The notes below the pieces were generated by a model. That model did not search any database and was not told the DNA's origin. It worked only from the letters and a program-made list of their open reading frames with translations. A program made the translations under genes and the position numbers. A stretch of 64,000 bases of DNA from Rozella allomycis CSF55. Taxonomy: Eukaryota; Rozellomycota. Below are positions 1 to 64,000 of the stretch, in pieces; position 1 is the first letter of the stretch, and the number at the start of each line of letters is the position of its first letter. The stretch is taken from contig KE561067.1 of NCBI GenBank assembly GCA_000442015.1, forward strand, positions 45,741 to 109,740, given 5' to 3'.

Positions 1-2
1 AA

Positions 3-740
3 TGGTTAAAAACAGTAGCAAATTTATGTGCCAAACACGCAACTAATGAGAATAGGGAACTACCGAGTCGAACTTCATTCAGGTCAGATTTGGACTTTCA
101 TCTGAGTCACATACAAATGTATGTCCAAAGGGGAGAGATGAAAAATCAAAAAGTTGAGTTAAATGATAGGCAACAAAAGAAAATGGAAGGCGCTACAATT
201 TATAGAAAAATTATTCAAATTCAAGGCAAAAGGCTTAATGATCAAAGGGCAAGCTATGTGGATAAATTGGCAAAGTTAGAAACGGTCATAGACCAGCTAA
301 TGGAAAGTGCTAAGAGTTCATTCGACAATCAAAGGGTTGTATTAAGTGACGCCAAAAAGAGCGATATGGAATTATTAAGAATCACAAAATTGCTGGAAAA
401 AAGTGGCTCTAGAAGAATGGACGACCAAGTAATTTTCCCAATTTGATGAAAGGAGGTGTGGGTTTCCCAGAAACAACAAAAAGGTGAAGCCCTCGTTAAG
501 ATATCTGAAAAATTGGCCGATGATAATTCCAAATTCTCAGAGCAAAGGTTTACTGTAAGCAAAGAGAAAGAAAAGGACATGTTTGTAAAAGACATGTTTA
601 AGCGTTTGGATCGTATTGGAACAAATTTGGAAAATCAAAAGTCTATTTCCCCAGTAGAGCTTAAAGAAAAAAGACTTGATAGCGTAGAAAAGACTCTGCA
701 GAGATTGGTAATAAAATTCTCTTACTTTGAATTAGGATGA
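3..740 (+). CDS. Coiled-coil protein, 5' end outside the window
   Basis: The frame is open from base 3, so the N-terminus lies upstream of the window. It meets TGA at 444-446, but removing a GT-AG intron at 429..470 (42 nt) joins RRMDDQ to KQQKGEALVK in the same frame, and the product runs to TGA 738-740, about 231 residues. The protein is very rich in Lys, Gln, Glu and Asp with heptad-like leucines, as expected for a long coiled coil. No signal peptide, membrane segment or named domain is visible. I do not recognise it. It converges on the carrier gene that ends at 838. Confidence 0.6.
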
Positions 741-837
741 ATTTTCTTATTCAGATCAGAGGCATGAGTTTATCAAAAAATCAAAATCCTCCAACGTTCT
801 TAGCCAATAAATCTTAAAGTTACGGTAATTATTATAT

Positions 838-1869
838 TTATTTTTGCATGCTGTATTTTTGTTGAAGTTCATATGCAAGCAATGAAATGCCGAATAGTGG
901 AGCAACTATGAGGCATCTTTGTGCGGAACCTTTAAAGAACGCCTTTATGCCTTCTGTTTTATATATAACTTGATAACAATTTAGCATCCCAGAGTAAATA
1001 TTAGGCCTGTCGGGGTGATGCATAATCTGAATTCTAGTTTTGACAACTATTTTCATGTATGCATATAAAATACCATCCATTGGTGTCACTACAATAGCGG
1101 CAAATGAACCAGCCATTATCCCAGACGCAAACGTATGCCACAATTGAGATGAGCCTGTTTCCCTGTGCAGAGTTTGCTTTATATATGCAGACAAGGAGAA
1201 AAATATCAATGAGAAAGGTACATCTCTGTCTAGATAAAATCAATTGCTTTTACCTACACAAAGTTTGCGTTGTCCCTTTATATAATCCTCTTAAACCTAA
1301 TTCTTTTACAATTGTAGTAAGGGATTTTTTGGCGCCATTTTCACCTGCTATTTGCATTTGGATTTTGGCCATTTCCATGGGATTCGTCGCAATAACCTAT
1401 TTCAATTTACAACATCAATTTACTTGACAAAATCCAGCTGTAGCTCCTGCGACCTGTAACAATTATTTAATTTTATTACCATTCCATCAACAGTCGTCAG
1501 CTCTTCCATTTTTAAGTTTTTCCTCTTAGCAATTATTTCCCTGGCCGCATCGTTTACCGCAAGCTTTATTGCTTTTTCGGGGGTAACGCCAACAAGGTTT
1601 GGTACAAGCCCGCGGTATAAACCCCTAGCGCCCTCCATGCGTATTATTTGCTTAAACATATTAAGGCCAGATATGTTTCCCTTTTGATTTTGTAATCTAG
1701 TTTTTAATGTATCCAAAGGAAATATTCTACTATCTTAATGGTAACCGGGTTACATGGATGTCCCTAATACTCCAGCTATTGCGCCAGATTTTAGCTTTGA
1801 CGATAAATCTGTTTTATGAATTAACTTTTCTGAATCGATTAATGGTAATGTAGATGAAGGAGCTTGCAT
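838..1869 (-). CDS. Mitochondrial carrier, glutamate or aspartate/glutamate type (SLC25)
   Basis: Inner-membrane carrier with three SLC25 repeats. Repeat 1 carries PLDTLKTRLQ and GVTPEKAIKLAVND, repeat 2 NPMEMAKIQMQIAGE, repeat 3 PMDVVKTRIQ followed by LIVAPLFGI. The EKAIKL block is typical of glutamate (SLC25A18/22) and aspartate-glutamate (SLC25A12/13) carriers. No EF-hand extension is present, and repeat 3 looks more like the glutamate carriers. The signature motifs of repeats 1 and 3 become continuous only after removing 27-nt introns at 1727..1753 and 1047..1073, and at least one further intron lies between 1243 and 1440. ATG 1869 is the likely start because it precedes repeat 1 by about 30 residues; the frame also extends upstream to 1932. 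Confidence 0.8.
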
Positions 1870-1965
1870 TATGAAAAGGAAAGAACTCGCCGGAAAATTA
1901 AAAGCCAATTTTATTAGGCATGAAATCGACACGGCAAACTGATTTTTCGTAAAGGTTGATCAATT

Positions 1966-3104
1966 ATGAATAAATTGAAATCAATTTTTACTGGTCATAG
2001 CAGAAAGAAAGAAAAAAATGAAAATGGAAGAGTGGTAATGTTTAATGAAAAAATGTCATAGATTGACTTTAGTTTTAAAAAGCTTTTTGAATATCCTTAT
2101 GATAGTATAATTGTCATTGAGCCGGAAGAAATAGGAACTTTGAAATTGGAGTAAAAATTCATAGTACATTTAAGATAAAGTCATAACTTCATCACAACTC
2201 TCCCACAAGATATTTTGGACCTCAGAAAACTGCATAGTATTTTCTTAAAGTAACATATATTACATCTCAAACTTAGCAATAATTATATAAAAATACTACC
2301 CAATGCATTATTTAAACTAAAAAATCTAAGATTTATTGATTTATCGAGTAATAAGTTGCGTGATCTATCAGATTGCGGTTTTGAACATTTGGACTTTCTC
2401 ACCAGCCTGAATTTGACCAACAACCAGTTAGAGTCGGTGCCATTGAGTCTCTTCAAATGTCATAAGTAAGTATTGCATTTTGTTTTTTCAGACTTAAACA
2501 TTTGGGGTTGGCCCATAACTTATTGAAGAGAATACCTGAAGAAATAGTAAATCTTTGCAACTTAGAAATGCTTACACTAAACGACAATAATATTTTAGAA
2601 ATAAGCAAATGTCTTCGTTCTTTACGACGCTTGGAAAGTATCACATTGTATGGCAATAAATTTAATGAAGCATTGCAATTTGTGTATCTACCTCAGAGTC
2701 TAAAATACTGCGGTAATCTAAATCATTTTTGTAATAGAGTAACTTCCGTACCATTCAGCGATACCTTTAATCCATGTTCAGAATTTCTGAACTCTCTCGA
2801 TTTGCGTGATGCCCATAAAAATTCTCTGGAAAAGAGTCTTTCTAACTTATCAATTAGTGATGAGTCTTTGGAAAACGTTTGCTCGATACCGCCACCCATA
2901 TCAAAACACGCCGCGGATTTCTGCACAAGTCCCACAAAATCCCCTAACGTTTGTCAATTATGTGGTGACTATATCTATCCAGAAAATGAAATGAGTGAAG
3001 AATTGAATAAAATTGAGCAAATAGAAAATTCTGAGATGCAGGATAGTCAAGAGAAATGGCATAAATTTTGTTATGAAGTTTGGAATACATCAATAAATGT
3101 TTAA
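1966..3104 (+). CDS. Leucine-rich repeat protein with C-terminal Cys/His motif (LRRC58-like)
   Basis: Typical 22-24 residue LRRs (consensus LxxLxLxxNxIxxLP) run through the first 200 residues, then a Ser/Glu-rich linker, then a possible zinc site CQLCGDYIYPENE followed by WHKFCYEVW. Four introns of 26-30 nt must be removed to keep the repeat register, for example 2466..2491 (26 nt), which joins FKCHK to LKHLGLAHN. ATG 1966 begins an open first exon reading MNKLKSIFTGHSRKK. The repeat type plus terminal Cys pair resembles the LRRC58 group; the function is unknown. The stop at 3102-3104 is 9 bp from the stop of FOL1 on the other strand. Confidence 0.75.
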
Positions 3105-3113
3105 CGCATATTT

Positions 3114-5245
3114 TTATTTATTGAGCTTGTTGATTAGTTTCAATGACGAAGATAAGTCTTTGACGTTGTGTATGCGAATGACATTTGCCCCTTGCATGAC
3201 AGCATGGCAACTAACGGCTAAAGTTCCAAAATCTCTTGATTTAGCGTCGTCATTTTGAGTTAATTCTCCAATAAAGCGTTTACGGCTAACACCAATTAGC
3301 CACGGGTACTTTCCAAGTAATCTAGAGGATTTGAGTTGCTTGAGGTTTTGAAGGATTTCGAGATTTTGCTCTGTGTTTTTGGAGAAGCCAATACCAGGGT
3401 CCAAAATGATATTCCAGGGTCGAATGCCACTTTTCAAAGCGTTTGATACGATGGTAGATAATTCTTTTTCTAGAGTATTTATTAATCCGTCCTCATAAGA
3501 ATTGAGAGAATTCATAGTTTTAGAATTTCCTCTCATGTGCATTAAGCAGACAGGGACGTTAGCAAGGGCCATTGTCTTGTACATATTTTGATCTCTCAAT
3601 CCCCCGCTAACATCGTTTATCATATCAGCGCCCGCCTTAATAGCAGCAGCCGCGACCTCTGATCTGAAAGTGTCGATTGAAATAGGTATTTCATTATTTA
3701 CGCGTCTAATGGCTTCTATAACTGGTATAACTCTCCTTAGTTCTTCTTCGATCGCTGGCTCATCTGCAAAGGGTCTAGTGGAACAACCGCCAATGTCAAT
3801 TATGTCTGCCCCTTGTTCCACCATTTCCAAAGCATGTTCCACTGCTGCCTCGACGGAAAAATAATCACCGCCGTCACTAAAGCTATCCGGTGTAACATTA
3901 AGCACACCCATTATCACACAACTGTCATTCCAAGATATTGTTCTACTTCGAAATTTGGTAATCCACTTTGCCGCGTCTTCCGGATCGTAATTTTGAGAAT
4001 TTTGAAGAATGCTGTATAATTTTTTCATTTCAATTTGTAAAGTTGGGTGAAAGAAACTTGGATCGATGCTATTTCAAAGGTTTAAAAAAATTACTCGCAA
4101 AATGGTGCTAAAACAAACTCTCGCTCTGGTATTCTAGGATGAGGTATTGTTAATTCTGGTGTAATTAATTCTAAATCGTTATAAAATAAAATGTCTAAAT
4201 CAATTGTTCTGGGCCCGTTATCAATTTCTTTAACTCTTTTCAATTCTTGTTCAATACCCTGGAGAAAATGTAGAAGCTCTAGAGGATGGAAATCAGTTTC
4301 AATCTAATTATTAGGATTAAAATATCATACTTTGCAAACGGCGTTAAAGAAACTTGGCTGATCTAAAAAATACATCGGCTTAGTTTCGTAAAGGCGTGAC
4401 ACTTGAACTACCGATAGCTTTGAGCATTCCATCAAACACAATGCCGCGTTAATGTTACTATAAGAATCACCTAAATTAGATCCCAAAGCAACAAAGCATG
4501 TATTTCTCTTGTCATCCTTGCTAAGAGAATCATCTGTAAAATTGCTTTTTATCAAAACCCCTGCTCCATCAGCCTCCAAAACAGCGGCAGGTTTAAGCAA
4601 CTTGACAGAGACATGTTTGGAATATTCTTTACAAATATCCATCACAAAACAGCATAGACGTTCCACAGTCTTAAATTTTGTAGATTCAACCTCATTGACG
4701 CATCTTTCCACCATTTGCTTATAATTTAAATTTGAGTCGCCAAATATTTTAATGTCAAGTTTAATTGGTTGTAATTGAATTCTCTCAAATGAATTTAACC
4801 CAATAATAGCACGCAAAGCGAGCTCATTAATAGATATGTAATGAACATTAGTCAAACTGTCGACTCGATTTCTTGAAAAACAAAAAGCGAGATTATTTGA
4901 ATTCAATAAACATTTTGGTAAACTCACTTTACATTTGAACCAGTCAATATTGAATGAAAACAATACCAAAGATACTTCGTCTGCAAAATTAACAAGATCT
5001 TTAAATTTTTTATCCAGACAGAAATTTTTCAAAGTTTTAGCAACCGTCGAGTAACTTACTGAATCCTCTAAACTGTCAGTTTCACTGGTGGAAGATATAT
5101 CTATTTTGAGTTTCAAGTTGAAAATAACTGGCTGACTAGAAAATCTATCCCAATTATCAACTCCTACACAGCAACTTGTTTTAAAATTCTCCAATATAAC
5201 AAAACTCTCTGTTTCGGTCATGAAAAAATGGGGCTGGGATGTCAA
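3114..5245 (-). CDS. FOL1: Trifunctional folate synthesis protein (FolB-FolB-HPPK-DHPS)
   Basis: Single polypeptide of 692 residues for the middle steps of folate synthesis: dihydroneopterin aldolase, hydroxymethyldihydropterin pyrophosphokinase and dihydropteroate synthase. Two tandem FolB-like domains fill residues 1-290. HPPK follows with FVALGSNLGDS and NGPRTIDLDILFYND. DHPS follows with TPDSFSDGG, IGGCSTRP, SIDTF, DPGIGFSK and GVSRKRFIGEL. Introns at 4304..4330 (27 nt) and 4069..4094 (26 nt) restore HPPK and fuse it to DHPS, and the spliced length is an exact multiple of three (955+209+915 nt on the three exons). Domain order is as in ascomycete and Pneumocystis FOL1. DHPS is the sulfonamide target in this family. 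Confidence 0.95.
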
Positions 5246-5368
5246 AGGTTAGTAAATATCGAGTTTTTTCAATTCAAAATATCGCTAAGATGATTATTTA
5301 GAAGTTGATTATTCCTGTTTTGTCTAATTTGGCGAGTGAAGAATATTTAATATGACGGCAAATAGTGT

Positions 5369-7236
5369 TTATTTTCTTCCAAATGCATCCATTCCTTTGT
5401 CCAAGAGCTTTTCAATATCCATTCGTTGATGAATCATAGAAAGCTTTGGCCATATCATTCTTTCTCCCGTTAGTATACTATATTCGAAATATTCTTTTGA
5501 TGGGTTATTCATCAATCTTAAATAATCAAGAAATCTTGGTTTTGGAAACATTGTTACAGAGCCATGAAATGTTTGTAAAAAGAAGTACGACCAGTCCAGT
5601 TTAAGCCATGTTGGCAAGAGATACAATTGTCTTAACAGTTGAAGCCAGCGTCTCATATCTAACTTTAAATACAGTTCAAGAAAAGAAGCAATGAATCCTC
5701 CTTTAAAGTTAAATCCACTTGAATGCGACCCATGCCTTTCGTAAAAGAATGGAATGATCATCGGATTTACTTGTGACACTATTGTAAATTGAGTATTGAA
5801 TAGTTGAGATAATTTTTCTGTCGGTACATCGATTTTGAAAGTCCCATCTCTCCATTTGTGTACTCCAATAGAATCAAAATGGGTTACAAAGTTGGGGCTG
5901 CTTTCCGAAAACTTTCTGATGCGCTCATTTTTCAAGGGATGTTCATAGCCTATTTCACAAGGCTTTAATTCATCATTTGGTATCTTTTTATACAATTTGA
6001 CGCTACGAAACATGAATGGGATTGCAATTGACGCTAAAACCGCGCTGTGAATGACTACATCAGGCGTCGTTAGATAATTAAGAATTTGTGGTGGTTTTTG
6101 ATGATCCTCATGAATGACAGATATATTTAAAATTCTTCCAGTCTTTTTATATGCCTCAATAAAGGTTAAATCACCAAGAGTACATTTTCGTAAAACCGAT
6201 ACAGCGTAATCAGTATCAACCATAGCTCCACTCCTTAAAAACCTGAGCAAACGACTGGACATACTATCTAACGGCGACATTAACTTTAAGTGCTGCTCTT
6301 TATCATTGTATAGTTCAAGCAACTGTTCATCGGTTCGCGTACAAACAATGGCTGCCATGATTGCCCCAGAGCCTATTATTTTATTTACATTATTTCGGTA
6401 CTTGTTCCAGAAATAATGCGCGGCAAAATACCCTGGTCGAGCATGGTCTTTATTACACCTTAATTAATGATAACAATTACATATACCTACCTATATGAAA
6501 AAGGCCAAACATGGCACCCCCAGAAAGGCATAGAGCAGTCCTTCCATAAATCTTGGACGCTTTCCGGAAGAAATCCTTTTTCTCTTCGGAAGGTATCATA
6601 TCTGTTTGAATTATCCACTGCAGACCGCTACACACTTTTAAAAAAAGGTATGAAAATTACCCTCGCCAGTAAATTGTTCAATTATAGTTTTAGTGCCAAT
6701 GTATGACTGATTGTAGAGTCTTTCATGCATAATACCACCCAAGTTGCATCGAACGCCGCTCTCTAGTAATAACTTGATCATTCTTTGAGCCTTTTCTTTA
6801 AAGTTTTGGTTACTCAGTCTAGTACCCCTCAAGTTATCCGTAATCTATAGAAATACAAATTTGCACCAATTACCTCCTTTATCAAGTTATAGTCAAAGTA
6901 TGGTGATCTGGGATCTTTTCTCCATTTATCTTTATGTGTTGCTTTGTCAGCACCCTTTGCGCAATGTGTGTATTCGTTTAAGTCTTTGGCTGTTTTCATT
7001 CCTTGTTGCCACCGTCTTAAATTTCGATTTCGTACGTGCCCATTAAAATATTCATATGCTCTAACAATTTGTCGAAGGATTGTATAGGCAATAAGGTCAA
7101 TTACTAAGGCAGTTAAGGTGATTAAAAGAAGGGGATAGCGTAGTAATTTAAACGTCTTGCTGTTTGGAAGAGATGAATCATAGTCTTTTAGAATCTTTAT
7201 ACCTTCAACTGGCGTATTTGAATCTGAGGAAACCAT
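5369..7236 (-). CDS. Patatin-domain triacylglycerol lipase (SDP1/Tgl3-5 family)
   Basis: N-terminal hydrophobic segment (RYPLLLITLTALVIDLIAY), then a domain with DNLRGTRLSNQ and a patatin lipase core: CLSGGAMFGLFHIG (oxyanion loop), then GTSSGAIMAAIVCTRTD (GxSxG nucleophile) and KWRDGTF, where the Asp of DG completes the Ser-Asp dyad. The family hydrolyses stored triacylglycerol on lipid droplets. The GTSSG motif exists only after removal of a 29-nt intron near 6366..6394; three further introns of about 27-32 nt lie upstream. ATG 7236 was chosen because it precedes the hydrophobic segment; an in-frame ATG at 7302 is possible. Confidence 0.85.
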
Positions 7237-7365
7237 GTTAACTGTGACGCAATTCTGAAATACGAAAAACTGGAAACATGATACGAAAAATGCGCAATTC
7301 AAAAATTAATCACGTTAAACATAAGTAAATAAATAATGCATCAGTTTAACAGACTGAAATCAATT

Positions 7366-7598
7366 TTATACAGATTCATATCCTCCTTGGCGGGTAAGAG
7401 CCACTTGCTCTGCAGCGATGTCTATTTCAGCCATTGACAATTTACCATAATTGCCTCTTGAATCTCCTCTTAGACTGCAATGTGGGTCTATCAGTATTTA
7501 CTACATTTGATTACCATAAAACGCAATGTTGGCAAGATATTCCACACAATACAAACATGCAGCACCTGTAATGATTACAATTGGAAATGGAGCCAGTT
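7366..7598 (-). CDS. Small conserved-looking membrane protein, 5' exon unresolved
   Basis: Two exons separated by a 27-nt GT-AG intron (7488..7514) encode about 68 residues: a hydrophobic stretch APFPIVIITGAACLYC, then YLANIAFYDPHCSLRGD and a C-terminus ending RQGGYESV. The exact 27-nt intron supports a real gene. The first exon is not solved: an ATG near 7692 opens a plausible start (NFGFKKGLRQFPLLT) but I could not join it in frame. Size and single hydrophobic segment would fit a small mitochondrial membrane protein, which is only a guess. The rest of 7237-7794 holds nothing I can support. Confidence 0.35.
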
Positions 7599-7794
7599 CT
7601 AATCAAATAAATAATAGTTTACTGTCAATAGAGGAAATTGCCTAAGTCCTTTCTTAAATCCAAAGTTAAAATTGACCATTTCGTTGAATCAACCGATGAA
7701 TCGGAATTTCCAAAATTTAAACAAATCAATTAAAAGGCTACGAATGAGATATAATGAGTTATGTTATCTTAATTTATTGATTATTCTATAATGG

Positions 7795-8202
7795 CTAAAT
7801 TCGGGTTTTGATGCTTGCTATATGGCTTTCGAGATCAACTATTTCTTGAACAATATTTTGGATATACATTGCCGCGTTTTCTAGAACTTGGTCTCTCGAT
7901 AATTTATGATCCAACCCAAGAATTTGTCTAAGTGCCATGTTTGCTTGATTAATTTGCGTTCGACGCTTATTCTCTGAACGAACATGAACTCGTCGCCGAT
8001 ACTCCTTTTTATCTAGGAGCTTTAAAGATGCCAAGTCGTCCAAGGGAACGATTTCTTTAGTCGGTTTAATGCTTGCTTCATTTAGAAAGAAATTATCAAA
8101 ATAATCTTGAGAATGGAAGTCAGTTATCATGTCTTGTTTTAAAATTACCCCTATCACATCTATATTTGTACCAAACGAGGGGTCAAATTTTGAACCAATC
8201 AA
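7795..8202 (-). CDS. bHLH transcription factor (class B)
   Basis: The C-terminal half is a basic helix-loop-helix domain. The basic region VHVRSENKRR has the His-Glu-Arg set (H5, E9, R13) that reads CACGTG-type E-boxes; helix 1 is INQANMALRQIL and helix 2 includes ENAAMYIQNIVQEI, running into a short leucine zipper. About 111 residues are encoded from ATG 8130. The frame is open without an ATG to 8202, where a splice-acceptor-like CCTAG lies upstream, so an extra 5' exon is possible. This is one of two bHLH genes in the window; the other (39287..39880) sits beside an OPI1 gene. Fungal Ino2/Ino4 and Yas1/Yas2 act as bHLH heterodimers, so pairing is conceivable but unproven. Confidence 0.8.
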   Translation of the reverse strand: MIGSKFDPSFGTNIDVIGVILKQDMITDFHSQDYFDNFFLNEASIKPTKEIVPLDDLASLKLLDKKEYRRRVHVRSENKRRTQINQANMALRQILGLDHKLSRDQVLENAAMYIQNIVQEIVDLESHIASIKTRI

Positions 8203-8229
8203 AAGACTCTAGGTTTTGCAGGGGTGAAA

Positions 8230-9339
8230 ATGCTATTCAACTCTGTAGACGCACTCGCCTTTACAATTTGTGCCGCATATGTAGCATTGTATTTCTACGG
8301 TAAACGAAGAAATAAAAGCATAGTGGAAAATTGGTACATTATATTTTTATAACGTTTTAGGTATAGAAACAGTATCACGTTGTTTGAAAATCAATTTTCT
8401 AAACTTTCCGTTGATGAAAAGCACGGAATTGTAGCACTCGGAGCGAAGGACTTTATTCTCCAATTTTCTGGTAGAGATTTTGTATCAAAGTGTGAAATCG
8501 AAATAGAAGTAAAATGATACATTTGAAAACAAAGTTAAAACCCAGACATGACATACTGAAAATGATTTATGGGTATACGTTGCATAATCTAGAGGATACT
8601 GTCACAATTAGTGTGACACTTCCAGAGACGATCGCACTGCCAATTATCGCTGCCGGGCCGGAAACTGTATTAAAGCAGTGCCACAGAGAAAGATATGATT
8701 TGGTAAAAGTTGGTAACGAAATAAAAAGAATCAATTTACTCCTCTCAAGAAAGGAGCCGCCATCGCAGATTCGGTCTTAATGCTTGGAGAAAGTCATGAA
8801 GCCATGAATTTTATAATGGACTCAAATTTTAAAGAATTTATATCTAATAACGAATCCGTTTATACTCTGGAATATTTAATTATCTCAGACCAACCAGCTG
8901 ACTTTACCATTGAGTAAGCCGTCTCTTTCTTGTTGTTTTAGTGCAGAGGTTTCTTCTGTAAAAGGAATAGAATTTAAATACAAGCTTAAAAATAAGAATG
9001 ATTATCTTGCCATGAATGAACTTTTATTTTATATTCTGGACAAGATCGAGCAAATGAAATTATCACCGGAAACTCTCCAGAAGATCAAAAATTCGAGAAA
9101 AGAAGCCGCTGAAGTCATATACAGAAAAACAAGAAAAGATAGAGAAAGGGTAACTGAGTAATGTTTGCCAATATGAATAGATTGCCCAAGAAAAGAAAAT
9201 TGAAAAAAGAAGAATGGAAGAAAGAAGAATGCAAAAGCTTTCCCCAGAAGAGCAACGAAAATTTGAAGAAAAAATGAAAAAGAAAGAACAAAAGAAGAAT
9301 GTAAAGAAGGGTCGTTTGCTTTTAACAGTTGGGCGCTAA
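8230..9339 (+). CDS. CCDC47/DUF1682-type ER protein
   Basis: ATG 8230 opens a short N-terminal membrane segment (FTICAAYVALYFYGKRR) followed by a conserved domain containing LKPRHDILKMIYGYTL and a Lys/Arg/Glu-rich coiled tail ending KLSPEEQRKFEEKMKKKEQ and then KKGRLLLTVGR. This order (single TM, globular domain, basic coiled coil) matches CCDC47, an ER translocon-associated chaperone of the PAT/multipass translocon in animals. At least five introns of 26-31 nt are needed; one of 26 nt after RYDL restores NQFTPLKKGAAIADS. The gene is intact. Its start lies 27 bp from the open frame of the divergent bHLH gene. Confidence 0.7.
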
Positions 9340-9486
9340 TTAATAGAATAATAAATATTATTACATTACAAAAAAAATTCTTTTCCATTGATTAAAAGTT
9401 TCTCTCCTCTTCAAGAAGATTAACTTTGATTAGAAAAGCTTTAACGGCTATAAAAAGCCAAAGGCTATACGCTAACCCAAAGCTAT

Positions 9487-10273
9487 ATGAATCGTTATTC
9501 TTCAGATTTGCTTAAATTTCTACTTTACTTGGTCAATTTTCTTGCATTGGTATACAGATTAAGGTTTCTTATATTTAGATTGGAGGATTGGCATTGGTTG
9601 GGCTGTCAATTGCAGCAATAGTTGAACAAAATTCAATTCACGATTTTGTCATGTAATAACATCTTTTAGAATTTTATTAGGATGGGATATCCGGTTTCGT
9701 TGCTGATAATCGGGGCACTATTCGTTTTGTTGGGCTTATTTGGCATGTGGGCAACGGGTGTTCAGTCTGTACGTATGATCAGACTAGTAATGATTACTAA
9801 TGAACTCTATTAGTACCTAATTGTACTCTCCATTATAATTATCCTGCAAGTTGTCCTTACAGCAGTTGCATTATCTCAACATGACAAAGTAAAAACACTC
9901 TTTACGAATAATAGATTGATTCTATGGTGAAAGATGGATGGTATAGCGCCAATCCATCTGTTATTCAAAACGTCGAACAAATGTTTGAGTGCTGTGGGTA
10001 CAGGAATGTTCTGGATCATGCAATACCTGCAGATTGCACTAAAGATCCCAATTTTGGTTTTAAGAGATCTTGCAGATACCAAGTAATGAAATCAAAATTC
10101 TTTTAGAGATTGTCACTTTGGCTCAAAGGCATACAAGATTATTGGGTATAGTTGGGCTCATCCTTGGGGTCATGGAATTCGTAGCGTTAATATGTGCTAG
10201 CATTTTATTATATCAATTGGGAGGAGAAGACTGGAAACGAGAAGGAAGTATTCTTGAAGAAGCAAGAAGGTAA
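9487..10273 (+). CDS. Tetraspanin-like four-pass membrane protein
   Basis: Four hydrophobic segments with a large loop between TM3 and TM4. The loop carries the tetraspanin signature FECCGYRN and later Cys residues (PADCTKDP, KRSCRYQ), which fit two disulfides. Introns split the gene near segment boundaries: 9653..9680 (28 nt), one before YLIVLSIIIILQ, one after QHDK, and 10083..10108 (26 nt), which ends in AGAG and uses the distal AG. C-terminal tail EDWKREGSILEEARR is cytosolic. Tetraspanins organise surface membrane domains; in plant-pathogenic fungi Pls1-type members act in host penetration, but assignment to that subfamily is not possible here. Confidence 0.8.
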
Positions 10274-10452
10274 AAGGTTAATGTTCATCAAACTAGCTGG
10301 TTAGATTAAATCGAGAGGGGGCAATCCCCACATATCAATCAGCCCGCCCATAATAAATTTCATTTCAATTTGATTACTTTGAATCTATATTTATATATTC
10401 TACTATTTTTAGACGTTTTTTTGAAACTTGAGACTACCCCTTTGAAACAAAA

Positions 10453-11067
10453 ATGCTTGGACGTGTTAAAATCCTGTTTTGCGTATTCGCTACAATCTTA
10501 GCTTCCCCTGACAAAGTAGCCAAAATAATAGATGTTAAGGGTCGATTGGTCAAAGTTCGCGGCAAAGAATATTTTGAAGAATTAGTAACTACAGATAATA
10601 TCTACATGACTGATCAAAATAAACTACAAGCTATTGATCACAAGAAGAAGCATTCTGTATATGATTTGAGCGGTAAAAAGGTCGGAGGATGCGAAAAAGA
10701 AGAACTCGATATTCCACTAAACGATGTGTACGTTGAAATCAAAGGCGACAAAATTGGCAATGAAAAAGTCAATGAAGGAACTATTGGCGAGAATAAACAA
10801 TTGAAGCGCGAATTAGACGCTCATAATACTTCAAAGTCATCGACGGCAACGAAAAAGTTAATTGAAGAAAAATCAGTGAACGGCGATGCCAGTTACACAA
10901 TTGAATTTATGGATCCATATATTCTCGCTGGAATAATAACGTTTTCCATATTTCTCTCGCTAACTATATTAATACTTACAATTAAGAGAATCAAGAAAAG
11001 TAAAAACGTTGAATATTCTAGTCTTTCAACTTCAAGTAAAGAGGGCCTTACAAGTAATCTGGCCTAA
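10453..11067 (+). CDS. Type I single-pass membrane protein of an unnamed family (paralogue of 51938..52462)
   Basis: 204 residues and intronless. A signal peptide (KILFCVFATILAS) precedes a charged ectodomain, a transmembrane helix at about residues 154-178 (YILAGIITFSIFLSLTILIL), a basic stop-transfer KRIKKSKN and a short Ser-rich tail. The first 70 residues of the ectodomain align with the gene at 51938: both have a G-x-x-Y motif, then TTDNI or KTDNI, then a DQ, an I-x-H-x-x-KH block and D-x-x-G-x-x-V. I recognise no known domain. Likely a surface or secretory-pathway protein. Confidence 0.65.
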   Translation: MLGRVKILFCVFATILASPDKVAKIIDVKGRLVKVRGKEYFEELVTTDNIYMTDQNKLQAIDHKKKHSVYDLSGKKVGGCEKEELDIPLNDVYVEIKGDKIGNEKVNEGTIGENKQLKRELDAHNTSKSSTATKKLIEEKSVNGDASYTIEFMDPYILAGIITFSIFLSLTILILTIKRIKKSKNVEYSSLSTSSKEGLTSNLA

Positions 11068-11294
11068 CTGATTAAGTCAATAAATATTTTTTGAATTCTA
11101 AAAGGCATTTTAATGACATATTCATCGATATACTTAAAGGGTAATATCAGTGAGATTGATCCCCTAATCCCTTCACCTTGGCACTTGATTTCGGCATTAA
11201 ATATCCATTTAACTATTGGACAATGCAAGAAGTTTTCACCACTACATCGACTTATTATCTATTAATATAATCCTTGCATTTGAGAACATATTCT

Positions 11295-11302
11295 TATAAA
11301 TA
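11295..11302 (+). promoter_or_regulatory. TATA box of CAP gene 1
   Basis: TATAAATA lies 43 bases before ATG 11346. The same octamer sits at almost the same distance from the ATG in the two paralogues (15609 and 16572), which supports function. The rest of 11068-11294 is AT-rich with no gene I can support. An N at 11345 immediately precedes the ATG. Confidence 0.55.
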
Positions 11303-11345
11303 GCAATTGATCACTATTTCTAAAAATAGATTTAAGTGCTTCATN

Positions 11346-12314
11346 ATGTCGATTTTTTCTTTTCTTTTCGCAGTTATATTTAGCTTTTGCTCAGGTACGA
11401 TGAGCCCTTCCGATGCCAATAAACTTTTGGCTTTGACAAATCAACACCGCGCATCTCTCGGGCTTAACGCCCTGCAGCTAGATTCCAAATTAACAGCTGC
11501 CGCTGAAGGACATTCCAATGCTCAAGCCCAAGCTAAAACTATGGGACATTTTGGTTTTGAGAATAGGATGGCTACCTGTGGCTTTCCAGGATCCGATTGG
11601 GCTGAAAACGTGGGAATGACACAAAGACGCCCAATCGATGTCGCTTTCATGCACCAAATGTGGTTAGATTCACCAGGACATCGGCGAAATATTGAAAAGG
11701 TTGGTCTCACACATGTAGGATTTGGGTTAGCAGCCAATCCCGATGGGGATTATTTGTTCTACACAGAATTCTTTTCTGCAATATCTTCAGGATCAAAGTA
11801 CAAGGGTACGCAACCTCAAGTTCAACAACCGTCAAGTTATCAAGGATCTCCATCAAATGGCCATCGTTCATTATACGACACTTCTACTGGCGCAGGCGCA
11901 CCTACAACGAAGAAAGGATGTAAGAACTCAATCAAATCAGGAGCAGGTATTCCTCAAATTCCAAATGCTTCAACTCAAAATACGTCAACTCCAAATACTT
12001 CAACTCCAAATACGTCAACGCCAAATACATCAACACAAAATACGGGAACACAATCCCCTGATGGAAATTCAGGAGATCAACATTCTGCGCCTTCTTTGGA
12101 GTCATTGATTAAAGACACTCTTGGCGATCTTATGAATGGAGATTATTCAAATTCGCAAACCCAAGATTCAAGCGATCCAAACGCACATCAAACCCAATAC
12201 TCCAAAAAGACATACAAGATTAATAATTCCGGTCAAGGAGGCCCTAATGTTACTGTGTACCAGTTCTTTATTATATCAAATGGTGGTAAAGACTCGGGAG
12301 AGGTGAAAAAGTAA
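11346..12314 (+). CDS. Secreted CAP/SCP-domain protein 1
   Basis: Signal peptide (SIFSFLFAVIFSFCSG) followed by a CAP domain (residues about 20-155): LLALTNQHRASLGL, TMGHFGFENRM, WAENVGM, SPGHRRNIEKVGLTHVG and YLFYTEFF. The His, Glu and His of the CAP cavity are in NQHR, AENV and PGHRRN. The C-terminal half is a low-complexity Ser/Asn/Gln region containing a five-residue repeat NTSTP (about five copies at 11980-12050). CAP proteins of fungi bind sterols or fatty acids and are exported; a host-interaction role is possible for a parasite but not shown. ATG 11346 is preferred over upstream frame extension because of TATA spacing and the signal peptide. Confidence 0.85.
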   Translation: MSIFSFLFAVIFSFCSGTMSPSDANKLLALTNQHRASLGLNALQLDSKLTAAAEGHSNAQAQAKTMGHFGFENRMATCGFPGSDWAENVGMTQRRPIDVAFMHQMWLDSPGHRRNIEKVGLTHVGFGLAANPDGDYLFYTEFFSAISSGSKYKGTQPQVQQPSSYQGSPSNGHRSLYDTSTGAGAPTTKKGCKNSIKSGAGIPQIPNASTQNTSTPNTSTPNTSTPNTSTQNTGTQSPDGNSGDQHSAPSLESLIKDTLGDLMNGDYSNSQTQDSSDPNAHQTQYSKKTYKINNSGQGGPNVTVYQFFIISNGGKDSGEVKK

Positions 12315-12416
12315 CAGTCAGTTCAATCAATAAAAAATAATTTTTGATCTTATAAAATTGATTTTTTATAATCATTTCTTTGATTCTCCATAGTTTTGAG
12401 CGGGAACAAAGCCACA

Positions 12417-15400
12417 ATGGTAAAGGTACTCAATGTAGCTGAAAAACCTTCTATGGCGAAAGCCATAGCAGATCATTTATCAAACCATCAATTTAGCACT
12501 GTATACTATAAGATAATAATATTTGTAGAGAAAAGGCGTAGACAAGTATTGCAACAATTTTGATTTTATTGTGTACCAGCAAAGAAACCAGATGCAGTGT
12601 GAGATGACAATGACGAGTGTTCTTGGACATGTAATGGAATATGCGTTTCCAGACGAGACGAAGAGTTGGACAGGCTATCCAGTTGAAAATATGTTTTCCA
12701 TACCGATAGTGAAAAAAGTTCATCCAGTAGAGGCATGATAGATTAATAATAGGACAAGGAGAGAATAAAGGTTAATTTGGAGAGGGAGAGTCGAAAAGCA
12801 GAGTGGCTAATTATTTGGACTGATTGTGACAGAGAAGGCGAGAATATTGGGATGGAAATTTCAGAAATATGCAGACGGGCGAATCCAAGACTATTAGTGT
12901 ATAGAGCCAGATTTTCTGTTGTCAATGGAAGGTTTGAATGATTTTGTTTGAAGAGTAGGGAGTTGAAGAATTCATTTGAGAATCTGTCGCAGATAGATGT
13001 GAATATGAGTATGGCGGTTGATACGAGACAAGAGCTTGATTTAAGGATTGGGGCTGCCTTTACGCGCCTTCAAACGATAAATTTACAAAGCAAATTTAAG
13101 AGTTTAGAAAAGACTGTGATATCGTATGGCCCATGCCAATTTCCAACGCTTGGATTTATTGTTGATCAGTATAGAAAAAATAAAGATTTTGTTTCTGAAT
13201 GTTTTTGGAGTTTGACGGCAACGTTGGAAAAGGAAAATAAGAATTGCGTTTGTTCATGGGCCAGGGGAAGCATATTTGATGAAAGAGTTGTTGAACTTTA
13301 TAAAACGATTTGCCAAAGAAGCCCGATAGCCAGAATAATGAAAGTGGATGAAAAGGCTACAAAGAAATAGTAATAGAGATGATTGAATGAAATAGTCGAC
13401 CCTTGCCATTGACAACTGTTGAATTTCAAAAGTTTGGCACGCGATATTTAAAGATGAGTTCGCACAAACTGATGAATGTAAGTTGATTCTATTTTATTGA
13501 AAGATTGCAGAGAAATTGTATAACAGGGGTATAATTAGTTATCCTAGAACAGAAACAGATGTATTTGAGAATGGAATTGATTTGAAGGGGTTGATTCAAA
13601 AACATTGCGATAACGAAATTTGGGGAAATTATTGCCAGGGTTTAATGCAGGGGTCATTTATGTTCCCAAGAAAAGGAAAACACAACGACAAGGCGCATCC
13701 CCCAATCCATCCAACGATGAATGTAAATAATTTGGAAGGAGAAGAATTTAAAGTTTATGAATTTATAACGAGAAGGTAAAATAGAATAATTGAATGGGAA
13801 AGATTTTTAGCTTGTTGCTCAAAGGATGCGTTAGGCGTTGAAACAAAAGTTGAAATAAAAATTGCTGATGAAACGTTTGCATGTTCGGGGCTTTTGATTA
13901 CGGAAAGAAATTATTTAGAAATTTACATTTATGATAAATGGAATGAAAATAGTTTACCAAAATTAATTGTTGGTGAAGAAATCAAAGCAAAAATTTCAAA
14001 AACGAATGGAAAGACTACTGCGCCACCATTGTTAACTGAAGGCGATTTGATTGGATTGATGGACAAGAATGGGATTGGCACTGATGCAACAATTCATGAT
14101 CACATTAAGAAAATTCAAGATAGAAATTATGCGAAAAAGACTTCAAAGGGTTTCATTCCAACGCCACTTGGTCTTTCTCTAGTTGAAGGCTACGACGCTT
14201 ACAATTTTGATCATTCTTTAACAAAGCCCCAATTAAGAGCTTTAATGGAATCTGAAATGAACAATGTTTGTCAAGGTTTAAAATCTAAAAATCAAGTTTT
14301 AGAACAGGGAATCAATTTATACTTTAATTTATTCATTAAAACTAAAAATTCTATCAATTTGTTATTGCAGGTAAAATGTTATGACTTTCTAAAAATAGGT
14401 ATGGCTTAGTGTTAATCTATTTTTAGAAAGTTTCAGAAAATTTGAATCAAGAAATTTCAGAAGATGACCACGTTGAGATAAATCGACATTCAAATTATGT
14501 TCAACCGTCAAACAATTCAAATTCAAATTATGTTCAACCGTCAAACTCAAATTCAAGTTCAAGTTATGTTCAACCGTCAAATTCTTTTTCTTCAAACACA
14601 TCAAATACTTTTTCTTCAAACTCTTCTAACTCNGTTCAACCGTCAAACAATTCAACTTCCAACTCATCAAACTCCTTTAACCCTTCAAACACATCAAACT
14701 CATATAACCCTTCAAATCCATCGCTGGAACAAAATACAAATTCCCCTCCTTGTAGCTGCGGTTTAAATTCATTTCTCTTCACAGTCAAAAAACAAGGCCC
14801 CAATCTTGGCAAAAAATTCTATTCTTGCTCAAAACCTCAAAATGAAAAATGCGATTTTTTTCAGTGGCTTGATCCTCCAATAGATCAGTCTGCGCCACAA
14901 AGATCTGTAGATGATTTTGGCTCTTCAATATCTTGTAACTGCAATAAAATAGTCCAATTAAAAACTGTCCAGAAATCTGGCCCAAATTATGGGAAAAAGT
15001 TTTATTCTTGTTCTACTTGCGATTTCTTTCTGTGGAGTCTCAACGACTCTTCCCACAGTCAATCCATTCAAGAGGCAATCAAATGCGATTGTGGGTTGGA
15101 ATCTGTTTCTTTCACGTGTCAAAAGCCTCCAAATAATGGAAGAAAATTTTTTAAATGTCCAAAACAAAGTGGAATGAAATGTTCGTTTTTTCAATGGGCT
15201 GATGAACATTCAACTACAAGGGTTGATCATAGTACAAGAGTTAATTACAATTCAAGAGATAGCAGCAATACATGGGATAACGCTAATACATGGGATAACA
15301 ACAATTCAAGGGTTAATCAATATAATTCAAGGTCTAATCATAATTCTTCTAATACAAATTCATATAATTCAAATGCAAACGTTGATTGCTTTCTTTGCAA

Positions 15401-15489
15401 ACGAGTAATCTTTTCGTATTTCATTTAATCTTTAGAAGGGACACTTTGCTAATAATTGTCCATCAAAGAAGAGAAGGCAAAATCATTAA
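12417..15489 (+). CDS. TOP3: DNA topoisomerase III (type IA)
   Basis: Type IA topoisomerase that decatenates recombination intermediates with Sgs1/BLM-type helicase and Rmi1. Toprim starts with VLNAEKPS-like VLNVAEKPSMAKAI and has WTDCDREGENIG. SYGPCQFPTLGF and the active-site segment RGIISYPRTETD (catalytic Tyr) follow, then KAHPPIHPT and GIGTDATIHDHI. After an Asn/Ser linker with NYVQPSNS repeats come three GRF zinc fingers (C-x-C ... G-x-K-F-Y-x-C ... C-x-F-F-x-W). The last 17 codons, reached by removing an intron at about 15406..15436, complete a CCHC knuckle, CFLCKRKGHFANNCP. At least seven short introns. An N at 14633 falls in the linker. Confidence 0.93.
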
Positions 15490-15608
15490 TTTATCATATA
15501 AACACATTTAAAACTCATTATATAATTAAATTCTATTGTTAAGGTATAAGACGCTATAACACTTCAATGGGATCTCGATCTCTTCAGCCTATATATATCA
15601 CCGATGTC

Positions 15609-15616
15609 TATAAATA
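15609..15616 (+). promoter_or_regulatory. TATA box of CAP gene 2
   Basis: TATAAATA, 43 bases before ATG 15660. Between it and the ATG, GAGAAGTCCCTGTTACATAT is shared nearly letter for letter with the region before CAP gene 3, so the promoter and 5' leader were copied together with the gene. Confidence 0.6.
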
Positions 15617-15659
15617 ACTATCTCGATATATTTAGACGAACGAGAAGTCCCTGTTACAT

Positions 15660-16220
15660 ATGTATCGTTGTATCTTTCTTTTGTTTTCTGCATTCGTATT
15701 TGACTATTGCTCAGCTACTATGAGCTCTGCCGACGCAAATAAGCTCTTGGCTTTGACAAATCAGCATCGTGCTTCCATCGGTTTAAATGCATTGCAATTA
15801 GATGGCAAATTAACCGCTGCCGCAGAAGGACATTCCATTGCTCAAGCTCAAACAAAAACTATGAGCCATAATGGGCTTGACAGTCGAATAGCAAACTGCG
15901 GGTTTCCAGGAATCGTTTGGGCTGAAAATGTTGGCATGTCAGAAAACAAGCCAATAAATGTCGCTGAAATGCATAAAGGCTGGTTGAATTCACCGAAACA
16001 TCGAGCAAATATTGAAAAGGCGGGTCTCACTCATGTAGGATTCGGTTTGGCTGCCAATGGAAATTTTTTGTACTATACTGAATTTTTTGGTGGAGTCGCG
16101 TCGGGTTCTAAATACAGTGGCACAAAACCACAAGGTCGACCATCAAACAGTCAAAGATCTTCTTCGACTGGTCGCCGCTCATTGTCCGATCAGTTAGCAA
16201 TCAACAGGTTCAAACGTTGA
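15660..16220 (+). CDS. Secreted CAP/SCP-domain protein 2, short form
   Basis: 186 residues. Signal peptide YRCIFLLFSAFVFDYC, then a CAP domain nearly identical to that of gene 3: NQHRASIGLNALQLDGK, WAENVGMSENKPINV, SPKHRANIEKAGLTHVG, FLYYTEFFGG. Unlike its two paralogues it lacks the long Gln/Asn/Ser tail and ends soon after the domain (GRRSLSDQLAINRFKR). Intronless, like the other two. Its 5' leader and TATA box match gene 3, so these two are the most recent duplicates. Confidence 0.85.
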   Translation: MYRCIFLLFSAFVFDYCSATMSSADANKLLALTNQHRASIGLNALQLDGKLTAAAEGHSIAQAQTKTMSHNGLDSRIANCGFPGIVWAENVGMSENKPINVAEMHKGWLNSPKHRANIEKAGLTHVGFGLAANGNFLYYTEFFGGVASGSKYSGTKPQGRPSNSQRSSSTGRRSLSDQLAINRFKR

Positions 16221-16330
16221 TCACTGTATCTGGATGGGTTATTTCTCTCCATCAAAGAAGAGATGTAATATATAATAAACCCTTTTAAATGTCAATCAAT
16301 AGTTAAAAGTTGTAATAACCGCGGTTTCGT

Positions 16331-16564
16331 TTATTTTCGTAAAAAATGATATATTGCGTCCAACGTGTCATGAAATATGCTCTGAACTCTATATAATTTT
16401 GGATCCAGCCTGGGTTTAGGGAGTTCATTGAGTGATGAATCTTCCAGTTCGAGATTGTCATGTATGATGTTCTTGGGACCACTTTGATAAATGTAGCAGC
16501 CAAATAAAATGTAGCCTGCTTCAATTGATCTAAACATTCTGCCAATTGAATACATTTTTATCAT
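16331..16564 (-). CDS. Possible small protein between two CAP genes
   Basis: 77 codons from ATG with no intron: MIKMYSIGRMFRSIEAGYI near the start and PKPRLDPKLYRVQSIFH near the end. Composition looks protein-like and the rest of 16221-16621 is otherwise empty apart from the CAP 3 promoter. A second minus-strand frame overlaps it in another register, so this could be chance. No family recognised. Confidence 0.3.
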   Translation of the reverse strand: MIKMYSIGRMFRSIEAGYILFGCYIYQSGPKNIIHDNLELEDSSLNELPKPRLDPKLYRVQSIFHDTLDAIYHFLRK

Positions 16565-16571
16565 CTTTGTC

Positions 16572-16579
16572 TATAAATA
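16572..16579 (+). promoter_or_regulatory. TATA box of CAP gene 3
   Basis: TATAAATA, 42 bases before ATG 16622. The spacing matches genes 1 and 2 only if ATG 16622 is used, which argues against the in-frame ATG at 16598. Confidence 0.6.
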
Positions 16580-16621
16580 GCATCGTACGTTATATCCATG
16601 CAGGAGAAGTCCCTGTTTCAT

Positions 16622-17695
16622 ATGTATCGTTGTATATTTCTTTTTTGTGTATTTGTATTTAAATATTGCTCAGCTACTATGAGCTCTGCCGACGCTAATA
16701 AACTCTTGGCTTTGACAAATCAACATCGCGCGTCAATAGGCTTAAATGCGCTGCAGCTGGATAGCAAATTAACCGCTGCTGCAGAAGGACATTCAGTTAC
16801 TCAAGCTCAAACAAAAACTATGAGCCACAATGGGTTTGACAATCGAGTCGCAACGTGTGGGTTTCCAGGAAAAGTATGGGCTGAAAACGTGGGTATGACA
16901 GAAAATAAGCCGATAAATGTCGCTGAAATGCATCAAGGCTGGCTGAATTCACCGAAGCATCGCGAAAATATTGAAAAGGTGGGCCTCACTCATGTGGGAT
17001 TTGGTTTGGCTGCCAACGGAAATTTATTGTATTATACACAATTTTTTGGTGGAACTTCATCAGGGTCGAACTACAGTGGAGCAAAACCACAAAGTCAGCA
17101 ACCATCAAGTTATCAAGGATCTCCTTCAAATGGTCATCGTGCCCTGTCTGATAATTTCGCAGGCAATAATGGCGGGTCTGCGGCTAATAATTCGCCCGCA
17201 TTTAATAGTGAACCTACTGGCAATAACATGCCGACTAATAGTGGCGATAACATACCAATGAAGGGTATCAGACCTAAGCAATCAAAGTCGCGTGGAAGTG
17301 GCATTCCTCAAGTCCAAAATCAAAATGTACCGAATAGTTCGGAGGAAAATGTTCCATCTTTTCAAGGAAATTCAAGTGGAAATCAAGCTATGCCTTCTAT
17401 GCCTTCTATGGATGCCTTTTTCGGAAACATATTTGGTGGACTTATGAACGGACAACAGCCAAATTCTCAAACTCAGTATTCCAGTGATCCAAACGCTCAC
17501 CAAACCCAATATTCAAGCGATCCAAACACCAAACAAACCCAATCAAAAGGAAATGGTTCACCGACATCCGGTTCTCAACCATTTAATTTACCAGGACCAA
17601 ACAACTTACAATCTAATTGCGCCAAGGGTGCACCTTCCAATGGANTAAACTTTAACTCTTTTAGAGAAAATATTTTATTTCAGTTTTTTGACTAG
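16622..17695 (+). CDS. Secreted CAP/SCP-domain protein 3, long form
   Basis: Signal peptide YRCIFLFCVFVFKYCSA, CAP domain (NQHRASIGLNALQLDSK, WAENVGMTENKPINV, SPKHRENIEKVGLTHVG, LLYYTQFFGG), then a 190-residue low-complexity tail rich in Asn, Gln, Ser and Pro with tandem QTQYSSDPNAHQ units. The tail resembles gene 1 (shared QPSSYQGSPSNGHR block). ATG 16622 was chosen by TATA spacing and signal peptide position. An N at 17645 lies 51 bases before the stop, so the last 16 residues and the true C-terminus are uncertain. Confidence 0.8.
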   Translation: MYRCIFLFCVFVFKYCSATMSSADANKLLALTNQHRASIGLNALQLDSKLTAAAEGHSVTQAQTKTMSHNGFDNRVATCGFPGKVWAENVGMTENKPINVAEMHQGWLNSPKHRENIEKVGLTHVGFGLAANGNLLYYTQFFGGTSSGSNYSGAKPQSQQPSSYQGSPSNGHRALSDNFAGNNGGSAANNSPAFNSEPTGNNMPTNSGDNIPMKGIRPKQSKSRGSGIPQVQNQNVPNSSEENVPSFQGNSSGNQAMPSMPSMDAFFGNIFGGLMNGQQPNSQTQYSSDPNAHQTQYSSDPNTKQTQSKGNGSPTSGSQPFNLPGPNNLQSNCAKGAPSNGXNFNSFRENILFQFFD

Positions 17696-17732
17696 CTCGA
17701 CTAATACCACCTTATTATCCGGGGACTTTAAA

Positions 17733-19149
17733 TCAAGTGATATTTGAATTTACAACTAGGGAGAGCTCAATAATAATATATATAAACTCGACCACCAAGC
17801 ACGCTTTACAATCATTGTTGGAATATACTATTATTTTTTCAAAAGCTTCACGATAATTTTCAAATGCTTCTGCGGACACCTGTTCTTATAAATATCTTAA
17901 AAGTTACAATCAAAGGGTACCTGAGCAATAAATTAACCGAAGCAAGTCTCGCTAGTCTACCCAAAGAGAGATCAGTGATAGCCAAAGCCGTCATAAATTC
18001 GAAAATCAAGCTAGCCTCTTCGAATGTAATTCTTTCAATTTTACTCAAATGAAACAGAAATTCCAAATCGATATTGTCGTATCCATTTAAAATCAGCTGC
18101 CGTGAAAAGTTTAGAATACAACTTTACTGTATAAAAGGATCTAACAAAACTGAAATGGAAAGATTGGAATGCGTAACAAGTGTAAGAATCATTCTGATTA
18201 ACACATTACGCAAGATATCGCTCTTATGATATTCCACTAATGAAAATATTAAATGCTTGTAGCACTGAACTGCAAACAGAGGCTTGTTATGAAGCAAAGT
18301 CTCGCATAAATCAGAAAGATATAGAAAGGAAAGCATTTTATCACCGACCGATTTTTGGCCTCGAAGCTGCATCAATGAAAACTATGATACATACTCTAAG
18401 AATTCTATTAATTAGAATGTTGAATTGTTCTTCTGTTACAGAGAGATGTAGAATCATTTGATATGCCAAGAAACTCTTTTCATCGAGGCTAGATTCTTAT
18501 TCACTTCAGGCCTTATTGTTACTCGAAGAAAATTCAATGATGTTTAAAACATTTTGTTGAAAAAAATTAACGAGTTCAATATCGTCATTGTTCACTTCAA
18601 ATAGTATATGTTGTCTTACCTGTGCTAATTCAACAAAGGCGTACTCATCATTTTGTAGAATTTTTAAGAAATAGTTCAACATATTTGAGTTATAGGTATC
18701 TGATCTATAGATTGCTATTAGTAAAGAGCTCAATGTCTTATATTTGATCCTCTTTTCATAATCCGTGATTTGGGGGATATAGATATCCTGGATCCTCATT
18801 TATTTCTATCTTCCGATTTACCATGTTTTTATGTATTCATCATTAAAATTCTGTGATTTAAGTAGTTTTAGGATAACCTGATGGGTCAAATGCAATATTT
18901 CATCATTTTTGTTGTCTTGTGTAATGGAGGATAATATCGTTAAGGAATCTATTCTGTCTTGAATCGTTTCTTTATTAAAAAATGTAAGTAGATCGTCTGA
19001 CTCGAGAATAAGATTTAGCCATTTTGAAAGTTTATCTATAAATTAGCTGGCGAAAATCTACCACAATCATTTGATAAGTCACTAATTTCTTTAACCTTAC
19101 TCACTTTTAAAGCGGTTCTATTTAAATACTGCTTGCTGGTTTTTGTCAT
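17733..19149 (-). CDS. Large helical (HEAT/ARM-like) protein, unrecognised
   Basis: Starts at ATG 19149 (MTKTSKQYLNRTALK) and continues through about seven exons joined by introns of 26-31 nt; for example a 27-nt intron near 18806 joins NDEYIKTW to IQDIYIPQITDYEK, and another near 18513 joins EFSS to KSSLDEKSFLAYQM. The product, about 400 residues, is almost entirely amphipathic helix (SLLIAIYRSD, LFAVQCYKHLIFSL, FLFHLSKIERITF, LLLRYPLIVSAEAFEN). No catalytic motif or signal peptide. I do not recognise the family; a solenoid scaffold is the best description. Confidence 0.55.
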
Positions 19150-19256
19150 AATGTTGTGAGGTAGTTAGTTACCATTTACTATCAAAGCATGAATGAAGAA
19201 GAATCTTTTTCTACAAAAAAGTAAAAACTTTATTCTTTATTTTTAAAATGTTGTTC

Positions 19257-19706
19257 TCACAAAATCTTACAGGAAATGTAGATTATTGAATAAAGAAGAA
19301 GAGTAGGAAGAAATGTTTTTACAACTGACAATTTGTCAATAAAGGTACCAAAGAAAAACATCTTCAACGCTATTTTCAAGACATCAATAAATCCTAATTC
19401 TTTGCCATTAATTGCATACAAAACATGATGGTGACAGTTGCACGTAATCAAGTTGTGCATTCTAGATCCGAAAATCTGGTTGCTAATTTCTATGTTGGAA
19501 TCCCACTCAGTTTCTTCATTTTTTTCTATGTGATATTGTAGGTAGCGAGTAGGCGCCCCGAATGCTAAATTCCCTCTCCCGATATGAAAGGGGCCTGCAA
19601 AGTCAAATACAGTTCCGGTCGAGTCGGTAATTCCAACATGACCTATAACTGGCAACATGTAAGTTAATATTGGTATAGGTGTCCATACGATACAAAAAGG
19701 CCTCAT
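19257..19706 (-). CDS. TMEM222/RTE1 (DUF778) family membrane protein
   Basis: 149 residues from ATG 19706. Family signatures: PFCIVWTPIPILTY, IGHVGITDSTG, DFAGPFHIGRG, AFGAPTRYLQ and HNLITCNCHHHVLYAIN (Cys/His cluster), then two C-terminal hydrophobic segments. In plants the RTE1 member promotes ethylene-receptor signalling; the general role is unknown. The frame is open beyond 19706 to 19874 but that part overlaps the divergent RMT2 gene, whose ATG is 45 bp away, so the shorter start is preferred. Confidence 0.75.
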   Translation of the reverse strand: MRPFCIVWTPIPILTYMLPVIGHVGITDSTGTVFDFAGPFHIGRGNLAFGAPTRYLQYHIEKNEETEWDSNIEISNQIFGSRMHNLITCNCHHHVLYAINGKELGFIDVLKIALKMFFFGTFIDKLSVVKTFLPTLLLYSIIYISCKIL

Positions 19707-19751
19707 CAAGCTTTTATCTTCTTTTACGTAGTTTTGGACCCTTGCTATAAA

Positions 19752-20819
19752 ATGACTGAAGATATTATTGCACATATTTCTGAGACAGGACCGAAACTTG
19801 TTTGTTTGATTGAAAAAAATAGTGAAATTGAAGAGATAAAAGACTTTTTGGAGAAACATCCTGAATCTGTTCACTACAGGTTACCAGAGACTTTGGATTC
19901 ACCTCTGCACATCGCCGTAAGACAAGGTTCACTTGCGGTAGTTAAATCTTTAATAGAATATGGGCATATTTGGAATGAAGTGAACAAAGATAAAATCTCT
20001 GCCGGTGAATTAGCTGAAAAGGATTCCGATATTTACGAATACTTGTTGAATGAAGGATGTCGATGCGAAATGATATTAAACTTGCTAGAGCGTAAAAACA
20101 CGGAATTTGAAAATGAATACGGAGAATCTGATAATTTGACTGTGCAGTACTTGTCTAATGATATTACGTATTCTGATGGAAAATTGCTGGACTCGGAAAA
20201 GAATGCAGTGATGATGGCTTGGGAAGCGCCTTTAATGAAGCGGCACGCTGAAATTTTGGTTCCAAGAGAAAATGAGGTTCATGTGCTTAACATTGGATTT
20301 GGATTGGGAATCATCGATTCATATATTCAGCAAAGAAATCCCAAATCTCACACGATAATTGAAGCTCATCCAAAAGTATTGGAGTATATGAAAAACAATG
20401 GTTGGTATGAAAAAGAAAACGTTAGAATTCTGGAGGGAACTTGGCAAGATTGTTTGCCTAAAATAATGAATGAAAATTACGAATTTTGCAATTTATTTGA
20501 TTCAATATTTTTTGATACTTTTTCAGAGAACTATCAAGCGCTGTACAAATTTCATTCGTTTTTACCACAGATTCTTAAGGAGGGTGGCACCTACACTTTC
20601 TTTAACGGATTGGGTGGCACGAACCAATTTTTCTACAGTGTGTATTCCAGAATAGTTGATATGGACTTGGCTCAACTTGGTTTTAAAGTGGAATTCGAAA
20701 ATATTTCAATGAATGACCTTGGAGATGACATTTGGCAAGACACTAGGCGCGAGTATTGGTCATTACCTGTTTATATGCTGCCTATTTGCATTTTAGAATC
20801 AATGTGGGAAGAAGAATAA
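19752..20819 (+). CDS. RMT2: Protein arginine N5-methyltransferase RMT2
   Basis: 355 residues, intronless. N-terminal ankyrin repeats (DSPLHIAVRQGSLAVVKSLI) precede an SAM-dependent methyltransferase domain: VLNIGFGLGIIDSYI (motif I), HTIIEAHPKVLEYM (motif II acidic loop), DSIFFDTF (motif IV) and GGTYTFFNGLG. The ankyrin-methyltransferase order is specific to RMT2 (GAMT-related), which methylates the delta nitrogen of arginine in ribosomal protein L12 in yeast. An upstream TTG at 19734 is in frame, but ATG 19752 is the natural start. Confidence 0.9.
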   Translation: MTEDIIAHISETGPKLVCLIEKNSEIEEIKDFLEKHPESVHYRLPETLDSPLHIAVRQGSLAVVKSLIEYGHIWNEVNKDKISAGELAEKDSDIYEYLLNEGCRCEMILNLLERKNTEFENEYGESDNLTVQYLSNDITYSDGKLLDSEKNAVMMAWEAPLMKRHAEILVPRENEVHVLNIGFGLGIIDSYIQQRNPKSHTIIEAHPKVLEYMKNNGWYEKENVRILEGTWQDCLPKIMNENYEFCNLFDSIFFDTFSENYQALYKFHSFLPQILKEGGTYTFFNGLGGTNQFFYSVYSRIVDMDLAQLGFKVEFENISMNDLGDDIWQDTRREYWSLPVYMLPICILESMWEEE

Positions 20820-21063
20820 ATGCATTTATAATAAAAGAATTTATCTTATATTTAATATTCATTCTATTTTGGTAAGCATTTGAATAGAATATTGCGCCTG
20901 CTTGAGTTGACTTTAATGCATTTACTTGAACAATTTCTTCTTCAATGCTATCAACAATCAAGTTGATGTCAGTTTCATTCTGTGAAACAGGATCATACAG
21001 GGATTGGACCAAGTAGTCCATTCGTGATGTGTTCAACAAGTAACACTGTCGGTGAGATAGCAT
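20782..21063 (-). CDS. Small helical protein, unrecognised
   Basis: 93 residues from ATG 21063 (MLSHRQCYLLNTSRMDYLVQ), with the acidic helix NLIVDSIEEEIVQVNALK. The frame stops at 20782, inside the last 38 bases of RMT2 on the other strand, so either the genes overlap tail to tail or a short 3' intron removes the end. Small size and heptad-like spacing recall small kinetochore or BLOC-type subunits, but no family can be named. Confidence 0.4.
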   Translation of the reverse strand: MLSHRQCYLLNTSRMDYLVQSLYDPVSQNETDINLIVDSIEEEIVQVNALKSTQAGAIFYSNAYQNRMNIKYKINSFIINAFILLPTLILKCK

Positions 21064-21152
21064 GTTCTTAAAGTTTGAACTTATCACTTTGATTTTTATA
21101 AATTACATTAAAGCCTCGGGTGGTTTGTCCCTTTTGTTGATCGTCATCTAGT

Positions 21153-21913
21153 ATGGGTGGGTTTCGTTCTAGAACGGTCCATGAAACAAAAATCATGAAA
21201 GATGAAGACGTTCTTCAACATATACAAAGTCAAGCAATTCAATATCTGATGCTTTCGTTCTCCTATCATAGCATTACCGTGTCCTCTACACGCAATGAAC
21301 TGTTGGTTAATGCTAAGCATCGTAGTGCCAAATTTCTATTGATGGTCCATAGAACTAGTGTCAATCAATCGTGAATCGGGTGCTTCAGAAATGGAATTCC
21401 CCATGTCAATTCTTACTACCTTAGCTCAACGCAAATTCAAATGAGTGATGGTACAACATACGAAGAATTAGGGAAATGCTTTGGTCGTTTGATGGGCTAT
21501 CACTCGGGATTAGATAGAATTGTTTACAGTGAGTAGCTGGCAATAAAGCTATTGTTGGTCTTGACTTGGAAAGTCTCTTGACATGAGATCATCAACCAGG
21601 TATCAACCTGACAACAAAAGACTTCGTTTTGATTAATTCTCACTTAGTAACTATGCTCCTCCTGCTGCTAATACTTCTGCTCATGTCTTTGTGTGTTATG
21701 ATCAATTGGTTGGTGTAGACAAGGGGTTTGAAGCAGAGTCTCGATCTATTTTATAATACGTATGATGTACGACTATCAAAAATCTCAATCAAAAGTCATC
21801 AAACGCCTTATTGATTTAGATGAAAGTGAAAAACCTCGAGACTACACGTTAGTAAGAGGCGCCTTAGCTATTTCGGAATTACAAGGAATGCTAGATTTGA
21901 CAGTTGATGACAG
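21153..21913 (+). pseudogene. Degenerate copy A of an unrecognised repeated family
   Basis: Coding-like blocks in several frames: HETKIMKDEDVLQHIQSQ, then a TGA at 21372, then TTYEELGKCFGRLMGYHSGL, then APPAANTSAHVFVCYDQLVG and finally KVIKRLIDLDESEKPRDYTL plus VRGALAISELQGMLDLTVDD. The last two blocks recur in copy B (21940..22391). Some breaks could be introns, but an internal stop and frame changes without good splice sites suggest decay. The copy is cut by the N at 21914. Confidence 0.45.
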
Positions 21914-21939
21914 NCGAAGTTTTTGACAAAAAAGTTGTT

Positions 21940-22391
21940 CAGGAGGTGCAAAGCCGACATTATATATCCTACTTCGAAGGACTTGGTTTTTATGAATATG
22001 CACTTTGCCTCTCCTGCTGCTAATACCTCAGCTCAGGTGTCTGTTTGTTACGATCAATTGTTTGAAGTGGACAAGGGATTTGTAGTTAGGTTGATAAAGT
22101 AATGAGAAGCTCGAACTCTCAATTATATTTCTCATACTATATTTAGTTATGCTATACGGCTATCAGAAATCGTAATCACAACTCATTAAACGATTAATTG
22201 ATTTAGATGAACGTGAAAGTCCTCGAGACAACAATTTAGTAAGAGGCGCATTAGCTATTTCGGAATTACAAGGAATGCTAGATTTGACAGTTGATGACGG
22301 TGACCACAATGATGCGGTATGCACCAAATTTGAAGAAATTATGGTTTGGATTGGTATTTTGATTGACAAGATAAAGATGTTGCAAAAGTAG
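21940..22391 (+). pseudogene. Degenerate copy B of the same family, nonsense codon
   Basis: Repeats the last two blocks of copy A (SPAANTSAQVSVCYDQLFEV; then LIKRLIDLDERESPRDNNL and RGALAISELQGMLDLTVDD) and continues with CTKFEEIMVWIGILIDKIKM. In the segment beginning MLYGYQKS (22149) a TAA stands where copy A has CAA (QKSQSK in A), a C-to-T nonsense change. No domain recognised. A fragment of a third copy is at 24100. Confidence 0.5.
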
Positions 22392-22639
22392 TTTTAAATC
22401 GCTCTTTAAATGCATACACAGCAAGGGAGAAACTAGTCGGCCCCTAAACGATAAATGACTAGTTCCAATTGTTTGCACAATTTGAGTTTGCGGTGATTCT
22501 GGTTGATTCTTGGTTTTGAAGACGGATCGATTCGGATATCGGAATTGCAGGAGGTCTTGGAGTCTAATGGTTGTTAACTTGTTATTGATTTATCCACGTC
22601 ACTTGTGTTGACTGATGTTGATTTGCAAGCGAGCACCTA

Positions 22640-23160
22640 GCGGTAGTGTTGTTAACGGCTCGTAATCTTGCAGCCGCAATTTGACAACTTCATGTGGCCT
22701 TTAGAGGCGGCATATTGAATAGCCCCATTTTCGCCAGCATGTCGGAAATGCCAAATGGGCATTGTCACAAGCACTTGGATCTACTCGAGAGTCTTGTAGC
22801 AAAATTGCAACAACTTCCACGTGACCATTAGAAGAAGCTCTTATAATAGCACCATTGTCGGAGGCACTTGGAGTTACTCTAGAATCTTTTAGCAATAATT
22901 TAACAACTTCCGCAAGACCATTTATGCAGGCTACCCAAAGAGGTTCATTGTTTTTTACACTTGGGTCCACTTTTGAATCTCTCGACAAAGGTTTAACACA
23001 TTCAGTGACACCATTCTGACATGCAAAGTAGAATGAATTGTTAACAGTTGCTGGAGAAAAACATTTTTCTTGCAAGACATTAAGAATATCAACCAGCCCC
23101 TCATAACTTTTTTATGTTATCCAGAATTTCCATACATTCTTTTACGGTCAATAATTTGTA
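22640..23160 (-). pseudogene. Ankyrin-repeat gene 2, frameshifted
   Basis: Minus-strand ankyrin repeats of the 31-residue type: VTECVKPLSRDSKVDPSVKN, LAEVVKLLLKDSRVTPSASD, VEVVAILLQDSRVDPSACDN. The frame breaks near 22750 and the next repeat (ENGAIQYAASKGHM) continues in another frame, then shifts again. Upstream, MEILDNIKK and YEGLVDILNVLQEKCF are also in different frames, separated at an A-run near 23110. At least three frameshifts indicate a pseudogene, though the A-run one could be an assembly error. The stretch 22392-22639 shows nothing else. Confidence 0.55.
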
Positions 23161-23231
23161 GGAACAAACAAGATAGACATACAATCAATAGGAAAAATAT
23201 ATAATTTATTACCCTAAAATCATATAAAACG

Positions 23232-24098
23232 TCACAAAATAACTCTACCATCCACCCTAGGATCTTCTAGCAAAATGCTGACAACTTCATTTCGGATTTT
23301 CTTGAAAGCATTGCGAAGAGCGTAATTGTTACAGGCACTGGGATCTACTCTAGAATCTTTCAGTAAAGTTTTAACAACTTCCACATGACCATTTTCAGCA
23401 GCCCATCGAATAGCAGCATTGTTAGACGAACTTGGATCTACTCTAGAATCTTTTAGCAAAATCTTAACAACTTCCACGTGACCATAATCTGCAGCATATC
23501 TAATAGCACGATTGTCGCAAGCACTTGGATCTACTCTAGAATCTTCTAGCAATATTTTAACAACTTCCACGAGGCCATTTTCGGCTGCACATCGAATACA
23601 ATCATTTTGACAGGCACTTGGATCCACCCTAGAATCTTTAAGCAAAATATTAACAACCTCTACATGACCATTAGAGGCAGCACATCGAATACAATCATTA
23701 TCACAGGCACTTGGATCTACTCTAGAATCTTTCAGCAAAATTTTGACAAATTCCGCGTGGCCGTATCTGGCAGCATATCGAATGGTACCATTGTCGTAAG
23801 CACCTGGATCTACTCTGGAATCTTCAAGCAACATTGTAAAAACTTCAACGTGGCCATATTCGGCCGCATATGTTAAAGCACCATTGTCGAAAGCACTGGG
23901 ATCTACCCTTAAATCACTCAGCAAAATCTTAACAACTTCAACATGGTCATCAGACATGGCGTTTCGAATAGCACCATTGTCGCACGCACTTGGATCTACG
24001 CTAGAATCTGCAAGCAAAATTTTAACAACTTCCACATGACCATATTCAGCAGCATATCTAATAGCATCATTGTCGCAAGCACTTGGATCTACTCTAGA
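23232..24098 (-). CDS. Ankyrin-repeat protein 1, 5' end missing at an assembly gap
   Basis: Nine tandem ankyrin repeats of 31 residues (93 bp), consensus SRVDPSACDNxAIRxAAxxG followed by HVEVVKILLKD, ending EDPRVDGRVIL and a stop at 23232. The frame is intact throughout. The 5' end is lost at the N at 24099: beyond it the sequence is a plus-strand fragment of another gene family, so apparent extension of the frame to 24305 is spurious. This ankyrin subtype occurs in large arrays in amoebae, early-diverging fungi and giant viruses. Protein-protein binding is the expected role. Confidence 0.7.
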   Translation of the reverse strand, partial: SRVDPSACDNDAIRYAAEYGHVEVVKILLADSSVDPSACDNGAIRNAMSDDHVEVVKILLSDLRVDPSAFDNGALTYAAEYGHVEVFTMLLEDSRVDPGAYDNGTIRYAARYGHAEFVKILLKDSRVDPSACDNDCIRCAASNGHVEVVNILLKDSRVDPSACQNDCIRCAAENGLVEVVKILLEDSRVDPSACDNRAIRYAADYGHVEVVKILLKDSRVDPSSSNNAAIRWAAENGHVEVVKTLLKDSRVDPSACNNYALRNAFKKIRNEVVSILLEDPRVDGRVIL

Positions 24099-24099
24099 N

Positions 24100-24174
24100 A
24101 CCAAATTTGAATTAATTATGGCCTGCATTGGTATTTTGATTGACATGATAGAGGTGTTGCAAAAGGAAATTTGA
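24100..24174 (+). pseudogene. Fragment C of the 21.1-22.4 kb family
   Basis: Directly after the N at 24099 the plus strand reads TKFELIMACIGILIDMIEV then LQKEI and a stop, matching the C-terminus of copy B (TKFEEIMVWIGILIDKIKM) at DNA and protein level. It is the end of a third copy whose body lies outside the assembled contig. Confidence 0.5.
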
Positions 24175-24279
24175 GGACCGCGGTAGAGTGCCAAGTCCAA
24201 TTTACCGTGAACGGTAGCCCTTCGTAGCTTAAAGAGATTATAGAGAGTATGAAACAAAGACAGTAAATAAAATGCACTT

Positions 24280-25196
24280 TTATGGAGGTGTGAGATTATC
24301 AACATTCACTTTGAGTCCTTGAATATAATTGTCCAAGTCGTTGTGAAATGAGATTGTCGAACCAAAATTGTTCAACAGCTGATTCATTTCTTTGAAGGCG
24401 TTCTCAATTCTCTGCTGCAGTCTCCATTCTTCAAGTGATTCAAGTAAAACCTATTCCTTCATTTCTCTGTCCAGTCTGATATTAATCCAAGGGTAATTAA
24501 ACTCACCGCTCCCATTGTAAAATTGTTCCAGGATATCATTCTTGGTGGAATTTTGTTGGCTCTCAATGCGTAAGTCTACAATCATTGGTCTTCCCTGCAC
24601 TTGTCCACAATTTGTCTCAGAATGCGTGAGATCAAATCCAGCTGAAGCAGCGCTTTGCTGCTTGCAGAGTCCTTTGTCAACCTTGATAGCAAATCCTGTT
24701 GACATTCTTTAGTCGCAATGTACATAGTTCTCTTGGTGCCATGATAAGGGATGATAAAGTGAGGCTCGGGACTCATTCCAATGCAATGAAAAGTTTGTAG
24801 ATGAAAGGTTCTTTTTCATCTAGTACACGTGTACTTTGAAGGTTGCTCTCTGTTGGGCCATGTTGGTGAGTTTTGATGTAGTGGCTATTTGTTTGAGTTC
24901 CATCACTTACATCACAGACAATCCAGCCTGGACTCCATTTCTCTTGACTCTTGGGATAAAACTTGATGTCCAATGAACCCTACTCATTTCCACACTTCAC
25001 ATGGCGAACGAGAAAGGGTATCTTGAATCACTTCAGTATTTGCGTCCAAATACAGCAAATACAGTGCGATTTTAAGGAGGAGAGTTTTGTAGATTTCAAA
25101 GCGTTCTTTGGTTTGAATGACAAATCCAGACTCTCTCAGCCATTTAGACAGAGCCAATCCAGCATCGGCCATCTCGATTCGGATTACACCTCTCAT
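24280..25196 (-). pseudogene. Broken gene of unknown family with several frameshifts
   Basis: Read from 25196 downwards: ALSKWLRESGFVIQTKERFE, then SPGWIVCDVSDGTQTNSHYI and VLDEKEPFIYKLFIALE, then a one-base shift into CIGMSPEPHFIIPYHGTKRT and SRLTKDSASSKALLQLDLIS, then another shift into VDLRIESQQNSTKNDILEQF, an in-frame TAG, and a last coiled block EEWRLQQRIENAFKEMNQLL. The order FIYKLF...GMSPEPHFI...MYIATKEC looks like one continuous domain before the break. Not recognised. The lesions lack splice signals, so decay is more likely than introns. 25197-25543 is empty. Confidence 0.45.
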
Positions 25197-25543
25197 TCTG
25201 GGGATGCTGTTTCCTATTTCAACAAACTTGTTCTATTTCCAGAGGTTGTTTTTTTGCAAGGGTCTTAGTATAGGGTTTCCGATAGAAATCGGAGATTTTG
25301 CAATGCGTTTTATTAAAGTATTTTGTTGGAGCATGACGCTCTAGAAGACTTGGAACTAAAAGTCTAAAACAAATCCCAGAATACCCGGGAATGGATTGAT
25401 AAAAGTCATGAGGTGAGCCTTGCGGGTTTCGCAGTTGAAAAATTGAAATCGGTCAGTAGCTGGCAAATGCGGCGTGTTACCTATATAAAGGTCCGTAAAT
25501 CAAGAAGGGATAAAATTTGAAGAAATATGGTTTATTTACAAGA

Positions 25544-26407
25544 TCATTGCAATTGAGTTGTCTTTGTAACAGCTTTTGGTCCCAATGTTCTATTTTTTGT
25601 CATTTTGAGTTTCAATTCATCGATTATGTTGGTTACTAAAATAGACTGTATTGTGTTTGATAATGCGAATATCACGTTAACATAAATGAAGAGACCATCA
25701 ATGTTCGGCAGTACAGTTGTCATCCATTCACAAGCGGTGATAGCAGTGGTACAAAAAATATTATGAAAAGACATTGACAACCATTTTTTAGAATCATTCA
25801 TAGATACTTTATCGCATCTTCGTTTTAATATATACATAGAAATCGCTTTACGAAGAAATACAAGAAGCACTATTAATTCTACCGCTGTCTTTAATGCTAA
25901 TTGATACGGCGCGATAGAGAAATCAGCGACGAATAGGCAGAGTGTCCCACTCATTGACACAGACTTTATTGTGGTCAGCTGATACGTAGAGAGTGCAGCT
26001 CGAAGAATTAGCAAGCCATACACAGCAATCGAAAGTCGATTTGGTCGGGACGTAAATACTTGAGATCGGAATAATAAAACACACTCCATTGCTAAAATGA
26101 ACAGATTATAAACTATGAAGCCAATTATAGTCAATATTTGACAATCCACCATTGGATCAGTAAAGGATAATAGTATGGTCACGTTACGAGCGAAACATAA
26201 TATTAATTGCGCAAAAATTGCCAATGGCGCGCGTTTAAAAATGAGTCCTTCTCTATGTAATTTAGATGAAATCATGCTCAACTGCCACCCTAGACACATT
26301 CCAACAAGTGTACATGATAAATTTAAGCCATATTCGTTGGTTGTCATTAAATCCGAATAATCGGAGAATAATTTTTTGGCGAATAATATATATTTACTCA
26401 CTGGCAT
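25544..26407 (-). CDS. Seven-transmembrane protein, unrecognised
   Basis: 287 residues, intronless. About seven hydrophobic segments: LSCTLVGMCLGWQL, APLAIFAQLILCFARNVTIL, LTIIGFIVYNLFILAMECVL, LSIAVYGLLILRAALSTYQL, GTLCLFVADFSIAPYQLALK, TAVELIVLLVFLRKAIS and GLFIYVNVIFALSNTIQSIL. A basic loop (ILKRRCDK) and tail fit a GPCR-like topology, but no receptor motif is present. Its ATG is 21 bp from the ATG of UNG on the other strand. Confidence 0.6.
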   Translation of the reverse strand: MPVSKYILFAKKLFSDYSDLMTTNEYGLNLSCTLVGMCLGWQLSMISSKLHREGLIFKRAPLAIFAQLILCFARNVTILLSFTDPMVDCQILTIIGFIVYNLFILAMECVLLFRSQVFTSRPNRLSIAVYGLLILRAALSTYQLTTIKSVSMSGTLCLFVADFSIAPYQLALKTAVELIVLLVFLRKAISMYILKRRCDKVSMNDSKKWLSMSFHNIFCTTAITACEWMTTVLPNIDGLFIYVNVIFALSNTIQSILVTNIIDELKLKMTKNRTLGPKAVTKTTQLQ

Positions 26408-26428
26408 TTTCAGGCAGAAAATTTCTGA

Positions 26429-27362
26429 ATGACGAGGTTAACCAACTTTTTCAAGCGAAAGAGTAAACTTGAAACCTCTCAAGAAAACAGCTCGAAAATT
26501 GAGAAAAAAAGAAAGAAAATAGAAGATGAACAAGATACAAACAGCTTCAAAGACTTAGAAGATAAGTATTTGCATGAAAGTTGGTCTTGTATGCTGAAGA
26601 GTGAAATAGAGAAACCTTATTTCAAAAGAGTAAAGATACACCGAAAAATAAAACAGTTGAAGCATTTTCTTGAAGAAGAGCTAAAAAGAGGCAAAACAAT
26701 TTTCCCGCCCAAACACCTCATTTATAGTTGGTCAAACTATTGTTCTTTTGACCAGGTAAAATCTGATCCTTTGTTAAAAAAAGATCAAGATAGTTATTAT
26801 AGGACAGGATCCTTATCATAATCATGATCAAGCAATGGGCTTGTGCTTCTCAGTACCAATGGGAACCATCTTACCGCCAAGTTTGAAAAATATATTCAAA
26901 GAACTAAAATCTGAATACTCTGATTTTGTAATACCTAATCATGGATGTCTTTATGGATGGGCAAAGCAGGGCGTCTTGCTACTGAATGCTACGTTGACAG
27001 TAGAAGCACATAAGGCCTATTCGCACGCTAAAAAAGGTTGGGAAGTAAACTTTATATTATATAAACACAAAGGAATTTACAGATAAGATTATTACATGTA
27101 TTTCCAATAACAGACAAAATGTTGTATTTATGCTTTGGGGCGGGCATGCTCAACAAAAAGAAAAACTAATTAAATCTGTAAGATGTCAATTATATATAAA
27201 TAGGATTGTCATTGTATTTTAAAAAGCGCGCACCCTTCTCCATTAAGTGCTAGTCGAGGATTCCTCGGAAATAATCATTTCATTAAGGCTAACGAATATT
27301 TAAATCAAAAAGGCATAAAAGAAATCGATTGGTCCTTTTTACCAAATCGTGAAAATTTATGA
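26429..27362 (+). CDS. UNG: Uracil-DNA glycosylase, family 1
   Basis: Removes uracil from DNA in base-excision repair. A basic N-terminus ([16 protein letters not shown]) suggests nuclear targeting or PCNA contact. Catalytic motif GQDPYHN (Asp activates water), then [32 protein letters not shown] and the DNA-intercalation motif [17 protein letters not shown]. Introns of 26-40 nt separate these blocks; one removes 26 nt after LIKS. The final codons TTA TGA at 27357-27362 overlap the stop of the enoyl-CoA hydratase gene on the other strand. Confidence 0.92.
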
Positions 27363-28269
27363 ATCTTTAAATTCAGGGTCGCGTTTCTCAATGAACGCAG
27401 ACATCCCTTCTTTTTGATCATTCAAAGCAAATGTGCTTTGAAATAAACGTCTTTCAAATCGGAGTCCTTGTTCAAGGTTTAATTCGTATGCTGATATTTA
27501 AATTTGATTGTCACGTTACCTGAATTTACAGATTCTTTTGCCATCTGAACTACAGGCTTTGAAAATGAAGCAATTGTGTTTGCAAGTTTTATGGATTCAT
27601 CCAACAATTTATCCGCCGGGAAAACCTTACTAACCAACCCTGTTGTTTTATTGCCATTTGAATTTACCGCAACGCTCAGCCTCTTGAGCTGTTATAAACT
27701 TTCCTGTTAGAATCATTTCCATCGCTTTAGACTTTCCAATGGCTCTGATTAATCTTTGAGTTCCGCCAGCTTATTAATGAACTAAAAATTGTAGTACCCC
27801 CTGGAATAGTCCCTAGCTTGATTTCAGGTTGACCGAATTTAGCATGCTCCCCTGCGTAGATTATATCACACATCATAGCTAATTCACATCCACCACCAAG
27901 CTTATCACTTGCCACAAATCAATTTACTGCAAATCCATTAACAGCGGCAATGATAGGTTTTCGAATTTTCGTCACGTTGGTCCAATGCGACAGAAAATTA
28001 CCAGTATAGTTTGATACAAACGTCTTGTCTTGCATTTCTTTGATATCAGCACCGGCAGCAAATGCTTTTTCATTCCCTGTGATGACTATTGCGCCAACAC
28101 CTGTATCTGTGTCGCTTTCTGCCAATGCTTTATTCAATTCATGGAATACTTTGTCATTTAAAGCATTGAGAGATTTAGGCCTGTTAATTTCAATAACCGA
28201 AACGTTTTTTGACAAGTAAGATTTTATAAAATGGAATTCATTTGTTGAATAAAAACGAGAAAATCGCAT
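27357..28269 (-). CDS. ECHS1: Mitochondrial enoyl-CoA hydratase
   Basis: Hydrates trans-2-enoyl-CoA in beta-oxidation and valine breakdown. The N-terminus MRFSRFYS is Arg/Ser-rich, as for a mitochondrial presequence. Crotonase motifs: [24 protein letters not shown] (oxyanion), [40 protein letters not shown] (both catalytic Glu contexts) and C-terminal [18 protein letters not shown]. The motif at AVNGFALGGG is restored by removing intron 27901..27927 (27 nt), and [12 protein letters not shown] by a 28-nt intron. Four introns in all. Confidence 0.92.
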
Positions 28270-28380
28270 GTCTTATTGGTGGCGCAAGCACATTTATTAA
28301 TGGTTAAAGTTTTGATAAACTTTCTTCCTTCAGATTTGATTATTTAAAATTAATACTTTCAATTATCAAGGAATAGAATT

Positions 28381-28992
28381 CTAAAACTTTTTGCACTGTG
28401 GTTTACCTTTTTGCCAATTATTTTCAATGCAGTTCGCACAGAGTAGACTAACACCAGATTTTCCTACCATTTCATATACTTGATGGCCACTTATCGCAGG
28501 AAAATCACTTTTGTTATTTAAGAATCTAGAATATACTTTCTTTGTTCTTACATTATATGTTTCTTGCGATGCTTAGCTAAAAAACCATCCAACTGTTGGT
28601 AATGGAATCTGGATTCTTGCCACTCTTGACTGTCGAAAGAATTGCTCACCATAAAGACTACTACATCAACCTTTTCAGTTATATTTCAAGGTACTCAATG
28701 TTACTTCATTGTAGTAATGAATCCATAACTTGTTCTTGGGGGTACTAGATCCCCCAACTTCGAACAACAGTAAACCTTGTGTACCGTTTTCATCATTAAT
28801 TGATATTTTCTCCATTGAAATCCCGAAAGTTGGAAGAAAGGTTGTATTTTTCCATTTTGAAGATTTTAGTCGATTTATCGCGCAAGTTTTCCCCGCTTTC
28901 GTTAAACCCACAAATAGGCACTTTATTTCCTTTGGTTTCAGAGGGAAAACTTTAACAGTGTGGCTGAATCTTGGACAACAAGCGTTTGGCAT
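28381..28992 (-). CDS. Arf-like small GTPase
   Basis: P-loop GLTKAGKT at residues about 29-36, threonine-containing switch I (FLPTFGISMEK), switch II start EVGG in place of the usual WDxGG, and NKSD for guanine specificity near residue 150. Two short introns (24-26 nt) are required: one after NEVTLS and one that restores IIFLNNKSDFP. The C-terminal tail has a Cys pair (LLCANCIENNW). The missing Asp of WDxGG and absence of an N-terminal glycine-2 myristoylation site make it a divergent ARL. Its ATG is 12 bp from the ATG of the FHA gene. Confidence 0.75.
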
Positions 28993-29004
28993 TAACCACT
29001 AGAA

Positions 29005-29595
29005 ATGTCAACAAAAGAACATAGTAACCCAAAAAGAATTAGAGATGCTCAAAGTTTATCACCAAAAAGTCCAGCAAATCCAAAAAAAGAAAAACCAAAT
29101 TTCAACACTTCGGGTAAACTTAATGCGGATATGAACACATTTAACGGTGTGGTGTTAAAATATTCGGAGCCTCCAGAGGGCAGAAAACCAGGAACGAAGT
29201 GGCGAATGTATGTTTTTAAGGGAAAAGAGCAGATTGATATGTTTGAACTGAAACAATCGGCGTATTTATTAGGCAGAGAAAGGCTAGTAAGGGAATTATT
29301 ATCGATCAAACAGGTAGCTGATATTCCGATCGATCATCCATCCTGCTCAAAGCAACATGCAGCTATTCAATTTCGTCAGGTGGCTTCAAAAAACGGGAAG
29401 GTTGTTATTGTCAAGTATGCTATTCTCGCTATAAATTATAGGCCGTACGTTATCGATCTTGAAAGTTCTAATGGGACGTTTTTAAATGATGCAAAAATTG
29501 ACCCTTCTAAATATTATGAAATTAAGTCAAAAGATATGATCAAATTTGGGTTCAGCACCAGAGAATATGTATTTATTAACGAGTTATTAGATTGA
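29005..29595 (+). CDS. FHA-domain protein, SNIP1/Pml1-like
   Basis: A Lys/Ser/Pro-rich N-terminus is followed by an FHA domain: LLGRERLV, HPSCSKQHAAIQFR (phosphothreonine-binding Ser and His), VKPYVIDLESSNGTFLN. This arrangement fits SNIP1 (animals), Pml1 (yeast RES complex) and DAWDLE (plants), which act in pre-mRNA retention, splicing or small-RNA processing. A 27-nt intron at 29415..29441 has no stop and keeps frame, so unspliced translation would add nine residues inside the domain. Only splicing gives the conserved VKPYVIDL. Confidence 0.8.
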   Translation: MSTKEHSNPKRIRDAQSLSPKSPANPKKEKPNFNTSGKLNADMNTFNGVVLKYSEPPEGRKPGTKWRMYVFKGKEQIDMFELKQSAYLLGRERLVRELLSIKQVADIPIDHPSCSKQHAAIQFRQVASKNGKVVIVKYAILAINYRPYVIDLESSNGTFLNDAKIDPSKYYEIKSKDMIKFGFSTREYVFINELLD

Positions 29596-30343
29596 TTAAT
29601 ATTCTTTTGTAATTATTTTTGTTTCCTCTGCAATAAATATTTTTGATGCCATGCCTATAAAAAGTCCGGTTTCAATAACGCCCGGGATTTTTGATATTTC
29701 TTGATTCAGTTTCACGACATCAATATTATCTTCATTAATGTGTAAATCTATTATAATGTTCCCGTTGTCTGTTATTATTGGACCTGCCTTGTGGACAGCT
29801 TGCCTAACTATGGCCGAGCACTTAGGTAATAATTTTATTAACTTATTGCTGACAACTGACTGCGCTTTGGTATGCACTTCTATTGGCAATCCCTTTTTCC
29901 ACTTTTTTGATTTCATTAATATGTTACTCTTTCAAAAATGCGATTGCTCAACTTTGAGGAGTCTGCAACTATAATCAACTCTTCGCTAGAATATGCTATT
30001 ATTTTTTCCATAAGTAAGGCACCTCTTTAAAAAAATATATCATTGATTTACCCTCCCCCTTTTATCAAGATATTGTTATTCAAAACAATTTCATCCGCCC
30101 CATCAAAAGTTATATCAATGTTGGGATATTGGACTAGATCGCCAACTTTTAAATTGTTAGACACTAGCAAATCTCGTGCCTGGAAAGATGTTGGTATAAA
30201 AATTAGGCCTTTATTGTCTAATCGTGCAAACTCATTTACAACATGGATGACAGTACTTCCTGACCCTATTCCAATAATGCTATGCTTCTCTCTATCAAAG
30301 CATAATTTTACTGCCGCCTCTGCAGCATTTCTTTTCTCGACAT
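29596..30343 (-). CDS. RKI1: Ribose-5-phosphate isomerase A
   Basis: Interconverts ribulose-5-P and ribose-5-P in the non-oxidative pentose phosphate pathway. Motifs: GIGSGSTVIHVVNEF (phosphate loop), IPTSFQARDLL, ITFDGADEI (catalytic Asp), IKGGGGALLMEKI, IIVADSSKL and WKKGLPIEV. GGGGALL is completed by removing a 27-nt intron near 30024..30050, and RWKKGLPIEV by a 26-nt intron. The stop TAA at 29598-29596 abuts the stop of the FHA gene with no gap. ATG 30343 gives the normal N-terminus. Confidence 0.9.
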
Positions 30344-30392
30344 CCATTAATAGAATTTCGTAAAAGTACAAAAACTTGAACACAAAGCGTAG

Positions 30393-31388
30393 ATGAAAGA
30401 TCGAAGTTCTGAATTTTTCGCTGCAATAGAATCACAAAAACAGAGAATATCACCTAATATTTCAGAGCCGCTTAATCGAAATAGGCATCAGGCGTCGGCT
30501 TTTGCACAAATGGCTGGGCAAATAGGGAAAGAAATAGCTTTTGTTTCAACTAAATTAGAGAAGTTTGCTATTCGTAAGCAATTTATTAAATTAACGAATA
30601 GTTGTGAGGAATAAAAGTTCATTCGAAGATAGATCCGCAGAAATCCAAGAATTAACTTCCACTGTGAAACAAGACATTGCAAGATTAAATCAACAAATTG
30701 CAGCTCTTCAAAGTTATCAGAAGGGACAAGGGAAAGCACCAAACGATCAATACGAACAGCATCATTCATCTATGGTGGTCTCATTGCAATCCAAATTAGC
30801 ATCAACATCTTCCACATTTACTGATATTCTAGAGCAACGAACAATAGTACTGATGCATATATTTGTTGACATAGTCAATGAAAGGGCAAAGGGAAAGACG
30901 GTCACAGTTTACCTCACCCAACGACATGTTTTCTCAGCGTAAAGCTCAATTCGCCTTTTAATTAAGCGTTAAGCCGAAGGTCTCAAAGCGAAGATTTAGT
31001 GATTGACATGGGTGAGGCGGCGTCATTTCAACAGACTCAACTTGTTCAGCAGGTACCGATTCTATGCTTCTCAAAAAGGCACGTTCGAATCAATATTTAG
31101 AAGCACGGTCGGAAGCTNATATAGAATCAACTATTGCAGAGCTGGGAGGAATATTTCAGCAGCTGTCAAGGATGGTCATGGAACAAGGCGATACAGTGCA
31201 AAGGTAACATTAATTTGTAACCGAAGATAAGAATCGACGCGGACATTGAAAATATGCAATTCAATGTTCAACAGGGTGAACAACAATTATTGAGATATTT
31301 ACAAAATATTTCATCCAACAGATGGCTAATGTTTCGAATTTTTGCAATCATAATTCTATTCTTTGTTTTATTTGTATCATTTTCATAA
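30393..31388 (+). CDS. SED5: Sed5/syntaxin-5 type Qa-SNARE
   Basis: Golgi t-SNARE. The N-terminus MKDRSSEFFAAIE is the Sly1-binding peptide region, followed by helical Habc segments (SSFEDRSAEIQELTSTVKQD, EQRTISMKGQRERRSQFTSP), the SNARE motif (IESTIAELGGIFQQLSRMVM, zero-layer Gln in MEQGDTVQRID) and a C-terminal anchor RIFAIIILFFVLFVSFS. Five introns of 26-28 nt are required; the exon joins reproduce family motifs each time. An N at 31118 is a single ambiguous base within a codon (EA-x-IEST), not a gap with duplicated flanks. Confidence 0.9.
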
Positions 31389-31395
31389 ATATGTT

Positions 31396-32139
31396 TTAAA
31401 CCAAAGCTTTACTGTAATATCTAGCTCTAAACCTTTCTCGTCCGACGTGTAATAATTTCGCGAATAAAAACACAAAAGTAGCCAATATAATCATCAAAAA
31501 GTAGTTCAATGCTGCTTCTGGAATTGTCGGGTTTAAGATTTTGTACACATACCATTTCGAATTAGATCTTGACCGAAAGGTTTCACTAGCTATTAAGAAC
31601 CACCCAAAATAAAGCAACAAAATCGCGTAATGAAAAATAATATGAGTCAGCTTAAACACATGTCTATTAAAAAGAAAATCAATAAATATGAAAGCAAGAC
31701 CAACCCCGTGAACGCTAATGTCAACCCACAATTCAGCACTATTCATACCGCTTGGCTTAGCTATAAACCCCCAATAAACAATAACCACCATAATAGCTTG
31801 GCTGAGCAAAGTTTCGTACCAGATATTCATTAGAAGCGCAAAGTGCGACAAATCATATAAAGTACTCTTGTTGTATCTGTAGGCAAGGGTATAGCCAACA
31901 GAGATTATGAAATAAAATGTTAATCCGACGAAAGAAGCATGCGTCAAATAAAAAAACCACCGGCCTTCATTCCAGTGAAATATTAGACTACAAACTAAAG
32001 CCGAGCCACAGTATAACACAAAAAATATGCGAAAAAGCAACAACTGCTTGTCTGATATTATCTGACTTTTCGATATATTGGATTGTGTCAATGGTTTAAG
32101 TTGAAATATCGTTCTAATTTTTTGCATGTGGCACAGCAA
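31396..32139 (-). CDS. AIG1/FAR-17a-like membrane protein 1
   Basis: 247 residues, six hydrophobic segments, intronless. Typical positions of the AIG1/ADTRP family: FFYLTHASFVGLTFY (Thr after a Tyr-Leu) and ISVHGVGLAFIFIDF (His). In animals AIG1 and ADTRP are threonine hydrolases of fatty acid esters of hydroxy fatty acids, using a Thr and a His in these regions. Ends 7 bp beyond the stop of SED5. It is the most divergent of three tandem paralogues and lacks their shared first exon. Confidence 0.75.
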   Translation of the reverse strand: MLCHMQKIRTIFQLKPLTQSNISKSQIISDKQLLLFRIFFVLYCGSALVCSLIFHWNEGRWFFYLTHASFVGLTFYFIISVGYTLAYRYNKSTLYDLSHFALLMNIWYETLLSQAIMVVIVYWGFIAKPSGMNSAELWVDISVHGVGLAFIFIDFLFNRHVFKLTHIIFHYAILLLYFGWFLIASETFRSRSNSKWYVYKILNPTIPEAALNYFLMIILATFVFLFAKLLHVGRERFRARYYSKALV

Positions 32140-32194
32140 AGAAATGAGCCACGTATGAATCGGCCTTCTAAATGAAATATGCTTAAATAATTAT

Positions 32195-32996
32195 TTATTT
32201 CCTGTATTTGTCTCTTATTCTATGTAAAAAATATGAGAACACATATAAAAGTAAAAAACCACAGAAAAGTTTGAGATACCACACGTGAGCGTTTGGAGCT
32301 TCCAAGTTCAAAAATCCGTAAACCCAGAACCTGTCTCCGTGATGATTTGTGAGAAACAAACTAAGAATCCATGCTAGACACACATATAAAAATATAATCA
32401 AAATGAAAAATATGATGTGAGCAAAGAAGAAAGTGAAATTGTTGATATATGCGTCTATGAAAATCAAGGCAGTATCTAGGCCATGTACACTAATATTTAG
32501 CCACATTTCGACTCCGTCTCCGTTTTCACTTGATCTAAGGAACAGCCAATGCGTGATTGGCACCACAAGATGAAGAACGAATAAACTTTCATACCAAATG
32601 TTAACCAACAACGATTTTAATGTCACAATATCATAATCAACATTTTTCAACTTGACAGTGTAAAACAAAGTGGTCTAATATGTCAATATAAGTGGGTTTC
32701 TTACCAAAAAGTACATTGTTAAACTGGCATGGCTTATGTTCGTTAGAAAAACAAACCAATAACCATCGTTAAAACTAAATACTAGAGTTGATATTAAAAC
32801 AACTGAGGAATATAACGCCAGTATTGACTTTATCATTATAACAATTTTTGGGTTTATCTTCCTCATACACCGCAATCGATTTGTAGACAAAGGACTCAAA
32901 CTCAATCTAAAATTAAGTGGGGTATTTTGCAGTATACGTTTTAGCAATTTGCAAGTTTTTATCAGGATTGTGTACAGCGTTTAAATCCATTCCCAT
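32195..32996 (-). CDS. AIG1/FAR-17a-like membrane protein 2
   Basis: Closely related to protein 3: PLSTNRLRCMRKINPK, WFVFLTNISHASLTMYF (Thr), ISVHGLDTALIFIDA (His), ending LHRIRDKYRK. ATG 32996 was chosen because splicing a 31-nt intron near 32910..32940 joins MDLNAVHNPDKNLQIAKT to LSLSPLSTNRLR, matching the N-terminus of protein 3 (LNVIHNTDQ ... LLPLSTNRLR). A second intron of 30 nt falls after SLTMYF, at the same place as in protein 3. The interval 32997-33319 is AT-rich with no gene seen. Confidence 0.75.
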
Positions 32997-33319
32997 TTAC
33001 TTTTTTGTGGCTGAGTCTGTGAAAGAGTTTTTGGCCGTGGTATATTGAGAGGCTTTAGAAATATCATATTCTTTTTTTAAAGAGTTAGCTTCAAAATTAT
33101 ATATTTGTTATTAAATTGTTGTTTAAGCGTAGTAATGATAATTATTATATATTCATGAAATAGAAATATATTTGTCCGCTAGAAAAGAATTTAAGATGAT
33201 TAACTTGACCATGATGAAAGCAAAAAGGGTAAATTGATTTTGATTACTATTTAATGACTCAAGTGGCTCCTCTCAAACTTTAGGCCTTAAATCTTAATTA
33301 AGTTAGATATATATTGGGT

Positions 33320-34144
33320 TTATTTTCTATACTTATCTCTTATTCTATGTAGAAAATATGAAACAATATATAAAAGCAAAATGCCAGAGAAAAGGCTTAG
33401 ATACCACACATATGCATTTGGAGCATCCAAGTTCAAAAATCCGTATACCCAGAACTTTGAGCCATAAACATCTTGAAGTCCCAAACTGAGAATCCATGCT
33501 AGGCACAAATATAGAAATACGATGAAAACAAACAATAAAATGTGAGCAAAGAAAAAAGTGAATTTGTTGAAATATGCATCTATGAAAATCAAAGCGGTAT
33601 CTATCCCATGTACACTGACATTTAACCACACGTGCATATTATCACTACGTTCACTTGACCTGAGGAAAAGCCAGTACGTTATTGGCACCACAAGATGAAG
33701 GGCAAATACAGTTTCGTACCAAATGTTTATAAGCGTCGATTTTAGTGTCACCATATCAGAGTTAATACTGCCGTATTTGATTATATAATAGGTAGTAGTC
33801 TAAATTGGTAATGTTATCATGCTCCATACCCAGAAGTACATTGTTAAACTAGCATAGCTAATGTTGGTTAGATAAACAAACCAATATCCATTGTTAAATT
33901 TAATTACTAACGAAGTTATTAAGACAATTATAGAATATAAGGATAAGGCGGATTTTAACATTATAGCGTTGCGAGGATTTAACTTCCACATAGAGCGTAA
34001 TCTATTTGTAGATAAAGGCAGCAATCCAAAAGCATGCATCAGTCTAGTTTTAACCGCCGGGTTCGGCGTACTTTCATGCGTGTTAGCAATTGGCTGATCC
34101 GTATTGTGTATGACGTTAAGCTCTATTTCGTTTTGATTTCGCAT
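33320..34144 (-). CDS. AIG1/FAR-17a-like membrane protein 3
   Basis: Two exons split by a 30-nt intron (about 33770..33799) after SLTMYFW. Motifs: GYWFVYLTNISYASLTMYF and VSVHGIDTALIFIDAYF, C-terminus LHRIRDKYRK identical to protein 2. The extra N-terminal 40 residues are polar and probably cytosolic. Proteins 2 and 3 share about three quarters of their residues by eye, so they are recent duplicates; protein 1 is older. Confidence 0.75.
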
Positions 34145-34211
34145 TTGTTTATTTACATTTTAGTATTACCTAAGTAAATAAACTAAAAATCTTTTACTCT
34201 GTGGCTTTGTA

Positions 34212-36161
34212 ATGCTTCCCAAGACGAATGATCCAACGTCCTGGAAAAAATATTTTGAATCACGATCGGATTATAATGCGTTAAGGATGTTACAGTTATT
34301 TTCCACAGCCGTTCAACTCATCCCACAATCCCGTTATAAAGAAGACGAAAATTACCTTACTCTTCTGCTCAATTATGCGATTTTATTGGCGTATGTAAAG
34401 AATATAATAGTTTCAAATAGGAAAACAGAGATTATTCTGATGTTTTTGACCAGCTGAAATCTATCAACCATAAAGCTTACGATGAAAACGAATTCGTGTT
34501 GAGAACCAGATTAAAATTACTTCAAATGACTGGTATAATTTTAAATTACTGATTTTAAGACGAAACTTATAAAGCTGAGGACATTTTAAGAGAATCTCAT
34601 TTGAATTCTAATTTGATATCTGATTTGCGTGAAAAAATAGAAGCTGGTGAGAGTGTAAATCTTGGGTTTAATGTATAAATTATTGAATGTTTAAAAAAGT
34701 TGATCTACAATCCCTTCAGAGAGCAGGATGCTGGTGATGATGTGGACACAAGTGACGAAAAGGAGAACGAATATGAGGAAAACAAATATATTAATTCTAA
34801 GCCAGAGTCTACAGGAAAAGTTCGCAAGTCTGGACTTTGTAATTTTGATTTTGATTGTTGATTAGCGGGCAAAGCAATGAAACTGAAAGACATTTTAGCA
34901 ATGGCGGAACAAGATGATGAAAATGAATGTGCAAACGTTTCCACTTTGACTGCAGAACAAACCTTTGGTCTTTCTGAATGTACCGTCAATTCTTCAATTT
35001 TGAAGAGCCCTGATAAAACTAAGCCTCTATGTGAGATTGAATTGGCGGGAAATCTAAGCCCGCCTTCAAGATTAAATGAAAAAACCGAAATTATAGAGGT
35101 TATTGAAAAAACTGAACATGATTATCAAAAATTTAAAGAAAACATACCTAAAACTCCTGATGTTGAATTCAATACAGTTGAGAAAGATTTAAATCAGTTA
35201 ATGAAAGAAATAAAGCCAAAATTGATTTCCTTTGGGGAATCTCAATATTTTCGGCTCCGGATGATTGGTCGAGGTGGCTCGAGTAAAGTTTATCAGGCGT
35301 TGTCGCCTACTGGAGAGTTGGTGGCACTTAAAAAGGTATCTCTTGATAATTCTGATCCTGAAATAATAAATGGCTATTTTTCAGAAATTAAACTTTTAAA
35401 TGCACTTCAGAATTCAGATTGGGTGGTTAACTTGAAGGAACATTTTTCAGACTCTAAAAATTTGTTTATTGTAATAAATACATTTTACGTTTTTAGGTTC
35501 TAGAGTTGGGCGAAGTCGATTTACATCATTACCTAAAGCAAGTCAAGGGAAAACCTGCCGTCATTTATAATCCCATGGTAAAAAGTATTTTCAGCCAAGT
35601 AAGCAACTCTTTTGTCTAATTTATGATAATTACGGCAGTTAAATCTCTTCATGACTTTGATTACATCCATTGTGACTTAAAGCCAGCAAACTTTATCTTA
35701 ATTGGCGGGTTTTGGAAACTCATAGATTTCGGAATCAGCAAAAGAGTAGAAAAAAACCATACTAGCGTCATCAGAGAAAGTCAAGTAGGTACTGTCAGGT
35801 AAAAATTCTACTTTGCAATTAAAGCTACATGTCACCTGAAATGATCATTGACTCACAAAATAGAAATAATGGTGTCTCAAAGGTATTTTTTCTTTTTGAT
35901 TTTAATGAGATTGGAAAGCCAGCTGACATTTGGTCTATCGGATGCATTTTGTACCAGTTTGTTTATGGACAACCCCCATTCTCGCACATACCCTCTTTAG
36001 TGCAACGGATAAAGGCCATTATAGATGATTCTTTTCAAATTAAATTTAATGAGAAACCTGAAATGTCAGTTTTGATAGATATCACTAAAAAGATCCTCGT
36101 CAGGCATACCAAGTCTAGACCTACAATCGAAGATTTAATAAATTATTCGTCAAATTTTTAA
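34212..36161 (+). CDS. MPS1: MPS1/TTK-like dual-specificity kinase
   Basis: Spindle-checkpoint kinase. The N-terminal part (WKKYFESRSDYNALRMLQLF ... ENRDYSDVFDQLKSIN) is a TPR-like module as in Mps1; a KEN-like acidic linker (DEKENEYEE) follows. Kinase domain from about 35250: IGRGGSSKVYQAL, VALKKV, YIHCDLKPANFIL (HRD variant typical of Mps1), LIDFGISK, YMSPEM, DIWSIGCILYQFVYGQPPF. Many introns of 26-28 nt, including 34395..34420. The join near 35595..35638 is not solved in frame with canonical sites, so a sequence error or unusual splice exists there. Confidence 0.85.
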
Positions 36162-36220
36162 AGCGTGACAAATTAAATATCTTTATTTTTTTAAATTAGC
36201 GATATTTTAGTGATTGTTAA

Positions 36221-37234
36221 TCAATGGCACGAGGTTTGTTTGTCGGCTTCTGCCACCTTGTAACGTCCAAACACAAAGAATCCAGTCACGGCGCCAACGA
36301 TTATTGCCGTACATAAAAATCCATTATATGTCATAAATACCATCATTAAGAAGAAAGCATAAAACGTATGGACACCATGCAGTAGGGATCTTATCGCCTG
36401 TTGCTTCCATGACCACGGACAAGAGTCGCATGAATTGTTTCTCTAAAACCAAAGAAATATATGATACTTGATGTTATTATCATACATGCGCCTCAGTAAC
36501 CCAAACGCCTCAAATAGCACCGCTAAAAGAAGAATTGCAATGGTAGAGACGGCAAGTGAAGTATCAGAATGTACTGTCCACCACTCAAAGAAAACATTGT
36601 CAATTCTTGAATCCCAGTTCCAATACATCTAAATGGAGTGGAATCCAGGACTTTACTTTCATCATGTGTTCCATGGGCATGTTTTGACTGTTATCTTCCA
36701 TGCCATGATCCATTACGGCTTTCTTTCCNTTGTTTGTCGGCTTCTGCCACCTTGTAACGTCCAAACACAAAGAATCCAGTCACGGCGCCAACGATTATTG
36801 CCGTACATAAAAATCCATTATATGTCATAAATACCATCATTAAGAAGAAAGCATAAAACGTATGGACACCATGCAGTAGGGATCTTATCGCCTGTTGCTT
36901 CCATGACCACGGACAAGAGTCGCATGAATTGTTTCTCTACAACCAAAGAAATATATGATACTTGATGTTATTATCATACATGCGCCTCAGTAACCCAAAC
37001 GCCTCAAATAGCACCGCTAAAAGAAGAATTGCAATGGTAGAGACGGCAAGTGAAGTATCAGAATGTACTGTCCACCACTCAAAGAAAACATTGTCAATTC
37101 TTGAATCCCAGTTCCAATACATCTAAATGGAGTGGAATCCAGGACTTTACTTTCATCATGTGTTCCATGGGCATGTTTTGACTGTTATCTTCCATGCCAT
37201 GATCCATTACGGCTTTCTTTCCTCCACAACACAT
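36221..37234 (-). CDS. Ctr-type copper transporter (single gene, internally duplicated in the assembly)
   Basis: High-affinity copper importer. The Met/His-rich N-terminus (GMEDNSQNMPMEHMM) starts at ATG 37234, then TM1 after MYWNWDSRIDNVFFEWW, TM2 with MMVFMTYNGFL (MxxxM) and TM3 IIVGAVTGFFVFG (GxxxG), ending AEADKQTSCH at 36221. The region is doubled by a contig overlap at the N at 36729: 36236..36728 and 36730..37222 are the same 493 bp with one difference, so the true gene is about 520 bp and copy number is one. Two introns of 27-28 nt; 36441..36467 ends in AGAG and uses the distal AG. Confidence 0.85.
36236..37222. repeat. 493-bp direct duplication flanking N 36729 (assembly artefact)
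   Basis: The last 493 bp before the N and the first 493 bp after it are the same sequence, offset by 494. The only difference I see is A at 36446 versus C at 36940, inside an intron of the copper transporter. One end of each copy is exactly the N, as expected when the overlapping ends of two contigs are placed side by side. Confidence 0.85.
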
Positions 37235-37332
37235 TTTCCTCTTTTGGAGGGGCGCAGTAAATAATAACGATTCTAGATTGAAAAAGATAATAAGTAGAAT
37301 GCCAAAAATCTATTTTATTTATCAAAAATTCT

Positions 37333-37974
37333 TTATGTAGTTCCGTGAACCTTTTTTAAATGTACATTCAGAGCACTTTTTTGTGTAAATCTTCTGTCAC
37401 ACTGCGTACAAGGGTATGGCCTTTCACCTACTTTGAATGGAACGCCAAATTTACCTGTATGAGTTCTCAAATGAGCAACTAAATATGGTCTCTTTGCGAA
37501 TCTTTGTTCACAACCTGGATGTGTGCATTTAAACCGGCGTTCGTTAGCATGTGTTCTTAAATGAGCTAACAATTGCGATTTCCTAACACCTCTAAAGTCA
37601 CACCCTTGATAATAGCATTTCAATGAATTGATGTTTTCATTAGTGAATAGGCTATATTGATATCGTGATTGATCAATATCTGATTGATTGTTATGTGAGA
37701 TATCTCTAGTTATCTCATTTAATCTTTCCATTATTTTGGATAAGGAAAAAGATATTTCACCCAGCCAAATCCTATTTTCATTGTCTATTGTTGTTATCGT
37801 TTCTACTAGCGAAGACGTTAGAGAACTATACATTGTATTTATAGACTCCATAAATATAGGTGTTAGTGTGGACGAAGAATGGTCGATTTCACGTAGTAGC
37901 CTTCTGATAAACAAACGTGTTTGAGATTTATATTCTTGGATATTTGCAGAGTGATTATAGAGAGTGCTGTTCAT
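37333..37974 (-). CDS. C2H2 zinc-finger protein, three fingers
   Basis: The N-terminal 125 residues are helical and Ser/Ile-rich, then three TFIIIA-type fingers: CYYQGCDFRG...HLRTH, CTHPGCEQRF...HLRTH and CTQCDRRF...HLKKVH. The canonical linker THTGERPYPC between fingers 2 and 3 appears only when a 27-nt intron (37428..37454) is removed; unspliced, it would read THTGKFGVPFKVGERPY with no stop. Likely a DNA-binding regulator. The interval 37975-38247 has no gene. Confidence 0.8.
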   Translation of the reverse strand: MNSTLYNHSANIQEYKSQTRLFIRRLLREIDHSSSTLTPIFMESINTMYSSLTSSLVETITTIDNENRIWLGEISFSLSKIMERLNEITRDISHNNQSDIDQSRYQYSLFTNENINSLKCYYQGCDFRGVRKSQLLAHLRTHANERRFKCTHPGCEQRFAKRPYLVAHLRTHTGKFGVPFKVGERPYPCTQCDRRFTQKSALNVHLKKVHGTT

Positions 37975-38247
37975 GGTCTCGAACGTGTATCCAAGTGTAT
38001 AAAATGACCAGGGTTTATGTGTTCTAGACCATTAGTAGATCTTGAGAACTGGATAACCTGTGCGCCTATAAACTTACATAGACATAATCATATAATTTTT
38101 TAATAAGCGTGGCTACTTAAAATATATAAAACTATGGTCGTAGCGGCACATTATAAGCCATAGATGGTGACTGTTTATTAATTCATTAAAAAACATAACT
38201 TAGCCTAATAAATTCATTTTATTGATTAGCAAAAATATTATTTATTG

Positions 38248-39274
38248 TTAATTTTGTTTGGTATGCATTTGTTGAGGCTGGGGAATCGCTGAATTTATCA
38301 ATCTGAAAAGACTCTGAAGTAAAATAAGAGATTCATTAGCCAATGCGATTATTTGATGGGAATGCTTAACAAAACGCTTGGAATTATTTGATTCATCATA
38401 TGATTCTGAAGTTATTGCACTCTTTTCGCGGTTAGAATAATTATGTTACCCATCGCCCAGGTAATGAGAGAACAAAAGAACGAATCATTGAATTAACAGT
38501 TTGGGGTAAAAAGGAAGAACAAGATGAAAGCATTTCTAATACTTTCGATAAAGTTTGCACAATTTCTTGTTTCATTCTATTCGTAATCTGATGTACTCCG
38601 GCAAAAAATTCCTTGTTCGCTTGAATGAAAGCATCAGTCCACTCATCGAATGTAGTTTTTATACTTATTTGGGCATCTGAAAATGCTGACCTAAGTGCGA
38701 CAATGTTGTTATTGATTGTATCCTGTGATTCCTATATTTTATACAAATATTTTGTTTACCTGCAAGTAATCAAGGACACGGAATAGTTCCACGGACTGCT
38801 TTTCAAACTCTATTAATTATTTCAGTTCATTTACTTTATCCAGTTGTTTACAAGCAAATGAATCGAGATTGGAAGTTCCTATGGTTTTTAAAACTGGTTG
38901 ACAAACATATTTCATGCCGGATTCTACTCTTTCAGCACCATACTATGACTGAGTAGATCTTTTCTAATTACCTTGACAAAGGCACTATTGTTTTTAGACT
39001 GATTGTAAAATTGGCTAATGGAATGCACTAATGGATAAGTAGCGACTCTTGATAGAAAAGATTCGTTTTCTTTTCGATTATGAGGTCCAAGTTGCCCTGG
39101 GGATGCAGGCCTTGTTGAGTTTGAGGATGTAGATAAACGAAATTCAACAGAGGAGCAAGGCGATAATTCTGAAGTTGAATCACAAGCTAGAGCTAGCAAA
39201 TCAATTCCATTCATTTCGGAAAAGGCGTCCATTAAACAATTGACACGTGGCTGAGGTGATACAATCACAAGCAT
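38248..39274 (-). CDS. OPI1: OPI1-family transcriptional regulator
   Basis: The fungal Opi1/Yas3 signature is clear after splicing: FLSRVATYPLVHSISQFYNQ, FVKYGAERVESGMKYVCQPV and LDSFACKQLDK. In yeast Opi1 represses phospholipid genes by acting on the bHLH pair Ino2/Ino4 and is held at the ER by phosphatidic acid and Scs2; in Yarrowia Yas3 acts on bHLH Yas1/Yas2. Introns: 29 nt after AFVK, 27 nt at 38808..38834 (AGAG, distal AG), 28 nt after DYLQ, and 28 nt after LPGRW. The gene starts 12 bp after the stop of a bHLH gene on the same strand. A leucine zipper is not evident. Confidence 0.85.
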
Positions 39275-39286
39275 TGCATTGTATAT

Positions 39287-39880
39287 CTATGAAATAGAAT
39301 TTATTGAATTCAATTCTGATAAAATACTTTCTAGGCATTTGGATCGTTCAATAAGCCACTTTACATAAACAACAGCTTTTAGTGAGGAAGACAGAAAAAT
39401 TACTTTGAAATAATACTTTTGGTTTTGTTCGAGCGCCATGAAATCCTTCAAATGAGATCAGAGCAGATAATTGTTCATACGCCTCCTTGATATTCTTTCT
39501 TCGTCGTTTCTCGCTTTCTATATGACTTGCTCTTTTTGGAAATTTGTTGCGAGCCTTTTTATTCACGGTAAATTGATGAGGATGACTAATATTGGGATTT
39601 GTTTGCACTCTTATTAACAATATCAATAGCTACCTTGTTCCAGTGAAACGAATGAAACTTTTTCTGGAATAGTACCGCGTGGAGACCTTTCAAACTCCTT
39701 TCCTGTGACTAATTTTAATTCTAGATTTTCTGCATCATGCTGATCTTGAGCGTTAATTGAGTAGTCAAGGTGAAGATAATCATTGCTTACAAAAAGATCA
39801 TCGCATGATCTCATATCAATAATATTTTGCATAAACTCTGATAAAAAACATTGCTCTTGAGGTGAAAACAACTGCGACAT
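39287..39880 (-). CDS. bHLH transcription factor upstream of OPI1
   Basis: An acidic N-terminus (MRSCDDLFVSNDYLHLDYS) is followed by a bHLH domain: basic region ASHIESEKRRR with His-Glu-Arg for E-box reading, helix 1 NIKEAYEQLSALI, loop FHGARTK, helix 2 VLFQTVVYVKWLIERS. Introns: 39608..39633 (26 nt, AGAG, distal AG) and one of 28 nt inside helix 2. Stop at 39287. Position directly before OPI1 makes an Ino4/Yas1-like role plausible, by analogy only. The interval 39881-40205 holds no gene I can support. Confidence 0.8.
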
Positions 39881-40205
39881 GGATGGCTGAAATTACACGT
39901 GAAATTGAAATTTCCAGTCCAATGTTGTCATATTCAATCTGATATAGATTTATTGAAATTCACGTGGTAAGCACAATTAGGTTTTGGGAATGTGCTTGTT
40001 AATGCCTATTCCTTTGCTGAGCCAATATTTTAGCAAAAAATACCAACGAATATTTGCTAAATTACTGAATCGATGACTTCATTTTTACCATTTAGATTTA
40101 GTATTTGTTTAATGTTTAAAATAAAATATTGCCCTTGTTGCACCGCGGAATTAATAAAATCAATGTTTTTAATTGAATTTGTAAATTTCGATTGGTTGAT
40201 TATCC

Positions 40206-41416
40206 ATGAGGTTCAAGTCTGCAGTGATTGGAGCAGGGCCTACCGGCATTTGCGCAGTAGGACATTTGTTAGATTTAAGGCTGTACCCGATTCTTTGGAT
40301 TGATCCTTGTTTCAATTCGGGTCGGCTATCAAGCTATGAAAATGTAAAATGCAATTTCTGTGTGAATAGGTTCCAAGCAATACTAAAGTAAAACTATTCA
40401 TAGAGTTTGCCTTAAATTGCAACACTTTCAAAGAGATAGCAAGTCAAAATGATGATGTTCTAAAGGCTCTGTTGGCAATGGATCAGGATTCTGGCTGTAA
40501 TTTAAGTCTCGCAGTGGGCATGACAAATAAATTAACCCAAGGAATGCAAAATTTTCATTCAAAAAAGGTTACTATGATAAAAGGTACCAAACAATAACCA
40601 CTGACAAAGGAAATGTCAGATCGATGAATTTTAGTGACATAGTAAGTTAATTTATACTTTTATTAAAAGTGGTGCATTGAACTCGAAGGATCTGGGGAAA
40701 AACACTATTCAGACTCAACTATTCTTGCAACTGGTTCTCAACCACGAGAATCACGCCAATTCCCATCAGAAACTCAACATGAAATAATTCCTATTCATTT
40801 AGACGTTGCTCTTGATCCTGGAAGGCTAAGTCAGATAATAACCAAGGATGACAATGTGGCTGTTGTTGGGTCAAGCCATTCCGCCATTTTGGTCTTAAAA
40901 AACTTATCACAGAATACATCCTGCAAAAGCATTTTAAATTTTTATAGGGAAGAATTAAAATTTGCAGAGTACAAAGATGGTTGGATCCTTTATGACAACA
41001 CAGGCTTGAAGGGTCAGGCTGCAACGTGGGCCAGGAACGAATTGTCCAAGGTACAAAAAATTAAAAGAATAAAACTTCCAAAAGAGAAGAACAAAGAAGA
41101 AGAAGTTTATTTGGCACATTTAAGAGGCTGCACAAAAATCATCTACGCAATTGGTTTCGAAAGGAATCCTTTGCCAATAATTTCAGTTAATGATAGAGTT
41201 TGTCGAGAAATAAGTTATAATTCTAAAAACGGGCAGATGAGCGATGAAAATGGACCATTGGATAACTGTTTTGGTTTCGGCATTGCATTTCCTGAGAAAA
41301 CAATAGACCCTATGGGAAATGTGGAATACGCAGTTGGTTTATATAAATTTACTCGGTACATGAAAAATATTTTCCCAGTCATATTTAAACCGCTTTTAGA
41401 TAAATTGAATAAATAA
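40206..41416 (+). CDS. FAD-dependent pyridine nucleotide oxidoreductase
   Basis: ATG 40206 opens a Rossmann motif AVIGAGPTGICAVGHL (FAD), followed by the FAD-family strand DSTILATGSQPRES and a second nucleotide motif VAVVGSSHSAILVLKNL. The C-terminal part has KIIYAIGFERNPLP and FGFGIAFPE. Related to flavin monooxygenase and L-ornithine oxygenase type proteins, but no substrate can be inferred. Introns of 26-28 nt follow SYENV, MIK and FSDI; each restores frame. About 375 residues. Confidence 0.7.
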
Positions 41417-41461
41417 ACACTAAAAATATTCTTTTCACTTTACTCAGCCACTTTGTTTTTT

Positions 41462-42671
41462 ATGACCCAAGCGCATTCAGTTCTAGTCGGAATATCTTTA
41501 GGCACTTATTCTTGCTCTGTGAGTCATTTCAAGGATGGCCACCCTGAAATCATCCCAAATGAAGATGGCGATCGTTTTATTCCTTCCGTTATTACATTTA
41601 CAGAAGATACTATAGTAAATTAATATTCCATTTTTAAAATAGCTTGTAGGGACCCAAGCAAAAATCCAAGCGTTTAAAAATCCAAGAACTACGATATGTG
41701 ATTTTATTGGAGTTCCATTCGTCGACTTTGAAAAAAACAAATCCTTTGACAAGGAGAGTGAAAAGTTCGAATTAGGAGAAAATTTTTACTCTTTTAAAGA
41801 GCTTTTGAGAATATATTTATCGACCTTGAAAGTTTCAGCTGAAACTTACCTCGGAAACACAATTACCGGGGTTGTCTTGTCTATTCCGTTTTCTTTGTCT
41901 AAAGAAGAGCGACTGGTTTATTTAGATGCTGCAAAAGAAGCTTCACTTAATGTCATTCAGCTACTTGATGACTCATCTAGTTCAATGTACCACGTCATAA
42001 ACAAATATGCTCCAGAAAAGAATGAAGTGAAGGCGTTAGTTGTGGATATTGGTTATTCTAGCTTGAAATTAAGCACTTTTCACTCAAAAGATGGTTTACT
42101 TGTAACTCCATCTCAAATCCAACACACGGATTTTGGGTCGTCAAGTTTGACAAGGGTATTATATAACCATTTTTCAACTGAATTTAAAAGGAAAACCGGG
42201 ATTGACATTAATGATTACAAGAAGTCTGTGATAAAAATGAAGAATGCAATAGAGAAAACTAAAATGTCTTTGTCAAATGCTGATGTTTCCAATTGCTTTG
42301 TTGAATCATTGGCGGAGGGTGTTGACTTTTCGTCAACTATCAATAGAAATAAATTCGAATTCATGTCAGAGTCGTTTTTTAACGGCTTCAAAACTGCTAT
42401 CGTGCAATCCCTGAACTCTTTTCCTGTAGATATGGTAATATTGACTGGAGCTTCTGCAAGAATTCCAAAAATTCAATTAATAGCCAAGAATATTTGTGCT
42501 AGTGCTACTGTTATTGTTTCACCTGAACCAGAAGCGGACAGCGTGAATGGCGCAGCCACTCAAGCTCAATTGTTCAAAAATCTCTTTGATTTTCAATTTA
42601 AAGAAGATGACGTACTCGGATTAAATGAAGAAGAATGCATTTTGGAAAATGGGTTATATAAAATCAAATAA
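41462..42671 (+). CDS. SSZ1: Atypical Hsp70 of the ribosome-associated complex
   Basis: 393 residues after removing intron 41615..41642 (28 nt; 1,182 nt remain). The ATPase domain is recognisable (VGISLGTYSCSVSHF, FIPSVITF, VVLSIPFSLSKEER, ALVVDIGYSSLKLS, VDMVILTGASARIPKIQ), but catalytic-phase residues diverge and there is no full substrate-binding domain or EEVD. The length fits Ssz1/HSPA14, the partner of zuotin on ribosomes, rather than a canonical 640-residue Hsp70. 35 bp separate it from ALG11. Confidence 0.85.
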
Positions 42672-42706
42672 ACGTGTCATTAGTAATTTTCACATTTAGT
42701 TTTTCA

Positions 42707-44159
42707 ATGTGGATAATCTTTTTTATCCTTATCATGGTTATCCTGCTTGGAAGACTCTTCAGGACTAAGAAGGTCGTCTTTTTCCATCCCTTTTGTATGT
42801 CGTTTGGTGGTGGTGAACGTGTTTTGTATACGTGGATGAAGTTTTTGAAAAATGATAAAGAAATAATGATTTTAACCGGAGAGAAATCAATAGATATAAT
42901 GAAAATCAGGGTAAGTTTTTACCTTGTTGAAAATAGGAACGATTTGATATTGATTTGTTNAATAGGAACGTTTTGATATTGATTTGTTAAACTACCCGAT
43001 AAAAGTTGTTTCATTGCACACAAGAAGATTATTGGATCCCCTCTTGTAATAATTTATGATGATAGTCACAGATTTCCTATAGCAACTTTATTTTTCCAAA
43101 TTTTAGGTTCTTTAATCATAGGTTTGGATTGTTGCGCCAAATTACTTTTCAAAAGTCCTGAAGTTCTAGTAGATACAACGGGGTGCGCTTTCATCTACCC
43201 AATAATTAAATTGTTCCTTGGTTGTAAAATTGTATCCTACGTACATTACCCTTTCATAAGGTAAAAATTGGTTGGTAAAATGAGAGTTCCGATATGCTTC
43301 AAATGGTTTCAAAAAGGGAATCAAATTATAACAACAAAAATTATATCACTAATAACAGTGCATTGACACAAGTTAAACTATATTACTACAAAATTCTATC
43401 TTTTGTATATTGTCTATGTGGTTCATTTGCTGATGAAATCCTCGTGAACTCAACGTGGACACACAATCATATCATCGAATTATGGCAAAACCCCGAAAAG
43501 ACTCACATTGTTTACCCCCCATGCGGCATTGAAAAACTAATAAACATTGATATAGTAAAGCCAAGAAATCCTATAATACTATCTATCGGGCAATTTAGGT
43601 ATTATTTTGATAAAATTTAAATAAGAAAGGAAAAGAACCATCAGTTGCAAATAGAGGCCTTTGCAAAATCTAATGCCAGGTCTACGCATAGGTTGATATT
43701 AGTCGGCGGTTGCAGGAATGAAGAAGATTATAGTCGCGTCTGTGAGTTAAAATCATTAGCGAACATTTTAAATGTATCAGAGAGAGTAGAATTTAAAGTG
43801 AACGTGAGCTTTGATGAACTGTACAATCTCCTTACCCTTGCAGACATTGGAATTCATACAATGCAAGATGAGCATTTTGGAATATGCGTTGTTGAATACA
43901 TGGTATACTTTGCATAAATACAATTTAGGCTGCGGGTCTTATTCCCATCGCTCATAACTCAGGTGGCCCCAAATTGGACATTGTCGATGAAAAATGTGGA
44001 TTTTTAGCTAAAAATGCTGAAGAATATTCGAATTCTATTAATGCCATCCTTTCAATGTCAATTAGGAAAAAGCAAATGTACCGAGAAAACGCACGATTGA
44101 AGATTGAGCAAACTTTTTCAGAAAGTCAATTCGCCAATAATATAGAATGCTTATTTTAA
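42707..44159 (+). CDS. ALG11: ALG11-type alpha-1,2-mannosyltransferase
   Basis: Adds the fourth and fifth mannose to the dolichol-linked N-glycan precursor on the cytosolic ER face. N-terminal anchor (MWIIFFILIMVILLGRLF), then VFFHPFCMSFGGGERVL (donor loop), GCKIVSYVHYPFI, LVNSTWTHNHI, ILSIGQFR, LILVGGCRNEEDYSRV, GIHTMQDEHFGICVVEYM and IAHNSGGPKLDIV. At least five introns. At the N at 42960 a 28-bp segment is written twice with one substitution (contig overlap), so the exon-intron structure there is inflated. Confidence 0.85.
42932..42988. repeat. 28-bp duplicated flank at N 42960 (assembly artefact)
   Basis: AATAGGAACGATTTGATATT and eight further bases end at the N and are repeated immediately after it with one change (A to T at the eleventh base). 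Same pattern as at 36729. Confidence 0.75.
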
Positions 44160-44231
44160 TAGTAAATATACTTGTTTATGGCAATTTTTGTTATTTTTTC
44201 TTTTAATACGCTTGGTGTGGCTAGGTTTAAA

Positions 44232-45564
<1,333 letters not shown>

Positions 45565-45765
45565 AAATAAAAAAACTTTTCTGCATTTTAGCAATAACAA
45601 TGAATGCCAACCATGCATTATCAGGCTTCAGCTAATGTTCACTAGAACCGACGTATCCTACGAAGCGAAAACTTCAAAATAGACCAAAATGCATATTATT
45701 TTGCTAGAGAATTTATTGCCTTCTCTGTAAATGACTGATAAATGCATTGCCTTGTCTATCGAATA

Positions 45766-46823
45766 CTAGTTTGTGTATGGTTCAAGTGTTTTCATCGCTG
45801 TAGAATATGCAAAGAATGTAACCGCGTTAGTTGGAAATGCTCTCACTATCGTTGCATTTAGTCCTCTAAAGAAAAAGTTTATGCCATGATTCTTATAATG
45901 ATCCTTAAAAACAGCCCATGTATTTCTATAACGAAAAGGTTGATCGAAATGTTCCGACTGCATGACTGTCTTTACTACGTCAAACGGATAAGTTGTTATC
46001 CAACTGCAAATACCCGCCATTCCACCTGCAAACATTAAAAGCATTGGATTTAACTGAGATGAGTCTCCGTCTTTCGAAAGTTTTCTGCAAATGTACTCGT
46101 AAGATGAAAAATAGGCACCGTAACTTGGCGTTTCACGTAAAATAGTAGCCGATATTCCTCTAAAACATCCTCGAAACCCTTTAACGCGATAGATTCTAGA
46201 CAAACAATTAAATGTCCCTTTATATGCATTTCTGTCTCCTTTTTTGACTTGATTCTGAAGCTGAATTTTGGCTAATTCTGTTGGCCCAGAAATGATGCTG
46301 TTCAAAAATCCTGATCCAGCACCGGCAACAAAAATTTGCTCTAAAGAAGGTTTCCTTTCATTTCACTATAAAGTTATTACTCTTTGGGATCATTTAATTG
46401 GTAATTTAGGATAGATCCATAGACTCCAAAAAGGAATGAGTTGACAAGAGTCACACCAATCATTGGCGCTGATATTCCTTTTAAAAGACCTAGAGCCAAA
46501 AAATGAAAATAAATCGTTTTACTGATTCTTCTTTGACAATCGTTTTAAAACAATGAATGGTTCCTTTATACTTTGGGTTTACAACATCTTGACTCTGTAA
46601 ACGGACCTATTAGATAAGATAAAAAGTATTTAAGTATTTACTTTGACGGTATCAAAAGGTTGACCTGCTAATACACCTCCAAGACCTTTCATTAGGATAT
46701 TGCATTGTTACCGGCGAATGTTCCAGAAATAAAGTTAGCTATGCTTGGATGAATGAATCCTTGTACATTGTAATCATCAGTTGGATTAATTTGCCCCGTA
46801 TCTAAATTTGATGAATCTGCCAT
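45766..46823 (-). CDS. Mitochondrial carrier, basic amino acid/carnitine type
   Basis: Three SLC25 repeats: GGVLAGQPFDTVKVRLQSQD, SGPTELAKIQLQNQ and TTYPFDVVKTVMQSE, each followed by a GxxRG-like motif (FRGISATILRETPSYG, FFRGLNATIVRAFPTNAV). The PSYGAYF and RAFPTNAVTFF blocks fit the SLC25A20/29/45 and yeast Ymc1/Crc1 group, whose substrates are basic amino acids, carnitine or glycine. Four introns; a 26-nt one restores TFAGLGGVLAGQPFD. ATG 46823 starts MADSSNLDTGQINP. Transport substrate cannot be assigned. Confidence 0.8.
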
Positions 46824-47086
46824 TCTCCAATTAGCATTCACTTTAGGTTTTATGGGCCTTGACCAGGCTTGACAAAAATAGAACGCATGTTTTATGAGAT
46901 GAACTTCAGTTCAAAAATTAAAGGCATTATCGTGCAGTGACATATATATATATATAGCGGAATTTGATGCACGAAATGGGGGCTTTAGGAATTCAACTTG
47001 AAGTTCAATTATCTAGACCATGCAAGTTCAAAGGGGATTCAACATTAAGCGTATAATAATTGTTAAAGAAGAAATTTAAACTAAAT
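46824..47086. other. Intergenic interval with a short TA run
   Basis: Between the divergent sides of the carrier and the kinase 3' end. Contains an alternating TA run at about 46942-46956. No gene or RNA seen. Confidence 0.4.
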
Positions 47087-50000
47087 TTATTTTTGAATTG
47101 GCTGCAGATTATTTAATATCAGAGTGGCTAATGCAGAACCAATTACAAAGTTGCCTTCATTTGTTATGTCCTTTAAAGTTGAAATTAAGGTAGAATCACA
47201 CGGAAAATTTGGATTTTGCCATTGTTCAGCCATTTTTAGTAAAAGTTTTAGTAAATTGATTCTAATATTTGGATGATTCTTAAGTTTGTTAATTTTCCCG
47301 ATGAAAGACTCAATAACGGAAGGAATTGTCAATGAGAAACATATGTCTCTTGAGTCTGTTATTAATTTAAACAAAGAGTTGGTTATTGATTCTAAACTCA
47401 ACGTCGCATAATTGCACAAATCTATTAGAAAAGTTAGGTTTTCATTCAACAGCAACGTTTTCTCCACATAATCCCTATCTTCATTGAACCAAGAGCAAAT
47501 GGCTTCTAAAGAATTTGGAGCCCAATATTCATCTTCAAGCATTCCAATTAGAAACAAAAGCAAATCATTTTCCTTTAAAAGTGGTCGACATTGGCTAGTT
47601 CGGGCCATTTCACAAAGAATTGGAATTGTTAGCGATTTTCTACTTCCACCTCCAACAAAAGTTAGTTTCATTAATTCAGGAATTACATTATTGGATGTAA
47701 ATCTAAAAATTCTGCTAGAGTTTAACCTGAAGAGCTTTAGGCCAATCAACAAGGCTTGATTTTTTATTTCCTCTTATAAAAAACAATAATTCTGTACACT
47801 TATAAACGCATAATTTGGCTCCTTTAAACAATCCGCCAGAATCTCAATGTAGTCCAAATGTTCCAGTAAAGGATGTGAAATTTCCAAATCACATATGTTC
47901 CTAAGTACTTTAATCCAGAGAAGAATGTGTTGGTTGCTTAGTTCATAGAATAGTAATTGAAAATCTATTTATTACGAAACCATATATCATACTAAATAAT
48001 ACAGCATTCGTGCAGAACTTTTCTTTAGTACCATGATCTGCATTTGACAAAAGCAATAATATTGATAAAGCATCCTTGCATATTCCTTGTGATATTTCAT
48101 CATCCTTAATGCTAAAATCATTTATTATTTCAATAAATCGAAGAATGTGCTGTTCACAGGACAATATCCTACAAATGTCATTTTTAGAGAAATGGTGTTT
48201 GAAAAGGTTGCCAATGCAGAAAATGCATCGTGCGATAACGCCACGATCGGATGAATTCAAAACATCTAACATGACTTTTACCCCATCACAGGCAACAAAT
48301 GTTGCAACTATTTCTTTAAATGAACAAATAATTTCAAGTGAAATGGAAAATGTTTCTAAACATTCGTAAAATGGGAATCTTAAAANACATTCGTAAAATG
48401 GGAACCTTAAAAGAATAGGAATTCCTCCTAATTTTGAAAACTTGTCGATGTATTCAAAATCCTTTCTAACAATCAAAAATTAAAATAATATTATTATATT
48501 ACTTGATTAAATAAGTTCAAAACGTGTTCTGATCTATAATGTTCCAGGGCCTGGATAAAGTCAAAATAACCTTTAGATTTGATAAACGGTAAACGGGCTA
48601 TTGGATACTTTCTAATCCCAGAAACCTAAATAATAATAAGCCAAATATAATACCAAATTTTCACAGTGCAACTTTATTTGACTTTGTTCATATCGTCCAC
48701 ATTGTAAAAGGGAATCCCAAGACATCTCCAGCCATTTTATTTCTTCTCTTTCTTCAATTGGCACTACTATGAAATCTTTAGACTCAAGCCTAATTAATTC
48801 CAACTCTGCCAGGTCATCAATTGAATCTGCAATCGATACTTTCATTTTGCTTATTTTTAAATCCGCGTCATCATTTAGCTTAAATGCCAAATTATAATCT
48901 TCATTTTCATCCTCAATAGTAGAAGAAAAATTTATTTTATTAGGCGGACTGGAATTTTCATTCTTAGACCCTTGCACAAATTTCAGTAACGTGGAAGCGT
49001 CCACGTCATCCCAATCGTCATCATCTCCTTTTATATCGCCTATCATACTAACGTTTTCATCGATTAGTGACGATTGGACTATTTGTTTGGATACGTACTC
49101 CCCCTTTCGAACCACAGAACCCTCAGCAAATTCGCTATCATCGATAGAATTCACAAATTCATCCAAGTGGCCCATGGCTGATTCAAAGTTTTCTTCATCA
49201 TTAAGCATATGCTATATTTTTCGATTAAGATTATAGAATACCTTTTCATGGCCTTTTGTAATCCATGGGTGACGTAGAAGCTTTGAGGCACTCACCCGCA
49301 AATTGACATCCTTTTGGAAAGTAAGCATCAGAAAATCTTTAAGAGCCTAAGTTTTAATCAATTGGCATTTTGCTACATTAGATATTCCGTCTGGAAGCGG
49401 TGGATGCTCATCATTAACGATGCGATACAATGCTGCCATTGGAGACAGATGAAAGTATGGAGGTTGGCCTTGAATTAATTCAATAGTAGTGCAACCAACA
49501 CTCCATATATCCGACCCAGTGTTAACACCTGATAATTCAATGACTTCAGGTGCCACTTAATTTGATAGTATTTAGCTTTATTACTCCAATAAGGCGAGCC
49601 TATTATCATCGAGTCGTCTTGAGTGTCACTAAATCCCACGCTGACACCAAAATCTGCTAGTTTCACCCGACCATCTTTTGTCGTCAATATATTGGCTCCT
49701 TTTATATCTCTATGAATAACTCCTTGGTCGTGGAGAAAACAAAGCCCTTTAAGAACTTGCGATATATAAAAGCTAACCAATGATTCAGGAATTTTTCCAA
49801 ACTTTTTACAAATTGTTACCAATGAACCATTTTCGCATAGCCTAACAATCAAAAAATGGCTCTTTACTCTAACATTATATTCAAGTATCCGTCTTCTTCT
49901 GAAGACCCGATATATTCCACAATGTTGTCATGTTTGAGCCGTTTTAACAACTCTATTTCAGCCTGTTCTAAAGCGTTAATGTTATTACTCTGATAGCTTC

Positions 50001-50196
50001 CAACTCTGATTTCTTCATGCTTTCGCATTTAACTTGTTTAATCGCTATACAGTTTCCCGTGTTAATATTAATGCATCGGTAGACAGTGGCAAATGCTCCC
50101 TTTCCCAAACAATCCCCAACTTGCTATCTTTTGGAGCATAATAAATAATTCTTACATATGATTTACATATTATTGAACCGGCAGATGTTTTCTGCA
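47087..50196 (-). CDS. SepH/Cdc7-type (MAP3K-epsilon) septation kinase
   Basis: N-terminal kinase domain: [16 protein letters not shown] (P-loop), [75 protein letters not shown]. An acidic linker ([18 protein letters not shown]) follows, then a long ARM-repeat region ([47 protein letters not shown]). This layout is that of fission yeast Cdc7, Aspergillus SepH and plant MAP3K-epsilon in septation/mitotic exit signalling. Many short introns. The N at 48386 carries a 26-bp contig-overlap duplication (RFPFYEC written twice). Confidence 0.85.
48360..48412. repeat. 26-bp duplicated flank at N 48386 (assembly artefact)
   Basis: ACATTCGTAAAATGGGAATC plus six bases precede the N and recur after it with one T/C change. 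It lies inside the ARM region of the kinase and adds nine false codons. Confidence 0.75.
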
Positions 50197-50371
50197 TTAA
50201 TAACAATGACTAATTGGTGGCGTAGTCATTAACATTAATTCTGAACTTACCTCGATCAATAAGAAGCATAAGTGCATAGCAAGTTAAGAAATAAAATCTA
50301 GAATCTTGTTTTTTGCAAAAATGTTCATTCAAAAGGAAATATTCCAAACCTAAATTTTTTCGTGGCTTAGA

Positions 50372-51911
50372 ATGAATATTTACACGTCCGCTCTTCTTAG
50401 AGAAGCGTCCCCACCACCGCGTAAAAGGTTGGGGGATCATCAAAATACACCAATTCCAAAAAAAGTTCCGTTAGCGGTGGTTTCAGAAAAACCTACCAAT
50501 GATGAAAGTCTCAATAATCTTATAGAGCAATACCAATATCACACAAAAAAACTTGATGAAATTCTGACAAAAATCAGTCTCATTTTAGGCGGACACTCAG
50601 GACAGTCTATTCCACATCTTTCTGAATTCGATCAATCTTTCCTTGAAAACTTTGCAAGTCCTAACGATGATAACGGCCAAAATTTTATTCCAGAAATTTT
50701 AAGCTCGCCAAGGAAGGAAGACATTGATAATTTACATGACGATAAAACAGAAATTAACCATGTTAGCCATATTTCAAACATTAACATCCACACGAAACAA
50801 AAAGTATTTTCTCGAAAACCAAGAGGGATTTACTGTAACCAAAATGGACCATTAATTGCAGCTTCAAGTCTGGATGGGACTGTTCAAGTTCATGATTACG
50901 AGAGTCAAAAGTAAAGACAAAATTAGCATTTCATAGATTGAACTCAACTTTTATCCCTTTTCCGGGCCATTGGGTAGAAATAATGACGTGGATACCCGCC
51001 TCAAATAAGGCTGTTCTGATATCTTCAACAAAAGATACAACTACTCCTTCCAATGTGTGTTTTGTCCCAGATATGGTAAAAAATATTCTTGAAAATACTC
51101 AGAGTTCATCAAATCCATCCACCATACCATTATCTGGGTCTTTAGAGCCAAAAGGGATTATGGATATCGAAATTGACCCGAATATTTTTGCAGATAACTT
51201 TTCATTTTTTACTTGCTCGAAAGATAAATTAATTGTATATTTTTCTATATTTTTTTATCAAGATTCAATGGAAGGTCAACGAGGACCTAAAAACTGAAAC
51301 GAAGGTCGTTCATAACATACATACGACCTTTATAAATAGTCTTAGACTTAAAGACCGAGATTTAATTTCTGGAGGGTCCGATTTCAGATTCGTGATTTGG
51401 AATTTGGACCGATCAGAAAAATCGTTAGAGTTAAAAATGCCAGGGAGAGTCAATCATGTCATGGTTAATTCCAATCAGTCAAATCTTTCACTTTCTTGGT
51501 AGAAATTTCACTTAATGCTTACTTAGTTTATCTTTGAAAAACAACCAATTTCGATTATTTGATCATAGACAACATAAGATTGTAAACGAATTTGGTTGGG
51601 AGGAAGTAAAGAGACTTTGTACATAATATAGAGTGATAATTTATCAAAGTATATTTATCCTTCTTGGCACCAAAATGGTCACATTGTGGCTTGCGGTACA
51701 AGCACACTTGAAAGGCCATGTGTGAACATTTGGGATATCAGATTTCTAAAAGATGGTAAACCATCGCAACACATAATGTGTCATAGTAATGAAATACATT
51801 TAGTCCCAAAAAGGTAAACGAATTAACCAAACATTGTGGCTTCCGAACGGAAAGTCCCTTGCTACGATTTCGTCAGATTGCTCTATGAGCTTTATTGACT
51901 ATACCATTTGA
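50372..51911 (+). CDS. WD40-repeat protein
   Basis: The N-terminal 150 residues are polar with a coiled segment (NLIEQYQYHTKKLDEILTKI), then WD40 blades: GPLIAASSLDGTVQVHDYES, SGGSDFRFVIWNLDRSE, FRLFDHRQHK, CGTSTLERPCVNIWDIRF and NGKSLATISSDCSMSFIDYT. Five to six short introns. ATG 50372 is 175 bp from the kinase ATG on the other strand; that interval shows no gene I can support. The specific WD40 family was not recognised. Confidence 0.7.
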
Positions 51912-51937
51912 AGAATGGAATAAATATTTTTTTATTT

Positions 51938-52462
51938 TTAAACAAGTGCATCTGCATCTTTGCTTAATAGCCTATAATTGATAGTTTTGGATTTGGTATA
52001 CACCATGTAGCAGATAGCTAAACCAGATGCACCTAATAGTGCAAGGGGAAGGCTCAAGCCCCACCAATCTTCTTCGTTGTTTTCAATGCTTTGACTTTCA
52101 TCCTCTGATACGGCTTCAATGAATAATAAGTTCTCATCTTTATTTTTTCCAGGGACGTCAACAAATATTGGAACTTTTTGATCTGTTTCAGGAATTTCTG
52201 TCGTATTCTCCTCATATTTATCAACTTCATTCCCTTTCTGATCAACAATTACGTGCTTATCAACATGTTCGATTACTTCTACATTTCCTTGATCATCGCT
52301 TATGATGTTGTCAGTTTTGGTCACCATATCCACATAAGATTGGCCAGATATTTGAATGGGTTTGTTTTCAGTTGTGGTAACTTTTGTAAGAATATTTGGA
52401 TGAAGCCGACAAAAATTAGTGCTGAAAAACAATACAATCAAAAGGAAACCAGATAGATACAT
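51938..52462 (-). CDS. Type I single-pass membrane protein (paralogue of 10453..11067)
   Basis: 174 residues, intronless. Signal peptide (LSGFLLIVLFFSTNFC), ectodomain with GQSYVDMVTKTDNI, DDQGNVEVIEHVDKHVIVDQ and KGNEVDKYEE, then an acidic stem (EDESQSIENNEED), a transmembrane helix LSLPLALLGASGLAICYMVY and a short tail NYRLLSKDADALV. The order and motif spacing match the gene at 10453. No known domain; together they define a small family of likely surface proteins. Confidence 0.65.
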   Translation of the reverse strand: MYLSGFLLIVLFFSTNFCRLHPNILTKVTTTENKPIQISGQSYVDMVTKTDNIISDDQGNVEVIEHVDKHVIVDQKGNEVDKYEENTTEIPETDQKVPIFVDVPGKNKDENLLFIEAVSEDESQSIENNEEDWWGLSLPLALLGASGLAICYMVYTKSKTINYRLLSKDADALV

Positions 52463-52611
52463 ATGTTACAAAGGAGGTGTCTTCTACTATTTATTACACA
52501 CAATGTCCAATTAGAAGGGCGCGTAGCTAAAAATAGGATTTCCCTACTATAATTAATCCATTTGTTTTTATATGTGTTAACTCATTCTAATGATTAATGG
52601 ATTTTTTATTG

Positions 52612-54235
52612 TTAAATTAAGATAGTGTCAAATAGCTGAAACCTTCGCGTATTTTGAATGGAATAATAATGAATGCAACCCTTTAGCCTCTTTAATGGAT
52701 TATTGCTAGGATTATGAATTACGCCATTGTCATCAATAATCAAGCCCAGTTTATTGACAGCTTTATTTTTCAAGACATTGTATGAAGCAGAGTTCTTTAA
52801 CAAATTTACTGGAGTTAAACCTGTAAAAAATGATTCCTTAAATTATTAATTTATGGGATTTACCGCTTGATCGCCGTATATAATTACAGGTAGAAATCTT
52901 CTGTCAGAATATAGAATGAGGCAAAACTTAAACTTATATTTAACTTTGTCCTCATGAGAAATTTCACCGCACTTTGCACACTTCAAGTGGTCATCAGGTC
53001 CCTTAATGGTACCAAAGCTAGATAAATTTTAATGCATTGAATACCACTGTTGACAGAAGGGACAAACAGGTACAACCCAATCAACCAGTCGTTCCGGAAA
53101 CGCACCTGCGATGGCCCCTTCAAAATGAAAAATTCCGAATACATTATTTAAAGTCTCTATGCTCTTGGTTGAGAGAATTTGGGAATCCTGGCAATTACAG
53201 TCTATCTTTGTGCAAAGGTTTGAGGTTTTAAATGGCATTTTCACCTCTCGAGATAGTGCTGGTAGTGGATTTTGAAGCGAGCGCCTATACGATAAATTTA
53301 ACCAACTTACGTGAGGATATTTTTAGCCAACGGGTGATCTGAGTCAAGAATTTTAAATATTTCTTCAAATGGTTTACATACACTGCCTCTTAAAGAAAAT
53401 ATATATTTTGGTTCATCTTCTCTATTTTTCTTTACGAACAAATGCGAAATTTGGTAGACTTTGCCAAATTGAAGGGCGCTACATTGTTCAACGTGCCTAT
53501 CCCAGGCAATTAATAAACTAGTGGGTGTACTGTTATTTTGAAAACTGCGATGGGTGAAAATACGAAAGTCTTACCAAAAGTCTGGGTTTTCTGTATAATC
53601 TGTTACTTCAAGGATCAGCATGTTCTCCCGGGGTAAATCCTTTATTTTTAAGACTCTGACCACTAAAGACACGCTTGTCATATTTTGATTGGCGTTTTTA
53701 ATCTCAATAAAATCAAAAGTCTTTGGTTCAATGCAGGAAGGTAGTTCTGAATCTGTTTTTGCAAGTACAATAGCTTGCTCGATGTTAAATTGATCGCTGG
53801 CAGCAGGCGTCGATAGATCTCGAATAGGCAATGCATTATGAAAAATATTTTCTATCTCATCGTAAACAAAACACCCAAAATCCCCCAAAGACATTCCTTT
53901 CAAGTTAGAATTCGTACTTATAACCTAATTTGTTACTTTATCTATCATATCCCATACTTTAAACTTTGTCAATACAACAACTTTTGCATTTATTTCTTCG
54001 CTAGGAGGAAAGTATGCCAAAGAACTCTTAAAGATACGTGCGTCAAAAAAGATGTTTGGTTTCTTCAAGTCTGTCAAAGTTATTGTCATCATGAAATCTA
54101 TTATCACACAACGCTTGTGTTACCAGCTCCTTTACATTTTGTGGGACTTAGAATACATTGCACCCTCCCAATAATATTAATCACCTGCTTTACGAGAGTT
54201 TCGTTAATTTCTGAAGGCGAAAGTAGAATAGTCAT
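52612..54235 (-). CDS. POT1: POT1-like telomere single-strand binding protein
   Basis: The N-terminal OB fold resembles telomere-protection POT1: [59 protein letters not shown] second OB-like segment follows ([20 protein letters not shown], then [10 protein letters not shown] and [10 protein letters not shown]). The C-terminal part has Cys pairs VCPFCQQWY and CAKCGE, as in the zinc-bound OB of POT1. At least six introns; a 26-nt one after KCKGA restores [11 protein letters not shown]. Assignment rests on order and motifs, so it is likely but not certain. Confidence 0.6.
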
Positions 54236-54258
54236 TTAGAAAAAATCGGAAAGGCATC

Positions 54259-55157
54259 ATGATTATTTTAAATTGTTTAATGCAAGCTAGTAATGCCATG
54301 AAGAAAAAGTCAGCTTTATGGCCCGTGTTACTATGTATTGCTTTGATGAATGTTCCACTAGTCATTTGGTACATCTACATATCATTGAAGGAGCATTTTG
54401 TTTATTTGGGGCTAGTGTGTTATTTTCATACTTATGCGATAATATCAATGACTAGAGTATTTCTGACCAATCCAGGCTATTATCCAAAGTTGGATATTGA
54501 TTATTTCGAACATGTTTATAATCCAAATCCCACATATCCAGTCTCTTCTACTGATGTGTTTCCAAGCCAGATAGAACTCGAGCTAAAGGGAGTTCGGGTC
54601 ATTCAGAAGTTTTGCAATACGTGTAAATTTTACAGACCTTTAAGATGTACTCATTGTTCAATTTGCGATAGATGTGTTGGTAAAAAAAGTAGAGGTGCCT
54701 AAATAAATTAGATAGGTTTGACCATCATTGCCCATGGCTAGGGAATTGCATTGGCAGAAGAAATTATAGATTCTTCTTATCGTTTTTATGCTCATGCACA
54801 ATGCTGTTAGTTGTAGTTTTTGTTAGCTCGGTAACGTTGCTAGTTAGGAACTTGAGCCTTGGGGAATCTGTTTCGTATGATCCATCAAGCATTGCAGGTA
54901 TATTTCTAATTTCATACAGCTTTATTATTTTTTGGTCAGTGGGTGGCCTATTTGGCTTCCATTGTTTCCTCGCGTCTAGAGATATGACAACAAATGAACA
55001 AGTACAAACTTTATAATCGAATGAAAAGATAAAATGGTCTATAGATAAAAGATTTAATGCAAATCAGCATCCTCCTAATTCATATGGAGGTCACCTGTTT
55101 TCAAATTGTTTTCATGTTATTTTCTCTGCACCCTGGAATAAAAAGTATGCATCGTAA
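54259..55157 (+). CDS. DHHC palmitoyltransferase
   Basis: S-acylates cytosolic cysteines at Golgi/vacuole-type membranes. Two TM segments ([36 protein letters not shown]), the DHHC cysteine-rich domain [20 protein letters not shown] followed by [18 protein letters not shown], two more TMs and the TTxE motif MTTNEQ. The catalytic DHHC is assembled only after removing a 32-nt intron near 54679..54710. The final exon after a 27-nt intron reads [18 protein letters not shown] and ends at 55157. Closest in layout to Pfa3/ZDHHC2/15 type enzymes. Confidence 0.88.
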
Positions 55158-55256
55158 AAATTGTTTAATAAAATCAGCATTAAAATTAATATAAGTCTTA
55201 GCTCCTTTATTTGAATATATCTAGGTTATTTCATACTTAATTGTTTTATCAACGGT

Positions 55257-55856
55257 CTATATCACATGTATGACATGGCCCTGAGAAATCAAGTGTTCAA
55301 CATCAGTCCTCCTAACAAAATGTTGCGAATCTTTTTCAAGAGTAATAACTCCGCTGGTTGTTAGCAAATTTCCACAATCTTTCAAAACTCTTATCTGAAT
55401 AAACAAGTCTTTCGGGGGTACTAATGAAGCTCTTATGTCTAAAAATTTATACTTGGATATCATTTTAGCCATTAAGTTTGAATAGCTTTGCAAAAAGTTG
55501 GATTCATGAGTGTTCGATTGCTGCATAACCTGATTTACTGCTCGACTACCACCTTGCCAGAACAAGCTTTGAAGCATTTGCAATCTATGTTCGTGATATA
55601 AGATCAGAGATTGTTTTCCTCTTTCAATTAAAGATTTGTAAATGTCAATATGTTTTGAAAATGAGTCTGTATTGGCAATATCTTGTGCGGACGAATAATG
55701 TGCGCTTATTTCTTGAAGTTGTTGACGTACTGCTAGTTCATTATATGGGGAGTATATCGCACCCTTATTTCTTTTTATTTCTTTAACTAATGATGAAGCT
55801 TGCATTTTTCCGTTCAAGAAAATTCGCAAATTAGGGTGTTTGTTTATATTTGCCAT
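55257..55856 (-). CDS. PSF1: GINS complex subunit Psf1
   Basis: 199 residues, intronless. Part of the CMG replicative helicase. Motifs: SLVKEIKRNKGAIYSPYNEL, VRQQLQEISAHY, FLQSYSNLMAKM and the C-terminal B-domain PPKDLFIQIRVLKDCGN ... RRTDVEHLISQGHVIHV. The first ATG (55856) shares two bases with the ATG of IFT140 on the other strand (CATG). A second in-frame ATG at 55805 is as good a start by comparison with family length. Confidence 0.9.
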   Translation of the reverse strand: MANINKHPNLRIFLNGKMQASSLVKEIKRNKGAIYSPYNELAVRQQLQEISAHYSSAQDIANTDSFSKHIDIYKSLIERGKQSLILYHEHRLQMLQSLFWQGGSRAVNQVMQQSNTHESNFLQSYSNLMAKMISKYKFLDIRASLVPPKDLFIQIRVLKDCGNLLTTSGVITLEKDSQHFVRRTDVEHLISQGHVIHVI

Positions 55857-58800
55857 GAATGACTTTTACCAGGAAAAAATAATAGAGGGTGAATTTAAAT
55901 GGACAAAATTTCACACTATATACAAAAGATTAGCATGTTGCAAAAGTGTTTTACTTTCCGTCTACGATGAACAAGGGAATGAAATAAAGAAAATCAGTAA
56001 AGAAAAGGATATTAAATATGTGGAATGGCACCCCCAACGCAAATTGATGGCATATGCCAGCGGTGATGATGTATATGTTTGGAATGAAACTGAAGATCGA
56101 GAAAATGTCAAAAAAGTACAGGGTAATAATATCGTTTGTTGGAATGCAATCGGAAATAATATTTTGATTGGAAAAGAGGTTAAATCATTTAATATAAATT
56201 AACGTTTAGGATGGAAGCGTTGTTTGTTTTAATGTAGAGGTTAGTGGAAAGATGGGCAAAGAGAGGTTGTTGTATGAAAACAAAGGGAAAAAGAGAAGAA
56301 TAAATAAATTATATTCTGCGGAAGGGGATATAATTGTAATAATTTACGATGGAGATATTGTGATAATTAGCAAGGAAGACATTGTTGAGAGTGATGTACA
56401 GGGGAAGATAAAGGAATCTTTCCTAAAAGAAAATAAGTTGGTAGTTGTTTGCGAAGATTTGTTTGTTAATAAATATGATTTAGAAAGTTTTGAAAAGATT
56501 TCAATAAAATTGAGTAACAAGGGAAGAGTTGAATGTGTAACATGGATTTGTGGCAAAGAAGGAGTAAAAATGATAACGAGTGATGAAAAAAATGCGATAA
56601 AAATTTGGGATATTGAAGGATTGGGATGTGAAGAGATTGAATTAAAAGAAGAGTTTAAATCCAATAGAATCACATGTCTAAATAGTTTTCACTCGGATAT
56701 TCTGGTAGGGACTGATTCTGGCCATATATTTAAAATTAAAGTCGGCAATCAAAAGAACGATGAAATTATCGACAAGGATTTGAATAAAGACAATAAATGC
56801 CAACCAACTGAAAAATTTCATGAACTACAATTGACTGAATTTTCTGGCGGAGGTTTCATTGAGCAAATTTTCTTTCTAAAAGAAATGATTGGAATAAAGT
56901 TGAAGAACTTTGTCAAGATATTAAGTTTGAAAAAACGATTAATTAGAAAAGAAAACGAACAGGCTTTAATACAAAGTGATTTAAATAAAATAATTCTACT
57001 TGATAATGAGCGAAAATTTGAGATAAAAGAAGACTTTGAAATTAAGGAATTTTCAGGTTCTAAAAATAGATTTGCGGTTTCAAATCTCGAAGACATAAAA
57101 ATTTACGAAGATTTTAAACAAAAAATTAGTTTAAAAGAGAACCATCAAAGAATTTATATGATTAATGAGGCAAGTGACACAGATAATGAAAAATCAGACG
57201 GGAAAGGTAAAATTAACAAGTCTTCAATTATAGGAAAGAAAAATCCACAATCCTTCTTGGCAATCGTTGATTTTAATTCTTTAAAGATATTTGATTGGAA
57301 AAAGGGAGAAACAATATCTGCATTGGCTTTTGAAGAAATTATTTTAGAATCTATATGTTTTAACGACAAAATAATCTTAATAAATTCAAATAGAGAATTG
57401 ATTTTAATTAAATTCGATAAAATTGTGGAGACAATGAAATTGGATTTCAATCATGAAATTTATCAAATTGAAATGAACGAAAATTTCGTTGGCATCTCTT
57501 CCAGTAAAAGCATTACTTTTATTTATAAAGAAAACCAATTATTTTTATTAAATTTAAACACTTTTAAATATTCCAGCTTCTCAATAAACTCTGATTATTT
57601 TGTATTCGATTCGAAATTCCCCAATTTGATGCTTATCCAGTCCACAAATATAGTACAAATCTTAAACTTTTATAAATTAAAGGTTTCTTTTGGATTTATT
57701 ACAAATATACTGGAATTAGAGATATTTTCAACCAGATATATTTATGAAATTTCGCGATCTACTAATGAAATTTCTGAGTCTGAAAATGCTCCCGCGAACG
57801 CTACAAAAACTTTTCAAATAATGTTTTCTAATTTTAATTATTTTAGTATATTAGTTTTAGAAAACAATGATTTTTGTTTGAAGAGGATAGATTTCAATTT
57901 TGACTTTTCACTGGATTTTCTATATGGCATTTTAATCAACGGCAAATTCTTCAAAGTTGAAGATGAAAAAATTCTTAAGATTATGGCAAAGTTCTATTTA
58001 AATAATTTTGAAAAGAATTATGAAATACTGAAAGAGTGTTTGATTAAGTTAAAGAAACCAATTTTCATTCTTACTGGAGACCTTTCAAGGGACAAAATGA
58101 TCATAAAATCTATTCTTGGTATTCCCAACGAATCCGAAAGTAATATTATCGAGGATAAAGGCAATATCCCTGTTATAAACGAAAAATGCCATTTTAACAT
58201 CGAAAAACTACCCAATGACAAGAATACAATGCCTAAAAACAATAAAATAGATATCGAAACTAATTTTGCGACACCATATTTTCAAGGTGACGACGAATTG
58301 GATCGTGAAATTTGCAATCTGAAAAATTCCATGGAAAACATTCAATTACTTAAAAATTCATTTTCAAATAAATCCTGTTTACTTCTTAATTATCCAGAAG
58401 CTTACAGAATCGTAGGCAGGTTGGAATTTGATGGAAAAATTAACAATAATGACTTTCCTTCCCTTTCATGCTTTGAAACCTCAAATTCGTTCAACTTGTT
58501 CAAAGGGCAATTGTTGGAATCTGTAGGCTTAATATCGGAAGCTGATATGTACTACAAAAAGTCTAATAATTACTTTTATTCAAATAAACTATCAAATTCT
58601 GTATTCAATATCGATCAAATCGATGACAAAATGACCCTTTTTCATGTCGCTAAATCTTTGCAGACCTCAAATGTAAATTCCTAATTATATCTTCAAGAGG
58701 TTAATCAATCTATAAAGGCTCTTACCAAAGCTGGCTGCTTTAGATATGCGTCTCTCCTAGCAAAAGAAAATCATTTAGATATTGATTTATTGAATTTAGC

Positions 58801-60121
58801 TTTGATGGCCCCTCTTTACATTCTTCTTGATGCTGCTCAGTAACTCCTGCTTGATCTTGTAAAAAGATATTTTGAGAGCGTTAAAGATTATGAAAAAGCT
58901 TTTCTCTTATACAAGAAGGCCAATTATAATGAAAATGCACTGATTGTAGCCTTCATTGGCCAAAATCCTCATTTGATTGATCAGATCATCGCTTGCTCAA
59001 TTCAATTGAGCATAAAAGAGGAATTAATAAATGACATTTCCATGTATCTTTCAAAACTAGGTATTATATTATGTATACTTATTTCTAGGTAATACAATCG
59101 CAAAAAGTTCAAAGGCAAAACTGAAAGTATAGTAGATTTGTTAACCAAGACCGGAAATCACTCCCAAGTACCTCAATCGCGTTCATTTATTTCAAGGCAA
59201 TTAAGATTTGTAAAGAATTTGGTATTAAAATGCCAAATCAATTGGCATCCATAGCATTTAAATCTCAGGACTCTCTGATTGACCTTGCCAATCTTTGTAT
59301 AGAACAAGAAAATTACGAAGCTGCCTGTAAAGCTTTTCTTCAAGTATTAATGAATTAATTAATTTTCCTAGGCTAACGATTATGTCAATGCTGCAAAGTC
59401 ATTAATAAAAACGGGAAACTTGGATAAAATAATTAAATTTGCAAGTAACGAGCTATATTTTCATGTAAAGATGTCGCCGGCGCTAAAGATAAACAAGTTT
59501 ACATGTTGACCGCCAATTATCTTCAAACCCTGGATTGGCGGTCCAATGAATCTTTGCCAAGGGCTATTATTTCCATACTAACAAAAGCAAAATCATTTAC
59601 TTCCCTAAACAACTTTTATTTTCAGTTTGCTTCTTTTGAAATCCATGATTATCAAAATTACGAAAGAGTAACGATGTGATTTTTCCTGCGTTTAAGGCTT
59701 TGAACATATACAATGAAATGATAAAAATCAATCGCATGGGAACAAATACTAAAATAAACATGAATGACATAATTAGAAAAATTGATTTGATTTCAAAGTA
59801 CTTGGAAATGAAAAAGGCGCCAAGCTTGAGCCATTGCATTAGCATGGCAAATAAATTGCTCGATATACCCGACATAAATGTAAAACCTTAATTTTAGTCT
59901 CAAAGGATCATGTCAAAATTCTTGATATTCACTCTGGTTTGGTTTACAAAGCTTGTGAATTCATGGAATGGTCAAAAGCTAAGGATTTGTTAACGAATAT
60001 ATCTAACATCCATTCGAACTTGATTGATTGTGTTGATTTTGATACTATTTCTGAAATTTGCACGCACAACAATATTCCACTAGAAACATTCATACAAAGT
60101 TACGAAAATGATTTAGAATAA
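55855..60121 (+). CDS. IFT140: Intraflagellar transport protein IFT140 (IFT-A)
   Basis: Long WD40-plus-TPR protein of the IFT-A retrograde complex of cilia and flagella. N-terminal beta-propeller pieces (KYVEWHPQRKLMAYASGDDV, GVKMITSDEKNAIKIWDIEG), then helical TPR-like blocks: AEMYYKKSN-like ADMYYKKSNNYF, RYASLLAKENHLDIDLLNLA, AAQYFESVKDYEKAFLLYKK, DYVNAAKSLIKTGNLDKIIK, and the family C-terminus YMLTANYLQTLDWR, SFEIHDYQNYERV and MANKLLDIPDIN. Introns of 26-31 nt, e.g. 58673..58699 (AGAG) and 59880..59905. The middle is unusually Lys/Glu/Asn-rich. Assigned by the order of TPR motifs. Confidence 0.85.
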
Positions 60122-60150
60122 AAAATCGATTATTCTTTAAGCAAATGTAT

Positions 60151-61056
60151 TTATTGAGCATATCTAAAATGATCATCGTCTATTGTACTATAGAGCTGTC
60201 CTTCATTAACAAGCCAATCAACAGAAGCCCTTCGATAAATATGTAAATTTGATTTTACCGCACATCGTCCAGCCCATAACTAGTGACTCTAGCAACTTCA
60301 TTTACATTCACACCTTCTGGTGCAGTGGATCTTTTAAACACACTCAATATACGTTGAATATGTGGTGGCATGCTAGAATCAAATGATTCAGTATGAACTG
60401 AATATTCCGGAACAGACTCATTCACTCCCAGTTGAGAGCTTGTTGGAGCCTGTACTTTAACTGTTTGCAAATGAGCATATGCCGCGTTAATCAAATGGTG
60501 TGTCAGTTCATCGAATGTTTCAATTCTCAAAAGGACAAAAGCCGCGACGTATCGATTAGATTGAAATGTCTTTAGACTTCCATATACTCGGAACCATTCA
60601 TTTTCCCTATTAACAAAGAAATTGAGAGTTACCGGGCGTCAACATTTGGAAAATTCGCACTCAGTAACTTTACTATTACCTGTCCAGTTCCGTCATCCAT
60701 AGTTAAAGTTGTATTAGCAGCAGCTCTTTTAATTTCTTTCACGCATCCAATAAATGTAACCTTTCAGACCAAGCCAAATTGGTTACCTGATTTAAATCAT
60801 ATGTTTCGAATTTGAAAGGAGAATTGTTATCATTTGGAATGGCTTGCACTGCCTCAGAAATCATTTTTAAAGTGACAGGCCTTATTGTAGTTCCAAATGA
60901 TGATTTCTAACGTGTGCAAAATTGGATTACAAAGTACCTTGATAGCAGGACTTGCTTGGCTATTGTTATCTTGGTATGTACTAGTGATAAATCCACCTGC
61001 GTCATCTAAAATTCATAAAAAACAACTTAAATACTTGAAAAACGGGATGCCATCAT
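60151..61056 (-). CDS. RFA2: Replication protein A 32-kDa subunit
   Basis: Single-stranded DNA binding. The N-terminus MMASRFSNDAGGFITSTYQD is Ser/Gly-rich like the phosphorylated tail of RPA2. The OB fold has PVTLKMISEAVQA, VTFIGCVKEIKRAAANTTLT, MDDGTGQV, RYVAAFVLLRIETFDELTHH and LINAAYAHLQTVK. The C-terminal winged helix has GVNVNEVARVTSYGLDDVR and ASVDWLVNEGQLYSTIDDDH. At least four introns of 26-66 nt. ATG 61056 is 18 bp from the ATG of the next gene. Confidence 0.88.
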
Positions 61057-61074
61057 TGTACCCTGGTTGACAAA

Positions 61075-62024
61075 ATGTTGGAGAAGAATAGTATATACGT
61101 GGCAGCTGGTCCTGTATCATGTTTAACGAATGCACACGCTTTAGAGTATTCTTCATTTAAAAAATATGACCCAATTTTGCAGAGAACACTGTGGGTAAAT
61201 TCAAATGCAGAATTTTCTTTCAAATCCGTTGATAAAGTCGAAACAAGCTGGTAAAGTTTAAAAACTAAATGACAAAGGGAAGAGAGGAAGGAATTAATTC
61301 AGGTAGATTCAGATAGAAACAGTCCGTGGCTAAAATTTCAAACAAGTACATTACATGCGGTATCAAATAACAATGTGAATATATACAATGATATTACATC
61401 TAGTAATATCGAAGTAATTGGTTTCTATTTTATTTTTAGTGTAAAATTGTCGACCCGTTGTTTAAAATGTCTGAAAAACTCGATTGTTTAGATGCCATTC
61501 AGGTGCTGCAAGACGTAAACCAACAGGAGCTTTCAAATGTAATGATGGAAAATATGGAACAATGTTTTTCCAGGAAAAAAATCAATTCCATGCTTTTAAA
61601 TAATTTTTATTACAATTATGAAAACAAGCCGTTCGAGCCTTACCTTATTTCATCCATAGTTAATATATTTGAGCATTCAAATTCATTGATCCCACTTTCA
61701 TTTTCCAGTGGAAAGTCGCAATTTAAAATTCCATTCCTTAATCAGACGATAAAATTCATTTGGGAACAGTCCATTTTATCCTGCGACGTTCCAATTCGAG
61801 TAATTCAGCAATTGGAGAATTGTCAATTTTTGGACACTTCCTCGTTGACTTTTGATGACAAAATTAAGGTCCACGACAAAATGATAATTGATTGCGTTAG
61901 TAAAGAATTCATGGCGTCTCTTGAAACCTTTTTGGAGGCGAATAAGAGCCAATACACTCGAGATGATTATTCAGAAACTTACGAATACCTTATCCATTTT
62001 ATCGATAAACTGAATCTAACTTAA
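61075..62024 (+). CDS. Conserved-looking protein, unrecognised
   Basis: ATG 61075 opens MLEKNSIYVAAGPVSCLTNA. Removing a 27-nt intron near 61253..61279 joins VETSW to EERKELIQVDSDRN, and a 26-nt intron near 61414..61439 joins SSNIE to CKIVDPLFKMSEK. About 298 residues, mixed alpha/beta, no signal peptide or membrane segment. The C-terminal half (FLETFLEANKSQYTRDD-like) is helical. I do not recognise the family. Stop is 17 bp from the stop of CHS5. Confidence 0.6.
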
Positions 62025-62041
62025 AATAAATCTTTATTCAG

Positions 62042-62860
62042 CTATGGGCTTGAAGGGTTTTCAGGGCTGTGAAGGAGATAGTCTTTGATTGTCAAGACAG
62101 CAAACTTTTCTTCGCATGCCTCTAACCAGCTTTTTTTAACTATTGGGACTCCCAATCTTATCGCTTGATCATGTTTCTGCCCGACAGGTTCATTAGCTAT
62201 TAAATGTGTATTCGCCAGCGATAAACTTTCAGTAACATTAGCCCCTATCCTTTTAATCAAAATTTTCAGAGCTTTTAAGGAATCTTCTTCATAATCGTCC
62301 TCTGATATACAAAGATTTAAACATTTAAAATCATCAGAACTCAAGGTCTTTACTGTCATAATGTCCGATTTTATTCTTCCAGCAGTTGTTCTCGCATAAA
62401 AATTGAACGAATATTCAATTTCTGGAGCTCTATATGAACCAACTTGACGTCCTTACAGGTTTGTAATCTTCCACATATTTCTTGTAATCAGCACAGATGT
62501 CGTGCATTTACTCTTATCCTTTAATATGTCTATACCACGCACCTTGCAGTTCCAAGACTTCATCTCAGATAGCCTTAATATGACAAAAGTGTCTCCGACA
62601 AATTCCACGCTCCCTTGGGGTTTTTCCGGTGCGTTGCCGTATTTTAATAAGAGGCTATCTAAAAATTGTAGAAATTTTGCATTTTCAACTCGTTCCTCAG
62701 TTTCTACACGCTCAATTGTAACCTGAATTATATTTCCAGCGTTTATTTGTGATGGTAGCAATATCGTAGGAATTTCGATGACATGGTGATCATCTGTTAG
62801 AAGGATGGCCATTCCAGCAACCAATTTCCCAACAGTGAATTTGACTGGATTGCTACTCAT
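62042..62860 (-). CDS. CHS5: Exomer scaffold Chs5 (FN3-BRCT)
   Basis: Exomer carries selected cargo such as chitin synthase from the trans-Golgi to the surface. The N-terminal dimerisation segment VGKLVAGMAILLTDDHHVIE and IPTILLPSQINAGNIIQVTI precedes an FN3 fold (FVILRLSEMKSWNCKVRGID, GSYRAPEIEYSFNFYARTTA) and a BRCT domain (LCISEDDYEEDSLKALKILI, NTHLIANEPVGQKHDQAIRL, GVPIVKKSWLEAC). No long C-terminal tail is present, unlike the 671-residue yeast protein. An intron in the region 62385..62450 joins the FN3 halves; its exact ends were not solved. ATG 62860 is just outside a contig-overlap duplication. Confidence 0.8.
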
Positions 62861-62864
62861 TTCT

Positions 62865-63086
62865 GGAATTTCATTTAGTGCATTCACCAAGAGGTAATAA
62901 CATTGTGCTAAATATAGGAATTAGTGTAAATTTATTATTTTATATTATTACAATTAATTCACGTTATTATGCTANCGGAATTTCATTTAGTGCATTCACC
63001 AAGAGCAAATAACATTGTGCTAAATATAGGAATTAATGTAAATTTATTATTTTATATTATTACAATTAATTCACGTTATTATGCTA
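62865..63086. repeat. 110-bp duplicated flank at N 62975 (assembly artefact)
   Basis: 62865..62974 and 62977..63086 are the same sequence with about three substitutions (for example GAGGTAATAAC versus GAGCAAATAAC). The second copy contains a few codons upstream of the CHS5 start. Higher divergence than at other joins suggests two alleles. Confidence 0.75.
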
Positions 63087-63096
63087 ACGTAGCGTT

Positions 63097-63630
63097 ATGA
63101 AAATCGCTTATGCACCCTTGCATTTGACTATCATGAATGTACTTAGGCGTACCATGTTTAAGATGTACGGAACAAAACCTGACATTATACAATTAACGCA
63201 CAATGCATTCCCCACACAGAATGATTCCCATGAAATTAGTTTCCCTATCGGGAGTATTCTAAATACTTTAAGTAGAGAACCCGTAAAGCTTCCAAAGTTT
63301 CTATTAACAAATAAAGAATTTAAGTATATATGGTCACGGTCAGTGACAGATAATGATGCCTCCAAGTCTCAAATGTTCACAGTGTTGAGCGAACAAATGA
63401 ATTCACAAGATTTAATGAAAACGTTAAAAGAGAAAGAACGTCATATTAAGCCACGAGATATGCGTTTTAAAAGACAAATAAAAACGGATATAATAAAATT
63501 TAGAGAAATGGTTGCGAAAACTAGTCGGGAGGTGACAGCAGCAATGCAGTACAACTATGGTGTTGATTTGGAAGAGATTAAGAGAAGAAAAACCATGATT
63601 ATGCAAGAAAAAGAAAACGACAATAAATAA
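63097..63630 (+). CDS. Basic helical protein, unrecognised
   Basis: 177 residues, no intron seen: MKIAYAPLHLTIMNVLRRTM, a central IGSILNTLSREPVKLPKFL, and a very basic coiled C-terminus (LKEKERHIKPRDMRFKRQIK, DLEEIKRRKTMIMQEKENDN). The basic N-terminus could be a mitochondrial presequence and the size would suit a mitochondrial ribosomal protein, which is a guess. 63631-63824 shows no gene I can support. Confidence 0.5.
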   Translation: MKIAYAPLHLTIMNVLRRTMFKMYGTKPDIIQLTHNAFPTQNDSHEISFPIGSILNTLSREPVKLPKFLLTNKEFKYIWSRSVTDNDASKSQMFTVLSEQMNSQDLMKTLKEKERHIKPRDMRFKRQIKTDIIKFREMVAKTSREVTAAMQYNYGVDLEEIKRRKTMIMQEKENDNK

Positions 63631-63824
63631 AAGTAGGATGTTTGAATTGGTTTATTTTCCAAATCCTGATGTCAACTACTATTAATTTGATGTACTCAAT
63701 TCTCTCTTGTAAGGAGGTTTAATAAATAGTACGTATAGCCCAACTACAAATGATTAAAGGAATGAACAATTTTCCCCTTTTGATTTTGAACAAAATATGT
63801 TTTATATTATGTATCAATATTGCA

Positions 63825-63895
63825 GGGTGTGTAGCTCAGTGGCAGAGCTTTCGACTGCAGATCGAATGGTCGCTGGTTCAATTCCGGCCGCACCC
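63825..63895 (+). tRNA. tRNA-Cys (GCA)
   Basis: 71-nt cloverleaf. Acceptor arm GGGTGTG pairs with CGCACCC; D-arm TAGCTCAGTGGCAGAGC contains the A box; anticodon stem TTCGA/TCGAA with loop CTGCAGA gives anticodon GCA at 63857..63859; T-arm GCTGGTTCAATTCCGGC contains the B box. No intron. A TTTT run at 63896..63899 is a weak Pol III terminator. CCA is not encoded, as usual for eukaryotes. Confidence 0.93.
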
Positions 63896-64000
63896 TTTTA
63901 GCATTTCATTGCTTCAAACCTTTTTCAATTGGCTATTTAATCAAGAAATTATTGTTAAAATTAAAATTTTTCTCTTTAGGAATGTGCCCAGTGCCCACAT
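63896..64000. other. Window end with a possible splice acceptor
   Basis: AT-rich, ending in TTTTTCTCTTTAG followed by GAATGTGCCCAGTGCCCACA, which looks like a pyrimidine tract, AG and the start of an exon of a gene continuing beyond the window. No frame can be assigned. Confidence 0.25.

Follow-up and report, generated by a model that had tools for sequence, protein, structure and literature searches.

How does a spliceosome handle introns that scarcely exceed 26 nucleotides, and what keeps their length so uniform? The question is raised by the window, i.e., the whole 64,000-nt stretch of a Rozella allomycis CSF55 contig (KE561067.1) analyzed here, in which the initial annotation had read nearly all introns as 26–32 nt long, with a sharp floor at 26 and a mode at 27. 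In agreement with this origin, a protein match to R. allomycis CSF55 reaches 97% identity. The ends of the 17 introns that it listed were recovered in every case, with a GT start and an AG end on one strand exactly where they had been placed (Table 1). No published account of Rozella intron lengths was found in a search whose scope stopped short of supplements and subscription papers, and the word “intron” is absent from the main texts of the 2017 Paramicrosporidium and 2018 single-cell papers.

Intron length spectrum

Introns were called in 294 kb of the Rozella genome (the window plus 23 stretches) with a gene finder that models GT...AG ends only and gives an equal prior to all intron lengths between 10 and 400 nt (flat prior). 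Under these conditions, the full model yielded 4 introns of 24 nt, 1 of 25, 121 of 26, 73 of 27, 85 of 28, 34 of 29, 15 of 30, 9 of 31 and 6 of 32 nt, the calls at other lengths forming a sparse scatter. In the window only, the counts from 24 to 31 nt were 2, 0, 35, 17, 21, 6, 2 and 3. Most introns of the sample are thus under about 35 nt, and the floor at 26 nt is very sharp, as had been proposed. With the donor model only, 0, 65, 46 and 53 introns of 25, 26, 27 and 28 nt were called in the 294 kb, and the floor persisted after removal of all splice-site models (1, 15, 17 and 17). The observed mode is 26 nt and not 27, although 27-nt introns are under-counted because a finder that relies on coding sequence overlooks introns of 27 or 30 nt that contain no in-frame stop. 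This is illustrated by the presence of such a stop in 73/73 detected 27-nt introns vs 77/120 of the 26-nt ones.

The range of 26–32 nt holds for well-supported introns. Indeed, the 18 homology-checked introns, i.e., only those whose join is visible in an alignment to PDB proteins, which leaves out part of the Prp8 introns, all measure 26–31 nt. Among the 17 examples of the initial annotation, 11 were called exactly by the flat-prior finder and the six missed are all 27 nt long. Two of the six (1047–1073 and 1727–1753) are backed by the mitochondrial carrier alignment, and for the other four (7488–7514, 29415–29441, 37428–37454 and 58673–58699) the basis is the reading of the initial annotation. 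A finder version with learned lengths (length prior), which served solely for listing candidates, calls these four except 37428–37454. Both versions called a 24-nt intron at 1730–1753, for which the UCP1 alignment has one extra residue beside the join; judging from this alignment of the 24-nt protein, the intron is better read as 1727–1753. The other 24-nt call in the window, 429–452, has a frame-equivalent 27-nt reading.

Table 1. Introns and a candidate intron train in the window (position 23 is counted from the 5′ end of the intron).
Feature	Coordinates	Strand	Length (nt)	Position 23	Basis and remarks
TOP3 intron	12501..12528	+	28	T	join gapless vs TOP3-alpha 4cgy
TOP3 intron	12727..12752	+	26	A	TOP3-alpha 4cgy alignment
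TOP3 intron	12932..12958	+	27	A	4cgy alignment; AGs with G at 22 and 24 skipped
TOP3 intron	13370..13395	+	26	A	TOP3-alpha 4cgy alignment
TOP3 intron	13478..13503	+	26	A	TOP3-alpha 4cgy alignment
TOP3 intron	13776..13802	+	27	G	TOP3-alpha 4cgy alignment
TOP3 candidate two-unit train	14371..14426	+	28 + 28		AG/GT at 14398/14399
tRNA-guanine transglycosylase intron	44442..44467	+	26	T	join gapless vs QTRT1 6h45
tRNA-guanine transglycosylase intron	44633..44660	+	28	A	QTRT1 6h45 alignment
tRNA-guanine transglycosylase intron	45114..45144	+	31	A	QTRT1 6h45 alignment
Ribose-5-phosphate isomerase intron	29902..29927	-	26	A	one-residue gap four residues off join
Ribose-5-phosphate isomerase intron	30025..30051	-	27	T	homologue alignment
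Mitochondrial carrier intron	1047..1073	-	27	A	initial annotation; missed with flat prior
Mitochondrial carrier intron	1226..1253	-	28	A	AG with G at 24 skipped; gap about 5 residues away
Mitochondrial carrier intron	1397..1423	-	27	A	homologue alignment
Mitochondrial carrier intron	1454..1479	-	26	A	homologue alignment
Mitochondrial carrier intron	1727..1753	-	27	A	AGs with G at 20 and 24 skipped
Intron	4304..4330	-	27	A	initial annotation, GT/AG ends fit; flat-prior call
Intron	7488..7514	-	27		initial annotation; called with length prior only
Intron	27901..27927	-	27	A	initial annotation; flat-prior call
Intron	29415..29441	+	27		initial annotation; called with length prior only
Intron	37428..37454	-	27	A	initial annotation; called by neither finder version
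Intron	38808..38834	-	27		initial annotation; flat-prior call
Intron	58673..58699	+	27	A	initial annotation; AG with G at 25 skipped; flat prior picked 45 nt
Intron	2466..2491	+	26		initial annotation; flat-prior call
Intron	4069..4094	-	26	A	initial annotation; flat-prior call
Intron	10083..10108	+	26	A	initial annotation; AG with G at 24 skipped; flat-prior call
Intron	34395..34420	+	26	A	initial annotation; flat-prior call
Intron	39608..39633	-	26	A	initial annotation; flat-prior call
Intron	59880..59905	+	26	A	initial annotation; flat-prior call
Intron	9653..9680	+	28		initial annotation; flat-prior call
Intron	41615..41642	+	28	A	initial annotation; flat-prior call

A preferred adenine and the first-AG rule

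In introns of 26–30 nt, A prefers position 23 from the 5′ end (A23). Among 227 introns of 27–34 nt, counting from the 5′ end gave a log-likelihood gain of 41.1 for A at position 23, a value reached by 0/2000 within-intron shuffles; none of the 14 other positions examined exceeded 1.6, and the best gain counted from the 3′ end was 12.7. A23 is present in 13 of the 18 homology-checked introns; in the small set called without splice-site model and with good flanks, it occurs in 5/8, 5/9 and 5/10 introns, without significance at the individual lengths (p of 0.11–0.17). The A23 class is enriched for T at position 21 (p = 4e-4) and G at 22 (p = 3.5e-4), which resembles a worn branch motif; no enrichment was seen for A at 22, T at 20 or T at 24, which were examined as further branch-like features. 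A23 is a strong preference and not a law, since 97 of 342 introns of 26–32 nt have another base at position 23. These introns are somewhat T-richer near their 3′ end, and A23 is unenriched among 31-nt introns (2/6).

When AGs with a G before position 26 are disregarded, the first remaining AG is the 3′ splice site in 336/336 introns of 26–31 nt, of which the 143 introns of 28–31 nt form the informative subset. This first-AG rule is obeyed by all 18 homology-checked introns and by 8 of 11 introns of 32–34 nt, the other three having an earlier AG. An unused AG with its G at positions 10–25 is carried by 130 of the 336. The donor is weak, with C/A, A and G/A at exon positions -3 to -1 followed by GTA, mostly GTAA; for lengths of 26–29 nt, GTA is found in 97–100%, A at position 4 in 69–74% and G at position 5 in 14–19%. 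The combination of GTA, A23 and AG is insufficient to define an intron, because exons do not avoid such decoys: 138 kb of predicted exon contain 127 of them vs 130.3 expected from synonymous shuffling, the ratio at the other 12 offsets ranging from 0.74 to 1.00, an outcome that speaks against the fixed A. On sequence grounds, A23 is likely the branch nucleotide, and the floor at 26 nt seems to be set by the favored spacing between the 5′ splice site and A23 together with the exclusion of AGs before position 26.

Intron trains

The flat prior also calls longer introns, 36 of them over 61 nt in the window. Judged by eye, many of the long calls span separate genes. Among 53 calls of 35–70 nt with coding flanks, 9 fit the first-AG rule and 4 divide into a train, i.e., a run of units of 26–32 nt joined AG/GT with no exon between; for 23 of the remaining 40, a shorter intron would leave the same frame (one third expected by chance, p = 0.0014). 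Trains of 2 to 12 units occupy some of the longer gaps. In four of them, one of 12 units in CFAP43 and three of 2, 2 and 4 units in Prp8, the joins of the outer exons are supported by homologues, and the AG/GT junctions between complete introns would correspond to zero-length exons. In the CFAP43 train, GTA and AG are intact in 12/12 units and the first-AG rule tiles the 340 nt exactly up to the homology-fixed acceptor; interior identity averages 0.52 over all pairs vs 0.46 for random sequence with the same aligner, and reaches 0.87 between neighboring units. Two neighboring Prp8 units (29 + 29 nt) are 90% identical, and Tandem Repeats Finder reports periods of 28–29 and 57 in such duplicated units. 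The candidate train in TOP3 (Table 1) is likewise tiled exactly by the rule, and both of its flanks are open and coding-like; its exon join falls at residue 598 of the query, beyond the PDB alignment (3–589). Neither the fixed A nor the trains figured in the initial annotation.

Chains of at least three units numbered 7 in 347 kb (both strands), vs 0 in the reversed sequence, an average of 0.2 over five Markov shuffles, and none when six other unit sizes were tried. Two-unit chains are weak evidence when taken alone (17 vs 9.6 in Markov, 49 in reversed sequence and 10–19 for other unit sizes). Because they do not exceed all controls, a candidate list allowing any GT is mostly chance, and two-unit trains were kept only if they start with GTA and are either supported by homology or tiled exactly by the rule. 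The third unit of one of the 7 chains is a Prp8 exon, which leaves a two-unit train, and L009 6740–6861 and 6947–7032, where the same exon is copied on either side of an assembly N, were taken as one locus; the 7 chains reduce to 5 loci. Three of the 5 loci lie within 5 kb in L007, probably in one gene. Since these cluster and the Prp8 contig was chosen for Prp8, the sample of trains is not random. Long units are not impossible, as one apparent 50-nt unit is without AG between positions 26 and 50. Overall, the arrangement of the trains suggests that they are removed unit by unit, i.e., recursively.

Spliceosome components

The initial annotation had pointed to U1, U2 and U6 and to Prp8, SF1 and U2AF as the components to compare with other fungi. 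U1, U2, U6 and U5 were found with intact pairing regions (U1 ACUUACCUG, U2 GUAGUA, U6 ACAGAGA, and the U5 loop), the U1 score of 69.0 being slightly below the 69.5 of Rfam. As the pairing sequences of U1, U2 and U6 are canonical, a change in these RNAs is ruled out as the cause of the short introns. The Prp8 gene and SF1 (76.3 bits) are present. The best match of the U2AF65 model, at C178, consists of three consecutive pieces over model positions 188–509, scoring 126.7, 27.8 and 20.9 bits against a whole-protein cut-off of 310.3; the model also matches 25 other places in Rozella and two bacterial controls, all under the cut-off, and the name U2AF65 for the C178 gene is probable. With SF1 present and U2AF65 probable, the idea that the introns are degenerate because SF1 or U2AF was lost is unsupported. 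RED, described as required for short introns in human (PMC6692369), and U6atac gave no match in the Rozella sequence, the control genomes being equally silent for both. The GT...AG ends (17/17 examples, 18/18 homology-checked introns) and the intact pairing regions of the major snRNAs (U1, U2, U5, U6) are those of U2-type introns.

A splicing model and its alternatives

Intron lengths, the A preference, the first-AG rule, canonical snRNA pairing and trains with homology-supported ends can be read directly from the DNA; from them we infer the role of A23 as branch nucleotide and the removal of trains unit by unit. It is likely that these are U2-type introns of near-rigid geometry, with a branch at A23 and the first AG from position 26 onward, and that their trains are cut stepwise. 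The weak donor would be recognized, the spliceosome would favor the A at position 23 as branch point, and the exon would be joined to the first AG with its G at position 26 or beyond, an arrangement that would account for both the floor at 26 nt and the fall-off after 28. In a train, the units would be cut in turn by the same rule, each cut setting the next GT against the exon, as a miniature form of recursive splicing. The more specific proposal of a ruler anchored at the 5′ end (branch at 23, AG from 26), in which longer gaps are trains of up to 12 units removed by recursive zero-exon splicing and grown by tandem unit duplication, is plausible and held with more reserve.

The A could instead belong to a fixed 3′ structure, either an extended 3′ splice site (AWAG) or a 3′-anchored branch, length uniformity being due to drift toward a small size. 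In 26-nt introns position 23 coincides with position -4 counted from the 3′ end, AG is mostly preceded by A or T, the 3′-anchored signal is reached by just 1/2000 shuffles, and the branch A of Stentor is described as shifting with length (PMC9505925). However, this reading is improbable given that, in introns of 27–34 nt, the A signal loses its sharpness when positions are counted from the 3′ end. It is far harder to believe that the finder or the initial annotation picked frame-restoring GT..AG pairs that are not real introns. Alternatives differing by multiples of three do exist, one 24-nt call is better taken as 27 nt, and the length-prior version falsely called a 27-nt intron at 44777–44803, taking out 9 codons; against this, no length was favored a priori, 25-nt calls are almost absent and 26-nt calls numerous in all three model versions, and 18 introns are supported by PDB protein alignments.

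As for the trains, they might be minisatellites within single longer introns removed in one step, AG/GTA being a by-product of the duplication of intron-sized repeats. Some adjacent units in Prp8 and CFAP43 are plainly duplicates, repeat periods are detected, and the long one-step removal of a train is conceivable in principle. Yet the 12-unit train keeps its splice sites and exact tiling at a mean interior identity of 0.52, other unit sizes give no chain of three or more, and one-step removal would violate a first-AG rule that is true in every homology-checked intron, so that we consider this explanation rather unlikely. Under the preferred stepwise removal, Rozella would be a compact natural system of recursive splicing in which introns grow by whole-unit duplication, which bears on intron origin. 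Should A23 prove to be the branch point, a single organism would allow a test of whether introns are recognized by counting instead of by their sequence. Besides, gene finders set to accept no introns below 30 nt, or below a still higher limit, will misannotate the Rozella genome.

Comparison with known systems

In human test introns, splicing is reported to fail when the donor-branch distance is under about 46 nt (PMC11291888); the likely distance in Rozella, whose lineage adjoins the intron-poor microsporidia, is 22 nt, with canonical pairing regions in U1, U2, U5 and U6. The initial annotation had imagined a spliceosome near its physical minimum. This goes too far: 26 nt is not a general limit, because introns of 15–21 nt are reported in Stentor, mikrocytids and chlorarachniophyte nucleomorphs. 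Its other assessment, of uniform tiny spliceosomal GT-AG introns in a fungus-grade genome and of the same class as those of Paramecium and nucleomorphs, appears sound. In the accounts of P. tetraurelia and P. bursaria (PMC12862383, PMC2483917), introns are ultrashort (median 24–25 nt) and GT(A) donors lack a downstream consensus, P. bursaria keeping an exonic -2/-1 consensus; a donor restricted largely to GT(A), as in Paramecium, nucleomorphs and dicyemids, is also that of Rozella. By contrast, P. tetraurelia is described as having no branch signature (PMC2483917), whereas Rozella introns favor an A at one particular distance from their 5′ splice site; the missing signature describes the members treated in PMC2483917 and is hardly a defining feature of the class. 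Trains, which Rozella has, are unmentioned in these two accounts.

Stentor coeruleus, with introns of 15–16 nt, shares a near-invariant branch A position, a weak motif and canonical U2/U6 pairing (PMC9505925), but its A is tied to the 3′ end (position 10 in 15-nt, 11 in 16-nt introns) and that of Rozella to the 5′ end. The 13 introns given for the microsporidian Encephalitozoon cuniculi, a relative of Rozella, are also very short and GT-AG (median 32 nt; PMC2483917); microsporidian introns are described as a few dozen in number, with strict motifs at donor and branch, whereas those of Rozella are many and degenerate. The trains recall recursive splicing in Drosophila and vertebrates, where an AG/GT junction regenerates a 5′ splice site, although the cases described divide long introns at (Y)nNCAG/GTAAGT (PMC5126111) and the Rozella pieces are of 26–32 nt and number up to 12. 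They also recall fungal stwintrons, in which a complex intervening sequence is excised through successive splicing reactions (PMC7138796). Stwintrons, however, are nested, with an internal intron that splits a splice element of the external one, whereas each unit of a Rozella train is a full GTA...AG that abuts its neighbors side by side.

Intron length spectrum and homology check

The census of intron lengths covered 294 kb of the 9.97 Mb genome, i.e., the window at positions 45741–109740 of contig C139 and 23 stretches of 10 kb, from an assembly of 213 contigs and 9,970,177 bases. So that no convenient length was favored, a semi-Markov gene finder was trained on this DNA alone with a flat intron-length prior from 10 to 400 nt, and was run in three versions: with full splice-site models, with a donor model only, and with no site model beyond GT and AG. 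A sharp length cliff was common to the three versions. With the full version, the 294 kb contained a single intron of 25 nt as compared with 121 of 26 nt, followed by 73, 85, 34, 15, and 9 introns of 27, 28, 29, 30, and 31 nt; in the window alone these first two classes counted 0 and 35. The floor at 26 nt proposed in the initial annotation is thus borne out. The counts at 27 and 30 nt are low, in part because stop-free introns divisible by three resemble exon. This is illustrated by the in-frame stops found within 73/73 detected 27-nt introns vs. 77/120 of the 26-nt ones. The 17 introns located by eye in the initial annotation all start with GT and end with AG; 11 were called exactly by the finder, while six, every one of 27 nt, were missed for this same reason.

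Predicted proteins were then aligned to Protein Data Bank sequences, an intron being accepted when the alignment was gap-free at the exon join. Eighteen introns in five genes passed (six of 26 nt, six of 27 nt, three of 28 nt, and one each of 29, 30, and 31 nt). Ribose-5-phosphate isomerase and a divergent mitochondrial carrier showed small gaps at least 4 residues from some joins. The alignments also exposed a false 27-nt call at 44777–44803, and a 24-nt call at 1730–1753 left one residue too many, 27 nt being the better reading.

The intron density given for R. allomycis is 2.53 per kb of coding sequence (PMC8476143). The product of an intronless gene at 19752–20816 is 97% identical over its full length to an R. 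allomycis CSF55 protein, its next 15 listed matches standing at 41–47% and belonging, where named, to chytrids or other zoosporic fungi; the source is therefore a Rozella near CSF55, if perhaps not the very same. Five of the 11 single Ns in the window (36729, 42960, 45256, 48386, and 62975) lie at the center of a two-copy tandem repeat; each of them looks like a contig join with unresolved overlap, and genes spanning such Ns, e.g., that of tRNA-guanine transglycosylase at 45256, carry short false duplications. Three similar genes at 11340–17690, starting with MSSADANKLLALTNQHRAS or alike, presumably encode secreted CAP/SCP proteins, and a coding tandem repeat at 23335–24098 (93 nt, 8.2 copies) encodes what we take to be ankyrin-like repeats.

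A putative branch point at position 23 and the first-AG rule

When 26-nt introns were aligned on their 5′ ends, an A was found at position 23 (A23) in 89% of them. For introns of 27, 28, 29, and 30 nt the values were 76, 62, 58, and 71%, and 67, 62, 65, and 67% in the larger 294-kb sample; the A therefore stays at position 23 while its distance to the 3′ end varies. Among 227 introns of 27–34 nt, the log-likelihood gain for A was 41.1 at position 23 and did not exceed 1.6 at the other positions from 11 to 25; counting from the 3′ end, the best gain was 12.7. Out of 2000 shuffles within introns, not one attained 41.1. A23 was present in 13 of the 18 homology-checked introns, in 12 of the 17 located by eye, and in 54 of the 84 window introns of 26–31 nt, being absent from 30. 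Among the few introns called with no splice-site model, A23 did not reach significance at single lengths. Introns of 31 nt (n = 6) showed no preference for it. Within the A23 class, T at position 21 (134/245) and G at position 22 (55/245) both exceeded the interior background, which fits a worn T-R-A branch motif. From these sequence patterns, we infer that A23 is the branch point.

The 3′ splice site follows a simple rule, namely the first AG with its G at position 26 or later. This was obeyed in 336/336 introns of 26–31 nt and in 8/11 of 32–34 nt, as well as in 18/18 homology-checked introns and in 17/17 of those located by eye. Since no earlier AG from position 26 on is possible in introns of 26 and 27 nt, the informative cases are 143/143 introns of 28–31 nt and the same 8/11 of 32–34 nt. 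Earlier AGs are skipped: at least one unused AG, with its G at positions 10–25, was present in 130 of the 336 introns. An AG with its G at position 24, overlapping A23, occurred in 19/227 introns of 27–34 nt and was commoner than at the other positions listed. With A23 as the branch, the floor would therefore correspond to a branch at position 23 plus three nucleotides.

About 28% of the introns of 26–32 nt (97/342, 294-kb sample including the window) lack A23. They are T-richer near their end (0.47 vs. 0.39), and their branch points may lie elsewhere. By eye, several of them combine a T-rich end with a more upstream word resembling CTAAT or TGAT. Such introns perhaps make up a separate class whose branch point is conventional; counting words did not clearly tell the two classes apart. 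Besides, the combination of GTA, A23, and AG is not avoided in exons, and further marks must therefore define an intron.

Intron trains

Some of the few longer introns are exact concatenations of intron units, hereafter called trains, in which GTA...AG units of mostly 26–32 nt abut with no exon between them (see table). Consecutive units, with the first AG at 26–32 taken as the end of each, were searched in 347 kb from 41 partly overlapping sources. Chains of at least three units were found seven times, vs. none in the reversed sequence and a mean of 0.2 in five Markov-shuffled versions, and none was found in the 347 kb with units of 12–18, 16–22, 20–26, 33–39, 38–44, or 44–50 nt. Two-unit chains did not exceed the controls (17 real, 9.6 Markov, 49 reversed). 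Of the seven chains, one proved to be extended by chance and one to be duplicated by the assembly, which leaves five loci.

Trains of intron units (L007, a stretch of contig C139 outside the window)
Gene	Position	Units (nt)	Remarks
TOP3	window 14371–14426	28 + 28	candidate
CFAP43	L007 5204–5543 = C139:35204–35543	29, 29, 29, 28, 27, 29, 28, 28, 28, 29, 29, 27 (exactly 340)	longest train, 12 units; lies to the left of the window at a distance of about 10.2 kb
	L007 767–852	29 + 31 + 26	upstream of the 12-unit train
	L007 4534–4703	30 + 29 + 31 + 30 + 50	upstream of the 12-unit train; includes a 50-nt unit
Prp8		28 + 28	join without gap
Prp8		31 + 30 + 30 + 31	join without gap
Prp8		29 + 29	units 90% identical; by match length, a 59-residue stretch spanning the join corresponds to 59 positions of Pfam PRP8 domain IV

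The gene holding the 12-unit train was identified as CFAP43 (Pfam PF25828, E = 1.3e-34), and its flanking exons join gap-free against solved CFAP43 proteins. The two trains upstream are taken as part of the same gene from their position and open frames; their flanks gave no significant match, those of the three-unit train having also been compared with the Protein Data Bank. In an HSP90-like gene, identified by a weak match (E = 0.0049), three units are followed by a final one that can be read as either 25 or 34 nt. The 25-nt reading, which would break the floor of 26, agrees with the alignment except for one surplus residue. In Prp8 on contig C134, two versions of one exon and its train, with differing units, lie on either side of an N at position 6923 of another sampled stretch (L009 6740–7032); possibly, they are two alleles with different trains.

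The trains are probably cut out unit by unit. The first-AG rule was established on single introns; applied to a train, it predicts that the first donor joins the end of unit 1, whose removal would set the next GT against the exon. Indeed, a greedy first-AG walk through the CFAP43 train gave 12 units and halted exactly at the homology-fixed exon. GTA and AG are intact in 12/12 units, whereas the unit interiors have a mean identity of only 52% vs. 46% for random sequence with the same aligner; the alternative, a single 340-nt intron, would leave the internal ends unprotected. A unit as long as 50 nt, as in the train at L007 4534–4703, counts against the reading proposed here. Chains are admittedly detected by these very ends; the exon borders were fixed independently, with no broken unit between them.

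Splicing machinery and minor introns

The snRNAs U1, U2, and U6, to which the initial annotation had directed attention, carry canonical sequences: ACUUACCUG at the 5′ end of U1, GUAGUA in U2, and ACAGAGA in U6. U5 was found with its loop, Prp8 and SF1 are present in the genome, and a U2AF65-like gene is probable. In the parts examined (U1, U2, U5, U6, Prp8, and SF1), the machinery looks canonical. Donors read GTA(A), positions +5 and +6 showing only weak preferences; at the exon end, −3 is C in 28%, −2 is A in 51%, and −1 is G in 41% and A in 39% of cases (n = 327).

A U12-like minor snRNA carrying AGUAAGGAAAA and GCCUACUUUGC was detected at C191:364863–364995 (L041 1501–1633) with 36.4 bits, below the Rfam threshold of 53. 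RTATCCTT...TCCTTRAY pairs occur 10 times in the genome vs. once in the backwards control (15 vs. 2 with longer gaps). Seven pairs have ATATCCTTTTTGT in common, with spans of 45, 47, 48, 47, 47, 48, and 54 nt. A U6atac search of the genome gave no match, nor did its control. Judging from these motifs, minor introns probably exist in this genome, with a donor-to-branch distance that would be about twice that of the major introns.

Comparison with known short introns

Intron lengths of about 25 nt are described in Paramecium, 15–16 nt in Stentor, 16–17 nt in mikrocytids, and 18–21 nt in the chlorarachniophyte nucleomorph, and Malassezia reportedly has very short introns (PMC7426719). According to Irimia and Roy, lineages with such introns have degenerate ones (PMC2483917). 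The exon-end pattern described for Paramecium bursaria somewhat resembles that kept here at −3 to −1 (PMC12862383). Long introns of animals provide known cases of recursive splicing at zero-length exons (PMC5126111), and nested twin introns occur in fungi (PMC7138796); among the open-licence literature matches listed, there was no counterpart to a row of ultrashort introns. In Stentor the branch A shifts with intron length, whereas here the A is anchored to the 5′ end. Very short introns as such are already known; what differs here is the 5′-anchored A, the trains, and how densely such introns occur in a genome related to the microsporidia.
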